64,000 bases of DNA from Phytohabitans rumicis (GTDB taxonomy: Bacteria > Actinomycetota > Actinomycetes > Mycobacteriales > Micromonosporaceae): assembly GCF_011764445.1 (NCBI RefSeq), contig NZ_BLPG01000001.1, positions 4,340,001 to 4,404,000 of the forward strand, in the 5' to 3' direction. This document shows, piece by piece, positions 1 through 64,000 of this stretch. Each line of letters starts with the position of its first letter. Within the stretch, counting starts at the first letter, position 1. The translations under genes were made by a program, and so were the position numbers. The notes under the pieces are model-generated. The model ran no database searches. It was not told where the DNA came from and worked only from the letters and a program-made list of their open reading frames with translations.

Positions 1-35
1 TGCCGCAGGAACAACCGCTTGGTCACGTCCGCCAT
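1..35 (-). CDS. N-terminal fragment of an unidentified gene running off the window
   Basis: A minus-strand ATG at 33-35 opens a frame reading MADVTKRLFLR before the window ends. A purine-rich GGGAGGG lies about 6 bases upstream (complement of 40-50), a good ribosome binding site. It is divergent from the Nudix regulator at 111. Eleven residues are too few to name the product. Divergence from a NrtR-like regulator makes it a candidate target of that regulator, by inference only. Confidence 0.5.
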   Translation of the reverse strand, partial: MADVTKRLFLR

Positions 36-55
36 GACCACCCTCCCCTTTTTCT

Positions 56-68
56 CGTCACCATGACG
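56..68. promoter_or_regulatory. Inverted repeat between divergent genes, possible NrtR-like operator
   Basis: CGTCA-CCA-TGACG is a 5-bp-arm inverted repeat midway between the partial minus gene and the Nudix regulator. It covers the alternative upstream ATG at 63, which argues that translation really starts at 111. Nudix-type repressors commonly bind divergent promoters, so this is a plausible autoregulatory site. The assignment is inference from position and symmetry. Confidence 0.35.
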
Positions 69-110
69 ATAACAGCCGTGATAGATTCTCGTCAAGGTGG
101 TGATAAAGAG

Positions 111-793
111 ATGTTCGCGGTCACCGTCGACCTGGTGGTCCTGACCGTCCGCGGCGGCGAGCTGTGCGTGCTCCTGGTACGCCGCGGCACCCCGCCCTTC
201 GCGGGCCGGTGGGCGCTGCCGGGCGGCTTCGTCCTCCCCGCCGAGGACCTCGCCACCGCCGCCGTACGCGAGTTGGCCGAGGAGACCGGCCTACGCCACC
301 CGGCCGGCCACCTTGAGCAGCTCGGCAGCTACGGCGACCCGGACCGCGACCCGCGCGGGCGGGTGGTCACGATCGCCTACCTGGCCCTGCTGCCGGATCT
401 GCCCACCCCGGTGGCCGGCACCGACGCGGCGCACGCGGAGTGGCTCCCGATCTGCCGGGTACGCGAGGCAGACCTCGCCTTCGACCACGAAAAGATCTTC
501 ACGGACGGCCTGGAGCGGGCCCGCGCCAAGCTGGAGTACACGCCGCTGGCGACCGCGTTCTGCCCGCCCGAGTTCACCGTGGCCCAGCTGCGCCAGGTGT
601 ACGAGACGGTGTGGGGCACCCACCTCGATCCGCGCAACTTCCACCGCAAGGTCACGGGTACGCCCGGTTTTGTCGAGCCGGCCGGCCGCTCGACGACCGG
701 CGACCGTGGCCGGCCCGCCCAGGTCTTCGTCCGGGCCCGGCCGCCCTGCTACACCCTCCGATGCTGCGGCCGGAACGCCCAAGATCCGCCTGA
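111..793 (+). CDS. NrtR-like Nudix regulator / Nudix hydrolase, frame broken near 733
   Basis: An N-terminal Nudix domain shows a Nudix-box-like run (GGFVLPAEDLATAAVRELAE, then ETG), followed by the winged-helix C-terminal domain of the NrtR type (FTVAQLRQVYETVWG, RNFHRKV, TTGDRGRPAQ). NrtR proteins sense ADP-ribose-type ligands and repress NAD or sugar genes. The start at 111 (MFAVTVDLVVL) fits the family better than the ATG at 63. After GRPAQVFVR the frame is lost. One extra G in the GGG run at 733-735 restores the expected tail (GPAALLHPPMLRP) ending at a TGA at 791-793, for about 227 residues. Without it the frame runs into unrelated sequence to 1040. I treat the break as a probable sequencing error. 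The stop lies inside the palindromic repeat that follows. Confidence 0.8.
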
Positions 794-847
794 TCAGGGA
801 CCCGCTCTCTCGGCACGCCACAAAACGCCCGAGCTATTCCCTGATCA
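790..847. repeat. Palindromic intergenic repeat, family B copy 1
   Basis: The ends are inverted copies of TGATCAGGGA around a centre that includes CTCTCGGCACGCC. The reverse complement of the copy at 51558-51618 aligns over its whole length. The element supplies the stop codon of the upstream Nudix gene (TGA 791-793) and of the convergent Pro-rich gene (TAG, complement of 834-836). It probably also acts as a bidirectional terminator. Confidence 0.7.
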
Positions 848-1408
848 ACGCGGACGGGAAGGGCACGCACGGAGGTGTGGGCGTGGGCGGGAGGGTGATC
901 ACCGGGGGCGTGGGGGACGGGGAAGGCGTGGGAGAAGGCGAGGGGGACGGCGTCGGGGTCGGGGACGGGCGGGGGAGACCGAGGCGGACTCCACGGGACG
1001 GGCGGGGCGGGGGTGCGTGCGGATGGGGCGGCGGCGTTGAGGTTCGCGCTTCGCCACGGGGCGCAGAGACTCGGCCACTCCGGCCGGAAGCGGAGGCTCC
1101 TCGGGGAACAGCGTGGGCGGCGGCAACACCACCACCGGTCCCTCCGACGGCGGCGCGATGAACGGGGTCGTACCGCCCGCCGCCGTACTCCCGACGGTCG
1201 CCGAACCGGCGCTGATCGCCGCGATGATCGGGAGTGAGGACATTGTCACAAGCATGATTACGATGACGGTGTAACGCCTGGTGGGGCCGGCTAGGCCCTC
1301 CGCCCGGTGTACGCCGGCCACGCGCCGGTCCGCCACGTGCGTGCCGCCCGTCGGCCGGTGGCGCGCGAGCAGCGGCAGCGGCACCGAACCATCCCCCCGG
1401 TGCGGCAC
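834..1408 (-). CDS. Single-pass membrane protein with Pro/Ser/Thr-rich tail, frame-broken
   Basis: A GTG at 1406-1408 follows GAGGAG by 8 bases. About 50 polar residues precede a membrane segment (RRYTVIVIMLVTMSSLPIIA) and an extracytoplasmic Pro-rich stretch (TTPFIAPPSEGPVVVLPPP). Further on the starting frame turns into Arg/Pro noise. A different frame reads a typical surface linker of PSPTPTPSPSPSPTPSPSP type and ends PFPSALIRE-stop at 834. The two halves are therefore probably one protein, with at least one lost base between about 960 and 1080. No family is recognised. The composition resembles actinobacterial cell-surface proteins that span the wall. Confidence 0.5.
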
Positions 1409-1518
1409 GGCTGTAGCTCCTCTACGTTGAGGCGGAAGTCCTCACACAGGGTCGCTCATACGGACACGGAGCGCCACCGCTCTAGAGCGTGTCCATGTGC
1501 CATTTTTTCTGCTATACC

Positions 1519-1641
1519 CGGCCTTTTTGCCACGTCCGCGCCGCCATCGTGGGCGGCCTCCGCACCAGCGGACGCAGCGAATACCGGCCTTTTTGCCACG
1601 TCCGCGCCGCCATCGTGGGCGGCCTCCGCACCAGCGGACGC
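1519..1641. repeat. Tandem pair of 57-bp hairpin units (66-bp period)
   Basis: Two apparently identical 57-bp units, 1519-1575 and 1585-1641, are separated by 9 bp. Each begins CGGCCTTTTTGCCACG and contains nested inverted repeats: outer CGTCCGC/GCGGACG and inner GCCGCC-ATCGTG-GGCGGC. The identity implies a recent duplication. The unit could fold as RNA or a cruciform. A 66-bp period keeps the reading frame, but neither strand looks coding. Confidence 0.75.
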
Positions 1642-1668
1642 CGCAACTACTACCCCAGACCGGCATTA

Positions 1669-1688
1669 GCCACCATTGGCAAGGTGGC
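1669..1688. promoter_or_regulatory. 20-bp inverted repeat, possible operator
   Basis: GCCACC-ATTGGCAA-GGTGGC lies about 200 bases before the E1 alpha start. Symmetry and position in the operon's upstream region suggest a repressor site. No regulator gene adjoins, so the ligand and protein are unknown. Confidence 0.3.
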
Positions 1689-1892
1689 ACTGTGGAGAGC
1701 CTCCTCACCTCTGCGAATATGGACCCGACGGCAACGCCGCCGTAATCTCCGCCCACCAGCGGTGAGCGGCGGCGCGGGCCGTCACTCCGCCGCGCGGCAA
1801 CCCCAACCCGGGCTAGGCGCGGCACCGGCACCACGAGCTGCGCGTCCCCGGGACACCCCCGGCAGCGCCGCACCGACGACAGGGAGAGACGG

Positions 1893-3020
1893 ATGGCGAA
1901 ACAAGCGGCCGGCGAACCAGCACCGGATTTCGTCCAGTTACTCACCCCGGACGGGGAGCGGATCGAGAGGGCTACCGGCGCCGACGGCGTCGAGTACTCG
2001 GTCGACTTCACCGACGAGGAGTACCGGGGGCTCTACCGCGACCTGGTGGTGATCCGCAAACTGGACGCCGAGGCCACCGCGCTGCAACGCCAGGGCGAGC
2101 TGGGCATCTGGGCCAGCCTGCTGGGGCAGGAAGCGGCTCAGGTCGGCTCCGGCAGGGCGTTGCGCACCCAGGACATGGCGTTCCCGACGTACCGCGAGCA
2201 CGGGGTCCTGTATTGCCGCGGGATCGACCCGATCCTGCCGCTGAGCCTCTTCCGGGGCGTGGACCAGGGCGCCTGGGACCCCAACGAGGTCCGGGTCAAC
2301 ATGTACACGATCGTCATCGGCGCCCAGACGCTCCACGCCACCGGGTACGCCATGGGCATCACCAAGGACGGCAAGGTCGGCGGCGACGACGGCGAGGCCG
2401 TCCTCTGCTACTTCGGCGACGGCGCCACCTCCCAGGGAGACGTCAACGAGGCGTTCATCTGGGCCAGCGTGTTCCACTCCCCGATCGTGTTCTTCTGCCA
2501 GAACAACCAGTACGCCATCTCGGAGCCGATCGAGAAGCAGACCCGCATCCCGCTCTACCGGCGGGCGGACGGCTTCGGCTTCCCCGGCCTGCGGGTGGAC
2601 GGCAACGACGTGCTCGCCACGTACGCGGTCACCCGCACGGCGCTCGACAACGCGCGGCACGGCCAGGGGCCGACCCTGATCGAGGCGTACACGTACCGGA
2701 TGGGCGCCCACACCACCACCGACGACCCGACCCGCTACCGCATCGCTAGCGAGGTCGAGGCATGGCAGGCCAAGGACCCGATCGCCCGGGTACGGGCGTT
2801 CGTGGAAAAGCAGCAGATCGCCGACGCGGCCTTCTTCGACGAGGTCGACGAGCAGGCCAAGCGGGAGGCTCTGCACCTGCGCGAGCGCGTGCTCGCGATG
2901 CCCGACCCGCAACCGTTGACCCTGTTCGACAACGTCTACCCGCACGGCTCGCCGGAGATCGACGCCCAGCGCGAGCGGTTCGCCGAGTACCTGGACTCGT
3001 TCGAGGGGAGCGCGCACTGA
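1893..3020 (+). CDS. 2-oxoacid dehydrogenase E1 component, alpha subunit
   Basis: This 375-residue protein is the thiamine-diphosphate subunit that decarboxylates pyruvate or branched-chain 2-oxoacids in the E1-E2-E3 complex. The ThDP motif runs from GDG (175-177) to NN (204-205, CQNNQYAIS). The conserved loop with MGAHTTTDDPTRYR follows. The start has GGGAGAGA upstream. Its stop overlaps the next gene's start (TGATG), so the two subunits are translationally coupled. Pyruvate and branched-chain E1 enzymes of this type cannot be told apart from sequence reading. No E3 gene lies in the window, so dihydrolipoyl dehydrogenase must be encoded elsewhere. Confidence 0.93.
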   Translation: MAKQAAGEPAPDFVQLLTPDGERIERATGADGVEYSVDFTDEEYRGLYRDLVVIRKLDAEATALQRQGELGIWASLLGQEAAQVGSGRALRTQDMAFPTYREHGVLYCRGIDPILPLSLFRGVDQGAWDPNEVRVNMYTIVIGAQTLHATGYAMGITKDGKVGGDDGEAVLCYFGDGATSQGDVNEAFIWASVFHSPIVFFCQNNQYAISEPIEKQTRIPLYRRADGFGFPGLRVDGNDVLATYAVTRTALDNARHGQGPTLIEAYTYRMGAHTTTDDPTRYRIASEVEAWQAKDPIARVRAFVEKQQIADAAFFDEVDEQAKREALHLRERVLAMPDPQPLTLFDNVYPHGSPEIDAQRERFAEYLDSFEGSAH

Positions 3021-3994
3021 TGGCCGAGAAGCTGACCATTGGCAAGGCGCTGAACGCCGGCCTGCGACGGGCGTTGGAGAGCGACCCCAAGGTCCTCATC
3101 ATGGGCGAAGACGTCGGCAAGCTCGGCGGCGTCTTCCGGATCACCGACGGCCTGCAGAAGGACTTCGGTGACGACCGTGTCATGGACACCCCGCTGGCCG
3201 AGTCCGGCATCATCGGCACGGCGATCGGCCTCGCGATCCGCGGCTACCGCCCGGTCTGCGAGATCCAGTTCGACGGCTTCGTCTACCCGGCGTACGACCA
3301 GATCGTCTCGCAGGTCGCCAAGATGTACTACCGGTCGCAGGGCAAGGTCAAAGTGCCCATGGTGATCCGCATCCCGTTCGGCGGCGGCATCGGCGCGGTC
3401 GAGCACCACTCCGAGTCGCCCGAGGCGTACTTCGCGCACACCGCCGGCCTCAAGGTGGTGGCGTGCAGCTCGCCGCAGGACGCGTACACGATGATCCAGC
3501 AGGCCATCACCTCCGACGACCCGATCGTGTTCTTCGAGCCCAAGCGGCGGTACCACGAGAAGGGCGAGGTCGACCCGGACCTGACGTACCCCTTGCATGC
3601 CTCCCGCCGCGTGCGGCCCGGCACGGACGCGACGGTCTTGGCCTACGGACCGATGGTCCGCACGGCCCTGGACGCGGCGACGGCCGCGGCCGAGGACGGC
3701 CGCGAGCTGGAGGTCTTCGACCTGCGCACGCTCTCCCCGCTCGACCTCGCGCCGATCTACGAGTCGGTGCGCCGCACCGGCCGCTGCGTGATGGTGCACG
3801 AGGCGCCGTCCAACGTCGGCCTGGGCGCCGAGATCGCCGCCCGGATCACCGAGGAGTGCTTCTACTCCCTGGAGGCACCCGTCCTGCGGGTGACCGGCTA
3901 CGACACCCCCTACCCGGCCGCCCGGCTGGAGGAAGAGTTCCTGCCCGACCTCGACCGGGTGCTCGACGCCGTCGACCGCACCTTCAGGTGGTGA
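3020..3994 (+). CDS. 2-oxoacid dehydrogenase E1 component, beta subunit
   Basis: This 324-residue transketolase-like subunit pairs with the alpha subunit to form the heterotetrameric E1. It shows the pyrimidine-binding segment (GEDVGKLGGVFRIT; TPLAESGIIG, with the conserved Glu near 61), EHHSES near 118-123, and a C-terminal transketolase domain (EVFDLRTLSPLD, MVHEAPSNVGLGAEIAA). The ATG overlaps the alpha stop by one base, and GAGGGGAG sits 9 bases upstream inside the alpha gene. Five bases separate its stop from the E2 start, so all three genes form one operon. Confidence 0.93.
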   Translation: MAEKLTIGKALNAGLRRALESDPKVLIMGEDVGKLGGVFRITDGLQKDFGDDRVMDTPLAESGIIGTAIGLAIRGYRPVCEIQFDGFVYPAYDQIVSQVAKMYYRSQGKVKVPMVIRIPFGGGIGAVEHHSESPEAYFAHTAGLKVVACSSPQDAYTMIQQAITSDDPIVFFEPKRRYHEKGEVDPDLTYPLHASRRVRPGTDATVLAYGPMVRTALDAATAAAEDGRELEVFDLRTLSPLDLAPIYESVRRTGRCVMVHEAPSNVGLGAEIAARITEECFYSLEAPVLRVTGYDTPYPAARLEEEFLPDLDRVLDAVDRTFRW

Positions 3995-3999
3995 CCGGG

Positions 4000-5253
4000 A
4001 TGTCGCGGATCAAGGAGTTTCCCCTGCCGGACCTCGGCGAGGGCTTGGTCGAGGGCGAGATCCTCAAGTGGCTGGTGTCGGTCGGCGACACCATCGAGCT
4101 CAACCAGCCGATCGTCGAGGTCGAGACCGCCAAGGCCGCCGTCGAGATCCCCGCGAAGTGGGCCGGCAAGGTCCTCGCCATCCACTGCGAGGAGGGCACG
4201 ACCGTCGAGGTCGGCGCGCCGATCATCTCGATCGACACGGACCCCGACGCCGGCGAGCCGGCCGAGGCCGCACGCACCCCGGTCCTGGTGGGTTACGGTC
4301 CGCGGACGGCCGCGGCCGCGCGCCGTCCTCGCAAAACAAACGGGAGTACGCCCAGCACCGCCCCGCCGGCCGTAGAGGCAGTGCCCGAACCGCCGTCGAA
4401 GCCGCTGGTGCTGGCCAAGCCGCCCGTCCGAAAGCTCGCCCGGGATCTCGGTGTGGATCTCACCACACTCACCGGCTCCGGGCCGGAGGGCTCGATCACC
4501 CGGGACGACGTGCAGGCCGCGGTGTCGGCGCCGGCCCCAGTTTTTGCGGTCGGTGATCGGGAGCAGCGCATCCCCGTCAAGGGCGTGCGCAAGCTCACCG
4601 CGGCGAACATGGTCACGTCGGCGTTCACGGCGCCGCACGTCAGCGAGTTCCTGACGATCGACATGACCCGGTCGATCAAGGCGCTCGACCGGTTGCGGGC
4701 GCTGCCCGAGTGGCGCGAGGCGCGGATCTCCCCGCTGCTGCTGGTCGCCAAGGCGGTCCTGCTGGCGGCCCAGCGCCACCCGATGATCAATTCCAGCTGG
4801 GCGGGCGACGAGATCGTCGTCAAGCAGTACGTCAACCTCGGCATCGCCGCGGCCACCGAGCGCGGGCTGATCGTTCCCAACATCAAGGACGCCGGCCGGC
4901 TCTCGCTGCGTGAGTTGGCCGACGCGATGACAGCGCTCGTGCAAACCGCCAAAGCAGGACGTACCGCCCCGGCGGACATGTCCGGCGGCACGTTCACGAT
5001 CACGAACGTGGGCGTCTTCGGGATCGACACGGGCACGCCGATCCTGCCGCCGGGCGAGTCGGCGATCCTCGCGTTCGGCGCCGTACGTGAGGCGCCCTGG
5101 GTGCACAAGGGCAAGATCCGGGTGCGCCAGGTCACGACGCTCGGCCTGTCGTTCGACCACCGGATCATCGACGGCGAACTGGGCTCGAAGTTCCTGCGGG
5201 ACGTGGGCGCGTTCCTCTCCGATCCGGAGGCGATCCTGCTGGCCTGGACCTAA
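4000..5253 (+). CDS. 2-oxoacid dehydrogenase E2, dihydrolipoyl acyltransferase
   Basis: This 417-residue core protein transfers the acyl group from E1 to CoA. It has one N-terminal lipoyl domain (lipoyl Lys about 45 in VETAKAAVEI), an Ala/Pro-rich linker, an E1/E3-binding domain about 138-174 (VRKLARDLGVDLTTLTGSG), and the catalytic domain with FDHRIIDGE, where His about 387 is the general base. The true start is the ATG at 4000, since the open frame upstream overlaps E1 beta out of phase. A single lipoyl domain and this length fit the Gram-positive PDH/BCKDH type. It is the last gene of the operon. Confidence 0.93.
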   Translation: MSRIKEFPLPDLGEGLVEGEILKWLVSVGDTIELNQPIVEVETAKAAVEIPAKWAGKVLAIHCEEGTTVEVGAPIISIDTDPDAGEPAEAARTPVLVGYGPRTAAAARRPRKTNGSTPSTAPPAVEAVPEPPSKPLVLAKPPVRKLARDLGVDLTTLTGSGPEGSITRDDVQAAVSAPAPVFAVGDREQRIPVKGVRKLTAANMVTSAFTAPHVSEFLTIDMTRSIKALDRLRALPEWREARISPLLLVAKAVLLAAQRHPMINSSWAGDEIVVKQYVNLGIAAATERGLIVPNIKDAGRLSLRELADAMTALVQTAKAGRTAPADMSGGTFTITNVGVFGIDTGTPILPPGESAILAFGAVREAPWVHKGKIRVRQVTTLGLSFDHRIIDGELGSKFLRDVGAFLSDPEAILLAWT

Positions 5254-5347
5254 GATTATTCGGCACGTGGCCGACCTCACCTAATAATCGATGGCGGATG
5301 CACGCTTTCCGAGGTTAAATAGGAGGCGAGCAAAGGGGAGGGAAGCC

Positions 5348-5485
5348 ATGAAGATGATCGATCGGTACCGCAGCCGCCGCGAGGCCAACCGGCGCGCCCG
5401 CGCCATCGAGCGCGCACTGAGTGCCGCGAACTCGCCAGCCGTGCGCGACGAGATCCGCATCATCGCCCAGCGTCACTACGGGTGA
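5348..5485 (+). CDS. Small basic protein of 45 residues, unknown function
   Basis: The ATG at 5348 follows a very strong site (AGGGGAGGGAAGCC). The product is rich in Arg and Ala (MKMIDRYRSRREANRRARAI) and predicted helical, ending DEIRIIAQRHYG. An upstream ATG at 5291 is in frame but has no ribosome site. The protein is small, basic and cytoplasmic, with no recognisable domain. It looks like a short conserved actinobacterial protein, from memory only. The MITE-like element begins 14 bases after its stop. Confidence 0.65.
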   Translation: MKMIDRYRSRREANRRARAIERALSAANSPAVRDEIRIIAQRHYG

Positions 5486-5498
5486 TCTGAAGCACGTC

Positions 5499-5664
5499 AG
5501 GGCCTATCCGGTGGATCTTGTGGGAGCGAGGCGAGGTCCAGGCGGCGATCCGGCGGTGCCGGGCGGGAGGTCACATACCGGTGTTGTATGTAGCCTTTCG
5601 TCCGGTGCCGCCGGTCGTCGTCTGGGCCCGCCGCAGCCCCACAAAGATCCGCCGGATAGGCCCT
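5499..5664. mobile_element. MITE-like inverted-repeat element, copy 1 (166 bp)
   Basis: The terminal inverted repeats of about 27 bp are AGGGCCTATCCGG plus TGGATCTTGTGGG on the left, with the complementary sequence on the right ending GGATAGGCCCT. The interior (GCGAGGCGAGGTCCAGGCGG, CTGGGCCCGCCGCAGCCCCAC) matches the 110-bp element at 23816-23925. Copy 1 carries an extra block of roughly 40-55 bp (about 5568-5625, ending TCCGGTGCCGCC) absent from copy 2. No transposase is encoded and no target duplication is evident. It lies between the 45-residue gene and that gene's terminator. Confidence 0.75.
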
Positions 5665-5666
5665 AG

Positions 5667-5698
5667 CGACCCGTCCGGGTGCACCGGGCGGGTCGTTT
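5667..5698 (+). terminator. Rho-independent terminator
   Basis: CGACCCGTCCGG pairs with CCGGGCGGGTCG (12 bp with one G-U) across the loop GTGCA, followed by TTT. It starts three bases after the MITE end and probably terminated the E2/45-residue transcript before the element arrived. Confidence 0.65.
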
Positions 5699-5911
5699 GT
5701 GTTGGCTGGTCGCCGAGACCGGGATTCCTGATAGCAGCGCGGGCCCGGTACGGTTGGCAACGGTCGTCGCCCCTTGGGCAGCGCACCCGTCGTCATCAAT
5801 CGGTTACTGCTGGCGGCGGTCGCGAGTCGGGGCCGCCACGACCTGCACGGCCGGCTCCGCCGGGCCTCTACGCGGAGGCGGCACGGCCGACATGTGATGG
5901 AGGAGGCGCAC

Positions 5912-8551
5912 ATGACGTCCGAGGGCCCGCAGCACCCCGGCCAAGAGCCGGCTGACGCTGCGCCGGGCGCCGGCGGACCAGCGCTGTACGGCAGTAGTGG
6001 ACAGCCGGCGCACGACAGCGAATGGGGCGTACCCACCCCGTGGGGAGCCGCTCCCCCGCCGAACAGCGCCGAGGCACCCGCCCCCGGCGTTCCGGCCGGT
6101 GCACCGGCACCCGCGTTCCCCACCAACTGGGGACCGCAGCCGGACGCCTACCCGCCTCCGCCAGCGGCGTACCCCCCGCCGCCCCAGGGCAACTTCCCCC
6201 CGCCCCCTCAGCCGGGCTTCCCACAGCCGCCCCAGGCAGGCTTCCCGCCGCCCGGCGTGGCGTCGGTGTCCCCGCCCGGCGTGGCCTCCGTGCCTCCCGC
6301 GCAGCCCCGGCCGAGCCGATGGGCCTGCCCCCGAGGCGTGGGCGCCGGTAGGTGCCTGGCCGCCGCCGACCGCCCAGCCGGAGCCGTCGTACCCGCCGGA
6401 GCCGGCTCCCCAGCCGTCCCTGCGCCCGGCCAGCCGGCACGACCTGCCCCAGCGCGAGCCCGGCGGTGGCTACGAGCCCGACGGCGGCCTTCAGCCGGGC
6501 AACGGCTTCCAGCCGGGTGGCTTCGGGCCGGCTAGCGGCTTTGAGCCCGCCAGGGGCTTCGAGCCCAACGCCGGCGGTTACGAGCAGCTTGGTGGCGGCT
6601 TCGAGCCCGCCGAGGGCTTCCAGCCCGCTGCCGGCGGTTACGAGCAGCCCGCCAGTGGTTACGAGCAGCCTGGCGGTCGCTTCGAGCCCGCCGGGGCGTC
6701 CAGCCCACTGCCGGCTTCGAGCCCAGCGCCGGCGGTTACGGCGAACAGCCCGGCGGCGGTTTTGAGCCGGCTTCCGGCGGTTACGAGCAGCCTAGGGGCG
6801 GCTTCGAGCCGACCCGGTACGAGGCGGGTCACCGGCAGCCTGACCGCGAAGACTCGCCGCCGCGTGGCTTCCCCGGGCAGGAGGTGCGCGTCCCAGGTGC
6901 CAACCTCGGCACCCCGCCGCCCGGTGAGCCCGGTCTGTTCACCCCGCGCCCGGCCGATCCGTACCAGGCGCCGCCGGCGGCCAACCCGTACCCGCAGGCC
7001 GGTCAGGGGCAGATCTCTTCACTCCGCCGCCCGCGCCGGGTCAGTACGGGCAGGCGCCGGAGGCTCAGCCCGCCTACGAGGCTCCTCCCCCTTCTTACGG
7101 CCCCCCACACGAGGCTCCGCCCTCGTACGACGGTCCTGGGTCCTATGGGCCGCCGCACGACGCTCCGTACGGGGCCCCGCACTCCTCCGAGCCGCAGGGC
7201 ACGGATCCGCGCGATCAGCAGCCGTACGCATCCGCCCCGGCTGGCGGATCCGCTCCGGCCCCGGGGCCGTTCGGGTCCAACGGTCACGTGTTCGGGTCGG
7301 CGGGACCCTCCGCGCCCCGCCCCACGCGGCCGCCGCGGCGCCGCACTCGGACCAGGTCGAGCCCAAGCCGGTCTCGGCGAGCGCCTCCGTGCCGGTTGCC
7401 AGCCGCATCGCGCCCCCGGCCGACCAGGTCGCGGTCGTCCCACCGCAGGCGCAGGCGCCGCAGTCCCGCGTCTACGGCCGTCCGGCGGCGCCCGAGGTCG
7501 ACGACCCCGAGCCGTTCTCGCCGCCGCCACCGCCTCCGCCGCGCCAGGGTCCCGTGTCGGCCAGCGCCCGGGTGGCGCCACCGTCGCCGTCCAGCGCGCC
7601 ACCGTCGCCGTCCAGCGGCCCGGCCGCGCAGCCCACCTCGCCGCCCGCCCCGGGCGTCTACGGCGCGCCCCCCGGCACGTACGGCAGGCCGGTCAGCCCG
7701 CCCGGCGTGTATGGCGCCCCGCCCGAGACACCCGGCCCGTACGCGGCACCGCCGCAAGAGTTCCCGGGCCGTACGGGTCGCCCCAGGACGGTCCGCCGAA
7801 CGTTCCCGGGCCGTACGGGTCGCCGCAGGACGCGCCCGGGCCGTACTCGGAGCCCACCGGGGTGTTCCAGGGCGCGCCTCCCGGCAGCCCGGTGAGCCCG
7901 CCGCCGTACCCGCCACCGGGTCCCGCGGCGTACACGGCGGCTCCGCAGAGCCCGGCCGCCTACGCACCGCCGCAGGGTCCGCCCGGCTACCCGCCCCAGT
8001 CGCCGCAGTCGACGGCCATGTTCCCGACGCCGCAGGGACAGCCCGGCTACCCGCCCTACGACGGCCCGACCGGCTATCCGCCGCATGACGGGCCGCCCGG
8101 CTTCCCGCCGCAGGGGCCACCCCAGGGCGGTCCCGCACCGTGGGGGCCACCGCCCGGCGCCGACCAGGAGCAGAACAAGTTCAACGCGTTCCAGCCGGAG
8201 GCGGCACCCGCCAAGCCGGAGTCGGAGCCGGTGCCGCAGGTGCGCAACGGCCGCGTACTCATCATGGTGCTGGCCGCCGCGGCGCTGCTGCTGATCGTCC
8301 CGCTAGGCATCGTCTGGCTGCTCACCCGCGGGTCCGACCCGTCGTTCAACCCCGAGGTCGGCTCCTGCGTCAAGCAGTCCGGCACGACCGGCGCGGTCGC
8401 GGCGCAGTGCACCGAGGCCAACGCGTTCAAGGTCGTGTCCAAGGTGGACGAGGCCAAGCAGTGCACCGACCAGAGCCAGCCGCACGTCGTGATCGCCGGT
8501 GACGGCGGCAAGGACCAGGTGCTCTGCCTGGCCCCCGCCGCCAGTGGCTGA
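5912..8551 (+). CDS. Pro-rich single-pass membrane protein with LppU-like C-terminal domain, multiple frame breaks
   Basis: The ATG at 5912 follows GGAGGAGG by 5 bases. About 770 residues of low-complexity sequence come first: Pro-rich runs (YPPPPQGNFPPPPQPGFP), then repeats of GGYEQP/GGFEPA type, then PYGSPQDGP-like repeats. A membrane segment follows (RVLIMVLAAAALLLIVPLGI), then a 60-residue Cys-containing extracytoplasmic domain (FNPEVGSCVKQSG, AAQCTEANAFKVV, KQCTDQ, VLCLAPAASG) like the LppU/SCO3897 family. The repeat theme continues only if the frame is changed near 6310, 6695, 7010, 7320 and 7766, each in a G/C run. I therefore read one gene with sequencing errors rather than six fragments. 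It overlaps the next gene by 8 bases. Confidence 0.7.
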
Positions 8552-10385
8552 CCAGCGGGCCCGCGTTCGGGCGCCGGAGCTGCGCGGGCGCGGGTGGCTC
8601 AACACGGGCGGCCGCGACCTGCGGCTGGCCGACCTGCGCGGCAAGATCGTGCTGCTCGACTTCTGGACGTTCTGCTGCATCAACTGCCTGCACGTCCTGG
8701 ACGAGCTACGGCCGCTGGAAGACAAGTACGGCGACGCGTTGGTCGTGATCGGCGTGCACTCGCCGAAGTTCGAGCACGAACGGGACGCCGCCGCGCTCGC
8801 CGACGCCGTCGAACGGTACGGCGTGGCGCACCCCGTACTCGATGATCCTGAGCTGGAGACCTGGCGGCAGTATGCGGCGAAGGCGTGGCCGACGCTGTCG
8901 GTGATCGACCCGGAGGGGTACGTCGTCGCGTCGATGGCCGGCGAAGGCCACGCCGAAGGGCTGAGTCGGCTCCTGGACGAGCTGATCGCCACGCACGAGG
9001 CGAAGGGCACCCTGCACCGGGGCGACGGGCCGTACGTGCCACCCGCCGACGCCGCGACCACGCTGCGCTTCCCGGGTAAGGGGGTCCGGCTGGCGAGCGG
9101 CAGCCTGCTGGTGTCCGATTCCGCGCGGCACTCGCTGGTGGAGTTGGCGCCCGATGCCGAGACCGTCGTACGGCGGATCGGGTCGGGGACGCGGGGCCGG
9201 GCCGACGGCGCGCCCGAGGTGGCCGGCTTCTCCGAGCCGCAGGGCCTCTCCCTGCTGCCGCCACGCGAGGCCGAGATCGCCGGGTACGACCTGGTCGTCG
9301 CCGACACGGTCAACCACCTGCTGCGCGGCGTACGGCTGGACACCGGCGAGGTCACCACCGTCGCCGGCACCGGACGGCCGTGGCGGTCCACCGTGGACGA
9401 GCACGCGCACGACGCGCTGGCCGCCGACCTGTCCTCTCCCTGGGACCTCGCCTGGTACGACGGCCGCGTGATCGTCGCGATGGCCGGCATCCACCAGCTG
9501 TGGTGGTTCGACCCGGTCAAGCGGACCACCGGCGTGTACGCGGGCACCACCGTCGAGGCCCTGCGCGACGGTCCGCTGCCCGACGTGTGGATGGCCCAGC
9601 CGTCCGGCCTGTCCGTCTCGGCGGACGGTGCCCGGCTGTGGGTGGCGGACAGCGAGGCCTCGGCCCTCCGGTACGTCGAAAGCGACGCCCTGCACACCGC
9701 AGTGGGCCAGGGACTCTTCGACTTCGGCCACGTCGACGGGCCGGCGGACCGGGCGCTGCTGCAGCACCCGCTCGGGGTCTGCGCCCTGCCCGACGGCTCG
9801 GTGCTGGTGGCCGACACCTACAACGGCGCGGTACGCAGGTACGACCCGCACTCCGGGATGGTGTCCACCGTGGCCGGCGACCTGGCCGAGCCGAGCGACG
9901 TGGTGCTCACCGCGGACGGTGGCGTCGTGGTGGTGGAGTCGGCGGCGCATCGGCTCACCCGGCTCGCACCGGGCGCGCTGTCCGCCGCGGGCGCCGTGAC
10001 CGTGGCCGGCGAGCGGCACCGTACCGAGCGGCCGCCAACCGACCTGGCACCCGGCGAGGTGACCCTCGACGTCGTCTTCACCCCGGCACCCGGCCAGAAG
10101 CTCGACGAGTCATTCGGCCCGTCCACCCGGCTGGAGGTGTCCGCGTCCCCGCCCGAGCTGCTCCTGGACGGCGCCGGCGTGACCACCGACCTGTCCCGCC
10201 GGCTGGTGCTCAACGCGGAGGTGCCGGCCGGGGTGCTGCAGGTGGTCGCCCAGGCAGCGACCTGCGACGCCGAGGCCGAGCACGCCGCCTGCCACCTCAC
10301 CCGCCAGGACTGGGGCGTCCCCATCCACGTCACCCCAGCCGGCACCACCCGCCTCCCGCTCATCCTCCGCGGGCTAGACGCCTGA
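8544..10385 (+). CDS. NHL-repeat protein with N-terminal thioredoxin-like domain
   Basis: This 613-residue protein starts with a TlpA/AhpC-like thioredoxin fold (LADLRGKIVLLDFWTFCCIN, with C-C-I-N-C in the redox position; VIGVHSPKFEHE). An NHL beta-propeller follows, with repeated SLLVSDSARHSLVEL, VVADTVNHLLRGV and VLVADTYNGAVRRYD segments and a C-terminal beta-rich domain. No signal peptide is seen. The GTG at 8544 overlaps the previous stop. Family members are widespread in bacteria with poorly defined redox roles. The CCINC motif is the usual family form and not degenerate. Confidence 0.85.
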   Translation: MADQRARVRAPELRGRGWLNTGGRDLRLADLRGKIVLLDFWTFCCINCLHVLDELRPLEDKYGDALVVIGVHSPKFEHERDAAALADAVERYGVAHPVLDDPELETWRQYAAKAWPTLSVIDPEGYVVASMAGEGHAEGLSRLLDELIATHEAKGTLHRGDGPYVPPADAATTLRFPGKGVRLASGSLLVSDSARHSLVELAPDAETVVRRIGSGTRGRADGAPEVAGFSEPQGLSLLPPREAEIAGYDLVVADTVNHLLRGVRLDTGEVTTVAGTGRPWRSTVDEHAHDALAADLSSPWDLAWYDGRVIVAMAGIHQLWWFDPVKRTTGVYAGTTVEALRDGPLPDVWMAQPSGLSVSADGARLWVADSEASALRYVESDALHTAVGQGLFDFGHVDGPADRALLQHPLGVCALPDGSVLVADTYNGAVRRYDPHSGMVSTVAGDLAEPSDVVLTADGGVVVVESAAHRLTRLAPGALSAAGAVTVAGERHRTERPPTDLAPGEVTLDVVFTPAPGQKLDESFGPSTRLEVSASPPELLLDGAGVTTDLSRRLVLNAEVPAGVLQVVAQAATCDAEAEHAACHLTRQDWGVPIHVTPAGTTRLPLILRGLDA

Positions 10386-10460
10386 GGCGTCTAGACGCCT
10401 GAGGCGTTAGGAGGGGACCCCTCCTATGCAAAAGGCGTTAACAGGGTGCCCTTCCTTTCA
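10374..10460. repeat. 17-bp tandem duplication plus palindromic repeat family D copy 1
   Basis: CTAGACGCCTGAGGCGT occurs twice in tandem (10374-10390, 10391-10407). The first copy contains the NHL gene's stop. AGGAGGGGACCCCTCCT then begins a family D element, which continues ATGCAAAAGGCGTTA to GCCCTTCCT, like the copy at 31099. The element's right end enters the 3' end of pxpA. It probably terminates both convergent genes. Confidence 0.65.
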
Positions 10461-11173
10461 AGCGCCGCGCGCACCCCGCGAGCCAGCTCCACGGCGCCCG
10501 GGGTGTCGCCGTGTACGCAGATCGACTCCACGGGGAGCCGTACGACGGTGCCGTCCACCGCGACCACCGTGCCGTCCACCGCCATCCGCACGACCCGCTC
10601 GGCCACCTCGTCCGGCGACTTCACCAGGGCGCCGGGCGACGAGCGCGGCACCAGCAGCCCGCTCGCCTGGTAACCGCGGTCGGCGAAGCCCTCCCCGACG
10701 GTGCGCAGCCCGGCACCCGTGGCCAGTTGGGCCAGCACCGAACCGGGCAGGCAGAGCACCGGCAGCGTCCGGTCGTAGTCGACCACCGCGGCCACCACGG
10801 CCGCCGCCTGTGCCTCGTCGACCGCCGCCGTGTTGTAGAGGGCGCCGTGCGGCTTGACGTACCGCACCCGGGTGCCGGCGACGCGGCAGAAGGCGTCCAG
10901 CGCCCCGATCTGGTAGATCACGTCGTCGCGCAGGTCGTCGAAGGCGTACTCGATCCGCCGCCGCCCGAAGCCGGCCAGGTCGCGGTAGCCCACCTGCGCG
11001 CCCACCGCCACACCACGCGAAGCGGCGGACGCGCACACCCGTCGCATGGTCACCGGGTCGCCGGCGTGGAAGCCGCATGCGACGTTCGCCGAGGTCACCA
11101 CCGTGAGGAGGGCGTCGTCGTCGCCGAGCCGCCAGGCGCCGAATCCCTCGCCCAGATCAGCGTTCAGATCCAT
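10424..11173 (-). CDS. pxpA: 5-oxoprolinase subunit A (LamB/YcsF family)
   Basis: This 249-residue LamB/YcsF protein begins MDLNADLGEGFGAW and carries SANVACGFHAGDP, YRDLAGFGRR, VKPHGALYN and FADRGYQASGLLVPRS, all typical of PxpA. With PxpB and PxpC it hydrolyses 5-oxoproline to glutamate using ATP in the cytoplasm. It is the last gene of pxpB-pxpC-pxpA and its start overlaps the end of pxpC by 17 bases. The frame is intact. Confidence 0.93.
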   Translation of the reverse strand: MDLNADLGEGFGAWRLGDDDALLTVVTSANVACGFHAGDPVTMRRVCASAASRGVAVGAQVGYRDLAGFGRRRIEYAFDDLRDDVIYQIGALDAFCRVAGTRVRYVKPHGALYNTAAVDEAQAAAVVAAVVDYDRTLPVLCLPGSVLAQLATGAGLRTVGEGFADRGYQASGLLVPRSSPGALVKSPDEVAERVVRMAVDGTVVAVDGTVVRLPVESICVHGDTPGAVELARGVRAALERKGTLLTPFA

Positions 11174-12013
11174 GGAACCTCACCGTAGTCCCGGGCGCCG
11201 CCTGCGCGAGGGGCGAAACGTCGTCGACCACCCCGATGACGGGGTAGCCGCCGGTCGTCGGATGGTCGGCGAGGAAGATCAATGGTTGGCCGTTCGCCGG
11301 CACCTGCACCGCGCCGAGCACCACGCCCTCGCTCGGCAGCTCCGCGGCCTGCACACCCGAAGCGCGGGGCAGGGCCGCGCCGGTCAGTCGCGCGCCGACC
11401 CGGTTGCTCACCGGACTCATCGTGTACGCGGTGCCGAGCAGCGCCTCGACCGCCTCCCGCGTGAACCAGCCGTCCCGGGGCCCCAGCCTGATCCAGAGGT
11501 GCAGCGCGGCCGGGGCGGCTCCCATGGCACGAAGTCCACCGTGGACGGCGTACCGGCCGAGCCAAGCGGCAGCCGGTCGCCGTCCCGCAGTTGGGCCGGC
11601 CCCAGCCCGGAGAGGGTGTCCGTGGACCGGCTGCCCAGCACCGGCTCCACCGCGATGCCACCGGCAACGGCCAGGTACGACCGCACGCCGTACAGCGCCC
11701 GGCCGACCGAGATGACCGCACCAGCCGGCACCGCGACGGGTACGCCGTACGCCGCGGGCCGTCCGTCCACGGAGAACGGCGCACAGGCCCCGGTCAGCGC
11801 CACCGTGCCCGCCGAGGACAGCCGAAGCGAACACCCGCCGGCCGTCACCTCCAACCCCGCCGCGTCCGTGGCGTTGCCGACGAGGCGGTTGGCCAGCCGC
11901 AGCGCGGACGCGTCGAGGGCGCCCGACCGGGGCACGCCCAGGTGCGCCCAGCCGGGGCGGCCCAGGTCCTGGACGGTGGTCAGCGGGCCGGCCCGGAGCA
12001 CGTCGACGGTCAT
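11157..12013 (-). CDS. pxpC: 5-oxoprolinase subunit C (KipA/biotin-dependent carboxyltransferase family), one frame break
   Basis: The N-terminal half reads LRAGPLTTVQDLGRPGWAHL and TGACAPFSVDGRPA. The C-terminal half reads HLWIRLGPRDGWFT, YTMSPVSNRVGARLTG and LADHPTTGGYPVIGVV. The two halves lie in different frames, joined near 11520 where TGGGAGCCGCCCC appears one base short. The combined length of about 285 residues suits the family. The ATG overlaps the pxpB stop (ATGA). Together with PxpB it forms the KipIA-like complex acting with PxpA. The break is likely a sequencing error because both sides stay highly conserved. Confidence 0.88.
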
Positions 12014-12617
12014 GCGGGCACCAGCCGTACCCGGGTGCCGGGCGCGAGCAGGGCCGGCGGGTCCCGCCGTACGTCGAAGAGCACCGCGTCGGTCCGGCCG
12101 ACCAGCCGCCAGCCGCCGGGTGACGCGGTCGGATAGATGCCGGCGTACTCCCCGGCGAGCCCCACCGACCCGGCGGGCACCCTCGGGCGCGGGCTCGCCA
12201 GGCGCGGCACCGCCCAGGACGCCGGCAGCCCGGCCAGGTACGCGAACCCGGGCGCGAAGCCGCAGAACGCCACCCGCAACTCGGTCCCGGCGAGGCGCTC
12301 CACCGCCTCGGCGACGGGCACCCCCAGTGCGCGGCGACGTCGACCAGGTCGCTTCCGTCGTACCAGACCGGGATCGTCACGAGCTCGCCGGAGACGGTGC
12401 CGGCGGGCGGCGGCGGTGCCCAGCCGGCCAGGAGCCGGTCCGTGGTTTCCGGGTCGACGCCGTCGAGCAGGACGGTCCGGGCGCCGGGGATGATCTCGAC
12501 GGCCGCAAGTTCGCCCTGGTCGCGGCGGCGCCACAGCTCGGCCCGCCACGCTTCGACCTCGGCACCGCCGGCGCACTCGATGAGGAGGGCCGCGGCGCCT
12601 ACCCGGCGTGTCCGCAT
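12010..12617 (-). CDS. pxpB: 5-oxoprolinase subunit B (KipI family), one frame break
   Basis: The N-terminal part (VGAAALLIECAGGAEVEAWR, ARTVLLDGVDPETTDRLLAG) and the C-terminal part (LGVPVAEAVERL, VAFCGFAPGFAYLAGLP, SVGLAGEYAGIYPTASPGGW) together make a standard PxpB/KipI. They are in different frames, with one base apparently missing at GCACTGGGGGTGCC near 12330. The start used is the ATG at 12617; a GTG at 12638 is possible but neither has a strong ribosome site. It is the first gene of the operon. Confidence 0.87.
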
Positions 12618-12646
12618 GGCAGCTATGGTGCCCGACACCCGCTATC

Positions 12647-12677
12647 TACTTGCAAGTAACCTACGGTGCCGTAACCT
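12647..12677 (+). promoter_or_regulatory. Promoter of trhA with overlapping 12-bp palindrome, leaderless
   Basis: The -35 TTGCAA (12650-12655), a 16-bp spacer and the -10 TAACCT (12672-12677) place the start of transcription at or next to the GTG at 12685. The perfect palindrome TACTTGCAAGTA (12647-12658) covers the -35, suggesting repression by a small dimeric regulator. Confidence 0.5.
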
Positions 12678-12684
12678 AGATGAT

Positions 12685-13362
12685 GTGACGACTGAGGCCC
12701 CAACCCGTCTGAGACCCATCGACATCGGCAAGCCGCGGATGCGCGGCTGGCTTCACGCGTACGCCTTCTTCGTCGCCGCCGTGTGCGGCGTCGTTCTCTG
12801 CTCGCTGGCCGCGACCCGTCCCGGCGCCGGCCCGATCGTGAGCTGCGTGATCTACAGCCTCACCGTGTGCGGGCTCTTCGGTACCAGCGCGCTCTACCAC
12901 CGGCGCGTGTGGTCACCGCAGGGCTACGCGGTGATGAAGCGCCTCGACCACTCCATGATCTTCATCTTCATCGCCGGCACGTACACGCCGTTCTGCGTAC
13001 TCCTGCTGCCGACGCGGCTCGCGACCATACTGCTGGCGATCGTGTGGATCGGCGCCGTAGGCGGCGTGGCGCTGAAGCTGATCTGGCCGCACGCGCCCCG
13101 CTGGGCCTCGGCGCCGCTCTACATCGGGCTGGGCTGGGTGGCGGTCGCCGTGCTGCCGGACATCGGCCGGCACGGCGGCGCGGCCGCGCTCACGCTGCTG
13201 GTCGCCGGCGGTTTGGCGTACACGGTCGGTGCGATCTTCTACGCCCTGCGCCGGCCCAACCCGTGGCCGACCGTCTTCGGGCACCACGAGTTCTTCCACG
13301 CGTGCACGCTCGTCGCCGCGATATGCCACCACATCGCCATCTACTTCGCGATCTACTCGTAG
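12685..13362 (+). CDS. trhA: TrhA/hemolysin III family membrane protein
   Basis: This 225-residue seven-helix membrane protein belongs to the PAQR-related hemolysin III family. The signature residues are SALYHRRVW, LDHSMIFIFIAGTYTPFC and the C-terminal GHHEFFHACTLVAAICHH, which supply metal-binding Ser, Asp and His. Bacterial members affect membrane fluidity or ion handling; haemolysis is not established here. The GTG start sits directly after a promoter-like sequence, so the mRNA is probably leaderless. The gene ends 10 bases inside the convergent DUF6458 gene. Confidence 0.87.
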   Translation: MTTEAPTRLRPIDIGKPRMRGWLHAYAFFVAAVCGVVLCSLAATRPGAGPIVSCVIYSLTVCGLFGTSALYHRRVWSPQGYAVMKRLDHSMIFIFIAGTYTPFCVLLLPTRLATILLAIVWIGAVGGVALKLIWPHAPRWASAPLYIGLGWVAVAVLPDIGRHGGAAALTLLVAGGLAYTVGAIFYALRRPNPWPTVFGHHEFFHACTLVAAICHHIAIYFAIYS

Positions 13363-13613
13363 AGGCGGCCGGCCTCCCGGCGCTCCTCGACGACCCGCTC
13401 ACGCTGGGTCTGGACCGGGACCACGCGCTCGGGCGTGACGATCGTGCGGCGGCGGCTCTGCCAGAACCACAGCGTGAGCAGCAGCCCGGCCAGACCAGCG
13501 ATCATCAGCACCCAGCCGACGACGTTGATGTCCAGCCAACCCAGGTCGAAGTCCACGGCGAACGTGAAGATCGCACCCAAGGCGATCAGGAAAATGCTTC
13601 CACCGATACCCAT
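13353..13613 (-). CDS. DUF6458 small membrane protein
   Basis: This 86-residue protein has the family's MGIGGSIFLIALGAIFTFAV start, a WLDINVVGWVLMIAGLAGLL second segment and WFWQSRRR before a charged tail. Two membrane helices with a cytoplasmic Arg-rich tail are predicted. The function is unknown. A second copy of the same family lies at 14368-14646 on the other side of sixA. The 3' ends of this gene and trhA overlap by 10 bases. Confidence 0.85.
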   Translation of the reverse strand: MGIGGSIFLIALGAIFTFAVDFDLGWLDINVVGWVLMIAGLAGLLLTLWFWQSRRRTIVTPERVVPVQTQRERVVEERREAGRLYE

Positions 13614-13664
13614 AACACGTGCTTACCCACGTGTTTCGTTCCCCAATCAGGCAAGCTGTAACGC

Positions 13665-14162
13665 ATGACGGAACGCACCCTCGTGCTGTTGCGCCATGCC
13701 AAGGCCGAACGGCCCGCCGGCATCGCCGACATCGACCGGCCACTCACGGCCCGTGGCCACGCCGACGCCGCCGCGGCCGGCGCCTGGCTCCATCGCCACG
13801 AGATCGCCCCTGACAGCGTCATCTGCTCGCCGTCCAAGCGCACCCGCCAGACCTGGCACGGGGTCGCCCTGGCGCTCGGCGGCTCCGGGCCCGCCGTCAG
13901 TTACGAGCCCGGCGTGTACGACGGCGGCGGGCGCGATCTTCTCGAGCTCGTTCAAGGCGTGCCGGACTCGGTGCGGACCGTGCTCCTGATCGGGCACAAC
14001 CCGAGCGTCTCGGACCTGTCGGCGCTGCTCGACCCGGGCACGAGCCTGGACTCGGACGGGCTGCGCACGAGCGGGATCGCGGTGCACCGGTTCGCGGGCT
14101 CGTGGTCCTCCTGCAAGCCGGGAACCGCGGCCATGGACAGCACCCACACCGCCCGCGGTTAG
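13665..14162 (+). CDS. sixA: SixA-like phosphohistidine phosphatase
   Basis: This 165-residue histidine phosphatase-fold protein has the LRHAKAE catalytic motif (RHA near residues 10-12), DRPLTARGHADA, CSPSKRTRQTW and the second catalytic histidine in VLLIGHNPSVSDL. SixA enzymes remove phosphate from phosphohistidine on PTS or HPt proteins. It stands alone between two DUF6458 genes, which points to a conserved but unexplained neighbourhood. Confidence 0.85.
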   Translation: MTERTLVLLRHAKAERPAGIADIDRPLTARGHADAAAAGAWLHRHEIAPDSVICSPSKRTRQTWHGVALALGGSGPAVSYEPGVYDGGGRDLLELVQGVPDSVRTVLLIGHNPSVSDLSALLDPGTSLDSDGLRTSGIAVHRFAGSWSSCKPGTAAMDSTHTARG

Positions 14163-14227
14163 CCCGCTCCTCGCCCCGCTCCTCGCCCCGCCGCGGCCGA
14201 CGCCGCGCCGATCGCGGCCGCCGCCGT

Positions 14228-14324
14228 CGATCAAGGACTTCGCCGTCGATCAAGGGCATATGGCCGTGGTTCGATCTCCATTCCACGGCCATATGCCCTT
14301 GATCGGCGTGGTTTTCCTTGATCG
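14228..14324. repeat. Palindromic intergenic repeat, family A copy 1
   Basis: Perfect 22-bp arms, GATCAAGGGCATATGGCCGT plus GG (14248-14269) and the complement (14283-14304), flank a 13-base loop. An outer imperfect pair (CGATCAAGGA / TCCTTGATCG) encloses them. Related copies lie at 51889-51960 and 52431-52514. It fills the gap between sixA and the second DUF6458 gene. Confidence 0.75.
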
Positions 14325-14367
14325 GCGCAGAGGCGGGCCGCGTGGACGCGGGGCGGAGCGGGAGTGA

Positions 14368-14646
14368 TCAGCTCATCGGGGGTGGGGGCGGCGGTGCGTC
14401 GGGCGGGAACGGCGGCTGCGGCGCCCCGCCGGGCGGGTGCGACAGCCGGGTCTCCTCCAGGAAGTTGTCGCTCATGCGGCGCCGCCGGTCCTGCCAGTAC
14501 CAGACGGTGACCAGCAGGATCGCGCCGCCGGACAGGATGAGCACCACGCCCACCGCGTCCAGGTCGACCCACCACGGATCGACCCGGATGGCGAACGTCA
14601 GCATGGCGCCGGCCGCGATCAGGAAGATCCCGCCGCCGATGCCCAT
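14368..14646 (-). CDS. DUF6458 small membrane protein, second copy
   Basis: This 92-residue paralogue of the protein at 13353-13613 opens MGIGGGIFLIAAGAMLTFAI. It continues WWVDLDAVGVVLILSGGAIL and WYWQDRRRR, then diverges into a Pro-rich tail. It is probably a two-helix membrane protein of unknown role. The tail difference suggests the copies are not interchangeable. A strong hairpin separates it from the upstream fadE. Confidence 0.83.
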   Translation of the reverse strand: MGIGGGIFLIAAGAMLTFAIRVDPWWVDLDAVGVVLILSGGAILLVTVWYWQDRRRRMSDNFLEETRLSHPPGGAPQPPFPPDAPPPPPPMS

Positions 14647-14658
14647 CTGTCCATTACA

Positions 14659-14701
14659 TCGCGAGGCGGCGGTCTCTCGATGGGATTCCGCCGCCTCGCG
14701 A
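14659..14701 (-). terminator. Strong hairpin downstream of fadE
   Basis: A perfect 14-bp stem, TCGCGAGGCGGCGG with CCGCCGCCTCGCGA (14688-14701), surrounds a 15-base loop just past the fadE stop. No T-run follows on the minus strand, so it may work as an intrinsic terminator without a T-tail or as an mRNA 3' stabiliser. Confidence 0.6.
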
Positions 14702-14709
14702 GCCTCTGT

Positions 14710-16566
14710 TTAGAACGCTTCCTCCGCCAGGTCCATCAGGTCCAGATCGGTGGACTCGATGATCCTGCGGTCGGAGCCGATGCGCGGCAACACCTCGTGG
14801 GCGAAGAACCGAGCCGCGGCGACCTTTCCCTCGTAGAAGGACTTGTCAGCGGCCGAGGTCTCAGCGGCCAGGGCGCGCAGCGCCACGTCGGCCTGGCGCT
14901 GCAGCAGCCACGCGACCACGAGGTCGCCGAGGGCGAGCAGCAGCCGGCGCGAGTTCAGGCCGATCTTGTAGAGCGCCCGGGGCTCGTCGCCCCCGGCCTC
15001 GCCGAGCCATCCGGTCAGGATGCCGAGGATGTTCTGCACCTCGGCCAGGGCCTTGCCCAGCGCCAGCCGCTCCTCCTTGAGCTGGCCGTTGCCGGTCTCC
15101 GCCTCCAGGAACTGCTGGATCTCGCCGGCGACCGTCATCAGCGCCTTGCCGCCGTCCTTGACCACCTTGCGGAAGAACAGGTCCAGGCTCTGGATCGCGG
15201 TCGTGCCCTCGTACAGGGTGTCGATCTTCGAGTCGCGGACGTACTGCTCCAGCGGGTAGTCCTGCAAATAGCCGGAGCCGCCGAAGGTCTGCAGCGCCTC
15301 GTGGCCAAGCAGCTCGTACGCCCGCTCGGAGCCGACGCCCTTGACCAGCGGAAGGAGCAGGTCGTTGACCCGCTTGGCGATCTTCGCGGTCTTCTCGTCG
15401 CCGGCCGCCTCGGCGATGTTGATGCGGTCCTGCCAGGTGGCCGTGTAGCAGACCAGCGCGCGCAGGCCCTCGGCGTACGCCTTCTGCAGCATCAGCGACC
15501 GGCGCACGTCCGGGTGGTGCGTGATGGTGACCCGGGGCGCGGCCTTGTCGGTCATCTGGAGCAGGTCGGCGCCCTGGACGCGGTTCTTGGCGTACTCGAG
15601 GGCGTTGCGGTAGCCGGTGGAGAGCGTGGAGATCGCCTTGGTGCCAACCATCATCCGGGCGTACTCGATGATCAGGAACATCTGCCGGATGCCCTCGTGC
15701 ACGTCGCCCATGAGCCAGCCCTTGGCTGGCACGCCGTGCTCGCCGAACGTCAGTTCGCACGTCGTGGACACCTTCAGGCCCATCTTGTGCTCGACGTTGG
15801 TGGCGAAGACGCCGTTGCGCTCGCCCAGCTCACCGGTCGCGGGGTCGAAGTGGAACTTCGGCACGATGAAGAGCGACAGGCCCTTCGTGCCGGGGCCGCC
15901 GACCCCCTCGACGCCGACCGGGCGGGCCAGCACGTAGTGGATGATGTTGTCCGAGAGGTCGTGCTCGCCGCTCGTGATGAACCGCTTGACGCCCTCGATG
16001 TGGAAGGTGCCGTCCGGCTGCGGGATGGCCCGGGTGCGACCGGCGCCCACGTCCGAGCCGGCGTCCGGCTCGGTGAGCACCATGGTCGAGGCCCACTGCT
16101 TCTCGACGAAGAGCTTGGCCCACTCCTTCTGCTCGGGCGTGCCCTCGCGGTGCAGCGTGGTCGCGAACGAGGGGCCGGAGGCGTACATCCAGACCGGCGC
16201 GTTCGCGCCGAGCACCAGGTCGGCGAGGGTCCACCAGAGGGCCCGCGGAGCGTTCGTGCCGCCCAGGACCTCGGGCAGGTCCAGCCGCCAGAACTCGGCC
16301 GCCATGAACGCGTCGTAGGACTTGCGGAACGCGTCGGGCATCGTCACGGAGTGGGTGGCCGGGTCGAACACCGGGGGCGTGCGGTCGCCGTCCACGAAGC
16401 TGGCGGCGAGATCCTCACGCGCCAGCCGGTCCATCTCCGCCAGGATGCTGCGGGCCGTATCGACGTCCAGATCGGTGTACGGCTGCTGGCCGAACGCCCG
16501 GTCGGCGCCGAAGACCTCGAAGAGATTGAACTCGAGGTCCCGAAGGTTGCTCTTGTAGTGCGTCAT
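14710..16566 (-). CDS. Acyl-CoA dehydrogenase, long FadE type
   Basis: This 618-residue flavoprotein catalyses the first oxidation of beta-oxidation and passes electrons to ETF. The signature stretches are [33 protein letters not shown], the domain after [10 protein letters not shown], and [20 protein letters not shown] with the FAD-linked C-terminal helices. The extra C-terminal region and about 600-residue length match the mycobacterial FadE5-like class. Two TetR-type palindromes overlap its promoter. The same motif precedes the EtfD-like gene at 35111-37210, consistent with co-regulation of the electron route. Confidence 0.92.
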
Positions 16567-16594
16567 GCTCGCTGGCCCCCGCTTCGGCAGGTTG

Positions 16595-16645
16595 TGTTAC
16601 CGATCAGTAACATCAATTGTATTACCCGCCAGTAAGCAGCGACAA
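16595..16645 (-). promoter_or_regulatory. fadE promoter with two TetR-type operators
   Basis: On the minus strand, TTGTCG (16640-16645), an 18-bp spacer and TACAAT (16616-16621) form a good sigma-70-like promoter. Palindrome TTACTGGCGGGTAA (16622-16635) fills the spacer. Palindrome TGTTAC-N6-GTAACA (16595-16612) lies just downstream of the start point. The centres are 25 bp apart. This arrangement fits repression by a TetR-family acyl-CoA sensor, which is inference. Confidence 0.65.
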
Positions 16646-16680
16646 GAAAAGGGTGTGAGTGACCGTCGCCACACCCCGGC

Positions 16681-17952
16681 TCAGGGAAGCACGATGACGA
16701 GCGGGTACTCGCAGTTGACCTTGCTGGCGCCGAGCGCGTCGCCGTAGCACCAGTCACTCTGCGTACCGCCGTCTAGGTCGTCGTACCCGTCGCCGCCGTG
16801 CAGGGTGTCCGAGCCCTGGTCGCCGTGGAGCGCGTCCTCGTGGGCGCCGCCGTTGAGCGCGTCGTTGCCGTATCCGCCGTACACGACGTCGTGGCCCCAC
16901 GAGCCGTACACGGTGTCGTCGCCGCCCATGCCCCAGATGCCGTCGCCGCCGCCGAAGCTGTAGATCACGTCGTCGCCGCCCACCTGTGGCAGCCAGTTAC
17001 CGGACGGGTCGCCGCGCAGCGCGTTCGCCCCCGTGTTTCCGTACAGGGTGTCGGCGCCCAGGCCGCCAGTCAGATTCTCGACATCGACGGCGATCATGTC
17101 GTTTTCGCCGGCCGCGCCGTCGTTCGCGACGCCGTCGAGGCTGGCCGTGACGGCCGCCTTGTGGTTGCGGTAGCTGGCGGTGTCGCTGCCCGTGCCGCCG
17201 GTCAACTGGTCCGTGCCCCAGTCGCCGACGAGCGTGTCGTTGCCGCCCGCGCCGTTGACGGTGTCGGCGCCGGCGTTGCCCTCCAGCGTGTCGGCGCCGG
17301 TGCCGCCGGTCAGCGTGTCGCCGTACGGGCTGCCGACGACCCGCTCGAACTCCTCCAGGTCGTCGTGCTCGGCGCCGGTGCCGCCGTCGCCGGTGGCCAG
17401 GTTCACCGTGACCGCAGTCGCGTGCAGGGCGTAGCTGATCGTGTCGGTGCCGGTGCCGCCCTCGATGTGCTCGCCGTACGGGCTGGAGAAGACGGTGTCC
17501 GCACCCATGCCGGCCACCACGTACGACCCGCCGACGTCGATCCCGGTCAGGTCCGCGGTGTCGGCGCCGTCGCCGAGGCCGATCCGCCAGTTCACCGAGC
17601 CGCCGCCGACGATCGTGGCGGTGTCGCCCTGGTCGCCCGGCTCGATCGTCACGTCCGGCGAGGCCACCCCGACGTTGCACTGCACGTACGTGTCGTCGGC
17701 CGGCACCGGGTACGTGCACATCCCGATGATCGTGATGGGGTACACGTCGTCGACCGTCACCGTGGTGCCGGTCTTGACCACCGTGACGTCGTTGGCGAAC
17801 CCGGGCGCGCCGTCGAAGTCCAGGTTGCCGTCGATGCCCACCTCGACCGTGCCGCCGGCTGGCCCCGCGTACGCCGGGCTCGCGGCCACTCCCGTGACGA
17901 AAACCGTGGATGCCGCCGCGACCAGGACGGCGACGCTCAGCCTCTTGACCAT
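16681..17952 (-). CDS. Secreted RTX-type calcium-binding repeat protein
   Basis: The 423-residue protein has a Sec signal peptide ending near SPAYA-GPAGG and a beta-rich N-terminal half. From about residue 150 it carries glycine/aspartate nonapeptide repeats of GGTGADTLEGNAGADT and GGAHEDALHGDQGSDT type, which form calcium-filled beta-rolls. It ends with a short tail containing two cysteines (DWCYGD, KVNCEY). No protease, lipase or adhesin domain is visible, so its activity is unknown. It lacks type I secretion genes nearby and is more likely exported by Sec. Confidence 0.85.
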   Translation of the reverse strand: MVKRLSVAVLVAAASTVFVTGVAASPAYAGPAGGTVEVGIDGNLDFDGAPGFANDVTVVKTGTTVTVDDVYPITIIGMCTYPVPADDTYVQCNVGVASPDVTIEPGDQGDTATIVGGGSVNWRIGLGDGADTADLTGIDVGGSYVVAGMGADTVFSSPYGEHIEGGTGTDTISYALHATAVTVNLATGDGGTGAEHDDLEEFERVVGSPYGDTLTGGTGADTLEGNAGADTVNGAGGNDTLVGDWGTDQLTGGTGSDTASYRNHKAAVTASLDGVANDGAAGENDMIAVDVENLTGGLGADTLYGNTGANALRGDPSGNWLPQVGGDDVIYSFGGGDGIWGMGGDDTVYGSWGHDVVYGGYGNDALNGGAHEDALHGDQGSDTLHGGDGYDDLDGGTQSDWCYGDALGASKVNCEYPLVIVLP

Positions 17953-17994
17953 GGCGCAGGGATACCAACTCCGGGCCCCCGGAGCACGGCACGG

Positions 17995-19121
17995 TCAGCT
18001 ATCCGACGCGCCCAGCTCCCAACTTGGCACCGCGGCGGTCGGGACCGGGCGCGCACCGGCGTACTCGAAGAGCACCAGCGCGATGTCGTCGTCGAGGCGA
18101 CCGTGCACCCACTCGACCAGCGCGGTCTCCAGGGACGCCAGGCCGTCGCCGACCGTGCCGTGGCCGAGCAGCCGCCAGGCCCGGTCGGCGGTCGGGAAGA
18201 ACTCGCCCTCCCGGCGGGCCTCGCCCAGCCCGTCGGTGAAGAGCAGCAGCCGATCGCCGGGCTCCAGCCGCTCCACCCGCGGCCGGACGACCGGCATGAA
18301 GCCCAGCGGCGGCGCCGGGGCCGGCGGCTCCAGCGGGATCACCTCGCCCCGCCGCAGCAGCAGCGGCGCGGGGTGCCCGCAGTTGACGATCGTGAGCGTG
18401 CCGCCGCGCTCCTCGACCAGCGCCGCGGTCACGAAGTCCTCGTCGCCGACGCTGCGGGCCACCGCCCGGTCCAGGTCGGCCACGATCGCCCGCAGGTCGG
18501 CCCGCTCATACGCGACGTGCCGGTACGAGCCGAGCACGATGCTGGCCAGCCGGACCGCGTCCAGGCCCTTGCCGCGCACGTCACCGATGATCATGCGAAC
18601 GCCGTACGGCGTGTCGAGCGCCTCGTACAGGTCGCCGCCGATGTCGGCCGCGGCCGTCGCCGAGATGTACCGCCCGGCCACCGCGAGCGTCCCCACCTGC
18701 GGGCCTAGCGGCCGCAGCACCGCCTGCTGCGCCACCGACGCCAGCCGGGACAGCTCCGCGATGCGCTCGGCCTGCCGTTCCCGGATGGTGGCCACCGCGG
18801 CGGCGATCCCGGTGGCCAGCCCGATGCCCACCACGATCGTGGCGTTGGCCAGCCTGTTGTCCTGCCCGGCCAGCGCGAACGCGCCGCCCACCACGGTCGC
18901 CAGCACCCCACGGCCAGCACCACCCGCCACGACGCGAACGCCGCCGCCAGGAACGGCGCCGCCACGATCAGGCCGATATACCGGGCCTCCGACCCGTCCG
19001 CCAGCTCGATCGCCGACACGAGCGCGAGCAGCACAAGGGCCGCGCCGAGGCCGGCGCGGGAACCAGGGCTCAGCGGGCGGCGGCCCGGCGGCAACAATCG
19101 CATGGGTACGCCGAACAGCAT
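17995..19121 (-). CDS. SpoIIE-type PP2C phosphatase with N-terminal membrane region, one frame break
   Basis: The C-terminal catalytic domain has AADIGGDLYEAL, MIIGDVRGKGLDAV, LLLFTDGLGEARR and LDDDIALVLFE, the metal-binding set of SpoIIE/RsbU phosphatases that act on anti-anti-sigma proteins. The N-terminal part has several hydrophobic helices (GLGAALVLLALVSAIELADG, IGLIVAAPFLAAAF) in another frame. One missing G in the GGGG run near 18909 joins RVVLAVG to GVLATVVGGAF. The start is uncertain: ATG at 19121 or 19103, or GTG at 19181, none with a clear ribosome site. Confidence 0.8.
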
Positions 19122-19209
19122 GCCTGATCGACGGCCACGACTGAACGAAGTTGACCCGTCGTCCGATCCGGATTTGGCCACCTGGTGCGGGTGGTTGCTA
19201 TGCCTAAGG

Positions 19210-19779
19210 TCATTTCAGGATTTCATACGTCACGTCGACGTGGCCCAGGTCGAGCGAGGCGATCGCCCGGAAGGCGGCCCGGGACAGGTCGATGCAGCGC
19301 CCGTCGACGTACGGGCCACGGTCGTTGATCCGCACGACCACGGACTTGCCGTTATCGGGGTTGGTGACCCGTACCCGGGTGTCGAACGCCCAGGTCTTGT
19401 GGGCGGCGGTGAGCGCCTCCGGGTCGAATTCCTCGCCGTTGGCGGTCGGCTGTGGCTCGTCGTAGTACGACGCCCCGCACGACCCGGTGGCGGTGACCGT
19501 CTCCGGCGCCTTGGTGGCCTTGGCGCTGGTCTTCGCCGAGCTGGGCTCCGCGCTGCGGGCGTTGCCCCGGGAGGCCCGCAGCGGCGTCGCGGCAGGCGTT
19601 GGTGTTTGCGCCGCCACCGTAGGCGTCGCGCTGGCCGCCGCGGCCACCGGTTCGGTGCTTGGCTGGCGGGCATCGTGCAGCCGCAGCGCGCCGTACGCCC
19701 CGCCCACGAGCAGGACCCCGACGACCGCCGCCGAGACCAGTGAACTGCCCCGGGACCTGCGTGAATGCTTTCCGGTCAC
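19210..19779 (-). CDS. RlpA-like double-psi beta-barrel protein, secreted
   Basis: The 189-residue protein has an N-terminal basic segment and membrane helix (SSLVSAAVVGVLLVGGAYGA), an Ala/Thr/Pro linker, and a C-terminal RlpA-like double-psi beta-barrel. The barrel shows GSCGASYYDEPQPTANGEEF, RVRVTNPDNGKSVVVRINDR, GPYVDGRCIDLSRAAF and the catalytic-type Asp. Such proteins cleave or bind glycan strands at septa. Its place next to other envelope genes suits a peptidoglycan role. Confidence 0.85.
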   Translation of the reverse strand: MTGKHSRRSRGSSLVSAAVVGVLLVGGAYGALRLHDARQPSTEPVAAAASATPTVAAQTPTPAATPLRASRGNARSAEPSSAKTSAKATKAPETVTATGSCGASYYDEPQPTANGEEFDPEALTAAHKTWAFDTRVRVTNPDNGKSVVVRINDRGPYVDGRCIDLSRAAFRAIASLDLGHVDVTYEILK

Positions 19780-19912
19780 CGGCGGACCGTAGGCAGCTCC
19801 CCGCCTCCAGTGTCAAAGTGATCTATGGCTTTAGTACGGCTTTGTGGTGAAACGTTCAGCCAATCGAACGACCTGGTGTGGTCCGGTTGTCCCCGCTCCG
19901 GACAATGGGTAC

Positions 19913-20469
19913 GTGCCGGATGCCCTCACGAAACGCCTGGTCGACGCGTTCCGCTGGATCGACCCCGGACCGGAGAGCACCCACCTCGTCAGCGACATGT
20001 CCGGCTGGTGGCGCGACCCGGAGATCCTCGACGGCCTCGGCCCGGCCCTCGCCGACCTCTTCCGCACCGACCGCCCCACCGTGGTGATCGCGCCCGAAGT
20101 CACCGGCTACCTGGTCGGCCCCCTGGTCGCCACGGCCCTGGGCGCCGGCTTCGTGCCGGGCCTCAAGGAGGGCGCCGACCGCCAGATCGCCGAGCCCGTG
20201 ACCTGGGCCCGCACCGAGCCGGACTATCGCGGCCGCACGCTGGCGCTGGGCGTACGCAGCCGCCACATCACGCCCGCCGACCGCGTCCTGGTGGTGGACG
20301 ACTGGGTCTCCACCGGCGCCCAGGTAGGCGCCCTCTACCAGGTAATACGCGCCCTCGGCGCGACGGTGGTGGGCTGCGCCGCGGTGGTCGCCGACTGCCC
20401 CCGGAGATCCAGACCCGCCTGGCCATCCGCTCCCTCCTGACCTCCGACACCCTCGACCCGCACCCTTGA
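19913..20469 (+). CDS. Phosphoribosyltransferase-family protein, frame break near 20400
   Basis: A type I PRT fold is indicated by the PRPP-binding loop VLVVDDWVSTGAQ, preceded by VVIAPEVTGYLVGPLVATAL and followed by GATVVGCAAVVADC. It resembles adenine phosphoribosyltransferase-like proteins, but the base specificity cannot be read. The starting frame ends in noise after ADCP. One added C at GACTGCCCCCGG near 20400 gives PPEIQTRLAIRSLLTSDTLD and a stop at 20467-20469. The start is the GTG at 19913; TTGTCC and GGACAA form an inverted repeat just upstream. Confidence 0.75.
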
Positions 20470-20470
20470 G

Positions 20471-20770
20471 TCATGCCGCAGGGGTCTTGGGGGTGAACCC
20501 GACCGCCAGTTCAACGTCGAGAGCGCGGGCGAGACGCTCCAGAACGTGAAGCGTCGGGACCGTCCCGCCAGCCTCGAAGCGCGCGACTGCCGACTGCGTC
20601 ATCCCGGCCCCTTGCGCGAGCCGGCTCTGGCTCCAACCCCGCTGCTCACGCAACTCGCGCACGGCACGACCGAGCTCGAAGGCGAGCCGGGCGGCCTCGT
20701 ACTCCGCGACGGCGCCGGGCTCGGCCATCCGGCGGTCCCGGACATCGGTCCAACTGCTGCGCTCGCTCAT
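20471..20770 (-). CDS. XRE-family antitoxin-like HTH protein
   Basis: The 99-residue protein has a helix-turn-helix (RGWSQSRLAQGAGMTQSAVARFE) and a C-terminal AVGFTPK segment like HigA/Xre antitoxins. Its ATG overlaps the stop of the upstream gene (ATGA), the normal toxin-antitoxin arrangement with toxin first. The upstream toxin is badly shortened, so the antitoxin looks orphaned. It probably still binds the 18-bp palindrome at 20932-20949. Confidence 0.82.
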   Translation of the reverse strand: MSERSSWTDVRDRRMAEPGAVAEYEAARLAFELGRAVRELREQRGWSQSRLAQGAGMTQSAVARFEAGGTVPTLHVLERLARALDVELAVGFTPKTPAA

Positions 20771-20934
20771 CCCTCAACCCTCGTCTTCCTCAACGGTGTG
20801 TAGGGCTTGCCCAGCAGCGGCCCTTCCGCGGCCAACAGATCGATGTAGAACGCCGCCCGCGCGAAGTGCGCGGTAGGTAAGCTCTCCAACCACTCCCTGA
20901 TCTCCGGTTCCAGCTCCACCGTACCCCAGGTCAT
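20767..20934 (-). pseudogene. RelE/HigB-type toxin remnant with internal deletion
   Basis: It encodes 55 residues. MTWGTVELEPEIREWLESLP and TAHFARAAFYIDLLAAEGPL match the N-terminus of HigB-like toxins of about 110 residues. After LLGKPYTP the sequence jumps directly to LRKTRVEG-stop, which resembles the family's C-terminal FxKTR motif. The central sheet and catalytic residues are missing, as expected for an in-frame internal deletion of about 50-60 codons. The start codon is embedded in the operator palindrome. Confidence 0.65.
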
Positions 20935-20949
20935 AGCATCGATGCTATG
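20932..20949 (-). promoter_or_regulatory. Perfect 18-bp palindrome overlapping the toxin start
   Basis: CATAGCATCGATGCTATG is fully palindromic. On the minus strand its TAGCAT can serve as a -10 with the toxin ATG 7 bases downstream, so transcription would be leaderless and directly blocked by the antitoxin. The same site is symmetric toward the divergent GNAT gene. Confidence 0.6.
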
Positions 20950-20983
20950 AGCAGCGGGCTGAACGCGCTGCCCCGACGACGAC

Positions 20984-21535
20984 GTGAGGAGCACTGCGTT
21001 GCCAGGAATCGATGTTTCGATCGTGTCCTCGCCCGCGGCCGACGATGACCTGTTCGTGACGGAGGTCGTGGACCTGGTCAACCGGGTGTACGCCGAGGCC
21101 GAGAAGGGGCTGTGGCTGGACGGCGCCGACCGGACCAACGCACCCGAGGTAGTGGCGATCGTCCGTACCGGGCAGCTCGCCGTGGCCCGGCTGGACGGTG
21201 AGCTCGCCGGCGCCGTACGCGTCCAGCGGCTCGACGGCGGGATCGGCGAGTTCGGGATGCTGGTCGCCAGCCCGGAGCTGCGTGGCGTGGGCGTCGGCCG
21301 GGCGCTGGTCGACTTCGCCGAGCGGTGGGCACGGGAGCAGGGGCTCGCCCGGATGCAGCTCGAACTGCTCGTACCGCAGACGTGGACGCATCCGGTCAAG
21401 GAGTTCCTCCACGGCTGGTACACCCGCATCGGCTATCAACCCGTGCGTACCGGGCGGCTGGACGAGGCGTACCCGGCGCTGCAACCCCAACTCGCGACCC
21501 CGTGCGACTTCGTGATCTACCACAAGGACCTGTAG
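20984..21535 (+). CDS. GNAT-family N-acetyltransferase
   Basis: This 183-residue protein has the GNAT acetyl-CoA pyrophosphate loop ELRGVGVGRALVDFAE (motif A, R/Q-x-x-G-x-G) and the preceding strand IGEFGMLVASPE. C-terminal LHGWYTRIGYQPVRTGRL is also typical. The substrate is not predictable. The GTG at 20984 is used as start. The reading frame is intact and the gene is separate from the toxin-antitoxin pair behind it. Confidence 0.85.
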   Translation: MRSTALPGIDVSIVSSPAADDDLFVTEVVDLVNRVYAEAEKGLWLDGADRTNAPEVVAIVRTGQLAVARLDGELAGAVRVQRLDGGIGEFGMLVASPELRGVGVGRALVDFAERWAREQGLARMQLELLVPQTWTHPVKEFLHGWYTRIGYQPVRTGRLDEAYPALQPQLATPCDFVIYHKDL

Positions 21536-21559
21536 CACCGGGCGCCTAGACTCTTTGCT

Positions 21560-21850
21560 GTGCCGAGTGTGCTGAGCCTGTGCGCGTACGTCATCGGGCT
21601 TTTCGCTGGCGGCACCAGCTCGACCGAGCTGATCGCCGGTGCCGCGCTCGCCGCCGTGAGCCTCCTCGCCATCGCGGTCTCCTTCCACGTCGCCGCGGGC
21701 CGCCTGCCCGGCACGGGCCGCCCGGCACGACTGCACAGCGCCGCCGTACGCGAGCACACCCGCGGCGCCCGGCTCCCGCGACTGCGCGACCCCGACGCGG
21801 CTGGCCGCGCCCGGCCCCGAGCACCGTCCGCGCGCCCCTCGGCCGCGTAG
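21560..21850 (+). CDS. DUF6412 small membrane protein
   Basis: The 96-residue product has one or two hydrophobic helices (VLSLCAYVIGLFAGG, LIAGAALAAVSLLAIAVSFH) followed by an Arg/Pro-rich cytoplasmic tail. It sits 79 bases before the YidC paralogue, the place where DUF6412 proteins are found in actinobacteria. It starts with GTG at 21560. It probably assists or shares regulation with YidC, but no function has been shown. Confidence 0.75.
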   Translation: MPSVLSLCAYVIGLFAGGTSSTELIAGAALAAVSLLAIAVSFHVAAGRLPGTGRPARLHSAAVREHTRGARLPRLRDPDAAGRARPRAPSARPSAA

Positions 21851-21928
21851 CGCTTCCTCACCCATCTGCCTGCCGCCGCGCGGCCGGTTTGCGATGCCGT
21901 CATCCGCAACCAGCCGAGGGGTTTCCTC

Positions 21929-22648
21929 ATGCTCGCGTTCGCACCGATCAATGGCGCCGCCGGCGCCGCGTACCACGTCGTCACCGGCCTGGCCGACCTC
22001 ATCGCCCCGCTGGCCGGGACCACTGCCACCGCCGCCGCCATCGTCCTCTTCACGATGCTCGTCCGCCTGCTGATCTCGCCGCTGAGCTGGGCACAGATCC
22101 GCGGCCAGCAGCGCCAGGCCACTCTCGCACCGAAGCTGCGCGAGCTGCAGGAACGCCACCGGAACGACCCGGCCCGGCTACGTACCGAGCTGGCGACGGT
22201 CTACCGGGAAGCGGGCACCACGCCGCTGTCCGGATGCCTCCCGGCGTTGCTGCAGGCACCGTTCTTCTTCGTCATGTACCGCCTGTTCACCACGTCGACA
22301 ATCAACGGGGAGGGCAACAGCCTGCTGGCCGAGCGCCTGCTGGGCGTACCCCTGGGGCAGCATTTCGCCGACGGCCTCGGCGGCGGCGCGGGCCTTGTCT
22401 TCCTCGCGCTGTTCGCCGCGCTCGCGGCCCTGGCCTGGCTCACGTCGCGCCGGATGCGGCGGGCCGCGGTGCCCGCAGACGGTCCCGCGGCCGCTATCAG
22501 CCGGGTACTGCCGTTGCTGCCGTTCACGGTGTTGATCGCCGCGGCGGTGATGCCGCTCGCGGCCGGGCTCTACCTGGTGACGACGACCGCGTGGACCGCC
22601 TTGGAGCAAGGCGTCCTCCGCCGGTTTGTTGTCGTACCCGCTGGCTAG
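21929..22648 (+). CDS. yidC: YidC/Oxa1-family membrane insertase, second-copy type
   Basis: This 239-residue polytopic protein carries the YidC/Oxa1 core: TAAAIVLFTMLVRLLISPLS, QRQATLAPKLRELQERH, LATVYREAGTTPLSGCLPAL, QAPFFFVMYRLF, and later helices ending near TTTAWTALEQ. It inserts membrane proteins together with or without Sec. The shortness and lack of an rpmH-rnpA context mark it as an extra copy rather than the housekeeping insertase. GAGGGG precedes the ATG by 7 bases. Confidence 0.85.
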   Translation: MLAFAPINGAAGAAYHVVTGLADLIAPLAGTTATAAAIVLFTMLVRLLISPLSWAQIRGQQRQATLAPKLRELQERHRNDPARLRTELATVYREAGTTPLSGCLPALLQAPFFFVMYRLFTTSTINGEGNSLLAERLLGVPLGQHFADGLGGGAGLVFLALFAALAALAWLTSRRMRRAAVPADGPAAAISRVLPLLPFTVLIAAAVMPLAAGLYLVTTTAWTALEQGVLRRFVVVPAG

Positions 22649-22657
22649 CGTGGGCGC

Positions 22658-23173
22658 ATGACCGTGACGCTCGACAATCTCGCAGCCGTGGGCAACGTGG
22701 TCGACGGGGGATACCAGCACGTCACCAAGGTGATCATCCCGCGCCCCGCGCTCGCTCTGCCCGACACCTACCTGAAGTGGTACGACCTGCACCGCGCGGA
22801 CCAGACGGTCCGCGCGGAGGTCGACGCCGAGGCGCGCGAGTTCGTCCGCGCCGAGACCGCCGCCGGCCGGCTACCCATCTCGGGTGACCTCGGCTTCGTC
22901 ATCGACCACCTGTCCGGCGAGCACATCCACCTGCTGCTCGTGTTCACTTGGCGGGGCAACAACGAGATGTGGGAGTCCGTCTACTACAAGGACCTCCGCG
23001 ACGGCGGGCCGTTCCAACTCGCCCCACAGGGCACGCACCGCGGCGCGATCTGCGTCTGGGAGTTCGGCGCCGTCGCGCACGAGCACCTGGCCTGGACGCG
23101 CTACCTGCGGTCCGCACGCGACGAGGCCGCCAAGCGGGAGTACGCCGAAAGCCTCTACGCCGGCGAGATCTAG
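22658..23173 (+). CDS. Conserved protein of unknown function, 171 residues
   Basis: A cytoplasmic, acidic protein starting 9 bases after yidC, so possibly cotranscribed. Distinctive stretches are VTKVIIPRPALALPDTYLKW, GDLGFVIDHLSGEHIHLLLV and NNEMWESVYYKDLRDGGPF. I recognise no domain or catalytic motif. The composition suggests a globular enzyme-like or binding protein. Its stop overlaps the convergent HAD gene's stop by 3 bases. Confidence 0.75.
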   Translation: MTVTLDNLAAVGNVVDGGYQHVTKVIIPRPALALPDTYLKWYDLHRADQTVRAEVDAEAREFVRAETAAGRLPISGDLGFVIDHLSGEHIHLLLVFTWRGNNEMWESVYYKDLRDGGPFQLAPQGTHRGAICVWEFGAVAHEHLAWTRYLRSARDEAAKREYAESLYAGEI

Positions 23174-23865
23174 TAGGTCGCGAGCTCGGCCATGCTGTCG
23201 ATCAGTGCGTCCGCCCTGGCGAGGCGGGCGCGCTTGCCCGGCTTGTTGGCGTACCCGATGGCCGGGACCCGAGCGGCGTGCGCCGCGTCGATGTCGGTCG
23301 TGGAGTCGCCGACCAGCACGCACTCCTCGGGTTGGGCACCCAGCTCGCGGAGTGCCGCCAGCACCGGCCACGGATTCGGCTTCATCCGAGCCGGCTCGGC
23401 GTACGGCCGTCCGATGACCGCGTGCACGGAGCCGGCCAGCCCGTGCGCCGTGAGATAGGCACGGACCGCCTCGGCGGAGTTGTTGGACACGATCGCGACC
23501 CGGTGGGCCGCCCCGATGACCTCCCCGGCGTACGGCGTCGGCTCCGCACCGCCGACCGCGACCAACTCGGCGGCGCGCAGGGCGTCCTCGATCCGGCGGG
23601 TCACACCGGGCCGGCCAGCCGTCGCCGAGTAGCGGAGGATCTCCAGCGGATCAGACTCGGCGATTATCGCTTCGGGCAGGCTGACGCCCTCGTCGGCGAG
23701 CAGTTGCCGCAGCTCGGCCGCGACGGTGGATGCGGGATGGTTGGCGAAGACGCGGCAGACCGGCCCGTCGAAGTCGAGCAGCAGGTAACGCTTGTGCCTG
23801 AACCAAGGGCATGTCTGGTGGATCTTGTGGGTGCGAGGCAAGGTCCAGGCGGCGTCCGGCGGCAC
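23170..23865 (-). CDS. HAD-family hydrolase with 5' end altered by a MITE
   Basis: HAD motif I is RYLLLDFDGPVC, motif II is VAIVSNNSAEAV, the conserved Lys sits near RMKPNPWPVL, and motif IV is CVLVGDSTTDIDAA, as in Gph-like phosphatases. The gene body begins directly after the MITE end at 23816, at FRHKRYLLL. No start codon remains in the native part. The nearest in-frame starts are GTG codons inside the element, at 23865 and 23913. If used, they add about 18 residues or more of MITE-encoded sequence. The gene may be expressed from the element or be silent. Confidence 0.75.
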   Translation of the reverse strand: MPPDAAWTLPRTHKIHQTCPWFRHKRYLLLDFDGPVCRVFANHPASTVAAELRQLLADEGVSLPEAIIAESDPLEILRYSATAGRPGVTRRIEDALRAAELVAVGGAEPTPYAGEVIGAAHRVAIVSNNSAEAVRAYLTAHGLAGSVHAVIGRPYAEPARMKPNPWPVLAALRELGAQPEECVLVGDSTTDIDAAHAARVPAIGYANKPGKRARLARADALIDSMAELATY

Positions 23866-23925
23866 CGGGCGGAGGTCGTCGTCTGGGCCCGCCGCAGCCC
23901 CACAAAGATCCACCAGACACGCCCT
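23816..23925. mobile_element. MITE-like inverted-repeat element, copy 2 (110 bp)
   Basis: The terminal inverted repeats are AGGGCATGTCTGG plus TGGATCTTGTGGG at the left and the complement of AGGGCGTGTCTGG plus TGGATCTTTGTGGG at the right. The interior matches copy 1 (GTCCAGGCGGCG, CTGGGCCCGCCGCAGCCCC) but lacks its extra block. Its right end completes the TAG stop of the DUF6924 gene, and its left end abuts the HAD coding sequence. No coding capacity or target duplication is seen. Confidence 0.75.
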
Positions 23926-24337
23926 ATGAGGCGAAGCCACGGAACACGCCATCCGGGTCGGCATGATTGGCAAACTCAAAGAAGTCCATGTTGGAAATCG
24001 ACAGATTATTTTCGATGCCCCACATCTCGCCCGGCACCACCCGGAACCAATTCCCCGGTGTGTGGAGCAGGTCGACCGCGACGATCGGCATCTCGGGATC
24101 GGTGACCGTGACGTCGTCAACCAGGAAGAGAAAACTGCGATAGGTAGCGCTCGGCAAGCGCGCGACCTGCTCGGCGGTCACCGCCGCGAACGCCCGGTCG
24201 CCGACGAAGGACAGACTGGCCGCGAACCCATCGACCGACGGCACGGCACACGCCGCCTGAACCGCGTCCCACGCGCCATCGTCGGCAAAGTCCGTACGGA
24301 GCACGAGCGCGCCCACCGTGTCGGGCAAGGTCAGCAT
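23924..24337 (-). CDS. DUF6924-family protein
   Basis: The 137-residue acidic protein begins MLTLPDTVGALVLRTDFADD and contains WDAVQAAC, FVGDRAFAAVTAEQVARLP, YRSFLFLVDDVTV and the C-terminal RVVPGEMWGIENNLSISNMD plus FFEFA. It is a small cytoplasmic protein of unknown role, common in actinomycetes. GGGAG lies 10 bases before the ATG. Its stop codon TAG is formed by two native bases and the first base of the adjoining MITE, so the original C-terminus may have been slightly different. Confidence 0.75.
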   Translation of the reverse strand: MLTLPDTVGALVLRTDFADDGAWDAVQAACAVPSVDGFAASLSFVGDRAFAAVTAEQVARLPSATYRSFLFLVDDVTVTDPEMPIVAVDLLHTPGNWFRVVPGEMWGIENNLSISNMDFFEFANHADPDGVFRGFAS

Positions 24338-24401
24338 CGTTCCAGTCTCCCAGCCCAGTTGATCTCCTGGCCGGGTTGGGTCACTATGCGACCCTGACCG
24401 C

Positions 24402-25025
24402 GTGACCGACCGCGGTGATCGACGGCTCGCGACGATGAAGTGGCTGCTGGACGTGGCCGCGGAGCGGTTCGACGCGATGACCAATGGTCAGGACCACCCA
24501 CGGATCGACACCGCCCGTACCAGGATCGAGACGGCCAGCGCAGCCGTCGCTCGGGCGGCCGGCGGACTGTCCAGTTGGACGCGGACCTGGCTCGGCATGG
24601 CGGTGGCCGCGGTAGGCGCGTGGACAGCGGCCACGGTCAGCGGAGGGCTCATCGGCGTCACCATTGTGGTGGTGCTTGGCCTGTACTGGCCGATGTTTAC
24701 TTTGCACAACGTGCTGGCGGACAGGGTCAATCGGCGGCGAACCCGGCGACCGGAGCCGCCACCGGAAATCAGCATGCCGGCCGGTCTCGACCCGGCGGAT
24801 CAGGTCCTCCGGCTGCTGTGGGCCGCACGAGACGAACTGCGCGGGGAGATGAGACAGCGCGCCGCCACAGATCGGTTCGGGTACGTCGGGCGGACCGCCA
24901 CCGGCTTCGACTGGCTGCGCCGGCGCAACGGCCACCTCGCCTGGTTAACTCGCGCCGACCGGTCCGTGTGCCAGGCGATCCACTCCATCGAAATCTGGCT
25001 CGACGCCCTGGACCACGACCGGTGA
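24402..25025 (+). CDS. Membrane protein of unknown function, first of a coupled pair
   Basis: The 207-residue protein has a charged N-terminal region (residues 1-60, partly helical), two membrane helices in the middle (about 65-105, LGMAVAAVGAWTAATVSGGL and GVTIVVVLGLYWPMFTL), and a cytoplasmic C-terminal region of about 95 residues that ends SIEIWLDALDHDR. It overlaps the next gene, GTG inside GGTGAGG. No known family is recognised. The shared C-terminal W-L-D signature with the downstream protein suggests a related pair. Confidence 0.7.
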   Translation: MTDRGDRRLATMKWLLDVAAERFDAMTNGQDHPRIDTARTRIETASAAVARAAGGLSSWTRTWLGMAVAAVGAWTAATVSGGLIGVTIVVVLGLYWPMFTLHNVLADRVNRRRTRRPEPPPEISMPAGLDPADQVLRLLWAARDELRGEMRQRAATDRFGYVGRTATGFDWLRRRNGHLAWLTRADRSVCQAIHSIEIWLDALDHDR

Positions 25026-25576
25026 GGGAGATCGCGACCAGGCTGCGGGCCGCCGAAGAGATGGCGGAACGTGCGGCGGTGACCTGTCAGCACGCGGAAC
25101 TCAAGGGCCGGCGCTTCCGCGCGGGCGTGATCGGCGGCCTGGAACTCACCGCCGAGAGCCTGCACGCGGCCGTAGAGGTGATCGAGCCGGCTCCCACCGT
25201 CTCCCGCAGAATGATGGCGAGCTCAGTGCTGATCACGTTCCTACATGTGGTGGCATGTGTGGCTGTGCTCCTGGCCGTGCCAGACCCGAGCCGGCCGCTT
25301 GTGCTGGCGGTGGCGCTCGGCGGCACGGGGGTCCTGGCGAAGCTGGTAACAGGCTTGGTCGTCACAGCCTGGGACTGGCGCGACGCGCGGGCGCTGGACT
25401 CGGCCGCCGTCGATGAGCCTTCAGATATACGGGGCACAATCGTGGAATTGCGGACGGAGATCGATGCGATCAGCGCTGACCTTGATCCGGATCGCGACGG
25501 CGCGCACGTGAAGATTAGTCAGAAGATCGAATCGGCGCTGATTTGGCTCGACTCAGCGGAGCGCGCGAGCCGGTAG
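25022..25576 (+). CDS. Membrane protein of unknown function, second of a coupled pair
   Basis: This 184-residue protein starts at a GTG overlapping the previous stop. It has a helical N-terminal region (EIATRLRAAEEMAERAAV), two hydrophobic helices (SSVLITFLHVVACVAVLLAV, LVLAVALGGTGVLAKLVTG) and a C-terminal helical segment ending KIESALIWLDSAERAS. The layout mirrors its upstream partner. It is probably an inner-membrane complex of two subunits, by inference. The gene ends just before tRNA-Gly. Confidence 0.7.
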   Translation: MREIATRLRAAEEMAERAAVTCQHAELKGRRFRAGVIGGLELTAESLHAAVEVIEPAPTVSRRMMASSVLITFLHVVACVAVLLAVPDPSRPLVLAVALGGTGVLAKLVTGLVVTAWDWRDARALDSAAVDEPSDIRGTIVELRTEIDAISADLDPDRDGAHVKISQKIESALIWLDSAERASR

Positions 25577-25581
25577 GCATC

Positions 25582-25655
25582 GTTGGAGCGGGTGAAGGGA
25601 ATCGAACCCTCACTGTCAGCTTGGGAAGCTGATGTTCTGCCATTGAACTACACCC
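25582..25655 (-). tRNA. tRNA-Gly (anticodon CCC)
   Basis: On the minus strand the gene begins GCGGGTGTAGTTCAATGG, has the anticodon stem-loop with loop TTCCCAA (anticodon CCC), the T-arm GAGGGTTCGATTCCCTT, and an acceptor closing ACCCGC followed by an encoded TCCA end. All four arms fold. It is 74 bases including CCA. Confidence 0.93.
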
Positions 25656-25715
25656 GCAAGCGGACACCACTGTACATCACAACCCAGCCACCACGGGCAC
25701 ACCGCCCAGGGACTA

Positions 25716-26276
25716 TCACCGCAGGCCAGGCGACGCGCAGGTCGAACGCCTGGAACGCCTGTCGGACGCCGTAGCCGAGGACGCCGTAGCCGAAGAGGCG
25801 GCCGTCGGGTCGAGCCACACCTGCACCGCGGGGCGCTCGGGCGTGCCGACCGTGAACGGGGTGGCGCCGTTGCGTCCGTGCCGGGCCAGCATCGCCACGT
25901 CGACCGTGAACTCGAACAGCCGCCAGTCGACCTGCGGTGCGGCCCGCAGGTTGCCGGCGAGGCGGGCCACCTTGGCGCGGTCGGTGACGACCTGGGCGCG
26001 GCCGGCCAGGTACGCCTCGTCGTCGCTGTCCTCGGGCGGGAAGGAGTGGAGCGCGTAGCGGCCGTCGCGCTCCAGGTCACGCCGCTTGGGCGAGTCGACG
26101 ACGAAGCAGTAGAGGCCCTCGTCCGTGATCACCGGTGACACCGGATGCACCCGCGGTCCGCCGTCGGCGCGCACGGTCGCGAGGTAGCCCAGACCCGGAC
26201 CGTACTGCTGCATGAGGGAGCGGATCGCCTCGGCCAGGCGGGGCTCATCGGTGACGAACTCAGACCAAGATGCCAT
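25716..26276 (-). CDS. Pyridoxamine 5'-phosphate oxidase-like flavin-binding protein
   Basis: The 186-residue protein has a split-barrel fold of the PPOX family: GYLATVRADGGPRVHPVSPV, CFVVDSPKRRDLERDGRYAL, EAYLAGRAQVVTD and FTVDVAMLARHG. Such proteins bind FMN or F420 and reduce or oxidise unknown substrates. The C-terminal 25 residues are Ser/Ala/Arg-rich and unlike the family, so the real end may lie nearer VWLDP, with a possible undetected frame error there. It is divergent from dcd. Confidence 0.75.
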   Translation of the reverse strand: MASWSEFVTDEPRLAEAIRSLMQQYGPGLGYLATVRADGGPRVHPVSPVITDEGLYCFVVDSPKRRDLERDGRYALHSFPPEDSDDEAYLAGRAQVVTDRAKVARLAGNLRAAPQVDWRLFEFTVDVAMLARHGRNGATPFTVGTPERPAVQVWLDPTAASSATASSATASDRRSRRSTCASPGLR

Positions 26277-26331
26277 GCCAGCATCTTATCGAACGTATGT
26301 ACGAGCAAGGTAGTCCCCTATGGTGTGTCGC

Positions 26332-26913
26332 ATGCTGCTCTCCGACCGCGACCTCGTCAGCGAGATCAAGGCGGGCAACCTCGCGCTCGACCCGTTCGAG
26401 CCGGACCTGGTCCAGCCGTCCAGCATTGACGTCCGGCTGGACCGGATCTTCCGCGTGTTCAACAACCACCTGTACACGCACATCGACCCGTCGGTACGGC
26501 AAGACGATCTCACCTCGCAGGTCGAGGTGCCGGCCGGTCAGCCGTTCGTGTTGCATCCGGGCGAGTTCGTGCTGGCCTCCACGCTGGAAGTTATCTCGCT
26601 GGGCGACCAGCTTGCCGGCCGCCTCGAGGGGAAGTCGAGCCTGGGCCGTCTCGGCCTGCTGACGCATTCGACCGCCGGTTTCATCGACCCGGGGTTCAGC
26701 GGGCACGTCACGCTCGAGCTCTCCAACGTGGCGAACCTGCCGATCACCCTGTGGCCGGGCATGAAGATCGGTCAGCTGTGCATCTTCCGGCTGTCGTCGC
26801 CGGCCGAGCACCCGTACGGGTCGAGCGTGTACGGCTCGCGGTACCAGGGTCAGCGCGGGCCCACTCCGAGTAGGGCCTGGAAGAACTGGCGGACCTGGCC
26901 GACAGCACGTTAA
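26332..26913 (+). CDS. dcd: dCTP deaminase
   Basis: The 193-residue enzyme deaminates dCTP to dUTP, or directly to dUMP in the bifunctional type. It shows [50 protein letters not shown] (catalytic Glu in the STAG region), [20 protein letters not shown] and the C-terminal [15 protein letters not shown]. Length and motifs are complete. A strong terminator follows directly. Confidence 0.95.
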
Positions 26914-26918
26914 CCGAG

Positions 26919-26963
26919 AAGACGCCCTCCCATCCCGGGTGGATGGGAGGGCGTCTTTTTTTC
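26919..26963 (+). terminator. Rho-independent terminator of dcd
   Basis: AAGACGCCCTCCCATCC pairs perfectly with GGATGGGAGGGCGTCTT (17 bp) across CGGGT and is followed by a T-run through 26962. The matching A residues at the foot allow weaker bidirectional use for the minus-strand C40 gene at 27029. Confidence 0.9.
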
Positions 26964-27028
26964 TCTGGCCGGTGCGGGTCGCGTGACGGGGGAACACGCG
27001 ACAGGCGCGGCCACGGGGGTGGGTAACG

Positions 27029-28003
27029 CTAGCCCGGTCGGCCGTAGCCATTGATCGGCGCGGCGTTGATCGTGCGCATCCGGACCGGTACCCCGGGCTT
27101 GGACGCGTCCACGATGTAGCCGCCGCCGACGTAGATGCCCACGTGATGGACGTCGCTGTAGTAGAAGACGAGATCGCCGACCTTCAGGTTGCTTCGACTG
27201 CTGACCGGATCGACCGTGCCCTTCTGGCGGGCGGCGTTGTGCGGCAGCGAGACGCCGGCGGCCTGCCAGGACTTCATGGTCAGCCCGGAGCAGTCGTACG
27301 CGTCGGGACCCTCGGCGCCGAAGACGTAATCCGAGCCGATCTGCGCGCAGGCGAACTTGGCCGCCTTGGTGCCGGCGCTGCCGTCGTACGAGTACGGGCA
27401 CGCCGCGGGCCTCAGCTCACCGACGCCGCCACCGCTGCCGTACGCGGCCAGGCGCGCCTTTTCCAGCTTGTCGATCTCGCCGTCGAGCTGCTTCTTCTTC
27501 ACCGCCAGGTCGGCCTCGGCCTCGGTCAGCTGGCTGACCAACGCGTCCAGTGGGGCCTTCTGCTTGGCGTAGCGTTCCTTGAGGTCGATGACCTGCTGGA
27601 CTTCGGCCTGGGAACGGCGGGCGAAGACGTCCAGCAGCTCCAGTTGGTCGGCGAACGTCGTCGGCGTGCCGCTCGTCAGGAGCGCGTTGAACGCGGAGAA
27701 GTTTCCGCCCTTGTAGCGCTCCACGGCGAACTCGCCGACCCGGGTCATCGCCAGGTCGATCTGGAGTTGCAGCGGCGCGATCTTCTTGGCGAGCGCGTCG
27801 GCCTGCTTACGCTTGGCGGCCAGATCGATCCGGGTGGCGTTGTGGCGCTCAAGCACCGGCTCGAGCTTCTCGAACGCCGCGTCGATCTGCTTCTCGATCT
27901 CGGCGGGGGACGGCGCGGCGTGCACGACCGTGCCGCTGGACAGCACGGCGGCGCATGCGAGGAACGCGGTAATGATGGAGCGACGCGCGGCATAGCCTGC
28001 CAC
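27029..28003 (-). CDS. Secreted NlpC/P60 (C40) peptidoglycan endopeptidase under c-di-AMP riboswitch
   Basis: The 324-residue protein has a signal peptide (RRSIITAFLACAAVLSSGTV to VHAAPS), a long PcsB-like coiled-coil region (about 40-205), and a C-terminal NlpC/P60 domain. The domain has catalytic Cys in DAYDCSGLTMKSW, His in VHHVGIYVGGG and the third polar residue in the following strand. It cleaves D-Glu-mDAP type bonds in the wall, as in RipA-like hydrolases. The GTG at 28003 has AAGGAG 13 bases before it. A ydaO-type riboswitch occupies its leader. Confidence 0.88.
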   Translation of the reverse strand: MAGYAARRSIITAFLACAAVLSSGTVVHAAPSPAEIEKQIDAAFEKLEPVLERHNATRIDLAAKRKQADALAKKIAPLQLQIDLAMTRVGEFAVERYKGGNFSAFNALLTSGTPTTFADQLELLDVFARRSQAEVQQVIDLKERYAKQKAPLDALVSQLTEAEADLAVKKKQLDGEIDKLEKARLAAYGSGGGVGELRPAACPYSYDGSAGTKAAKFACAQIGSDYVFGAEGPDAYDCSGLTMKSWQAAGVSLPHNAARQKGTVDPVSSRSNLKVGDLVFYYSDVHHVGIYVGGGYIVDASKPGVPVRMRTINAAPINGYGRPG

Positions 28004-28029
28004 CGGAGTCCGAACTCCTTCTCCCTGGC

Positions 28030-28195
28030 CGCCTACCGGGTTAGCTGACGGGTTCGGGCGGGAAGAACGCCCTACCGCGGATCGCGGATTCACCCCAAGT
28101 TGCGTGGTTCCCCGGCTCGTTGTCTGACCGACTCGGCGGGCTGAGCCGTGGTCTCCCAGGCTGGGAGGCCGACCTCCGGCTCAACGATCCCCAAG
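28030..28195 (-). ncRNA. ydaO/yuaA c-di-AMP riboswitch
   Basis: Reading the minus strand, conserved blocks appear in order: GTTGAGCCGGAGG, AGCCGGGGAACCACGC, TTGGGGTGAATCC, GGTAGGGCG, GAACCCGTCAGCTAACCCGG and TAGGCGG. These match the RF00379 consensus as I remember it. The element sits 30 bases upstream of a C40 peptidase start, the classic actinobacterial location. High c-di-AMP would turn the hydrolase off. The exact ends are approximate. Confidence 0.85.
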
Positions 28196-28264
28196 GGTAG
28201 GAGCGGCGCAATCGACCCGCAAGCGGTACGGGGGCACTAGTTCGGTCCGTGTGCGCACGGTAGC

Positions 28265-28286
28265 GCATCGTATATCGAAACGATGC
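28265..28286 (-). promoter_or_regulatory. Inverted repeat at the riboswitch transcript's promoter region
   Basis: GCATCG-N10-CGATGC contains TATACG-like -10 sequence on the minus strand, in the position expected for the promoter of the riboswitch/C40 transcript. It overlaps the stop codon of the LamG gene at 28286-28288. Confidence 0.35.
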
Positions 28287-28987
28287 TAGTCAATAGACAG
28301 AAACACGTCGTCCAGCAGTCCGGCGTACTGGTCATTGTCGACGGAGACGTTCTTGCCGCCGATTCGCAGCGGTTCGGAATTCACAATGGACACCCCGGGC
28401 GGCACGTGGACCGAGCCGCGCGGCACCGCATCGACGAAAATCGACAGCGTCGAGCCGGCCCGGGTGCAGGCGAGCGCGTGCCACCGGCCGTCGGTCACGG
28501 TCACCGGCGCGATCACCCGGTAGATCGTCGTGGTGCTGGCGACCACGCAGCTCGGCTGGCCGGCGCGGCCGTCGACCTGGAGCTTGAGCTGGGTGACGCC
28601 GCCGGTCGAAAACCCTTTCTGCACAACGTTCGCGCCGTCGCCGGCGTCGGCGGCCGTCATCAGCACCGAGGCGCCGTAGCGCAGCGCGCGGGTGCCCGGA
28701 TTGAGCTCGGGCGCCGGCCCGCTCTCCAGGATCGCCCGGGGGCAGCCGGCGCCGTCGCACCGGTCCGGAAACCGTGCCGCCCACCCGCCGCCGCGCTCGG
28801 TGAAGCCCACGACACCCCGCGTCCGCAGCGGGTGCCGCCCGGCGGCATCCGGCACCGAGCCGGTGAACCAGCCGTCGAACGTGTACCGCACCGACACCGA
28901 CGGCGGCCCACCCGGCGCGGGCTTCGCGGTCGCGGCCAGCGCCACACACACCAGTCCAAGCAGGGGTACGCCCCATCGGCGCGTCAT
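28286..28987 (-). CDS. Secreted LamG-like (concanavalin fold) protein
   Basis: The 233-residue product has a signal peptide (MTRRWGVPLLGLVCVALAAT) and a LamG/Laminin_G_3 beta-sandwich: VRYTFDGWFTGSVPDAAGRH, VVQKGFSTGGVTQLKLQVDG, DGRWHALACTRAGSTLSIFV and LDDVFLSID. Four cysteines suggest disulfides. These domains bind carbohydrates or are linked to enzymes, but no enzyme domain is present. In-frame starts at 28987, 28993 and further upstream exist, and none has a strong ribosome site. It lies between the C40 gene and the divergent amidase. Confidence 0.8.
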   Translation of the reverse strand: MTRRWGVPLLGLVCVALAATAKPAPGGPPSVSVRYTFDGWFTGSVPDAAGRHPLRTRGVVGFTERGGGWAARFPDRCDGAGCPRAILESGPAPELNPGTRALRYGASVLMTAADAGDGANVVQKGFSTGGVTQLKLQVDGRAGQPSCVVASTTTIYRVIAPVTVTDGRWHALACTRAGSTLSIFVDAVPRGSVHVPPGVSIVNSEPLRIGGKNVSVDNDQYAGLLDDVFLSID

Positions 28988-29081
28988 GTGCATTTCGCGC
29001 GACATTGCTCGATTGTGGAGATTCCAGGGCAACTCAGACAATCACTCGCAGAGCTAGATTTCAGGAGCGCGTGAAGCTTTC

Positions 29082-29117
29082 TTACATGTAGGCGCGAAGT
29101 CTCGTAATCTATTGACC
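29082..29117 (+). promoter_or_regulatory. Leaderless promoter of the amidase
   Basis: TTACAT (29082-29087), a 17-bp spacer and TAATCT (29105-29110) sit 7 bases ahead of the ATG at 29118. Transcription would start at or within a base of the start codon, and no ribosome binding site is present. Confidence 0.6.
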
Positions 29118-31085
29118 ATGCCCCGTCTTACAACGCGAATCGTGCTCAGTACGGCGGTGGTCGGCGCGGCGACGCTGGTGTCGACCACGCCCGCCCCCGC
29201 GACCAGCCCATCAACCGACACCCGACAGCAGGAGTACGCGGCCGCCGCGGCGGAGTTCGGCGTACCCGAGAGCGTCCTGCTCGGCGTGTCGTACCTGGAG
29301 TCCCGGTGGGACACCAACGCCGGCACGCCCAGCACCAGCGCCGGCTACGGCCCGATGCACCTTACCGACGCCACGTACGTGACGTCGCTACCCGGCGGAA
29401 ACCACCACGACGACGACGCCGAGGACGCCCGGGGCGACGACGCCCGAAGCACCAAGGACGTCGCCTCGGTGGGTGTGCCGGCGCCCGCTCCCGAGGCGCT
29501 GCAGACGCTCGACCGTGCCGCGGCGCTCACCGGCGCGACCGAGGAGGCGCTGCGCACCAGCCCGACCGAGAACATCCGGGGTGGGGCGGCACTCCTTTCC
29601 GCGTACCAGGAAAGCATCGCTGGACCGACGGGGAGCGCGAGCGACCCGGCGGCCTGGTACGGCGCGGTGGCCAGGTACAGCGGCGCGGACAGTGCCGATG
29701 CCGCGGCGGCCTTTGCCGACCAGGTCTTCACGACGATCCGCGAGGGCGTCGCGCGGGTGACCGACGACGGGCAGAGCGTGACGCTGGCCGCGCGGAGCGT
29801 CAACCCGGCGCGCGGCTGGCTGGACCGGCTCGGGCTGCGCAAGCTGGCCCGCCCGGACGGCCTGGAGTGCCCGGTGGACATCTCCTGCGAGTGGATTCCG
29901 GCGCCGTACCAGGAGTTCCTGGACAACAACGGCAACCCCGACTACGGCAACCACGACCTGGGCAACCGGCCCAAGCAGCAGAAGATCGAGTACATCGTCA
30001 TCCACGACACCGAGGGGTACTTCCAGCCCTCCGTCAACTTGGTACTGGATCCAAAATATGTGAGCTGGCAGTACACGCTGCGCTCGGTCGACGGGCACAT
30101 CGCCCAGCACCTCAAGGCCAAGGACGTGGGCTGGCACGCCGGCAACTGGTACGTCAACGCCAAGGCGATCGGGCTGGAGCACGAGGGCTTCGCCGCGCAG
30201 GGCACCTGGTACACCGAGGCGATGTACCGCACGTCGGCGAAGCTGGTGCGGTACCTGGCGACGCGGCTCGGCATCCCGCTGGACCGCAACCACATCATCG
30301 GCCACGACAACGTGCCCGGCACCATCCCGGCGAACGTGCGCGGCATGCACTGGGACCCGGGTCCGTACTGGGACTGGTCGCACTACTTCGACCTGCTGAA
30401 GGCTCCATTTAGGACGACCGGTTGGCCGGGCAGCGGCATGGTGACGATCGACCCGGACTTCGCGACCAACAAGCCGGCGTTCGTCGGGTGCGGCAGCGTC
30501 GCGTCCCAGCCGTGCACGCCGCGCGGATCCTCGGCGGTCATCCTGCACACCGCGCCGGACGCGGCTTCGCCGCTGCTCAAGGACATCGGGTTGCGGCCGA
30601 GCGGCGTGGACGCCACCATGCACGTCTCCGACCACGGCTCCCGGGTGTCGGCCGGGCAGACGTACGCCGTCGCCGACCGGCAGGGCGACTGGACGGCGAT
30701 CTGGTACCTCGGGCAGAAGGGATGGTTCTACAACCCGCGGTCGGCGCCGGCCGCGAAGTGGGCCACCGGGCTCGTGGTGACGCCCAAGCCGGGCAAGGCG
30801 ACGATTCCGGTGTACGGGCGGGCCTATCCGGAGCAGGCCGCGTACCCGACGGGCGTGCCGTACCAGGCCATCACGCCGTTGCAGTACACGCTGTCGGCGG
30901 GGCAGCGGTACGCGGTCGGCAACGTCCTGCCGGGCGAGTACTACCGGGCGGTGACGTTCGACGGGTCGTCACCGGGTGACTGGACGGTGATCCGCAGCGA
31001 CACCAAGTACGTGCAGATCCAGTTCGGCCACCGGGTCATGTTCGTGAACCTGGCCGACGTGCAGTTGCTCCCGTCGTTCCTCTAG
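29118..31085 (+). CDS. Secreted N-acetylmuramoyl-L-alanine amidase with lytic transglycosylase-like N-terminal region
   Basis: The 655-residue protein has a signal peptide (RIVLSTAVVGAATLVSTTPA), a lysozyme-like helical domain (GVPESVLLGVSYLESRWDTN, AGYGPMHLTD) and an acidic insert. An amidase_2 domain follows (IEYIVIHDTEGYFQPSVN, GWHAGNWYVNAKAIGLEHEG, RNHIIGHDNVPG; zinc-binding His residues visible). The C-terminus carries two SH3-like repeats. It hydrolyses the lactyl amide of peptidoglycan outside the cell. A two-domain glycan-cleaving plus amidase layout is typical of actinobacterial wall remodelling enzymes. The true start is at 29118, not the TTG two codons earlier. Confidence 0.87.
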   Translation: MPRLTTRIVLSTAVVGAATLVSTTPAPATSPSTDTRQQEYAAAAAEFGVPESVLLGVSYLESRWDTNAGTPSTSAGYGPMHLTDATYVTSLPGGNHHDDDAEDARGDDARSTKDVASVGVPAPAPEALQTLDRAAALTGATEEALRTSPTENIRGGAALLSAYQESIAGPTGSASDPAAWYGAVARYSGADSADAAAAFADQVFTTIREGVARVTDDGQSVTLAARSVNPARGWLDRLGLRKLARPDGLECPVDISCEWIPAPYQEFLDNNGNPDYGNHDLGNRPKQQKIEYIVIHDTEGYFQPSVNLVLDPKYVSWQYTLRSVDGHIAQHLKAKDVGWHAGNWYVNAKAIGLEHEGFAAQGTWYTEAMYRTSAKLVRYLATRLGIPLDRNHIIGHDNVPGTIPANVRGMHWDPGPYWDWSHYFDLLKAPFRTTGWPGSGMVTIDPDFATNKPAFVGCGSVASQPCTPRGSSAVILHTAPDAASPLLKDIGLRPSGVDATMHVSDHGSRVSAGQTYAVADRQGDWTAIWYLGQKGWFYNPRSAPAAKWATGLVVTPKPGKATIPVYGRAYPEQAAYPTGVPYQAITPLQYTLSAGQRYAVGNVLPGEYYRAVTFDGSSPGDWTVIRSDTKYVQIQFGHRVMFVNLADVQLLPSFL

Positions 31086-31098
31086 GCGCGTGCATGTT

Positions 31099-31146
31099 AG
31101 GAAGGGCCCCCTCCTATGCAAAAAGCGATAGGAGGGGGCCCTTCCT
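31099..31146. repeat. Palindromic repeat family D copy 2, acting as convergent terminator
   Basis: Perfect 19-bp arms AGGAAGGGCCCCCTCCTAT (31099-31117) and its complement (31128-31146) enclose the loop GCAAAAAGCG. The same theme with different arms occurs at 10406-10460 and, broken up, near 52231-52345. It lies between convergent wall-hydrolase genes. Confidence 0.8.
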
Positions 31147-31151
31147 TGCAC

Positions 31152-32114
31152 TCAGCTCGGGCGGCGGAAGCCGCGCAACGGCATGGTGTCGATGGTGGCC
31201 ATCTGCACCGGCTTGCCCGATCGCGGGGCGTGCACCATCAGTCCGTTGCCCACGTACATGCCCACGTGGTGCAGGTCGCTGTAGAAGAAGACCAGGTCGC
31301 CCGGGCGGGCGCTGTCGCGGCCGATCACCGCGCCCTCGTTCCACTGGTCGGCTGCGTGGTGAGTCAGGCTCACGCCCGCCTTGCCCCAGGCGTACTGGGT
31401 GAGCCCAGAGCAGTCGAACGAACCCGGCCCGTCCGCGCCCCACACGTACGGCTTTCCGATCTGGTTGCAGGCCGTACGCACCGCCGTGCCGGCCGCGCCT
31501 CCGATGTAGACAGCCGGGCACGCTCCGATGTAGAGCGAGCTCTTCGAGGAAGTACCAATCGCGCTGTCCCGCAGCTTCTGCAGCTTGGCGATTTCGCCGT
31601 CGATCTGCTTCTTGCGCGCGCCCAACTCGGCGTCCTGCTTCTGCTGCTGGGTGATCAGCGCGTCCAGCCGCTGCTTTTCGGTGTCGAGCTTTTCCCGCGC
31701 GGCCACCACGTCGGCGACCTGCGCACGCTCCTTCGCGGCCAGCATGTCCAGGATCGTGAGCTGGTCGGTGAACGTGGTCGGCGACCCCGTCGACAGCAGC
31801 GCGTTCACGTCGGAGGTGGGCCCGGTCATGTAGTACCGCGAGGCGATCGAGCCGATGCGTACCAGCGCCAGGTTGGCCTGCAACTGCAACGGCTGGATCC
31901 GGTCGCGGAGGTCGGCCGCCTTCTGCTGGTTGGTCTTGAGCTGGCTGTGCACCTTGTTGTATTGCTCGATGACGGGTTCGAGCTGCTCCCACTTGGCGTC
32001 GATCTGCGCCTCGATCTCATCGACGGTGGGCTCGGCTTGGGCAGGGACGGCGGGCAGCAAAGACACCATTATGACGGCACTCAGCGTGACGATGCCGCGG
32101 CGAAAAGTGCGCAA
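31152..32114 (-). CDS. Secreted NlpC/P60 (C40) peptidoglycan endopeptidase
   Basis: This 320-residue paralogue of the protein at 27029 has a signal peptide (GIVTLSAVIMVSLLPAVPAQ-AEP), a long coiled coil (about 30-190), and the NlpC/P60 domain with Cys in GSFDCSGLTQYAW and His in LHHVGMYVGNG. The start is probably TTG at 32112-32114, preceded by GGGGAG; no ATG or GTG is suitably placed. Unlike its paralogue it has no riboswitch. Both hydrolases likely help daughter-cell separation. Confidence 0.87.
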   Translation of the reverse strand: MRTFRRGIVTLSAVIMVSLLPAVPAQAEPTVDEIEAQIDAKWEQLEPVIEQYNKVHSQLKTNQQKAADLRDRIQPLQLQANLALVRIGSIASRYYMTGPTSDVNALLSTGSPTTFTDQLTILDMLAAKERAQVADVVAAREKLDTEKQRLDALITQQQKQDAELGARKKQIDGEIAKLQKLRDSAIGTSSKSSLYIGACPAVYIGGAAGTAVRTACNQIGKPYVWGADGPGSFDCSGLTQYAWGKAGVSLTHHAADQWNEGAVIGRDSARPGDLVFFYSDLHHVGMYVGNGLMVHAPRSGKPVQMATIDTMPLRGFRRPS

Positions 32115-32170
32115 AGAAAGACTCCCCAGGAATGACCGGACGCAACCTTAGGGAAGATCGGTAACGGAAA

Positions 32171-33177
32171 TCAAGCTCGGCCGACGACCGCCGTGAGGAC
32201 GTCGTCGAGCGTGACGACGCCGAGCGCGGCGCTGCCGTCGCTGACCAGCAGCATGTGCCGGCGTTCGCGGCGCATCGCGAGCAGCAGCTCGGCCAGCGTG
32301 CGCTCCGGTGGCACCACCCCGAGCGGGCGGATGATCTCCGGCGGCACGGGCGCGGTGCGGCGCGCACCCTCGTACCCGAGGATGTCCTTGACGTGCACGA
32401 AGCCCAGCACGCGGCGGGTGGCCCGGTGCACGACCGGAAAGCGCGACCGGCCGGTACGGGTGGCGAGCACCTCGAGGGACGCCGGGGAGACGTCCTCGGC
32501 GACGGTGGTCACCTGCGACCACGGGCGCAGCGCGTCGCCGGCGGTACGGCGGCCGAGCGCGAGAGCGCCGGTGATGCGGGCGTGCTCCTCCGCGTCCAGC
32601 AGGCCCTCGGTGCGCGCCTGCGAGACCAGTCCGGCCAGCTCCTCGGCGGTGAAGACGGTCTTGACCGCGTCGGTCGCCTCGATCCGCCAGATCCGCAGCA
32701 CCGCCCGGGACGCCCACTTCATCGCCAGCAGCAGCGGCTTGGTCGCCAGGCAGAACGCCAGCATCGCCGGCCCCAGCCACAGCGCGGAGGTCTCCGGCCC
32801 AGCGAGCGTGATGTTCTTCGGCACCATCTCGCCGACGACCGTGTGCAGGAAGACAACTACGCCCAGGGCCAGCACGAACGCCACCGGGTGCAGCGCCCGG
32901 TCCGGGACGCCGAGAGCGTGGAAGGGCCCTCCAGGAAGTGCGCCAGCGCCGGCTCGGCGATCGCGCCGAGCAGCAGCGCGCAGACCGTGATGCCGAGCTG
33001 GGCGCCCGCGATCATGAGCGGGATCTGGTTCATCGCCGACAGCGCCCACCGGGCCCGGGACGACGTCGCGGCGAGCGGCTCGATGACGGTACGCCGGGAC
33101 GCGATCAACGCGAATTCGCTGCCCACGAAGAACGCGTTGCCCAGCAGCAGCACGACGGTGATCAGGATCTTGCTCAT
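32171..33177 (-). CDS. CNNM/CorC-family transporter with CBS domains, one frame break
   Basis: N-terminal DUF21 membrane domain: LITVVLLLGNAFFVGSEFAL, AGAQLGITVCALLLGAIAEP, VGEMVPKNITLAGPE. A CBS pair follows (TGRSRFPVVHRATRRVLGFV, MLLVSDGSAALGVVTLDDV). Family members handle magnesium or other divalent ions. The frame is lost at LAHFLEGPS and regained at FHALGVPDRALHP with one base missing in GGAGGGCCC near 32930. The protein lacks a CorC_HlyC tail. The ATG overlaps the stop of the upstream paralogue by ATGA, so the two are coupled. Confidence 0.87.
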
Positions 33178-34460
33178 GGCACCAGCTCCGGGGCGACTAC
33201 CCGTACCTGCTCGATCCGGTGCCGGTCCACCTCGACGACCGTGAACTCCCAGCCGTGCTCCACGACGGTCTCGCCGGCCACCGGGATGTGCCCCAGCCGG
33301 GCCATGAGAAAGCCCGCCAGCGTCTCGTACGGCCCCTCGGGCAGGCGGAAGCCGGTCTGCTCGGCCAGCTCGTCCTCGCGCAGCAGGCCGTCGACCAGGT
33401 ACGTCCGCTCCCCGCCCGGCACGGTCAGCTCCACCGGACCGGCGTCCTCGACCGCCTCCGGGTCGAACTCGTCGACGATCTCCCCGACCAGCTCCTCGAC
33501 CAGGTCTTCGACGGTCACCACGCCGTCCGTGCCGCCGTACTCGTCGACCACGATCGCCAGGTCGGCGTCGGCCGCGCGGAGGGCGGCCAGCACGGCGTCG
33601 AGGTCCAGGCTCTCCGGCACGTACACCGGCTCGCGCGCCACTGCCGCCACCGTCGTGGTCGACCTGCGCGCCGGGGGTACGCCGAGCGCGTCCGGCACCC
33701 CGACCACGCCGGTCACCAGGTCGAGCGTGTCCTCGTACACCGGAAAGCGGGTGCGGCCGGTCTCCTGAGCGGCCGCGAGAAGCTCGGCCACGGTGGCGTC
33801 CGCCTTGAGCGCGACCACGTCGACCCGCGGCGTCATCGCCTCGGCGGCCCGCTTCTCGCCGAAGCGGATGGTGCGCTGCAGCAGCCGCGCGGTCTCGGTG
33901 GGCAGCGCGCCGGCGCGGGCCGAGATCGCGGCGAGCAGCCCCAGCTCCTCGGGTGAGCGCGCGCTGGCCAGCTCCTCCTGCGGCTCGACGCCGAGGCGGC
34001 GCACGAGCGCGTTCGCGGAGTTGTTCAGCCCTCGGATCAGCCAGCCGAACATCATCGAGAACGTGCGCATCGGCGCCGCCGTCACCAGCGCCGCCGGCAT
34101 CGGGCGGGCCAGGGCGGCGTTCTTGGGTACGAGCTCGCCGAAGAGCATGGACAGCAGGGTGGCCAGGGTGAGCGCCAGGACCCGCGCGACCGTGTCGGTG
34201 GCGTCGCCGGCGAACGACCGGATCGCCGGTGCGAAGAGCTTGGCCAGCGCGGGCTCGGCGAGGTAGCCGGTGAGCAGCGCGGTGATGGTGATGCCCAGCT
34301 GTGCGCCGGAGAGCTGGAACGAGAGCTCGCGCAGCGCCTTCCGGACGGTTCGGGCCTGGCGGTCACCGGCCTCGGCGCGCTGGTTGATCTCGGCCCGGTC
34401 GACCGTCACGAGCGCGAACTCGGCCGTCACGAAGAACGCGTTGCCAGCCGTCAGCGCCAC
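33174..34460 (-). CDS. CNNM/CorC-family transporter with CBS and CorC_HlyC domains
   Basis: The 428-residue protein combines a DUF21 domain (NAFFVTAEFALVTVDRAEIN, SGAQLGITITALLTGYLAEP, FGELVPKNAAL), two CBS motifs (TRFPVYEDTLDLVTGVVGVP, LAIVVDEYGGTDGVVTVEDL) and the C-terminal CorC_HlyC fold (FRLPEGPYETLAGFLMARLG). The GTG at 34460 is conservative. The same frame continues upstream through a hydrophobic stretch (IIDGLLLTILPLLGF) typical of the first helix. A perfect GAGGTGA lies 7 bases before ATC codons at 34501-34506, so the real start may be an ATC or a miscalled ATG there. Confidence 0.88.
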   Translation of the reverse strand: MALTAGNAFFVTAEFALVTVDRAEINQRAEAGDRQARTVRKALRELSFQLSGAQLGITITALLTGYLAEPALAKLFAPAIRSFAGDATDTVARVLALTLATLLSMLFGELVPKNAALARPMPAALVTAAPMRTFSMMFGWLIRGLNNSANALVRRLGVEPQEELASARSPEELGLLAAISARAGALPTETARLLQRTIRFGEKRAAEAMTPRVDVVALKADATVAELLAAAQETGRTRFPVYEDTLDLVTGVVGVPDALGVPPARRSTTTVAAVAREPVYVPESLDLDAVLAALRAADADLAIVVDEYGGTDGVVTVEDLVEELVGEIVDEFDPEAVEDAGPVELTVPGGERTYLVDGLLREDELAEQTGFRLPEGPYETLAGFLMARLGHIPVAGETVVEHGWEFTVVEVDRHRIEQVRVVAPELVP

Positions 34461-34509
34461 GAAGCCGAGCAGCGGCAGGATGGTCAGGAGCAGGCCGTCG
34501 ATGATCGGT

Positions 34510-35091
34510 TCACCTCGGCGGTGATTCTCCCACGACGTCCCTGAGCCGGATGACTGCCATGGCCAGCAGCACGCCCGCCACGGCGCCGATGGCGTTGTTG
34601 ACCCAGTCGTAGCCGACGCACTCGCGCCCGACGCCCTCGATCGACTGGGTCAGCTCGATCGCCACCGGAAGCACGACACCGACGGTCGCGACCAGCGCTG
34701 GCCGCCGGGAGGCGTACACCGCGAAGAAGGTCAGCGGGACGAACATCAGCACGTTGCCGACCCGCTCGCCACGTTCGGTGGTGGCGATCAGGCCCCGCCC
34801 GAGCACGCCGGGGTCGAAGAGCGAGCCGGTGCAGGCGCCGAGCCCCGACAGGCCCGGTCCACCGATCGGCACGCCCGGCTCGGGCGGCAGGGTCAGCGTC
34901 AGCACCACCGCGAGGCTGAGCAGTACGCCCAGCGTCGGCCACCGGGCCCAGCCGAGCCGACCGGCCAGCCCGCGATGCGCCACCAAGGCCAGCGGCGCCA
35001 GCAAGGCAAACGTCAACGCGGGCCAGGGTTGCGAAAGAAAGTCACTGGCCCAGGCGCGCACGCGTCCATGACTACCAGGCGCACCCCGCAC
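34510..35091 (-). CDS. VanZ-family membrane protein
   Basis: The 193-residue protein has four to five membrane helices and the VanZ-like motifs RVGNVLMFVPLTFF, PVAIELTQSIEGVGR and GYDWVNNAIGAVAGVLL. VanZ homologues modify tolerance to glycopeptides or envelope stress; the resistance role is established only for the transposon-borne gene. Its stop lies 3-50 bases before the next gene in the operon-like row of minus-strand genes. Confidence 0.83.
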   Translation of the reverse strand: MRGAPGSHGRVRAWASDFLSQPWPALTFALLAPLALVAHRGLAGRLGWARWPTLGVLLSLAVVLTLTLPPEPGVPIGGPGLSGLGACTGSLFDPGVLGRGLIATTERGERVGNVLMFVPLTFFAVYASRRPALVATVGVVLPVAIELTQSIEGVGRECVGYDWVNNAIGAVAGVLLAMAVIRLRDVVGESPPR

Positions 35092-35110
35092 CCGGCCCGT
35101 TATGACGGAT

Positions 35111-37210
35111 TCATGCCTCGGCTTTGACCGATCGGAGCAGCACAGTGGCCACGTCTACGACCTCGACCTCGTCCGCGGCACCCTTTCCGGTGACCCCGTC
35201 GCCGATCATGGTGTAGCAGAACGGGCAGCCGACCGCGATGGTCTTCGCGCCGGTGGCGAGGGCCTCCTCGACGCGTTCGGTGTTGATGCGCTTGCCGATG
35301 CGCTCCTCCATCCACATGCGGGCGCCGCCGGCGCCGCAGCAGAACGAGCGTTCGCTGTTACGTGGCATCTCGGTGAGCGCGCCCGCGTTCTGGAGGATCT
35401 CGCGCGGCGGGGTGAAGACGCGGTTGTGCCGGCCCAGGTAGCACGGGTCGTGGTAGGTGATCCCGCCGTCCACCGGCTGCACCGGGGTGAGCTTGCCGCT
35501 GGCGACCAGCTCGGCGAGCAGCTGGGTGTGGTGCACCACCTCGACCTTCAGGCCGAGCTGGCTGTACTCGTTGCCGAGCGTGTTGAAGCAGTGCGGGCAG
35601 GAGGCGACGATCTTGGTTACGCCGGCCTCGGTCAGCGTCTCCACGTTCTGCTGGGCGAGCATCTGGAAGACGAACTCGTTGCCGAGCCGGCGGGCCGGGT
35701 CACCCGTACAGGTCTCCCCCTCGCCGAGGATCGCGAAGGACACGCCGGCCTGCTGCAGCAGCGTCGCGACCGCGCGGGTGGTCTTCTTGGCCCGGTCCTC
35801 GAACGCGCCGGCGCAGCCCACCCAGAACAGGTACTCGAACTCCCCGCCGTCCGTGACCCGGGGCACCTCGAAGTCCAGCCCTTTCGTCCAGTCTTCGCGG
35901 GTGTTCGGCGGCGCGCCCCACGGATTGCCCTTGCTCTCCAGGTTGCGCAGCATGATCCCGGCCTCGGACGGGAAGTTCGACTCGATCAGGACCTGGTAGC
36001 GGCGCATGTCGACGATGTGGTCGACGTGCTCGATGTCGACCGGGCACTGCTCGACGCAGGCGCCGCAGGTGGTGCAGGACCAGAGCACGTCCGGGTCGAT
36101 GACGCCCTGCTCTTCGGCGCCACCGATCAGTGGCCGCTGCGACTCGGCCAGGGCGAGCGCGTCGACCTTGCTGTGGTCGTCCCCGGCCAGCAGGTACGGT
36201 GCCTTGGCGTACGCGTGGTCGCGCAGGGACAGGACCAGGAGCTTCGGGGAGAGGGGCTTGCCGGTGTTCCACGCCGGGCACTGCGACTGGCAGCGGCCGC
36301 ACTCGGTGCAGGTGGTGAAGTCGAGCAGGCCCTTCCAGGTGAACTGCTCGACCGCCGCGACCCCGAACTGGTCCTTGTCCGGGTCGGCCTGCTCGAAGTC
36401 GAGGGGCTTGCCGGCCGACATCATCGGCCGCAGGCCACCGAGGCCGGAGCCGGCCGGGCGGCCCGGGTCGCGCTTGAAGAAGATGTTGAAGAACGCGGCG
36501 AACCGGTGCCAGGCGACGCCCATCGTCACGTTCAACGCGATCATGATCAGCCAGGTCATCGAGATGACGATCTTCACCGCGGCGGTGATGGAGAGCCCGG
36601 CCTCCGAGGCCGGCAGCACGTCCCCGAGGGCGTGCGAGACCGGGGCGGCCCACGTCGGCCACTCCAGGTGCCCGGTGGCGGCCTTGAACCCGCGGATCAG
36701 GAACCCGCAGATCAGCACCCCGACGATGACCCACTCGACGAAGTAGCCCTGCCACATCGTCGAGCCGGTGAACCGGGACCGCCCCTTCGCGCGGGTCGGC
36801 CGGTTGGCCAGCCGGATCGCGATCAACACCAGGATGCCCGCCAGGCCGAAGACCCCGATCAACTCGGTGACCAGCCCGTACAGCGCCCAGCCACCGACCA
36901 CCGGCAGGCCGTCCTGCGGGTCGACGACCTCGAAGTACGCCTCCAGCACCAGCAGCGACAGCACAATGAACGCGACCATCACGAACCAGTGCGCCGCGCC
37001 GACCACGGACCACTTGAGCATCCGGGTGTGGCCCACGGTCTCGACCAGCATCCGCTTGGCCCGGGTGCCCTTGTCCGGGAAGCGGGTCGGGTCCGGCTGC
37101 CCAAGGCGGATCACCGACACCATCGTTCGCACCGCGCGTACCGCGAGCACGACCGCGACCAGCGTGATCGCGGCCGCGAGGACTGTGGTCACGATCTGGA
37201 CGGTGCCCAT
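35111..37210 (-). CDS. etfD: EtfD-like membrane Fe-S oxidoreductase (ETF:menaquinone reductase type)
   Basis: The 699-residue protein has about five membrane helices in the first 250 residues with conserved His, as in heme b or quinone-binding NarI-like domains. Two 4Fe-4S motifs follow (CTECGRCQSQC with a distal CP; CTTCGACVEQC with CP), then two CCG domains (CPHCFNTLGNEY; ERSFCCGAGGARMW; GCPFCYTM). This matches the mycobacterial EtfD/Rv0338c type, which passes electrons from acyl-CoA dehydrogenases via ETF to menaquinone. The palindrome upstream matches those at fadE. The cysteines are complete. Confidence 0.88.
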   Translation of the reverse strand: MGTVQIVTTVLAAAITLVAVVLAVRAVRTMVSVIRLGQPDPTRFPDKGTRAKRMLVETVGHTRMLKWSVVGAAHWFVMVAFIVLSLLVLEAYFEVVDPQDGLPVVGGWALYGLVTELIGVFGLAGILVLIAIRLANRPTRAKGRSRFTGSTMWQGYFVEWVIVGVLICGFLIRGFKAATGHLEWPTWAAPVSHALGDVLPASEAGLSITAAVKIVISMTWLIMIALNVTMGVAWHRFAAFFNIFFKRDPGRPAGSGLGGLRPMMSAGKPLDFEQADPDKDQFGVAAVEQFTWKGLLDFTTCTECGRCQSQCPAWNTGKPLSPKLLVLSLRDHAYAKAPYLLAGDDHSKVDALALAESQRPLIGGAEEQGVIDPDVLWSCTTCGACVEQCPVDIEHVDHIVDMRRYQVLIESNFPSEAGIMLRNLESKGNPWGAPPNTREDWTKGLDFEVPRVTDGGEFEYLFWVGCAGAFEDRAKKTTRAVATLLQQAGVSFAILGEGETCTGDPARRLGNEFVFQMLAQQNVETLTEAGVTKIVASCPHCFNTLGNEYSQLGLKVEVVHHTQLLAELVASGKLTPVQPVDGGITYHDPCYLGRHNRVFTPPREILQNAGALTEMPRNSERSFCCGAGGARMWMEERIGKRINTERVEEALATGAKTIAVGCPFCYTMIGDGVTGKGAADEVEVVDVATVLLRSVKAEA

Positions 37211-37255
37211 GTACGTCGCCTCCCGAAGTTGGTCACGAGAGCAGCGTACTGGCTA

Positions 37256-37273
37256 CGTTACCCGCCGGTAACG
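37256..37273 (-). promoter_or_regulatory. TetR-type operator upstream of etfD, same motif as fadE
   Basis: CGTTACC-CGCC-GGTAACG has 7-bp arms and lies 46 bases before the etfD start. The core TTACCCGCCGGTAA differs by a single base from TTACCCGCCAGTAA at 16622-16635 near fadE. Shared control by one repressor is inferred. Confidence 0.65.
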
Positions 37274-37321
37274 TGAATAAAGTCGCAGCCCAGGCAACAC
37301 CCTAGGGCAAGCCGCGTCGCC

Positions 37322-37585
37322 CTACCGCCAGCGGGAGAGCAGGATCAGTGAGGCGACCATCGAGCCGAAGCCCACGGCGAGGTTCCAATACCCCCAGGAC
37401 TCGACCGGGTAGGCCGTCTCGGACAAGTAGTAGACGACGAGCCACGCGATGCCGAAGAAGATCAGGCTTACTGCGGTGATCGGCAGCCAGACAGGGCTCG
37501 GCTTCTTGGCTGCCGCGGTCGACGCCGGACGGACATCCGTTGGCGGCGTGTAGACCTTCTTCTTACGGACTTGAGACTTGGGCAC
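37322..37585 (-). CDS. crgA: Cell division protein CrgA
   Basis: The 87-residue protein has a basic N-terminus (PKSQVRKKKVYTPP) and two membrane helices (SPVWLPITAVSLIFFGIAWL, WNLAVGFGSMVASLILLSRW), typical CrgA. It helps FtsZ-ring control and peptidoglycan synthase recruitment. The GTG at 37583-37585 has AGGAG 8 bases upstream; the longer frame to 37666 lacks a site. Position next to DUF881 and sortase E near the kinase cluster is the classic near-origin arrangement. Confidence 0.93.
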   Translation of the reverse strand: MPKSQVRKKKVYTPPTDVRPASTAAAKKPSPVWLPITAVSLIFFGIAWLVVYYLSETAYPVESWGYWNLAVGFGSMVASLILLSRWR

Positions 37586-37653
37586 GACGCTTTCTCCTGT
37601 CAACACCGTTGTCCATAGACTAGCGCCGCTGCACCCAGCCGTCAGGCCGGGCG

Positions 37654-37682
37654 AGGATCGCAACAACAGCTAGAGTAGTCAA
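37654..37682 (-). promoter_or_regulatory. Candidate crgA promoter
   Basis: On the minus strand, TTGACT (37677-37682) is followed after 17 bp by GATCCT (37654-37659), giving a leader of about 60 bases before the GTG. The -35 fits the consensus well and the -10 weakly. The divergent DUF881 gene shares the intergenic space. Confidence 0.4.
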
Positions 37683-37721
37683 GCCGGCGCGCGGAAGCAC
37701 AAGGGGGCGTGAGGAGACGGG

Positions 37722-38534
37722 GTGGAGTACACGTCCGGCGCCTCCTCTTGGCGCGAGGTTCTACACCGGGCCCTCGCCGGTTTGGTGCCGCGCCGGCTCG
37801 GGCGCGCGCGCTCCGGCTGGTCGATCGTCGTGCCGCTGATCGCGATCGCCGCCGGCCTCCTCTTCACCACGAGCGCGACGACCGCCAACGGGACGTCCCT
37901 GCGGGAGGACCGCCGCCCCCAGCTCGCCCAGCTCATCGAGGACCGGCGCGAGCGCGTCGAGCAGAGCGACAAGCGGCGGGCCGCCCTCCTCGCGGACGTC
38001 GAGGCCCAGACCGAGGCGCTGGCCGGCTCCGACGCCCCCATCGCCGAGCAGCGCAAGCGTGCCGACGCGAGCCGGGAGGCCGCGGGCTTCACCGCGCTGC
38101 GCGGGCCCGGGCTGACCGTGGAGCTCGACGACGCGCCGCGCCTGGGCGACACGAACCGGCCGGGAAACCCCAGCAACGATGACCTCGTTGTGCATCAGAG
38201 CGACGTACAAGCCGTGGTCAACGCGCTGTGGGCGGGAGGGGCCGAGGCAATGTCGATCATGGATGTCCGAGTGATCTCCACCAGCGCGGTCCGCTGCGTC
38301 GGCAACACCCTGCTGCTCCACGGGCGGGTCTACTCGCCGCCGTTCAAGATCACGGCGATCGGTGACCCGGCGGAGCTTCGGGCGGCGCTGTCCGCGTCCG
38401 ACGGGGTCCGGCTCTTCCGGGACGCCGTCGAGCACTACGGGCTGGGCTACCGGGAGACCGTGGAAGGGAGCGTGACGGTGCCGGCGTACGACGGTTCCAG
38501 CACGCTGAACTCCGCCGAGGTGCCGCATGAGTGA
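37722..38534 (+). CDS. DUF881-family membrane protein
   Basis: The 270-residue protein has one membrane helix (SGWSIVVPLIAIAAGLLFTT), a coiled-coil stretch (QLAQLIEDRRERVEQSDKRR) and the DUF881 domain (FTALRGPGLTVELDDAP, DLVVHQSDVQAVVNALWAGG, AMSIMDVRVISTSAVRCVGN). These proteins lie outside the membrane near divisome genes with no established activity. It starts at a GTG with GAGGAGACGGG upstream. The neighbouring sortase starts 16 bases later. Confidence 0.88.
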   Translation: MEYTSGASSWREVLHRALAGLVPRRLGRARSGWSIVVPLIAIAAGLLFTTSATTANGTSLREDRRPQLAQLIEDRRERVEQSDKRRAALLADVEAQTEALAGSDAPIAEQRKRADASREAAGFTALRGPGLTVELDDAPRLGDTNRPGNPSNDDLVVHQSDVQAVVNALWAGGAEAMSIMDVRVISTSAVRCVGNTLLLHGRVYSPPFKITAIGDPAELRAALSASDGVRLFRDAVEHYGLGYRETVEGSVTVPAYDGSSTLNSAEVPHE

Positions 38535-38549
38535 GCGGAGCGAGTTCGG

Positions 38550-39488
38550 GTGAGCCGGCACCGCATGCCGGACGGCGACGACGAAACCGCGATCATCCCG
38601 CAGGTATCTGCCGAAACGCCCACCACGGTCATTCCGGTCGTTCCCGGACATGACGAGCAGGCGACCGGGCTGCTCGGCGTCGTACCCCCGGCTCCGGAAA
38701 AGTCCGACGCGCCGGCACCCGCGGCACCTCCCGTGCCCCGGCGCGGAGAGCGCGTGGTGCGGCTCCGGCCGGAGCAGACCGACGAGGGCTACAAGAGCGT
38801 CTACTCCGAGCTGACCCGGCCGACGGTCGGCTCCCGCATCCGCACCGGCGTCCGCGGGCTCGGCGAAATCATGATCACGCTGGGCGTGATCGTGCTGCTG
38901 TTCGCGGCGTACGAGGTGTGGGGCACGACCGCGATCATCGGCGACCACCAGGACAGCCTCGACCAGCAGCTCGCCGAGCAGTGGGACGAGCCGGACCCCA
39001 CGGTCGGGCCGACGCCGAGCGCGTCGCCCACCAAGGCCCCGCTGACCGGCATCGCCCGCCTCTACATTCCCGAGCTGGACAAGCAGTGGGTGGTGGTCCA
39101 GGGCGTGACGCAGAAGGACATCCGGTACGCCCCCGGCCACTACCCGAGCAGCGCCGACCCCGGCGAGATCGGCAACTTCGCGGTCGCCGGGCACCGCAAC
39201 CGGGCCACGTTCTGGCGGCTCGACGAGCTCGACAACGGCGACGCGATCGTCGTCGAGACGAAGACCGAGTGGTTCGTCTACAAGGTCAGCCAGACCCGCA
39301 TCGTCAAGCCGAGCCAGGTGGAGGTCGTCGCGCCGGTGCCCGGCCGGCCCGGTGCCAAGCCCACCACGGCGATGCTGACGCTCACCACCTGCAACCCGAA
39401 GTTCGACAACTACCAGCGCCTGATCATCCACGCCAAGCTGGATCACAAGCAGGCCAGATCGGCCGGCAAGCCGGCGGAGTTGGGCTAG
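38550..39488 (+). CDS. Class E sortase
   Basis: The 312-residue protein has a long cytoplasmic N-terminus, one membrane helix ([18 protein letters not shown]), a Pro/Thr linker and the sortase barrel. The catalytic set is His in [11 protein letters not shown], Cys in [13 protein letters not shown] and Arg in [10 protein letters not shown]. Class E enzymes attach LAXTG-type proteins to the wall. The start is a GTG at 38550 in GAGCGAGTTCGG context. No LAXTG substrate was recognised in this window. Confidence 0.88.
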
Positions 39489-39497
39489 GGGCCGACG

Positions 39498-39749
39498 ATG
39501 TACGCCTGGATCTGGCGCCATCTGCCGTTCCGCAAGTGGCCCTACAAGCTGGCCACCTCGCTGGTGCTCATCGTCGGCATCGGCGCGCTGCTCTGGTACG
39601 TCGTGTTTCCCTGGGCCGAGCCGCTGCTACCGTTCGACGACGTGCAGGTGGAGCAGGACTCCGGTGTCCCGGCTTCGCCATCTCCCGACGCCGGGGACGA
39701 GCACGACATCCCGTACGAAACCGAACCATCCGCCACGCCGAGCAGGTGA
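39498..39749 (+). CDS. Small membrane protein downstream of sortase E
   Basis: The 83-residue protein has a basic start (MYAWIWRHLPFRKWPYKLA), one membrane helix (SLVLIVGIGALLWYVVFPWA) and an acidic/Pro-rich outer tail. It is a typical companion gene between sortase E and pabA in Micromonosporaceae-like loci, without known function. It begins 10 bases after the sortase stop and is followed after 4 bases by pabA. Confidence 0.8.
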   Translation: MYAWIWRHLPFRKWPYKLATSLVLIVGIGALLWYVVFPWAEPLLPFDDVQVEQDSGVPASPSPDAGDEHDIPYETEPSATPSR

Positions 39750-39753
39750 CGTC

Positions 39754-40403
39754 ATGCGCGTACTCGTGATCGACAACTACGACTCGTTCGTCTTCAACCT
39801 GGTCCAGTACCTGGGCCAGCTCGGCGTCGAGTGCGACGTACGGCGCAACGACGAGATCGACCTGGCCGCCGTCGGCCGCTCCGGCGCCGCCGGAGTCCTG
39901 CTCTCCCCGGACCTGGTACGCCGGAGCGCGCGGGCATCTGCATGAACGTGATCCAGGAGTACGGCGGCCGGCTGCCGATCTTCGGCGTGTGCCTGGGTCA
40001 CCAGGCGTTCGGGGCGGCATTCGGGGCGACCGTCACGCGGGCCCCGGAGCTGCTGCACGGCAAGACCTCGGAGGTGCACCACAAGGGCGCCGGGGTGCTG
40101 GCTGGCCTGCCCGACCCGTTCACAGCGACCCGCTACCACTCGCTCGCGGTCGTCGAAGAGACCCTCCCACCCGAGATCGAGGTGACCGGCCGCACCGAGT
40201 CCGGTGTGGTCATGGCCATGCGCCACCGGGACCTGCCGATCGAGGGCGTGCAGTTTCACCCGGAGTCGGTGCTGACCGAGGGCGGCCACCTCATGCTCGC
40301 CAACTGGCTCGCCGAGTGCGGCCTGCCAGCCGCCCTGGACCGGGCGCCGGCGCTGGCCGCCGAGGTGGAGGAGCGCCGCCGCGCCGCCTTCGCGACGTCC
40401 TAG
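39754..40403 (+). CDS. pabA: Aminodeoxychorismate/anthranilate synthase glutamine amidotransferase, one frame break
   Basis: The class I glutamine amidotransferase domain supplies ammonia for p-aminobenzoate or anthranilate. It starts VLVIDNYDSFVFNLVQYLGQ; the nucleophile is in FGVCLGHQAFGAAFG, and the His/Glu of the triad in VQFHPESVLTEGG. At GVLLSP the frame is lost. One extra C at CTCCCCGGACC near 39908 restores GPGTPERAGICMNVIQEYGG. The family length of about 215 residues is then complete. Whether pabA or trpG cannot be decided, since no component I gene is nearby; the near-origin location favours pabA. It ends 3 bases before the convergent pknB end. Confidence 0.9.
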
Positions 40404-40406
40404 GCC

Positions 40407-42140
40407 CTAGGGAGTAGCCGACGCGGACGGCGACGGAGTCGGGGTCTCGCTGGGCTCCTCCTCCGGCTCCACGAAGATCTCCAGGATGATCGTTTCGCCG
40501 GCCTTGGCCTTGCCGCGCTTGCTCTGCTGCTCCACCGTGCCGACCTGCGCGTCGGACGGGGCGGGGCTGCCCTGCTTGAGGTCCACGATGAAGCCCAGGT
40601 CTTCCAGCTCGTCCTTGGCGCTTTCGGCCTCGTCGCCGACCACGTTCGGGATGGTCTTGACGTTGCCGAGCGAGATCTCGACGACCACCGTCGAGCCCTT
40701 CGCCAGCGACTTGCCCGCGTCCGGGACCCGGACGACCTGCCCCTTCGTGACATCGCTGTCGACCTCCCGGAAGTCCGGGTTGAAGCCGAGGGTACCGAGC
40801 TGCTGTGCCGCCGCGTCGCGCGTCGCGCCGACGAGGGTCTTTGGCACCTCGATGGACTCCTGGCCGCCGCAGATCTGGATGACGACCTCGGAGTTGCGGT
40901 CGACCCGCTGGCCGCCCCCCTTGCTCTGCTCGGCCACCTGGCCCTTCTTGCAGGTGTCATTGAAGATCGGGTCGCCGAGCACCGGCACCAGGCCGGCGTT
41001 CTTCAGGTCGCTCTCGGCGACCACCTGGGCCAGCCCGACGACGTTGGGCACCTGGGCCTGCTGGGTGTCGTCGCCCCGATCGGCGAGCATCAGGCCGGCG
41101 ATCAAGGCGACCACGGCCAGTACGCCGAGCGTGCTGAGCGCCGCCAGCACCCAGGCCGACGCCTTGCGCCGCCGGGGGTCGCCCACCCGCGCGGCGTTCG
41201 GGCGCATGCCGGTGGCGTTGATCTGACGGGTCGTCGCGGCGGCGCCCATCGCCATCGTTTCCGCCTCACGCAGCACCGGCGTGGCCAGCACCGGCCGTCC
41301 GGCGGCGGCCCGCAGCAGGTCGGCCCGCATCTCCTGGGCGCTCTGGAAGCGGTTGAGCGGGTTCTTGGCGAGCGCCTTGAGCACGATCGCGTCGACGTCC
41401 GGGTTGACGTCCGGATTGATCTCGCTCGGCGCGCGCGGGTCTTCCCGTACGTGCTGGTAGGCCACGCTCACCGGGCTGTCGCCGACGAACGGCGGGTGCC
41501 CGCAGAGCAGCTCGAAGAGCACGCAACCGGCCGCGTACACGTCGGAGCGGGCGTCGACGGCCTCGCCGCGCGCCTGCTCCGGGGACAGGTACTGGGCGGT
41601 GCCGATCACGGCGCTGGTCTGCGTCATCGTGGTCGCGCCGCTGGCCAGGGCCCGGGCGATACCGAAGTCCATGACCTTGACCTGGGCGTTCTGGGTCATC
41701 ATCACGTTGCCGGGCTTGATGTCCCGGTGGATGATGCCGTGCCGGTGGCTGAACTCCAGCGCGGCACAGATGTCCGCGGTGATCTCCAGGGCGCGCCGGG
41801 GCATCAGCCGTCCCTCGGCCGCGAGGACCTCCTTGAGGGTGTGGCCGTTGACGAACTCCATGACGATGAACGGCAGCGTCTCGCCGGTCGGGGCGATCTC
41901 CTCGCCGGTGTCGTACACGGCGACGATGGCGGGGTGGTTGAGCGACGCGGCGTTCTGCGCCTCCCGGCGGAACCGCATCTGGAAGGTGGCATCGCGGGCG
42001 AGGTCGGTGCGCAGCATCTTGATCGCCACGTCCCGGCCGAGCCGCAGGTCGCGGCCGTGGTGAACCTCAGCCATGCCACCGTAGCCGAGCAGCTCGCCGA
42101 CCTGGTACCTGCCACCGAGCAGGCGGGCCTGCGCAGTCAT
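40407..42140 (-). CDS. pknB: Ser/Thr protein kinase PknB with PASTA domains
   Basis: The 577-residue kinase controls cell wall synthesis and division. The kinase domain (about 12-275) has the glycine loop GELLGYGGMAEV, Lys 41, HRD 138-140 (HRDIKPGN), DFG 158-160, and the activation loop TTMTQTSAVIGTAQYLSPEQ. A juxtamembrane linker and one helix (about 328-353) precede three PASTA repeats (VPNVVGLAQVVAESDLK, VPKTLVGATRDAAAQQL, IPNVVGDEAESAKDEL). The outside repeats bind muropeptides. Its ATG overlaps the pknA stop (ATGA). Confidence 0.96.
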   Translation of the reverse strand: MTAQARLLGGRYQVGELLGYGGMAEVHHGRDLRLGRDVAIKMLRTDLARDATFQMRFRREAQNAASLNHPAIVAVYDTGEEIAPTGETLPFIVMEFVNGHTLKEVLAAEGRLMPRRALEITADICAALEFSHRHGIIHRDIKPGNVMMTQNAQVKVMDFGIARALASGATTMTQTSAVIGTAQYLSPEQARGEAVDARSDVYAAGCVLFELLCGHPPFVGDSPVSVAYQHVREDPRAPSEINPDVNPDVDAIVLKALAKNPLNRFQSAQEMRADLLRAAAGRPVLATPVLREAETMAMGAAATTRQINATGMRPNAARVGDPRRRKASAWVLAALSTLGVLAVVALIAGLMLADRGDDTQQAQVPNVVGLAQVVAESDLKNAGLVPVLGDPIFNDTCKKGQVAEQSKGGGQRVDRNSEVVIQICGGQESIEVPKTLVGATRDAAAQQLGTLGFNPDFREVDSDVTKGQVVRVPDAGKSLAKGSTVVVEISLGNVKTIPNVVGDEAESAKDELEDLGFIVDLKQGSPAPSDAQVGTVEQQSKRGKAKAGETIILEIFVEPEEEPSETPTPSPSASATP

Positions 42141-43522
42141 CTCGTCTGTCGTCCTTCGCTCGTCAGTACGTCACCCTGCCGGGTTACGGAGGCTGCTCCA
42201 CCACCCGACGGTACGGGCCGAGAGGCCGAGCCGTCGTGGCGGGCCGATATCTGCAACCCGGTTGGGACCGAGTTTGCGCTGTTTCCGTCTCCCTGCTGTC
42301 CCACCAGGTAGGAAATCAGGCCGGCACAGAGCAGGACCAGGACGCCCAGGACCACGGCGAGCACGATGAGGATCTGCCTGTTCGCCGAACCGTCCTCGGG
42401 CTGGGCCGGCGGGTACCCGTACGGCTGACCCGGGCGGGTCGGCGGCCCGCTGACCTGCTGCGGCCGCCCCGGCGGTACGACCGCCGCGCCGGGCCGGTAG
42501 CCGGCCGGGCTGGTCACCGGCGGCCGGTACGGCTGCACGGGCGGCTGGGCGACCGGGACCGTGGGCGCCACGACCGGGCTGCCCGACGCCGGCGGGTACG
42601 GCGGGGCGGGGCGCGGCTGGACGGGTGCGGGGCCAGGAGGTGGCGTGGTGGGTGCCGGCGAGGCGGGCTGGGCCGGCTGGGCCGGCCGGTTCGCCGGGGG
42701 CGAGCCGAGCGTCGCGGCGGCCTGGCGGGCGACCGCGGCCAGCATGTTGGCGGTCGGGAAGCGGGCGGCCGGGTCCTTGGCCATCGACTGCTCGACGATC
42801 CGGCGCACCGCGGGCGGGATGTCACCGGGCAGCGGGCGAGCCTGGTCCCGCACGTGCTTCATGGCGATTTCGAGGGGATTGTCCCCCTCGAAGGGCCGGT
42901 GCCCGGACAGGCACTGGTACGCCACCACGCCGAGCGCGTACACGTCGGACGCCGGTGTCGCGGTACCCCCGGCCGCCTGCTCCGGCGAGATGTACGACGC
43001 CGTGCCCAGCACCGAGCCGGCGGCGGTGAGCTGCCCCACCATCGCCGAGCGGGCGATGCCGAAGTCGGTCAGCACGAGGGTGCCGTTCGGGCGTACCAGG
43101 AGATTTCCCGGTTTGACGTCGCGGTGGACGATGCCCTTCTCATGGGCGGCCTGGAGCGCGTCGGCGGCCTGGGCGACCAGCGCCATGGTCCGGGCCGGCG
43201 TGAGCCGGCCCACCCGGCTCAGCGTGCGCGACAGGGCGTCTCCCTCGACGTACTCCATGACCAGAAACGCGATCTGCTGGTCACTTCCGTAGTCATACAC
43301 GTCTACGACGCCCGGATGGTTGATGGTCGCCATCGTCCGGGCCTCGCCGCGGAAGCGCTCCGCGAAGCCGTGCTCCTCCAGCAAGGCCGGGAGCAGGATC
43401 TTTACCGCGACGGTGCGACCGAGCACCTCGTCGGTGCCGCGCCACACGTCGCCCATCCCGCCGCTGGCGATGCGCTCGTCGAGGCGGTAGCGGCCGCCGA
43501 GCAGGACGCCCTGACTGATCAT
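42137..43522 (-). CDS. pknA: Ser/Thr protein kinase PknA
   Basis: The 461-residue kinase has the glycine loop (ERIASGGMGDVW), Lys 41, HRD 133-135 (VHRDVKPGN), DFG at 153-155 and the activation loop (VGQLTAAGSVLGTASYISPE). A long Pro-rich cytoplasmic linker and one C-terminal membrane helix (QILIVLAVVLGVLVLLCAGL) follow, with a short outside tail and no PASTA. It phosphorylates shape and division proteins together with PknB. The ATG overlaps the pbpA stop by one base (TGATG). Confidence 0.95.
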   Translation of the reverse strand: MISQGVLLGGRYRLDERIASGGMGDVWRGTDEVLGRTVAVKILLPALLEEHGFAERFRGEARTMATINHPGVVDVYDYGSDQQIAFLVMEYVEGDALSRTLSRVGRLTPARTMALVAQAADALQAAHEKGIVHRDVKPGNLLVRPNGTLVLTDFGIARSAMVGQLTAAGSVLGTASYISPEQAAGGTATPASDVYALGVVAYQCLSGHRPFEGDNPLEIAMKHVRDQARPLPGDIPPAVRRIVEQSMAKDPAARFPTANMLAAVARQAAATLGSPPANRPAQPAQPASPAPTTPPPGPAPVQPRPAPPYPPASGSPVVAPTVPVAQPPVQPYRPPVTSPAGYRPGAAVVPPGRPQQVSGPPTRPGQPYGYPPAQPEDGSANRQILIVLAVVLGVLVLLCAGLISYLVGQQGDGNSANSVPTGLQISARHDGSASRPVPSGGGAASVTRQGDVLTSEGRQTR

Positions 43523-45024
43523 CAGTCGCCTCCTCGGTCCTTGATCACGGCCGCCATGATCTGACCGCCGATCTCCGCTGCCGCGGAGCTGCCGCCGGCC
43601 ACACCCGCTCGTTCCAGCAACACGCACACGGCCGAGATCGGTTCACCGTCCTTCATCACGAAGCCAATGAACCACCCGTGGTCGGCGGGGTCGTCCCCAT
43701 CTTGTGCCGTTCCGGTCTTGCCGCCGACGGTGTACCCGTCGATCTGCGCCCGGCGGCCGGTGCCGTTTTCGACGACGCTGACCATCATCTGCTGCAGGTC
43801 CCCGGCGACGTCGCCGGAGATCGGGTTGTTGATCTTCCGCGGCGAGGCGGTGCTGATCGTACGCCGGTCCGGGCCGAGGAGCTGCTGCACGAGGTACGGG
43901 CGCATCCGCTCGCCGCCGTTCGCCACCGTGGCGGCGATCATGGCGCCCTGCAGCGGCGTCATCCGGACGTTGTTCTGGCCGATGCCGGACTGGGCGAGCG
44001 CCGCCGGGTCCTCGCTGCCGTCGGCGTTCTGGATGTCTCCGGTACGGCTTGCCGCCACCGGCAGGCCGCCACCGTCGAGGTTGCCCACGGTCTGGTCGTC
44101 GACCTCGAAACCGAAGGCGCGCGCCTTGGCCTTGATCTTGTCGGCCCCGAGCTCGACCGCGAGCCGGGCGAAGCCGGTGTTGCACGACTCGGTAAGCGCC
44201 TGGATCAGGGTGACCTGCGACTCCGGGCAGATCGACGCGGCCGAGTTGCGGATCGGCGTGCCCGAGGTCGGCGCCGTGTAGCTCGACCCGGCCGGGATGC
44301 GGGTCTGCTGGGTGTAGCCGTTCTCCAGGGCCGCCGCGCTGTCGATCACCTTGAACGTCGAGCCGGGCGGCAGCACCTCGGACAGCGCCCTGTTCTTCAG
44401 CGGGCCCTGCTTGTCGGCCGCCAGCTTGTCGTACGCCGCCTGCGCCGTGTTGGTGTTGTGGCTGGCCAGCGGGTTGGGGTCGAAGCTCGGCATGGAGACC
44501 AGGGCCTGCACCGCGCCGGTCTTCGGGTCGATGGCGATCGCCGCGCCCCGAGTCACGCCCACGTCGTTGTTGGCCAGGCCCTTGATCGCCGCGTCCTGGG
44601 CGCGCAGGGAGAGGGTCAGCACCACGTTGCCGCCGGCGGTGTCCTCGCCGGTGAACATGTCCCGGAACCGGTCCGCGAAGAGCCGGTCGCTGGTGCCGGC
44701 GAGGAAGTCGTCCTCCGACTTCTCGATGCCGATGGCCGCGAGGTTGACCGGGTTGTAGCCGACCACGTGCGCGAACTGGCTCTTGAACGGGTACGTCCGG
44801 AGGTACTTCAGCTCGTCCTCGGTGGCCTTGCTCTCGGCGAGCGCCTTGCCCGCGACCTCGATCACGCCGCGCGGCCGGTTGTACTCGTCGACCTGGACAC
44901 GTCCGTTGTAGTCGCTCGTGCGGTATTCGTCCGCCTTGTACCCCTGTACCCAGTTCAGGTTGGCGAAGAGCAGGCCGAAGAGGACCATGACGACCACGCC
45001 GGCCCGGCGCAGTGGGGCATTCAC
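43522..45024 (-). CDS. pbpA: Penicillin-binding protein A, transpeptidase
   Basis: This 500-residue class B PBP crosslinks septal peptidoglycan. It has an N-terminal helix (VVVMVLFGLLFANLNWVQGY), a dimerisation domain, and transpeptidase motifs S222-T-F-K225 (PPGSTFKVID), S280-C-N282 and K436-T-G (GGKTGTAQDGD). The start is a GTG preceded by a perfect GGAGGTGA that overlaps the rodA stop, so translation is coupled. The frame is intact. The gene lies between rodA and pknA as in other actinobacteria. Confidence 0.95.
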   Translation of the reverse strand: MNAPLRRAGVVVMVLFGLLFANLNWVQGYKADEYRTSDYNGRVQVDEYNRPRGVIEVAGKALAESKATEDELKYLRTYPFKSQFAHVVGYNPVNLAAIGIEKSEDDFLAGTSDRLFADRFRDMFTGEDTAGGNVVLTLSLRAQDAAIKGLANNDVGVTRGAAIAIDPKTGAVQALVSMPSFDPNPLASHNTNTAQAAYDKLAADKQGPLKNRALSEVLPPGSTFKVIDSAAALENGYTQQTRIPAGSSYTAPTSGTPIRNSAASICPESQVTLIQALTESCNTGFARLAVELGADKIKAKARAFGFEVDDQTVGNLDGGGLPVAASRTGDIQNADGSEDPAALAQSGIGQNNVRMTPLQGAMIAATVANGGERMRPYLVQQLLGPDRRTISTASPRKINNPISGDVAGDLQQMMVSVVENGTGRRAQIDGYTVGGKTGTAQDGDDPADHGWFIGFVMKDGEPISAVCVLLERAGVAGGSSAAAEIGGQIMAAVIKDRGGD

Positions 45025-45031
45025 GACCTGA

Positions 45032-46512
45032 TCACCTCCGTCGGGGCGCCGTGTAGCTGGACCGGCGGGCCAGGGCTGCCGCCGCCCCGCGCGACGAAGC
45101 CGACCCGGTCACCGGGCGGCCCGCGGCGTCGGAGATCCGCAGGAGCATCGCGATGATCAACCAGTTCGCCATCAGCGACGATCCGCCCGCGGACAGGAAC
45201 GGCGTGGTCTGGCCGGTGAGCGGGATGAGGCCGGTGACCCCACCGACGATCACGAAGACCTGCAAGCCCAGGGTGAACGCCAGGCCCCCGCGACCAGCTT
45301 GCCGAAGGAGTCCCGGACGGCGATGGCGGCCCGCAGTCCCCGCTCGACGATGAGGAGGTAGCCCACCAGGAACGCGGACAGCCCGAACAGCCCGATCTCC
45401 TCGCCCAGACCGGCGAAGATGAAGTCGTCTTCGACGTCCGGCACCTTGGTCGGCTGGCCGCCGCCCGGCCCGGACCCGAAGAGGCCACCCGTGCCGAGGC
45501 CCAGCAGCGACTGGACCGGCTGGTAGCCCGCGCTGTACGGGTCGGCGAACGGGTCGCGCCAGATGGCCACCCGGTCGTAGAAGTTCGCGAAGGGTCCGCC
45601 GACGCTGGCCCCGAGCAGGTACGCCAGGGTGGCCCCGCCGAAGAAGAGCAGCAGACCGATGATCAGCCAGCTGACCCGCTCGGTGGCGACGTACAGGATC
45701 ACCACGAACATGCCGAAGTAGAGCAGCGCGGTGCCGAGGTCCTTCTCGAACACGAGGACCATGAGGCTGAGCAGCCAGACCGCCACGACCGGCCCGAGGT
45801 CGCGCCCGCGCGGGAAGTCGATGCCGAGGAAGCGCCGGCTCGCCAGCGACAGCACCTCACGCTTGCGGACCAGGTAGTACGCGAAGAACGAGACCAGCGC
45901 CAGCTTGGCGAACTCACCCGGCTGGATGGAGAAGCCGCCGATCAGGATCCACAGCTTGGCGCCGTTGATCTCCGAGTACCGGCTGGGCAGGACCGCCGGG
46001 ATCATGACCAGCACGATGCCGGCCAGGCCCAGCGTGTACGCGTACCGGGAGACCGCCCGGTGGTCCCGGACGATCACCAGCAGGACCGCCGCCATCACCA
46101 CGGCGAGCAGCGTCCAGGCGAGCTGCCGCCCACCATCGCCCGAGAAGATCGGCAGGTTGGCCCGCTCGGCCGACTCGGCGCGGGCCAGGTCGATGCGGCG
46201 CAGGAACCCCACGCCCAGCCCGTTGATCAGCGCCACCGCCGGCACCAGCGCCGGGTCGGCGTACGGCGCCAGGAACCTGATCACCAGGTGCAGCCCGAGG
46301 AAGACCGCGAAGACCAGAGCCACCGGCACCCAGAAGTCGCTGGTGACCGTGTCGAGCGCGGTGGCCTCGACCGTCCACGCGTACACGCCGACGATCACCA
46401 TCACGAAGACCAGCAGCGCCAACTCGGCGTTGCGCCGGCTGCTCGACGCCGAGATACGCGGCATCTCGCCCGTGGTGGCGGGCGTCGGTGCCGGTACGGC
46501 GGGGGCGGTCAC
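45032..46512 (-). CDS. rodA: RodA/FtsW-type peptidoglycan glycosyltransferase, one frame break
   Basis: A SEDS protein of about ten helices polymerises glycan strands with PbpA. Visible are [29 protein letters not shown]-like [54 protein letters not shown] and [16 protein letters not shown]. After FGKLVAG the frame is lost. One extra G in the GGGGG at about 45288 restores [20 protein letters not shown], then [16 protein letters not shown], which is the essential C-terminal SEDS motif. The GTG at 46512 is chosen because the longer frame to 46560 overlaps pstP. Confidence 0.92.
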
Positions 46513-46541
46513 AACAAGATCCCTGGTGTCCTTTGCGACGT

Positions 46542-47972
46542 TCAGTCCGCCGACCGGCACCCGGTCGGATCAACCGGCGGGTCGGTGTCGGACGGCTGGG
46601 CGTCGGGCGTACTTGCGGGGCCCGAGGTGGGCACGGAGGAGGCGGACGGGCTGGCGGTGGCACCGGGAGCGGTGGTGCTGGTCGCGCTCGCGGTCGGTGT
46701 GGCGCTCGGGCTCGGAATCGTCGTCACCGGGCAGAACGGCTTGACGTTGGGGTTCGACGGGTCGTCGCTGGTCAGCTCCGCGAGCCGGCGCTCGGCGTCG
46801 GGCTCGTCGTCGGCCTGGATGCCCTGCTTGACCCGCTCCTGGGCGACCGTGGTGAGGTCGTCCAACTGCATGTCGCTGGTCTCGTGGACGCTGGACAGGC
46901 TCAGCCCCGCGATCTGGCCGGGCACGCCACGGAAGACGGCCAGCTGGCCCTCGTCGGTGGCGCCCACGTAGTACTGCCGCTGGGTGTAGCTCCAGCCCAC
47001 CCAGAGGCCGCCGCCGAGGATGGTGAGCAGCCCGGCGAGCAGCAGCGCGGTGCGGGCCGGGCGCCGGCGTGGCCGGTCCGGCTCGTCGTCCCGGGCATGG
47101 CTGTTGGGGCCGCTCGGCTCCGGCGCCGAGGGCCGCGGAGCCGCTGCCTGGAGAGCCGAGGCGCGGGCCGCGGGGGTCGATTCGTCCGCCGATGTAGCCA
47201 TCCCGCGGTCGCGCGCGGCGGCGCCGCCCACGATCGGGGCGGCCTCCAGGATGTCCTGGTCGGTGGCGTCGGCGACGACCACGGTGATGTTGTCAGGGCC
47301 GCCGCCACGCAGGGCGAGCTGCACCAGCCGTTCGACGCAATGCTGCGGGTCGGGGAACTCCGCCATCGTCTCCGCGATGGTCTCGGCGCTCACCACCCCG
47401 GACAGACCGTCGCTGCAGATCAGGTACCGGTCGCCGGGCAGGACCTGGCGCACCGAGTACTCGGGGTCGATGTCGCGGCCGTCGAGCGCCCGGGTGAGCA
47501 GCGAGCGCTGTGGATGGCTGCTGGCCTCTTCCGCACTGATCCGGCCCTCGTCAACCAGCATCTGGACGTACGTGTCGTCCTTGGTGATCTGGTTGAACTC
47601 CTTGTCCCGCAGCATGTAGGCACGCGAGTCCCCGATGTGGACCATGCCGATCTTGCTGCCGGAGAAGAGGACCGCGGTCAGCGTGGTGCCCATGCCCTCG
47701 AGGTGAGGGTTGGCGTCCACGGTGTCCCGCAGCTGCTGGTTGGCTGTATCTACGGCGCCGCGAAGGGCGTCGACCAGGGCGTCACCGGGGACGTCCTCGT
47801 CGAGCGGTGCCATCGCGCCGATGACGATGTTGCTGGCGACGTCACCGGCGGCCATGCCGCCCATGCCGTCGGCCACGGCGAGCAGCCGCGGTCCGGCGTA
47901 GACGGAGTCTTGGTTTCCGTCTCGGATCAGACCGCGGTCACTGCGGGCCGCATAGCGCAAGGTGAGAGTCAT
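46542..47972 (-). CDS. pstP: PP2C-type phosphatase PstP
   Basis: The 476-residue membrane phosphatase reverses phosphorylation by PknA and PknB. The catalytic domain (1-235) has DRGLIRDGNQDS, VADGMGGMAAGDVASN, GMGTTLTAVLF, HIGDSRAYMLRD and GGGPDNITVVVAD, covering the metal-binding aspartates. A Pro/Ala linker, one helix (ARTALLLAGLLTILGGGLWV) and an extracytoplasmic region with a Ser/Thr/Pro tail follow. The ATG overlaps the fhaB stop by 4 bases. Confidence 0.95.
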   Translation of the reverse strand: MTLTLRYAARSDRGLIRDGNQDSVYAGPRLLAVADGMGGMAAGDVASNIVIGAMAPLDEDVPGDALVDALRGAVDTANQQLRDTVDANPHLEGMGTTLTAVLFSGSKIGMVHIGDSRAYMLRDKEFNQITKDDTYVQMLVDEGRISAEEASSHPQRSLLTRALDGRDIDPEYSVRQVLPGDRYLICSDGLSGVVSAETIAETMAEFPDPQHCVERLVQLALRGGGPDNITVVVADATDQDILEAAPIVGGAAARDRGMATSADESTPAARASALQAAAPRPSAPEPSGPNSHARDDEPDRPRRRPARTALLLAGLLTILGGGLWVGWSYTQRQYYVGATDEGQLAVFRGVPGQIAGLSLSSVHETSDMQLDDLTTVAQERVKQGIQADDEPDAERRLAELTSDDPSNPNVKPFCPVTTIPSPSATPTASATSTTAPGATASPSASSVPTSGPASTPDAQPSDTDPPVDPTGCRSAD

Positions 47973-48451
47973 GGCCGTAACTCAAGAGAAGTGCGGCCGA
48001 TACGGATCGGCACGCCGAGGGGTACGGGGGTTGGTCCAGTGACCTTAGCGCGATCCAGATAGGTGCCGTTGGTCGAGCCGAGGTCTTCAATGAACCACTG
48101 TCCGGCGCGAGGAACCAGCCGGGCGTGCCGAGCGGATGCGTAGTCGTCGGTGATCACCAGGGTGGAGTCTTCGGCTCGACCGATGGTGATCTGAGCCTCA
48201 CCCAAAGTGATGCGGGTGCCGGCGAGTTGGCCGGCGGTCACCACGAGCTGATGTGCTGCGCGGCCCCGCTTCACCTTCGCCGGACGAGCCTGCCCCGTCG
48301 ACGCGCCTACCCCCCGTGGCGCGGCGACGAGGCGACTGCTCCTGGCCCCGGCAAAGAGATCCCGGCGGATCACCCCGACCACCGTGAACACGAAGATCCA
48401 CAGGAGGATGAGGAAGCCGAACCGGGCAACGGTGAGGACGAACTCAGGCAA
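47969..48451 (-). CDS. fhaB: FHA-domain protein FhaB (FipA)
   Basis: The 160-residue protein has an N-terminal membrane helix (RFGFLILLWIFVFTVVGVIR) and a C-terminal FHA domain: ITIGRAEDSTLVITDDYASA, RHARLVPRAGQWFIEDLGST, NGTYLDRAKV. The phosphothreonine-binding Arg, Ser and Asn are present. It links phosphorylated partners to the division machinery. The start appears to be TTG at 48449-48451 after AAGGA. It overlaps pstP and follows fhaA by 5 bases. Confidence 0.93.
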   Translation of the reverse strand: MPEFVLTVARFGFLILLWIFVFTVVGVIRRDLFAGARSSRLVAAPRGVGASTGQARPAKVKRGRAAHQLVVTAGQLAGTRITLGEAQITIGRAEDSTLVITDDYASARHARLVPRAGQWFIEDLGSTNGTYLDRAKVTGPTPVPLGVPIRIGRTSLELRP

Positions 48452-48456
48452 CGTCC

Positions 48457-49227
48457 TTAGCCATCCACTCGGAACGTCAGGGTGGTCGTTCCGAGCTGGA
48501 TCATGTCACCGGGGTTGAGGGCCACGGCGGACACGCGCTGACCGTTGACCATCGTCCCGTTGGTTGATCCCAGATCGGTGAGCACCACCTGGGCACCGTC
48601 GAAGTCGAGCCGGGCGTGACGACGGGAGATGCCCACGTCGGGCAGGCGCAGGTTGGCCTGGTCACCCCGGCCGATGACGGTCGAGCCCATCTGCAGCGGG
48701 TAGGTCCGCCCGTCGCCCGACACGAGGCGGACATTTCGCCCGCCGCCGTGCGAGGGCGGTGGACCGTACCCGCCGGCACCGGCCTGGTCGTACGGCGGAT
48801 AGGCGGGAGGCGCCGGCGCGTCGTACGCCGGCTGCTGGACAGGGGCCACCTCCCCACCCGTGTAGACCTCGGCCGTGACCCGGAACATTCCGGTGTCCAG
48901 CCCGTCACCGCGCTCGATTTCGACGATGACGTCGCCGTAGACCGTCCATGCCTGCTCGCCGATGAACTCCGCCTGCGACTGGGCGAGCTCCTGGGCGAGC
49001 GCGGCCGCGTACGGCGCGAGCCGGCTGTGGTCGTACGGCGAGAGATCGATCACGTAGCGGTTGGGCACGAGGGTGCGCCCACCGGCGAGGATCGCCTTGT
49101 GCGCCTCGGCCTCCCGCTGCATGGCGTTAAGGATCTCTACGGGGTGCACTACCCCTTTAAACACCTTCGCGAAGGCACCTTCTACCAGGCCTTCCAAGCG
49201 CTTCTCGAAGCGTTGCAGCACGCTCAC
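48457..49227 (-). CDS. fhaA: FHA-domain protein FhaA
   Basis: The 256-residue cytoplasmic protein has an N-terminal DUF3662 domain (VLQRFEKRLEGLVEGAFAKV, VHPVEILNAMQREAEAHKAI, VPNRYVIDLSPYDHSRL), a Tyr/Pro-rich linker, and a C-terminal FHA domain (GSTVIGRGDQANLRLPDVGI, SRRHARLDFDGAQVVLTDLG). It binds phosphorylated partners of PknB in wall synthesis. GTG at 49227 with GGAGGAG just upstream is chosen over more distal starts. First gene of the seven-gene operon fhaA to pknB. Confidence 0.94.
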   Translation of the reverse strand: MSVLQRFEKRLEGLVEGAFAKVFKGVVHPVEILNAMQREAEAHKAILAGGRTLVPNRYVIDLSPYDHSRLAPYAAALAQELAQSQAEFIGEQAWTVYGDVIVEIERGDGLDTGMFRVTAEVYTGGEVAPVQQPAYDAPAPPAYPPYDQAGAGGYGPPPSHGGGRNVRLVSGDGRTYPLQMGSTVIGRGDQANLRLPDVGISRRHARLDFDGAQVVLTDLGSTNGTMVNGQRVSAVALNPGDMIQLGTTTLTFRVDG

Positions 49228-49440
49228 CGGCTCCTCCTCGGGTTCCGAGGACATGATGGTATCCGGCCGCCGCACGCGCAGGTTGCGCACCGACGTACCG
49301 CCCTGCTCCCGGCCTGTCTCGGATGACCGGTGTTGCCGTGCTACTCTTCCCACGCGCCAGGGCAGTTAACCTGCCTCGCGGGTGCAGCCACGCACAGCGT
49401 AATATGTGGCCGCATCCTGTCCAGGGGTAACCCCTGTACC

Positions 49441-49522
49441 GGGGAAGTGGCGGAATGGCAGACGCGCACGGTTCAGGTCCGTGTGCCCGAAAGGGCGTGG
49501 GGTTCAACTCCCCCCTTCCCCA
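49441..49522 (+). tRNA. tRNA-Leu (anticodon CAG)
   Basis: GGGGAAG pairs with CTTCCCC (acceptor). The D-arm (TGGCGGAATGGCAGACGC), anticodon loop TTCAGGT (anticodon CAG), a long variable arm (GTGCCCGAAAGGGCGT) and T-arm (GGGGTTCAACTCCCC) are all present. The CCA end is not encoded. Its location upstream of fhaA is the usual one in actinobacteria. Confidence 0.93.
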
Positions 49523-49668
49523 CCCGCACGTTGAGGGCTCGTCCAGCGGACGAGCCCTCACTGGTTTCTACCGGATCTGTGCCACGTGTCTCCGCGCGTG
49601 ATCCTGGGGTGGCAGTCGGGCGCGTTATGCTCCTGAACGGTTTCGTAGCCCCCAACTTGGAGTGTCGT

Positions 49669-50739
49669 GTGAGTGTCGCGCTGGTGACCGGGTCAGGTGG
49701 CCTGATCGGCTCGGAGGCCGCCCGCCACTTCGCCGGGATCGGGCTCGACGTCGTGGGCATCGACAACGACATGCGACGGCAGTTCTTCGGGGAAGAAGCC
49801 TCCACAGCGTGGAACGTACGCCGGCTGGGCAGCGAGCTCGGCAGCGCGTACACCCATCATGACCTGGACATTCGCGACCGCGACGGCCTTTCCAAGATCT
49901 TCGAGAGGTACGGCCGTAACGTCGCCGTAGTGATCCACACGGCGGCCCAGCCGTCCCACGACTGGGCGTTGCGCGACCCGTTCACCGACTTCGACGTCAA
50001 CGCGGTGGGCACCCTCAACCTGCTCCAGAACGTGCGCGAGCACTGCATCGAGGCGCCGTTCATCCACTGCTCCACCAACAAGGTGTACGGCGACCGGCCC
50101 AACGGCCTGCCCCTGGTCGAGCTGTCCACCCGCTGGGAAATCGAGCCCGGCCACCCGTACGAGCAGGGCATCACCGAAGACATGTCGATCGACGCCTGCC
50201 TGCACTCCGTGTTCGGCGCGTCCAAGGTCGCGGCCGACGTCATGGTCCAGGAGTACGGCCGCTACTTCGGCATGCGGACGGCCTGCTTCCGGGGCGGCAC
50301 TCTCACCGGCCCGGCCCACTCGGCCACCGAGTTGCACGGCTTCCTGGCGTACGTCATGCGCTGCAACATGGAACGCCGCACTTACAAGATCTTCGGGTAC
50401 GGCGGAAAAATGGTCCGAGACGCGATCCACTCCCACGATGTGGTCGGCGCGTTCGAGGCGTTCTTCCGCGACCCCCGCTCGGCGGCCATCTACAACCTCG
50501 GCGGCGGCCGGTACTCGAACACCTCACACCTCGAAGCGTTCGCGCTCGCCGAGCAGATCAGCGGCATCGAGATGATCACCGAGTACCAGGAAGCCAACCG
50601 GGTCGGCGACCATCAGTGGTGGATCGGCTCGAACGCCGCCTTCCAGCGGGACTACCCAGACTGGAAGCAGGTGTACGACGTACCGATGATCCTGAAAGAG
50701 ATCTACGAGGCCAACGTCGACAAGTGGACGTCCCCATGA
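49669..50739 (+). CDS. NAD-dependent sugar epimerase/dehydratase with Phe in place of the catalytic Tyr
   Basis: This extended SDR protein of 356 residues resembles CDP-paratose 2-epimerases. Its Rossmann motif is [21 protein letters not shown]-like [27 protein letters not shown], and [14 protein letters not shown] follow. The usual YxxxK is F182-G-A-S-K186 ([19 protein letters not shown]). The Ser/Thr of the active site is at 135-136. Later segments ([37 protein letters not shown]) are well conserved. GTG at 49669 follows GGAG. It overlaps the glycosyltransferase gene (ATGA), so both act in one polysaccharide or teichoic-type pathway. Confidence 0.85.
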
Positions 50740-51542
50740 TCAACCAAGGCAAGCGGAACGTGCTCGGCGTCCTGGTCGACGCCGTGGACTACGACGCCGC
50801 CACCGCTCAGGTGATCGCCGCCGCCCAAGAACGCCGGCCGCTGGCGCTGACCGCCCTCGCAGTACACGGGGTCATGACGGGCGTGCTGGACCGGTCGCAC
50901 AACGCGCGGCTCAACTCGTTCGACCTCGTCACCCCCGACGGCCAGCCCGTACGCTGGGCGCTCAACCTGCTCTACTCCACCCACCTGGCGGAACGCGTCT
51001 ACGGCCCCACCCTCACCCTGAAGGTGCTGGAGCGGTGCGCCGCCGAAGGACTGCCCGTCTACCTGTACGGCTCCACCGACCAAACCCTGTCCCGCCTGGT
51101 CCCCGCGCTGGAAGAAAAGTTCCCCGCGCTGAAGATCGCCGGTGCCGAGGCGTCGAAGTTCCGCCAGGTCGAGGTCGGCGAGGACGTACAGATCGCCGAC
51201 CGGATCCGCTCCTCCGGCGCCAGGATCGTGCTGGTCGGGCTCGGCTGCCCCCGCCAGGAAGTCTTCGTCCACGCCATGCGGCCGCTGCTCGACATGCCCC
51301 TGATGGCGGTCGGAGCGGCCTTCGACTACCACGCCGGCCTGCTCGCCCAGCCGCCCGCGTGGATGCAACGATTCGGCCTCGAATGGCTGTGGCGGCTCGG
51401 CCTGGAGCCCAAGCGCCTCTGGCGCCGCTACGTCATGCTCAACCCCGCCTACCTGGCCCGCCTAGGCGCCCAAAAGGCCCACCTCTGGAACGCCACCCCA
51501 CCCGAACCAAGCACAGACCGCCCCCAGTCCTTCTCCATCTAA
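50736..51542 (+). CDS. WecG/TagA/CpsF-family glycosyltransferase
   Basis: The 268-residue family 26 glycosyltransferase has [32 protein letters not shown] (catalytic Asp/Thr region), [31 protein letters not shown]-like [16 protein letters not shown], and [20 protein letters not shown]. It transfers GlcNAc/ManNAc-type sugars to lipid-linked acceptors. The ATG overlaps the epimerase stop. Only 15 bases separate its end from a palindromic repeat that likely terminates transcription. Confidence 0.9.
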
Positions 51543-51557
51543 ACCCCCTCCCTTTTT

Positions 51558-51618
51558 GTTGATCAGGGAGTAACTCGGGCGTGTCGCGGCGTGGCGAGAG
51601 ACAAAATCCCTGATCAAC
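51558..51618. repeat. Palindromic intergenic repeat, family B copy 2
   Basis: Its ends are GTTGATCAGGGA and TCCCTGATCAAC. The centre (TAACTCGGGCGTGTCGCGGC) is the reverse complement of the 790-847 copy over its whole length with scattered substitutions. It begins 15 bases after a stop codon, a position like that of copy 1. Confidence 0.75.
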
Positions 51619-51888
51619 AGTCTGATCATTCACCTCTCTCTCCCACGCTCTCTCCCACGCCGAGGTGCGCCCACGGCCCGGCGGGCGGGCCGCCCTCCGG
51701 CCCAGCTGGCGCGGTCCGGGTGGGGCGATCCGGGTGGCGCGCGGCCAGGTGGGCGGACGTGCGGGTAGGCCAGGCTGAGCATGTGCGGCCTCGGGTGGGC
51801 GGAGACGTGCGGGGTCGGGTGGCGCCGGGGCGAGGGCGGCTCGAGGCGGGGGCGCGGCCCTGGGCTAGGGCGCTGCGCCAATCAAGGA

Positions 51889-51960
51889 CTTTTGCGTCGA
51901 TCAAGGGCAAAAGTCGTGGATTGGAGATCAAAGCACGACCATTCGCCCTTGATCGACGGC
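51889..51960. repeat. Palindromic intergenic repeat, family A copy 2
   Basis: GTCGATCAAGGGC and GCCCTTGATCGAC form the ends. The inner part (AAAAGTCGTG / CACGACCATTC) has drifted from perfect pairing. It shares the block GATCAAAGCACGACCA with copy 3. Confidence 0.65.
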
Positions 51961-52080
51961 GCTGGGGCGGGGCGGGCGTGGTCGGCTAGACCGGCCCGGC
52001 ACCCCGCCGACGAATGGCCGAGTGGATGGGTGCAGCCAGAGCGACCCGGGCGCCCGAGGGCGGCGCGCCTGGCGCCTCGG

Positions 52081-52165
52081 CGACTTGGTGGGGCACACCG
52101 GGATCTTGCGCCCGGTTATTTCGGACACATCCGGACGCAAGATCCCGGTGTGCCCCACCAAGTCG
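52081..52165. repeat. Long perfect palindrome (30-bp arms)
   Basis: The arm CGACTTGGTGGGGCACACCG plus GGATCTTGCG (52081-52110) is perfectly repeated in inverse at 52136-52165. Five more nearly paired bases and a 15-base loop lie between. No coding sense is seen. It could form a stable cruciform or RNA hairpin. Confidence 0.8.
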
Positions 52166-52230
52166 GTACGAGGCGGCATGGCTAGCTCTGCTACCTCGCC
52201 CGGGCGGGCGCGGTTGGCCCAGCCCACGCT

Positions 52231-52345
52231 TAGTAGGGCGGCCCTATCGGGCGGTGCCGCGTGAGGAGGGCTCTCCTACGGGCGCGCGGAGCGGTATAGG
52301 GGACCCTTTCTCACGCGCGAGCCCCCAAGAAGGGCGCCCTACTGG
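52231..52345. repeat. Cluster of short GGG/CCC palindromes related to family D
   Basis: Successive units AGTAGGGCGGCCCTAT, AGGAGGGCTCTCCT, ATAGGGGACCCTTT and AGAAGGGCGCCCTACT share the centre-symmetric AGGG...CCCT theme of the family D elements at 10406 and 31099. They look like decayed or rearranged copies. Confidence 0.5.
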
Positions 52346-52430
52346 GGTCGCACCCGCGAGATCGGCCCGAACAGTCCACCTCCGCCCCTCGCACTCGCCC
52401 CGCGTGGCCCACACGCCCGCCCGCACCCTG

Positions 52431-52514
52431 CGTCGATCAAGGCTTTCTGCGTCGATCAAGGGCATACGGCCGTGGTTTAGAGATCAAAGCACGACCATAT
52501 GCCCTTGATCGACG
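52431..52514. repeat. Palindromic intergenic repeat, family A copy 3
   Basis: GTCGATCAAGGGCATACGGC and the complementary right arm (CACGACCATATGCCCTTGAT) are close to copy 1. The loop-proximal GATCAAAGCACGACCA is shared with copy 2. It touches the minisatellite that follows. Confidence 0.7.
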
Positions 52515-52681
52515 GCGCGAGGCGGCGCGGCGCGAGGCGGCGCGGGGCGGCGCGGCGCGAGGCGGGCGGCGCGGCGCGAGGCGGGGCGGCGCGGCGCGAG
52601 GCGGGGCGGCGCGGCGCGAGGCGGGGCGGCGCGGCGCGAGGCGGGCGGCGCGGCGCGAGGCGGCGCGGCGCGAGGCGGGGT
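52512..52681. repeat. G-rich minisatellite
   Basis: About 170 bp consist of near-identical units of roughly 18-20 bp built from GCGAGGCGGGGCGGCGCG, differing by one or two G residues per unit. The G-rich strand is the plus strand. The array directly precedes the GH88 gene's upstream region and is likely variable in copy number and prone to assembly error. Confidence 0.8.
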
Positions 52682-52739
52682 AAGAGCGGGAGGGGTGGGG
52701 CTTCCTTCTAGGAATGCGCTTTCCTATGCTGGGCGGGTG

Positions 52740-54107
52740 ATGAGGATTGACGACGGGATCACCGCCGCCGCGCTGTTGCCCAAGATCGAGCGCCTCTGGG
52801 ACGCGTCTGCCCAGAAGCTCGACTCCATTGAAAAGACCTGCCCACCCGGCTCGCCGTCGCCGGTATTCACCGTGGAGGGGCAGTACACGGCGCGCGGCTG
52901 GACCGAGTGGACCCAGGGGTTCCAGTACGGCTCGGCGATCCTGCAGTTCGACGCTACCGGCGAGCACCGTTTCCTGGACCTCGGGCGTGACCTGACCGTC
53001 CAGGTGATGGCGAGCCACGTCAGCCACATCGGCGTGCACGATCACGGCTTCAACAACGTCAGCACGTACGGGAACCTGTGGCGGCTGACCCGCGAAGGGC
53101 GGATCGACGACGGCGACCTCAACTTCTACGAGCTGGCGCTCAAGCTCACCGGGGCGGTGCAGGCGGCCCGCTGGCGGGACACCGCGGACGGCACCGGATA
53201 CATCTACTCGTTCAACGGGCCGCAGTCGCTCTTCGTCGACACCATCCGGTCGTGCCGGGCGCTGGCGGTCTCCCACCTGCTCGGCCATGTCCTGATGGGT
53301 GAGCGGGACGAGCGGATCTCGCTGCTGGACCGGATCATCCAGCACGCCACCAACACCGCCAAGTGGAACATCTTCTACGGCGAGGGCCGGGACTCCTACG
53401 ACGTGCGCGGGCGCACCGCCCACGAGTCGATCTTCAACGTGAACGACGGCAGCTTCCGGTGCCCGAGCACCCAGCAGGGCTACTCGCCGTTCAGCACGTG
53501 GACGCGCGGCCTGGCCTGGGCGATGCTCGGCTACCCCGAGGAGCTCGAGTTCCTGGCCGCCACGAAGGCCGCCACGAAGGAGGCGGGTCCGGAGGTCGTG
53601 GCGATGATGGAAAAGGCGGCCATGGCGACCTGCGACTTCTATCTTGAGCACACCCCCACCGACGGCGTGCCGTACTGGGACACCGGCGCCCCGGGCCTGG
53701 TGCACCTCGGCGACTACCTCGACCGCCCCGCCGACCCGTACAACGCCCACGAGCCCGTCGACTCCTCCGCGGCCGCGATCGGCGCGCAGGGCCTGCTGCG
53801 GCTCGGCCGCTACCTCATCGAGCGCGGGCGCGCCGAGGAAGGCAAGCGCTACTGGCAGGCCGGCCTCACGGTGTGCGACACGATCTTCGGCGAGCCGTAC
53901 CTCAGCACGGACGCCCGGCACCAGGGCCTGATCCTGCACTCGGTCTATCACCGCCCCAACGGCTGGGACCACGTGCCGGACGGCCAGCACGTGCCCAACG
54001 GCGAGTCCAGCATGTGGGGCGACTACCACGCCCGCGAGCTGGCACTGTACGTGCAGCGCGTCGCCCGGGACGAGCCCTACTACACCTTCTTCGGGGGACA
54101 GGCATGA
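52740..54107 (+). CDS. Glycoside hydrolase family 88-like unsaturated uronyl hydrolase
   Basis: The 455-residue (alpha/alpha)6-barrel protein carries [30 protein letters not shown] (conserved catalytic Asp region) and [40 protein letters not shown] and [18 protein letters not shown] follow. GH88-type enzymes release unsaturated uronic acids from polysaccharide-lyase products inside the cell. GTG at 52737 or ATG at 52740 may be the start. It overlaps the SDR gene (ATGA), so the two genes probably act in one uronic-acid breakdown path. No signal peptide is seen. Confidence 0.85.
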
Positions 54108-54877
54108 GCCGCGCGGCGATCGTCACCGGAGGTTCGCGGGGCATCGGACGCGGCATCGTGCTCGCTCTCGCCAATTCCGGGTACGACGTGGTCGTCAACT
54201 ACGCACGCAACGCCGACGCTGCGCAGGAGGTCGGCAAGCAGGTCGACGCCCTCGGGCAGCGCGCCCACCTGGTCCAGGCCGACATCGGGAGTCGCGCCGA
54301 CCGCGAGCGGCTCGTCGAGGAGGCGGTCGGCGCGTTCGGCCGCATCGACCTTCTGGTCAACAACGCCGGCGTGGCACCCGACGTGCGGGCCGACATCCTG
54401 GAGGCGGGCGAGGAGTCGTTCGACCGGCTGGTGGAGATCAACCTCAAGGGGCCGTACTTCCTCACCCAGCTCGTGGCCCGCCGCATGATCGAGCAGATCG
54501 AGGCCGGCACGCTCGCCAACCCGAAAATCGTCATTGTGTCGTCGATCAGCGCGTACACCGCGAGCGTCAACCGCGGCGACTACTGCGTCACCAAGGCGGG
54601 GCTCGCCATGGCGGCCCAGCTGTACGCGGCGCGCCTCGCCGAGCACGGCATCAACGTCTACGAGATCCGGCCGGGCGTCATCGAGACGGACATGACGGGA
54701 GCCGTCAAGGAGCGGTACGACGACCTGATCTTCAACCAGGGGCTCACCCCGATCCGCCGGTGGGGACAACCGGAGGATGTCGGCAAGGCGGTTGTCGCGG
54801 TCGCGACCGACCTGCTGCCGTTCAGCACCGGGCAGGTCATCGACGTGGACGGGGGCTTCCACCTCCGTACCCTGTGA
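54104..54877 (+). CDS. Short-chain dehydrogenase/reductase (3-ketoacyl reductase-like)
   Basis: The 257-residue SDR has the [11 protein letters not shown] cofactor motif, [32 protein letters not shown] (catalytic Ser, Tyr, Lys) and a C-terminal [11 protein letters not shown]. It is annotated 3-ketoacyl-ACP reductase-like by similarity, but coupling to the GH88 gene suggests a sugar or uronate oxidoreductase. NADP versus NAD preference is not decided. Its last codons form the left arm of a terminator hairpin. Confidence 0.87.
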
Positions 54878-54898
54878 TCAGGTCCGGAGGTGGAAGCC
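54854..54898. terminator. Hairpin terminator embedded in the SDR 3' end
   Basis: GGCTTCCACCTCCG (54854-54867) pairs with CGGAGGTGGAAGCC (54885-54898) across 17 bases; the left arm lies inside the SDR coding sequence. It would serve the SDR transcript, and the symmetric stem could also stop the convergent subtilase transcript, which ends 24 bases later. Confidence 0.7.
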
Positions 54899-54921
54899 TT
54901 GCCGACCTCCCCAGGTCGGGC

Positions 54922-56808
<1,887 letters not shown>

Positions 56809-56969
56809 CTCCCTCCTCCCCTCTGACCGGCTCTACGGCCGTCCAGACGCTTGTGGCGCCGGATCGGGCAGAGATATATGCCGATCGAAGGAGACGTTAT
56901 TCGGTTATGTCAGCCAGCGACAGATGTTGAACCTTCTATATCACCGGCAATAGGTATCCCGGGATAGGG

Positions 56970-57381
56970 CTACCGGGGCCGACCCGAGTCGTGCCCGTAG
57001 AGCAGTTCGAGGATCGAACGAGCCGCCTCGAACCAGCGGTCCAGCCAGCCGGGCGGGGGACCGCGCCCTTCGGCGGCAACTCCAGCAGCAGGCCCCGCAG
57101 CAGCGGGTGGTCGGCGAGCGATCCGGGAGCGGTGTCCAGCCACGCGGCCGGGGAAAGACGGGCTCGGTGAGGCCGCCCAGGTCCAGTGCGGACCCGTTGC
57201 GCGGCTCGTTGGGCAGGTCGCCGGCCCGGTTGGCTCGATCCGTCCCTTCTGGACGGTAGGCGGCCGGTGGGGCGTACCGCTCCGGCGCCTCTCCCGGAAA
57301 CCGATCCTGCATTGTCGCGGGTCCGCTACCCCGCTCGTCTGGCCCAATGGTCATGCCGAATACAACGAGGTTGTTCGCCAT
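56970..57381 (-). CDS. Unknown protein beside an HTH/DUF397 locus, frame-broken
   Basis: The N-terminal frame reads MTIGPDERGSGPATMQDRFP and ends near GGLTEPVFP. A second frame reads AAWLDTAPGSLADHPLLRGL plus LLELPPKGAV, and a third PPGWLDRWFEAARSILELLY with a stop at 56970-56972. Joined at one-base breaks near 57150 and 57055 they make one sensible acidic protein of about 130 residues. No domain is recognised. ATG at 57354 (MTIGPD) or 57381 can be the start; neither has a ribosome site. It lies 187 bases beyond DUF397, on the same strand. Confidence 0.5.
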
Positions 57382-57567
57382 CTGGCGACGGTATGGCTAC
57401 TGCGGGAGAGATCTCGTATACTCCCTGTACGGACAGCGCACTGCCGTGCCGCTGCGGGCTGCAACGACACGGCTGCGCTGCGGATAACGCTGTCCGACAT
57501 CAAAGAAGTGCGGCTAGAAAGCCACGCCTGCTCGCTACCCGTCACCTCGCGAGACGATGCCGATCAG

Positions 57568-57792
57568 TTACAGGTCGAACTCGCCGTCCTTGGTGCCCCC
57601 GACGAATGCGTCCCACTCGTCGGCGGTGAAGATCAGTACCGGACCGGTTGGGTTCTTCGAGTCGCGCACCGCGATCGCTTCGTCCACGAAGGCGACCTCG
57701 ACGCAGTTGTCGCAACTGGGCCCGCTGCGTGAACTCTTACGCCACGCAGCACGACTCAGGTCCAGCCGGAACCCCTTTGTCTCGACTTCCAC
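57568..57792 (-). CDS. DUF397 protein
   Basis: This 74-residue small acidic protein shows DLSRAAWRKSSRSGPSCDNC, VEVAFVDEAIAVRDSKNPTG and FTADEWDAFVGGTKDGEF, the standard DUF397 set. DUF397 proteins pair with helix-turn-helix regulators of the DUF5753 type, as in the WhiJ loci of Streptomyces. The GTG at 57790-57792 follows AAGGAG by 5 bases. The start overlaps the 3' end of the HTH gene by 37 bases, so the pair is coupled. Confidence 0.93.
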   Translation of the reverse strand: MEVETKGFRLDLSRAAWRKSSRSGPSCDNCVEVAFVDEAIAVRDSKNPTGPVLIFTADEWDAFVGGTKDGEFDL

Positions 57793-58637
57793 AATGGCTC
57801 CTTTTCGAGCTTTCCGATGAGGGCTACGGACTCCTCCGGACGGAGGGCCGCTGCACGGATGTGATCGAAGATGTACACGTACTTACGCAGTTCCTCACTC
57901 TTCTCCAAAAAGAGTCCTCCCGTGGCATTTTCCGCAAAAACGACATCGGGGTCACCCGGTTCGGAGAAGGAGAGGATGGTGAACGTCCCGTCCATGCCGG
58001 CGTGCCCGCCGGCCTCGAAGGGCAGGACTTGGAGCGTGACATTCGGTAACTCGGCGGCCTCCACGAGACGCTCAAGCTGAGCCCGCATGACGGCGTCGCC
58101 GCCCACCGGACGGCTCACCACGGCCTCGTCGAGGACCACCCACAGGTCGATTGGATCGTCCTGAGTCAGTAACGACTGACGGTTCAACCGGACGCTCACC
58201 CGTCGGTCTACCTCGTCGGTCGTGATATCCGGCCGGGCGGCACGGATCATCGCCTTGGCGTACTCCTCGGTCTGTAGCAGGCCAGGCACCACCTGCTGCT
58301 CGTACGCCCGGACAGATTCAGCCGCCTGCTCCAGCCCGACATAGGCACCGGTGAGCACCGCGCTGTACGCGTGCCACCACCCCTTCTGCCGCGCCTCGCG
58401 GGCGATCTGGACAAGCTCTTCGCACTCGTCCCCGCGTACCCCATAGATGTCCAACATGTCGCGGACGTCACGCGGAGTCGCTGTCGTGTGTCCGGTCTCA
58501 ATGCGAGAAATCTTCGAGGCGGAACACTCCAACCTCTCGGCAACCGCCTCGATTGTCACTCCTGCCGTCTCACGCCTACGGCGCAGCTCCGCGCCGAGTC
58601 GGCGTCGGCGAATTGTCGGACTCCGACGCTCGGTCAC
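57756..58637 (-). CDS. HTH regulator with DUF5753 domain
   Basis: The 293-residue protein has an N-terminal XRE HTH (RRRETAGVTIEAVAERLECS, ASKISRIETGHTTATPRDVR) and a C-terminal DUF5753 domain (EQAAESVRAYEQQVVPGLLQ, TEEYAKAMIRAARPD, GGHAGMDGTFTILSFSEPGD). It partners with DUF397 in developmental or stress-type regulation. The GTG at 58637 has a perfect GGAGGTGA 3 bases upstream. The frame is intact. Confidence 0.92.
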   Translation of the reverse strand: MTERRSPTIRRRRLGAELRRRRETAGVTIEAVAERLECSASKISRIETGHTTATPRDVRDMLDIYGVRGDECEELVQIAREARQKGWWHAYSAVLTGAYVGLEQAAESVRAYEQQVVPGLLQTEEYAKAMIRAARPDITTDEVDRRVSVRLNRQSLLTQDDPIDLWVVLDEAVVSRPVGGDAVMRAQLERLVEAAELPNVTLQVLPFEAGGHAGMDGTFTILSFSEPGDPDVVFAENATGGLFLEKSEELRKYVYIFDHIRAAALRPEESVALIGKLEKEPLWKSRQRGSGWT

Positions 58638-59111
58638 GGGTCACCTCCGCAGATCGCGTCCTGGAGAACATTACGAGTGCTGTCGCGAATCGGCATCACC
58701 GCTATCCGTCACTGCGGACGCATGCTATGACGGAGCTGTGCGGTCGCGGCGACCCGGTGTGCGACTTTTGGCTCGTCCGCTGCGACACGTAAAGGACCGG
58801 CGCAGGTGCGCCGGTTCCGGGTTCAGTTTGCGCGCTTTCGGGCCGGACATCAACCAGCAATCGGGCCCAAAGGACGACCAGATCGGACCCTAAGTTGCAA
58901 CTTGCATTGATCATGTTCTTGGTGCACCCTGTCCGTATGGCTCGGATCACTCACCGTCTCCGGCCGGTCGGGCAGACCGCGGGCAGCCCTACCCCAGGGG
59001 CTAGCCGACCTACGCGGAAATACACCTGAGCGGGTGACCCCGAGGTGAGGTACGTAAGGCCAATACTCCGGCAAACTTGGCTGAATCGTTAGATTCGGGA
59101 CAGGAGTCGAT
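58638..59111. other. Intergenic region upstream of the HTH gene and downstream genes
   Basis: No strong gene is seen over 474 bp. A candidate 21-codon ORF at 58727-58792 on the plus strand encodes three cysteines spaced every seven residues and is followed by a hairpin (ACCGGCGCA/TGCGCCGGT, 58796-58815). It has no clear ribosome site, so it is not listed as a gene. A palindrome lies at 58892-58903. Near 59102-59106 AGGAG serves the next gene. Confidence 0.5.
58892..58903. promoter_or_regulatory. 12-bp perfect palindrome
   Basis: AAGTTGCAACTT is perfectly palindromic and AT-rich in a GC-rich region, about 250 bases from the HTH start and 210 bases before the next gene. It resembles a dimeric regulator's operator, possibly of the HTH/DUF5753 regulator. 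Confidence 0.35.
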
Positions 59112-59396
59112 GTGTTACCCCGGTCCGGTGACGTCCTTCGGGTGACCAAGGAGGCGAGCGTCCAGTTCGCCGACCCCATGCTCTTTCGGGTGATCCGAGT
59201 GCACGACTGGCCCACCTACGACGGCTGGGTGTGGCTCGACGGATACGAGCTCAACGGCGGCGGCGAGGCCGTCGAGCGGCGTTCCATCTTCGTCAAGATC
59301 AGCGGACTGCGCACCATCGGCTCCGCACCCGACATCCGCACCCGCAACGCGCGGCAGCCCGGCGCACGGCACGTGATGCCCACCCGCACCCGCTGA
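59112..59396 (+). CDS. Small conserved protein of unknown function
   Basis: The 94-residue product begins at GTG 59112, with AGGAG 5 bases upstream. It contains EASVQFADPMLFRVIRVHDW, PTYDGWVWLDGYELNGGGEA and a basic tail. The beta-rich, aromatic stretch RVHDWPTYDGWVWLDGY suggests a small SH3- or Tudor-like fold. It appears conserved in related actinomycetes by recollection; no activity is known. Confidence 0.7.
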   Translation: MLPRSGDVLRVTKEASVQFADPMLFRVIRVHDWPTYDGWVWLDGYELNGGGEAVERRSIFVKISGLRTIGSAPDIRTRNARQPGARHVMPTRTR

Positions 59397-59494
59397 GCTT
59401 CGACATTCCCCGCCCCAGGCAGGCCAGGACGCGTAAAATCGAGAGACACCCGCCGTTCCCCACTCGTGATCCGGACCCCGAGCCTGGGGACGGA

Positions 59495-60343
59495 ATGCAA
59501 GCTCTCAGTCGACGAGCCGCGCTCTTTGGCGTGGTTCTGACGACCCTCGCCATCGGCGTGGCCGGCGCACAGCCGGTGGTCGCCTCTTCACCGGACCCGC
59601 GCGACCCCACCGGGTCGTCCGCGTCCACCACCGTGGCCGGTGGCCTCGGCTCCCGGATGGGGAGCCAGCGGAGCGGGCCGGGGCAGGCGCCCGCGGGTGA
59701 CCCGCAGCAGTCCAGTGACTGGCACCTCTACCACCACTGGACCGACCCGTCCTGGCTGGATCCGGGGCAGCTCAGCGGCCGGCCAACGACCGGCACCCCC
59801 ACCCCGACGCCGGAGCCGGAGCGCAGCGGCGGGTACGGCTGGCCGCCACCTCCGCCGCCGCTGACCCCACCGTCGTCGGGCTCCTGGTTCCCACCGACCG
59901 AGTCGTACCCGCCGACCACTTCGCCGACCGCCACGCCGACGCCATCGCTCACCTCGACCCCGTCGACGATGTCGCCGGACGCGGAGACGTCGACCCCGAC
60001 GCCGGCGGCGACCACCGGAGGCCGGCAGGGTCCGAAACCCGATCAGGCGAACCGCGAACCCGTGGCCGCCAACCCGGACGACCAGGCGCCGAGCCGGGAG
60101 CTGGGTCTGGGTGACCCGGTCGACCAGCCATCTGTATCGCCGTCGCCATCGCCGACCCCGCGGCCCACCGTCACGGCCCCCACGGCCGGTACGCCGGACG
60201 AGCCGCTGGCCGTCCTGCCGGTGCGGGCGAACACCGAGCCCACCAGCGCCGCCCAGCACACGCTCGTCTACTCCGGCATGCTTGGGCTCGCGCTCGCGGT
60301 CATCGGCCTCACCATGGTCGGCCTGCGACGGCGCCGGTGGTGA
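59495..60343 (+). CDS. Secreted Pro/Thr-rich protein with C-terminal membrane anchor
   Basis: The 282-residue protein has a signal peptide (ALFGVVLTTLAIGVAGAQPV), a low-complexity Pro/Ser/Thr domain, and a C-terminal helix (LGLALAVIGLTMVGL) followed by RRRRW. This layout is like a wall-anchored surface protein, but no LPXTG/LAXTG sortase motif is visible before the helix. GGGGACGG precedes the ATG at 59495. Its frame is intact despite the repetitive composition. Confidence 0.75.
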   Translation: MQALSRRAALFGVVLTTLAIGVAGAQPVVASSPDPRDPTGSSASTTVAGGLGSRMGSQRSGPGQAPAGDPQQSSDWHLYHHWTDPSWLDPGQLSGRPTTGTPTPTPEPERSGGYGWPPPPPPLTPPSSGSWFPPTESYPPTTSPTATPTPSLTSTPSTMSPDAETSTPTPAATTGGRQGPKPDQANREPVAANPDDQAPSRELGLGDPVDQPSVSPSPSPTPRPTVTAPTAGTPDEPLAVLPVRANTEPTSAAQHTLVYSGMLGLALAVIGLTMVGLRRRRW

Positions 60344-60349
60344 GCGCGG

Positions 60350-61057
60350 CTACTGGGTCGGTGTGGGCTCGGCGGCCGTGGTCGCCGGCGCGGCCGACGT
60401 GGGCGGTGCCGACGTGGGCGGCACGGTCGCGATCACGATGGTGACCTCGGTGCCTTCCGGCACGGCGACACCGGCGGCCGGGTCCGTCTCGATCACCGTG
60501 CCGGCCGGCTGCGTCGACTGCCGGAACACCAGCCGGTACCCCAATCCGAGCTCCTCCAGCGCCGCCCTGGCCTGGTTCTGGGTCAGCCCGACCAGCGGCG
60601 GCACCGGCACCGTGGCCGCCGCCGTCGTGGGCGGCGGGCCGGTGGTCGGCGCCGCCGAGGTGGCCGGCGCGGAGGTGGGCGCGAGCGTCGGCGAAGGGGT
60701 AGGCGTGCTCGGCTCGGTCTCCTCGGCGCGGACGATCAGCCAGATCCCGACCGCCAGCACGCCGAGCAGCAGCAGCGCGACGATGCCCAGCACGATCGGC
60801 AGCCACCAGCGGCGGCCGGCGCCCTCGTCTGCCGGCTCCCAGTCGTACGGGGTCGGGCCGCGCAGCGGAGTCGCGGCCGGCGGCGGCACGCCGGCTCGAC
60901 CCGACCACGGTTGCTCCGGCGTGGCCGGGATCTTGGTGGTTTCGTCGCCGGCCGGAATCTGTTGCGTCTCGTCCGCCACGGGAACGGACTGCGTCTCGTC
61001 CGCGGCCGGAAGCGGCCGCGTCTCGTCGCCCTCCGGGTGCTCCGACTCCTCAGCCAT
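60350..61057 (-). CDS. Single-pass membrane protein with one PASTA domain
   Basis: The 235-residue protein has a cytoplasmic acidic N-terminus with repeated DETQ/DETR segments (PLPAADETQSVPVADETQQI), one helix (WWLPIVLGIVALLLLGVLAV), a Thr/Pro linker, and a PASTA domain (VPVPPLVGLTQNQARAALEE, LGLGYRLVFRQSTQPAGTVI) near the end. It has no kinase domain; it may be a muropeptide sensor or scaffold. AGAGGA precedes the ATG at 61057. It ends 7 bases from the convergent surface-protein gene. Confidence 0.82.
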   Translation of the reverse strand: MAEESEHPEGDETRPLPAADETQSVPVADETQQIPAGDETTKIPATPEQPWSGRAGVPPPAATPLRGPTPYDWEPADEGAGRRWWLPIVLGIVALLLLGVLAVGIWLIVRAEETEPSTPTPSPTLAPTSAPATSAAPTTGPPPTTAAATVPVPPLVGLTQNQARAALEELGLGYRLVFRQSTQPAGTVIETDPAAGVAVPEGTEVTIVIATVPPTSAPPTSAAPATTAAEPTPTQ

Positions 61058-61172
61058 GGCGTGCGTCCTCTCCCACGTCAATCCCACCGCCGGGTGTCAA
61101 TTTATCGGGTTTCACCCAATCTCTCGGTGACCCGAAAGGCCCAGATAGCGGCTGGACGCTACGCTGCCCGGC

Positions 61173-62356
61173 ATGGCCGTACGAGGCTGGGGAGGGTCGA
61201 TCGCGGCGGCGATCGGCATAGCTGCGGGCGCGGGCGCCGCGCAGCTCGGGCTGGGCTATGGGCTCGGCATCATCGCGTGGCTGCCGTCCACCAACGGCAG
61301 CAACGAGGCCGCGTGGGTGGCCAGCCTGGCGTGGGCCACCTGGATCGCCGCGACGTCCACAGTCATCGGCGCGATCTGCGCCGACCGGCTCAGCTCGGCC
61401 GCGTCCCTGGTGGACAGTCGCGACGTGCTCGCGAGCGGGCTCTGGCGGGTCGTGCTCGCGGTAGCCGCGTCGGTCGGCGCCCTCGCGACCGTGGCCCTGG
61501 TCGCGGTGCCGGCCCGCGATGCCGCGCGCGCCGACACGTTCACGCCGCAGACCATCGCCGCCGGGTACGCCGCGATCGGGGTGATCGTCGGCCTGCTGAT
61601 CGCGGTGTGGGCGGTGGTGTCCCGCGCGGTGGCGGCGAACGTGATCGCCACGGTGAGCTGGCTTTGGCTGCTGGCCGTGGTGGCGGTCATCGACGGCGTC
61701 GCCTCGGGGCGCGGGCTGGGCACCGCACAGCTCGGCGTCTGGCAGCTGACCTCGGACGCCGACCGGTTCTGGTTCCGCAACATCTACCTGCCCGGTGCCG
61801 CGCTCACGCTGGGCTCGGCGCTGGTGATCGGTGCCCTCGCCGCCTGGCCCGCGGTACGCCGGTCGGACAGCCGGGTCGGCACCGCGGTCTCCGGCGGCAT
61901 CGGCCCACTGCTCGTCGCGGCGGCGTACATCCTGGCCGCCCGAGGCTCGTCGGGATCCGTGCCGAGCAGCTGTCCGCGTACCTGCTCGCGCCGTACGCGG
62001 TGATCGCGGGTCTGGCCGGATCGGTGCTGGTCACCGCCATCCGGCAGCGCAGCGAGGCGCGGAGCGCGCCGACCCCCGCCGTCCTGGCCGAGCTGCAGTG
62101 GCCCGCGCCCAAGCCCGCCGCCGAGCTGACACCGGGCGACCCGGTGCCGGCGCAGGAACCCAAACGTGAGCCGGACGCCGACCTCGCCGACGACGCGTAC
62201 GCGCCGGCCCGCGCGTACGTCTCGGACACCGCGACGGCCACCGAGCCGGCCCAGGAGCCGGCCCGCGGTCAGGCGGCGGTCGCCGCGCCGCTCTGGCCCG
62301 AGCAGTCCACCCCGGATACCGGCCGGAAGCGACCGCGCCGCGGCAAGCAGCCGTAG
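61173..62356 (+). CDS. Polytopic membrane protein of unknown function, one frame break
   Basis: The protein of about 394 residues has eight or so hydrophobic helices (SIAAAIGIAAGAGAAQLGLG, VVLAVAASVGALATVALVAV, AAGYAAIGVIVGLLIAVWAV) and an Ala/Pro-rich acidic cytoplasmic tail. At IGPLLVAAAYILAARG the frame changes, and one extra base near 61944 restores LVGIRAEQLSAYLLAPYAVI. No family is recognised. Its TAG stop is immediately followed by a half MITE terminus. Confidence 0.75.
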
Positions 62357-62373
62357 GGCGTGTCTGGGGCGGA
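62355..62373. repeat. Solitary MITE terminus (half-element)
   Basis: AGGGCGTGTCTGG plus GGCGGATC matches the right terminus of the element at 23816-23925 (AGGGCGTGTCTGG plus TGGATC). It forms the whole 17-base space between two convergent stop codons and contributes the last two bases of the TAG at 62354-62356. Possibly a scar of excision or a fragment. Confidence 0.55.
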
Positions 62374-63850
62374 TCACTCCACGGGCCAGGTGTGGACCGG
62401 GTCGTTGGTGCGTTGGAAGCGGCCGTAGCGCTGGAGCATGTCGTGCAACGCCGCCGGGCGGTCCAGGTCGCGGATGCGCTCCGCCGCCCGGACCGCTTCG
62501 GTCTGCCAGACCGCCCCGTTGCGGCGCAGCCGGCAGCGCTGCTCGATGATGCCGAGCAGCCGGTCGCGCAGCACCGGGCTGACGCCGAAGCGGTCCAGCC
62601 CGGCGTGCGCCTTGGGCAGCAGCGACTCCAGCACCAGATCGGTGACCCGGATCTCGCCCACCCGGGCCAGTGGATCGTGGCGTCGACGCCCCGGCGGGCC
62701 GCGGCGTGAAAGTTCTCCTCGGCCGCGCTGAACGTGAGCTGTGACCAGATGGGCCGGTCGGCCTCGGCCAGCTCCCGGGTCAGTCCGAAGTAGAAGGCCG
62801 CGTTCGCCAGCATGTCGATGACGGTCGGCCCGGCCGGGAGCACCCTGTTCTCCACCCGCAGGTGGGGCCGGCCGTTCATCACGTCGTAGACCGGGCGGTT
62901 CCAGCGGTAGACCGTGCCGTTGTGCAGGCGCAGCTCACCCAGGTGCGGCACGCCGCCCGCGTGCAGGACCTCGACCGGGTCCTCGTCGTCGCAGATCGGC
63001 AGCAGCGGCGGGAAGTACCGCACGTTCTCCTCGAAGAGGTCGAAGATCGAGGTGATCCACCGCTCGCCGAACCACACCCGGGGCGTACCCCTTGGGCCTT
63101 GAGCTCGTCCGGACGCGTGTCCGTGGCCTGCTCGAAGAGCGCGATCCGGGTCTCGGCCCACAGCCGTTTGCCGTACAGAAAAGGGGAGTTCGCCCCCACC
63201 GCCACCTGGACCGCCGCGATGGCCTGGGACGCGTTCCAGTAGCTGGCGAAGCTCTCCGGCGACACCTGCATGTGGAACTGCACGCTCGTGCAGGCCGCCT
63301 CCGGCGCGATCGAGTCGGTGTACGTCTGCAGCCGCTCCACGCCGCGGATGTCCAGCTCGATGTCTTCGCCGCGGGCGGCCACGATCTGCTCGTTGAGCAC
63401 CCGGTAGCGCTCGTTGGCGGAGATGTTGTCCAGGACGAGGTGACGTGGCGTCAGGGTGGGCAGGATGCCGATCAGGATGATCGTCGAGTCGGCCTTCACC
63501 GCCCGGTGCTCCGCGCGGCCGAGGCTGGCCTGCACGTCCTCCTCGTAGTCGGCGAACCCGTCCCCTTCGATCAGCCGGGGCCGCGCGTTCAGCTCCAGGT
63601 TGAACTGCCCCAGTTCGGTCTGAAACGTCGGATCAGCCAGGTTGGCCAGGATCTCGGCGTTGCGCATCGCCGGCTCCGCCTCGCTGTCGACCAGGTTGAG
63701 CTCGATCTCCAGGCCGGTGGTTGGCCGTTCGGCGTCGAACCCGAAGTCGTCCAGCATCAGTGCGAAGACGTCCAGGCACCGGCGCACTTTCTGCCGGTAC
63801 CGGGCGCGATCCTCCCGGGAGAACGCACCCTGTGCGACGTCCTTCCCCAT
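62374..63850 (-). CDS. GCS2-family carboxylate-amine ligase (glutamate-cysteine ligase type), two frame breaks
   Basis: The N-terminal part (TTGLEIELNLVDSEAEPAMR, QTELGQFNLELNARP, STIILIGILPTLTPRHLVLD), the middle (RVWFGERWITSIFDLFEENV, VEVLHAGGVPHLGELRLHNG) and the C-terminal part (ARVGEIRVTDLVLESLLPKA, HAGLDRFGVSPVL) are all of the GCS2 family. One base is missing near 63080 (CGCCCCGGG) and one near 62669 (TGGCCCGGG). The expected product is about 490 residues. Members make gamma-glutamyl or other amide bonds. It may be the YbdK/EgtA-like type; mycothiol producers usually lack glutathione. GGAGG precedes the ATG. Confidence 0.85.
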
Positions 63851-64000
63851 TTGCCCTCCTGCCCGGCCCGCAGTGCCGCCGCCCCGGTGCGGTGACTTTC
63901 ACGTTAGGAGCGCGGCAGGCCCGTGGGCTAGGGACAAAACAGACAGATATCACCGGTCGTAAGCGTGGGAGCGCGCTAAGTCCATGAAAAGCAATGCCCC

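Follow-up and report, generated by a model that had tools for sequence, protein, structure and literature searches.

Bacterial MITEs are usually regarded as deleted transposons. In the available excerpts of their reports, the Correia repeat enclosed elements (CREE) of Neisseria and the bcr repeats of the Bacillus cereus group provide a precedent for MITE-like elements that act as RNA hairpins or sit in UTRs. CREE are 153-157 or 104-108 bp long, with inverted repeats, a conserved core and a target duplication; the hairpin they form in mRNA is bound and cut by RNase III, and the symmetry of their ends varies among copies (PMC2649163, excerpt). Some of the repeats bcr1-bcr18 are MITE-like, often lying in UTRs, and bcr10 and bcr18 have a conserved RNA structure (PMC3446304, excerpt). 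Template switching has been reported to homogenise arms and invert spacers (PMC8604942, excerpt), and to create and repair paired arms and invert loops (PMC8794818; PMC8604942, excerpts).

We examined a window of 64,000 nucleotides from the actinobacterium Phytohabitans rumicis (contig NZ_BLPG01000001.1, positions 4,340,001 to 4,404,000), which carries two copies of an inverted-repeat element. Compared by description and not by sequence, this element is like CREE in size, inverted repeats and conserved core, target duplication, hairpin and variable end symmetry. It differs from them in its host, and CREE come in two end variants; neither a strand-specific G-U excess nor an exchange of ends is part of the CREE description in the available excerpt (PMC2649163). 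The bcr1-bcr18 repeats, again compared by description and not by sequence, belong to another host, and end exchange and arm mirroring go unmentioned in the excerpt of their report. With the IS5-group insertion sequences (DUF4096 plus DDE) the element shares its ends and TA flanks, although these carry a transposase and their interior is, by eye, unlike the hairpin core. At the window locus, Rfam gave no family above the gathering threshold (the best sub-threshold match was MIR1144, with 26.2 bits against 90), and a literature search covering open-licence papers found no description of the hairpin family. The original prediction had recognised no described family, and this holds for Rfam and the open-licence literature searched.

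The two elements had been placed at 5499-5664 and 23816-23925. Both are real elements, with changed limits: copy 1 is one base narrower on each side, and the true start of copy 2 lies nine bases further out (Table 1). The inner core they were said to share was recovered in both copies with the family core model, and copy 2, in which a block of about 40-55 bp had been noted as absent, is 46 bp shorter and without the hairpin tip. The outer bases had been described as complementary within each copy. This was true of copy 1, whose outer 12 bases are GGGCCTATCCGG on both arms (a full mirror, the outer 12 bp of the right and left terminal inverted repeats being identical), and failed at one position in copy 2, which has GGGCATGTCTGG on the left and GGGCGTGTCTGG on the right, with a mismatch at position 5 (A left, G right) that is already visible in the sequences given with the original prediction. 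The flanks are CA/TA for copy 1 and AA/TA for copy 2. As RNA, copy 1 folds at -145.2 kcal/mol on the + strand versus -112.1 on the - strand.

Table 1. Features located in the window (position 1 is its first nucleotide)
Feature	Position	Strand	Remarks
Copy 1, full-length element	5500-5663 (164 bp)	+	+ is the better-folding strand
Copy 1 left terminal inverted repeat, GGGCCTATCCGGTGGATCTT	5500-5519	+	Left flank CA, not TA
Copy 1 right terminal inverted repeat, reverse complement GGGCCTATCCGGCGGATCTT	5644-5663	+	Right flank TA
Copy 1 hairpin core, covariance model R1	5524-5639	+	107.4 bits, E 7.8e-23
Copy 1 apical stem-loop, ATACCGGTGTTGTAT	5575-5589	+	Near-invariant across the family
Copy 2, internally deleted element	23807-23924 (118 bp)	+	
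Copy 2 shortened hairpin core	23831-23900	+	40.9 bits, E 3.2e-07
tRNA gene	25587-25657	-	
c-di-AMP riboswitch (ydaO/yuaA leader)	28016-28148	-	95 bits

A BLAST search with copy 1 against the source genome (10.7 Mb in 3 contigs) gave 46 matches, which correspond to 35 separate places, fragments included. With the whole genome and its relatives searched, as had been proposed, the repeat pair proved to belong to a family far larger than two copies. Among the 208 distinct elements that passed a size filter of 155-172 bp, 193 were 162-165 bp long; some of the 208 had been oriented by their own fold, and totals for this set do not enter the evidence on strand bias. Loci L360-L362 were excluded, as were hits lacking an unambiguous pair of ends and elements that failed the size filters. 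The core model, which spans the inner 115 positions, was found in 67 of the 150 sampled genomes of the Micromonosporaceae (source genome included) and in 21 of 44 genera, the weak hits being partly inspected. Among 37 further loci (L323-L359), one at a contig edge (L334) was without ends; the others mostly had the same length, flanks, loop and better-folding strand together with new end types, the exceptions being L337 (no TA flanks) and L340 (no loop).

The element is a non-autonomous, MITE-like, inverted-repeat element, as the original prediction had it. It is short (about 163 bp), multicopy and mostly TA-flanked, with terminal inverted repeats and a target duplication, and it has no coding gene, as judged from its size. 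Both flanks were TA in 128 of 221 element records, and 83 read CTA...TAG, in a set where records overlap partly and the choice of ends gave a bonus to TA, favouring TA flanks. At least three kinds of ends sit on one core in the source genome, namely A (GGGCGTGTCTGGTGGATCTT), B (GGGCCTGTGTCGAAGTGG or GGGCCTGTATCAAAGTGG) and C (GGGCCTGTTTTATGAGGG and variants). A 20-base end searched against this genome with up to 3 mismatches gave 48 matches, which include IS ends and a few chance hits, and the reversed pattern gave 1.

A matching transposase end had been suggested among IS5-like elements, and a near-matching one was found. The source genome holds an IS5-group element with ends GGGCGTGTCTCCTGGATC, which agree with window end type A at 18 of 20 bases; its open frame contains DUF4096 (E 3e-26) and scores above the cut-off of the NCBI IS5 model. 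The B end GGGCCTGTATCAAAGTGG of one source-genome element (L085) is identical to a P. suffuscus IS end over 18 bases. DUF4096 was present in 10 of 11 genomes. An end-pair search of 50 fetched DUF4096 loci (part of all hits) gave convincing TA-flanked IS end pairs, 0.89-1.03 kb apart, in the source genome, P. suffuscus, M. musae and Virgisporangium, and found none at most of the 50 loci. Within the source genome, our search detected no IS with ends identical to type A, and DDE_Tnp_4 transposases gave no match at E 0.001.

An internally deleted IS was rejected as the origin of the core, given an IS interior that by eye is unlike it. An autonomous version adjoining the hairpin was also rejected: two 15-base end tests, covering the source-genome loci and the loci with the exact core pattern, yielded no transposon. 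What they gave were near matches with 2 mismatches (L003, L208, L224 and L262), a neighbouring hairpin copy plus one further 2-mismatch end (L268), an isolated end (L215) and, at L115, a repeat on the border of the element itself. At the one locus compared among relatives, none showed an empty site with both flanks; five relatives carry one element-free flank there, a single flank per relative being matched at full length. Loci L443-L454 and L457-L462 have ends AGAGGTCC..., often without TA on both sides, and may have been moved by another transposase group.

The hairpin core showed compensatory changes beyond the controls. In an alignment of 28 representatives (L195, L210 and L230 left out), 96.0% of cells were paired versus 79.6% after shuffling, and covariation was 0.487 versus 0.177 in the shuffled alignments and 0.119 in the best slid version. 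Changes on both sides were seen in 36 of the 67 core pairs, and none of 500 shuffles reached any of the five hairpin measures. DNA template switching could also cause such compensatory changes. The loop was recognisable in 97 of 99 fetched copies.

Pairing was also strand-specific. This was assessed on 109 distinct elements of 150-172 bp, drawn from the source genome and from loci with the exact core pattern. All 109 gave the better RNA fold on the strand defined from sequence (mean -135 versus -104 kcal/mol), and the folds used 888 G-U pairs on + versus 167 on -. When the arms were aligned in a strand-neutral manner, we counted 863 G-U and 269 A-C, with G-U exceeding A-C in 104 elements, falling below it in 2 and equalling it in 3. 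The same count on the 28 representatives gave 186 G-U and 76 A-C (more G-U in 26, fewer in 1). Of the 97 fetched copies whose loop could be recognised (many of them already among the 109), 96 had it on the better-folding strand. A count of 695 G-U versus 27 A-C is inflated by the consensus structure behind it, a prediction made on the + strand; predicting on - gave 116 versus 203, and the pairs common to both predictions gave 99 versus 19. The one-strand bias is about threefold, consistent and real.

In the alignment of the 109 elements, about 160 A-C cells fall in three column pairs (29/143, 39/133 and 40/132) that are not mutually paired in the + structure. Many elements have A-C or G-C at these columns, next to internal loops. 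A-C is common there (59, 62 and 39 of the 109 elements, respectively), in contrast to other parts of the stem, and might signal an internal loop that is recognised.

Recent changes were also counted. With the outer 12 bp excluded, single-copy changes at Watson-Crick pairs led to G-U 21 times and to A-C 11 times (p 0.11), and shared changes 10 and 3 times; in looser clusters, the inner stem had 41 changes to G-U and 21 to A-C. In the inner stem, A-to-G changes (G-U kept) compared with T-to-C changes as 10 to 2. Since recent changes are weakly biased to G-U, strand-biased mutation could contribute to the excess. After the strand-neutral recount, old and recent changes contrast less, and this makes both the RNA reading and that of a mobility hairpin less probable. 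In our judgement, the simplest cause of the G-U bias would be selection on RNA.

We also compared ends and cores separately, in 13 elements hand-picked to show the pattern (no random sample). Phytohabitans A and B elements had identities of 0.60 in the ends and 0.93 in the core, and A-like and B-like elements of genus g7 had 0.54 and 0.90. Across genera, Phytohabitans A and g7 A-like elements had 0.95 in the ends and 0.78 in the core, and P. suffuscus and M. costi had 0.88 and 0.70. As far as these identities indicate, cores follow the host and ends do not. Because cores are like those of the same genus (0.90-0.93) and ends like those of another genus (up to 0.95), the transposon-like ends look interchangeable, and they appear to have been exchanged more than once with the hairpin core staying recognisable. 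In contrast to the usual view of MITEs, the core lasts here and it is the transposon ends that look replaceable.

The claim that left and right arms change together was borne out in the source genome. Among 22 two-armed type A copies, 18 positions of the outer 12 bp were altered in the two arms alike and 6 were discordant; when right arms were shuffled among copies (10,000 times), discordant positions averaged 36.5, with a minimum of 21. The arms were identical in 17 of the 22 copies, 10 of these with non-consensus sequence. Some mirrored changes are common to pairs of copies (L001/L029, L010/L052 and L008/L015), so that independent events are fewer than 18. Counted as occurrences and not as events, 12 changes in the 13 outermost pairs of 15 of these 22 copies were mirrored and 10 were one-armed, a recurring T/C difference at pair 13 accounting for 7 of the one-armed ones; in their inner stem, 1 was mirrored and 45 were one-armed. 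A mirrored one-base deletion was present in both arms of L133.

Mirroring is clear in the source genome and weak elsewhere. Eleven loose clusters (157 elements) had 25 mirrored and 54 one-armed events in the outer 12 bp, versus 17 and 106 in the inner stem. In ten tight clusters from several genera (119 elements), there were 7 mirrored and 41 one-armed events in the outer 12 bp, and the rest of the element, with 15 and 66, did not differ from this (Fisher p 0.63). Mirroring as a family-wide rule was not supported, as the outer changes of the tight clusters are mostly one-armed. Non-covarying outer arms, which the original prediction had named as evidence against itself, do occur: 5 of the 22 source-genome copies are discordant, and recent changes elsewhere are mostly one-armed. 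Arm covariation is thus a strong tendency and not a rule.

Two causes had been put forward, a hairpin constraint and copying between arms, and they seem to act on different parts of the element. The hairpin constraint is favoured for the core by covariation and the one-strand G-U excess, and arm copying for the outer 12 bp in the source genome, with no clear sign of it in the ten clusters elsewhere. The apical loop is inverted in L175 and L258, versus 100 forward loops. Both the mirrored arms and the rare inverted loops are in keeping with template switching between arms, which best explains the mirrored outer 12 bp. The likeness to quasipalindrome or template-switch mutation lies in arm homogenisation and spacer inversion (excerpts of PMC8604942 and PMC8794818); the difference is that this is a process and not an element, and the process alone does not explain the strand bias. 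The right end of L128 (G000:C1:8733900-8734300) has a tandem duplication of CTCGACCGACCCTCATA, which slippage or template switching may have left behind.

To describe the insertion sites, genes were called with a simple home-made GC3 method, which placed 100 of the 120 elements (of the others, 16 lay near locus edges and 4 were called inside genes). We observed that 53 sat between convergent, 39 between tandem and 8 between divergent genes, with 114 of 583 background gene pairs being convergent. In 60 of the 100, the element completed the neighbour's stop codon, TA and the element's first G giving TAG. The stop was completed in this way at 71 of 145 facing 3' ends and at 0 of 55 facing 5' ends; as background, 189 of 2193 TAs outside gene bodies fall in stops at the exact-core-pattern loci. 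This siting may come partly from TA targets, the scarcity of TAs in GC-rich DNA and the loss of harmful insertions. Many genes end directly in the hairpin, which has a bearing on 3'-end annotation in these bacteria. There was no orientation bias relative to genes (18 co-directional versus 21), and stops showed no preference for the left or right junction (40 versus 31, p 0.34). The lack of an orientation preference counts against a purely host-side role, since the better-folding strand should be the preferred one if the hairpin served the host as a 3'-UTR. Host 3'-UTR selection was rejected on this ground as the source of the strand bias.

We propose a MITE-like family with a transcribed hairpin core, moved by the IS5 group, sited at stop codons and with template-switched ends, and we give this explanation as a whole an even chance of being right. 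IS5-group transposases would move the element in trans, and the core would be transcribed, usually by read-through from a neighbouring gene. A very stable hairpin starting at a stop codon would make a 3'-UTR or RNase-III-type structure, and a hairpin at this 3' position could keep the insertion harmless or useful; we tentatively favour a 3'-UTR hairpin that would render stop-codon insertions harmless. Template switching during replication would copy one arm from the other and keep the ends alike, would occasionally invert the loop, and could spread a new end gained on one side to the other. The G-U pairs might let the RNA pair while the DNA avoids a perfect, unstable palindrome.

Much of this could also be accommodated by an ordinary MITE whose palindrome is kept solely by template switching between arms and in which strand-biased mutation, such as C-to-T on a frequently single strand, produces the G-U excess, with no function for the RNA. 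TA flanks, inverted ends and copy number fit such an element, as does the reported capacity of template switching to create and repair arms and invert loops (PMC8794818; PMC8604942, excerpts). The recent changes, at about 2 to 1 toward G-U (21:11 and 41:21), are also near the family-wide 3 to 1. However, C deamination does not predict the excess of A-to-G over T-to-C in the inner stem, and the near-invariant loop and the IS interior that, by eye, is unlike the core also speak against it, so that we consider it somewhat unlikely. By analogy with attC and REP/IS200-type systems, the top strand might instead fold as single-stranded DNA during mobility and be read by a nuclease or recombinase. The arms and loop would act like a folded substrate, and G-T is better tolerated than A-C in DNA too; as the ends and TA flanks are of the DDE-element type, we hold this to be very unlikely.

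The ends may also never have been swapped, if ancient end types persist and gene conversion among the copies of a genome keeps their cores alike. Conversion would give the high core identity seen within a genus across end types, but its tracts would need to stop repeatedly near the end repeats, and this account appears rather improbable to us. We give a small chance to the idea that the hairpin takes part in the spread of the element instead of being its cargo, as an old actinobacterial RNA on borrowed IS ends, needed for mobility (as RNA or as one strand) and renewing its ends by arm copying. If the RNA of the preferred explanation, a transcribed core moved on IS5-group ends, is real, it becomes testable whether structured RNAs can go mobile on ends borrowed from DNA transposons, and by what route the two ends of one element change together.

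Covariation of the hairpin core and the one-strand bias extend across a large bacterial family, and possibly beyond it. The exact core pattern occurred in 112 stretches, 105 of them from genera that we take to belong to the Micromonosporaceae; the 7 stretches outside these genera held no convincing element. Within the class, 24 of 296 genomes had a match to the core model, the source genome among them. Nine class-level loci outside the family were checked, and strand-neutral counts favoured G-U in L466-L470 (4-13 versus 0-3 A-C), with no G-U preference in L463-L465 (2-4 versus 4-6) or L471 (4 versus 4). Some of these candidates beyond the Micromonosporaceae are likely to belong to the element family. 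One strongly diverged element, L132 (G000:C1:2947600-2948300), has ends GTGCCTGTCCAGGG and ATGCCTGTCCAGGG and a core that is still recognisable.
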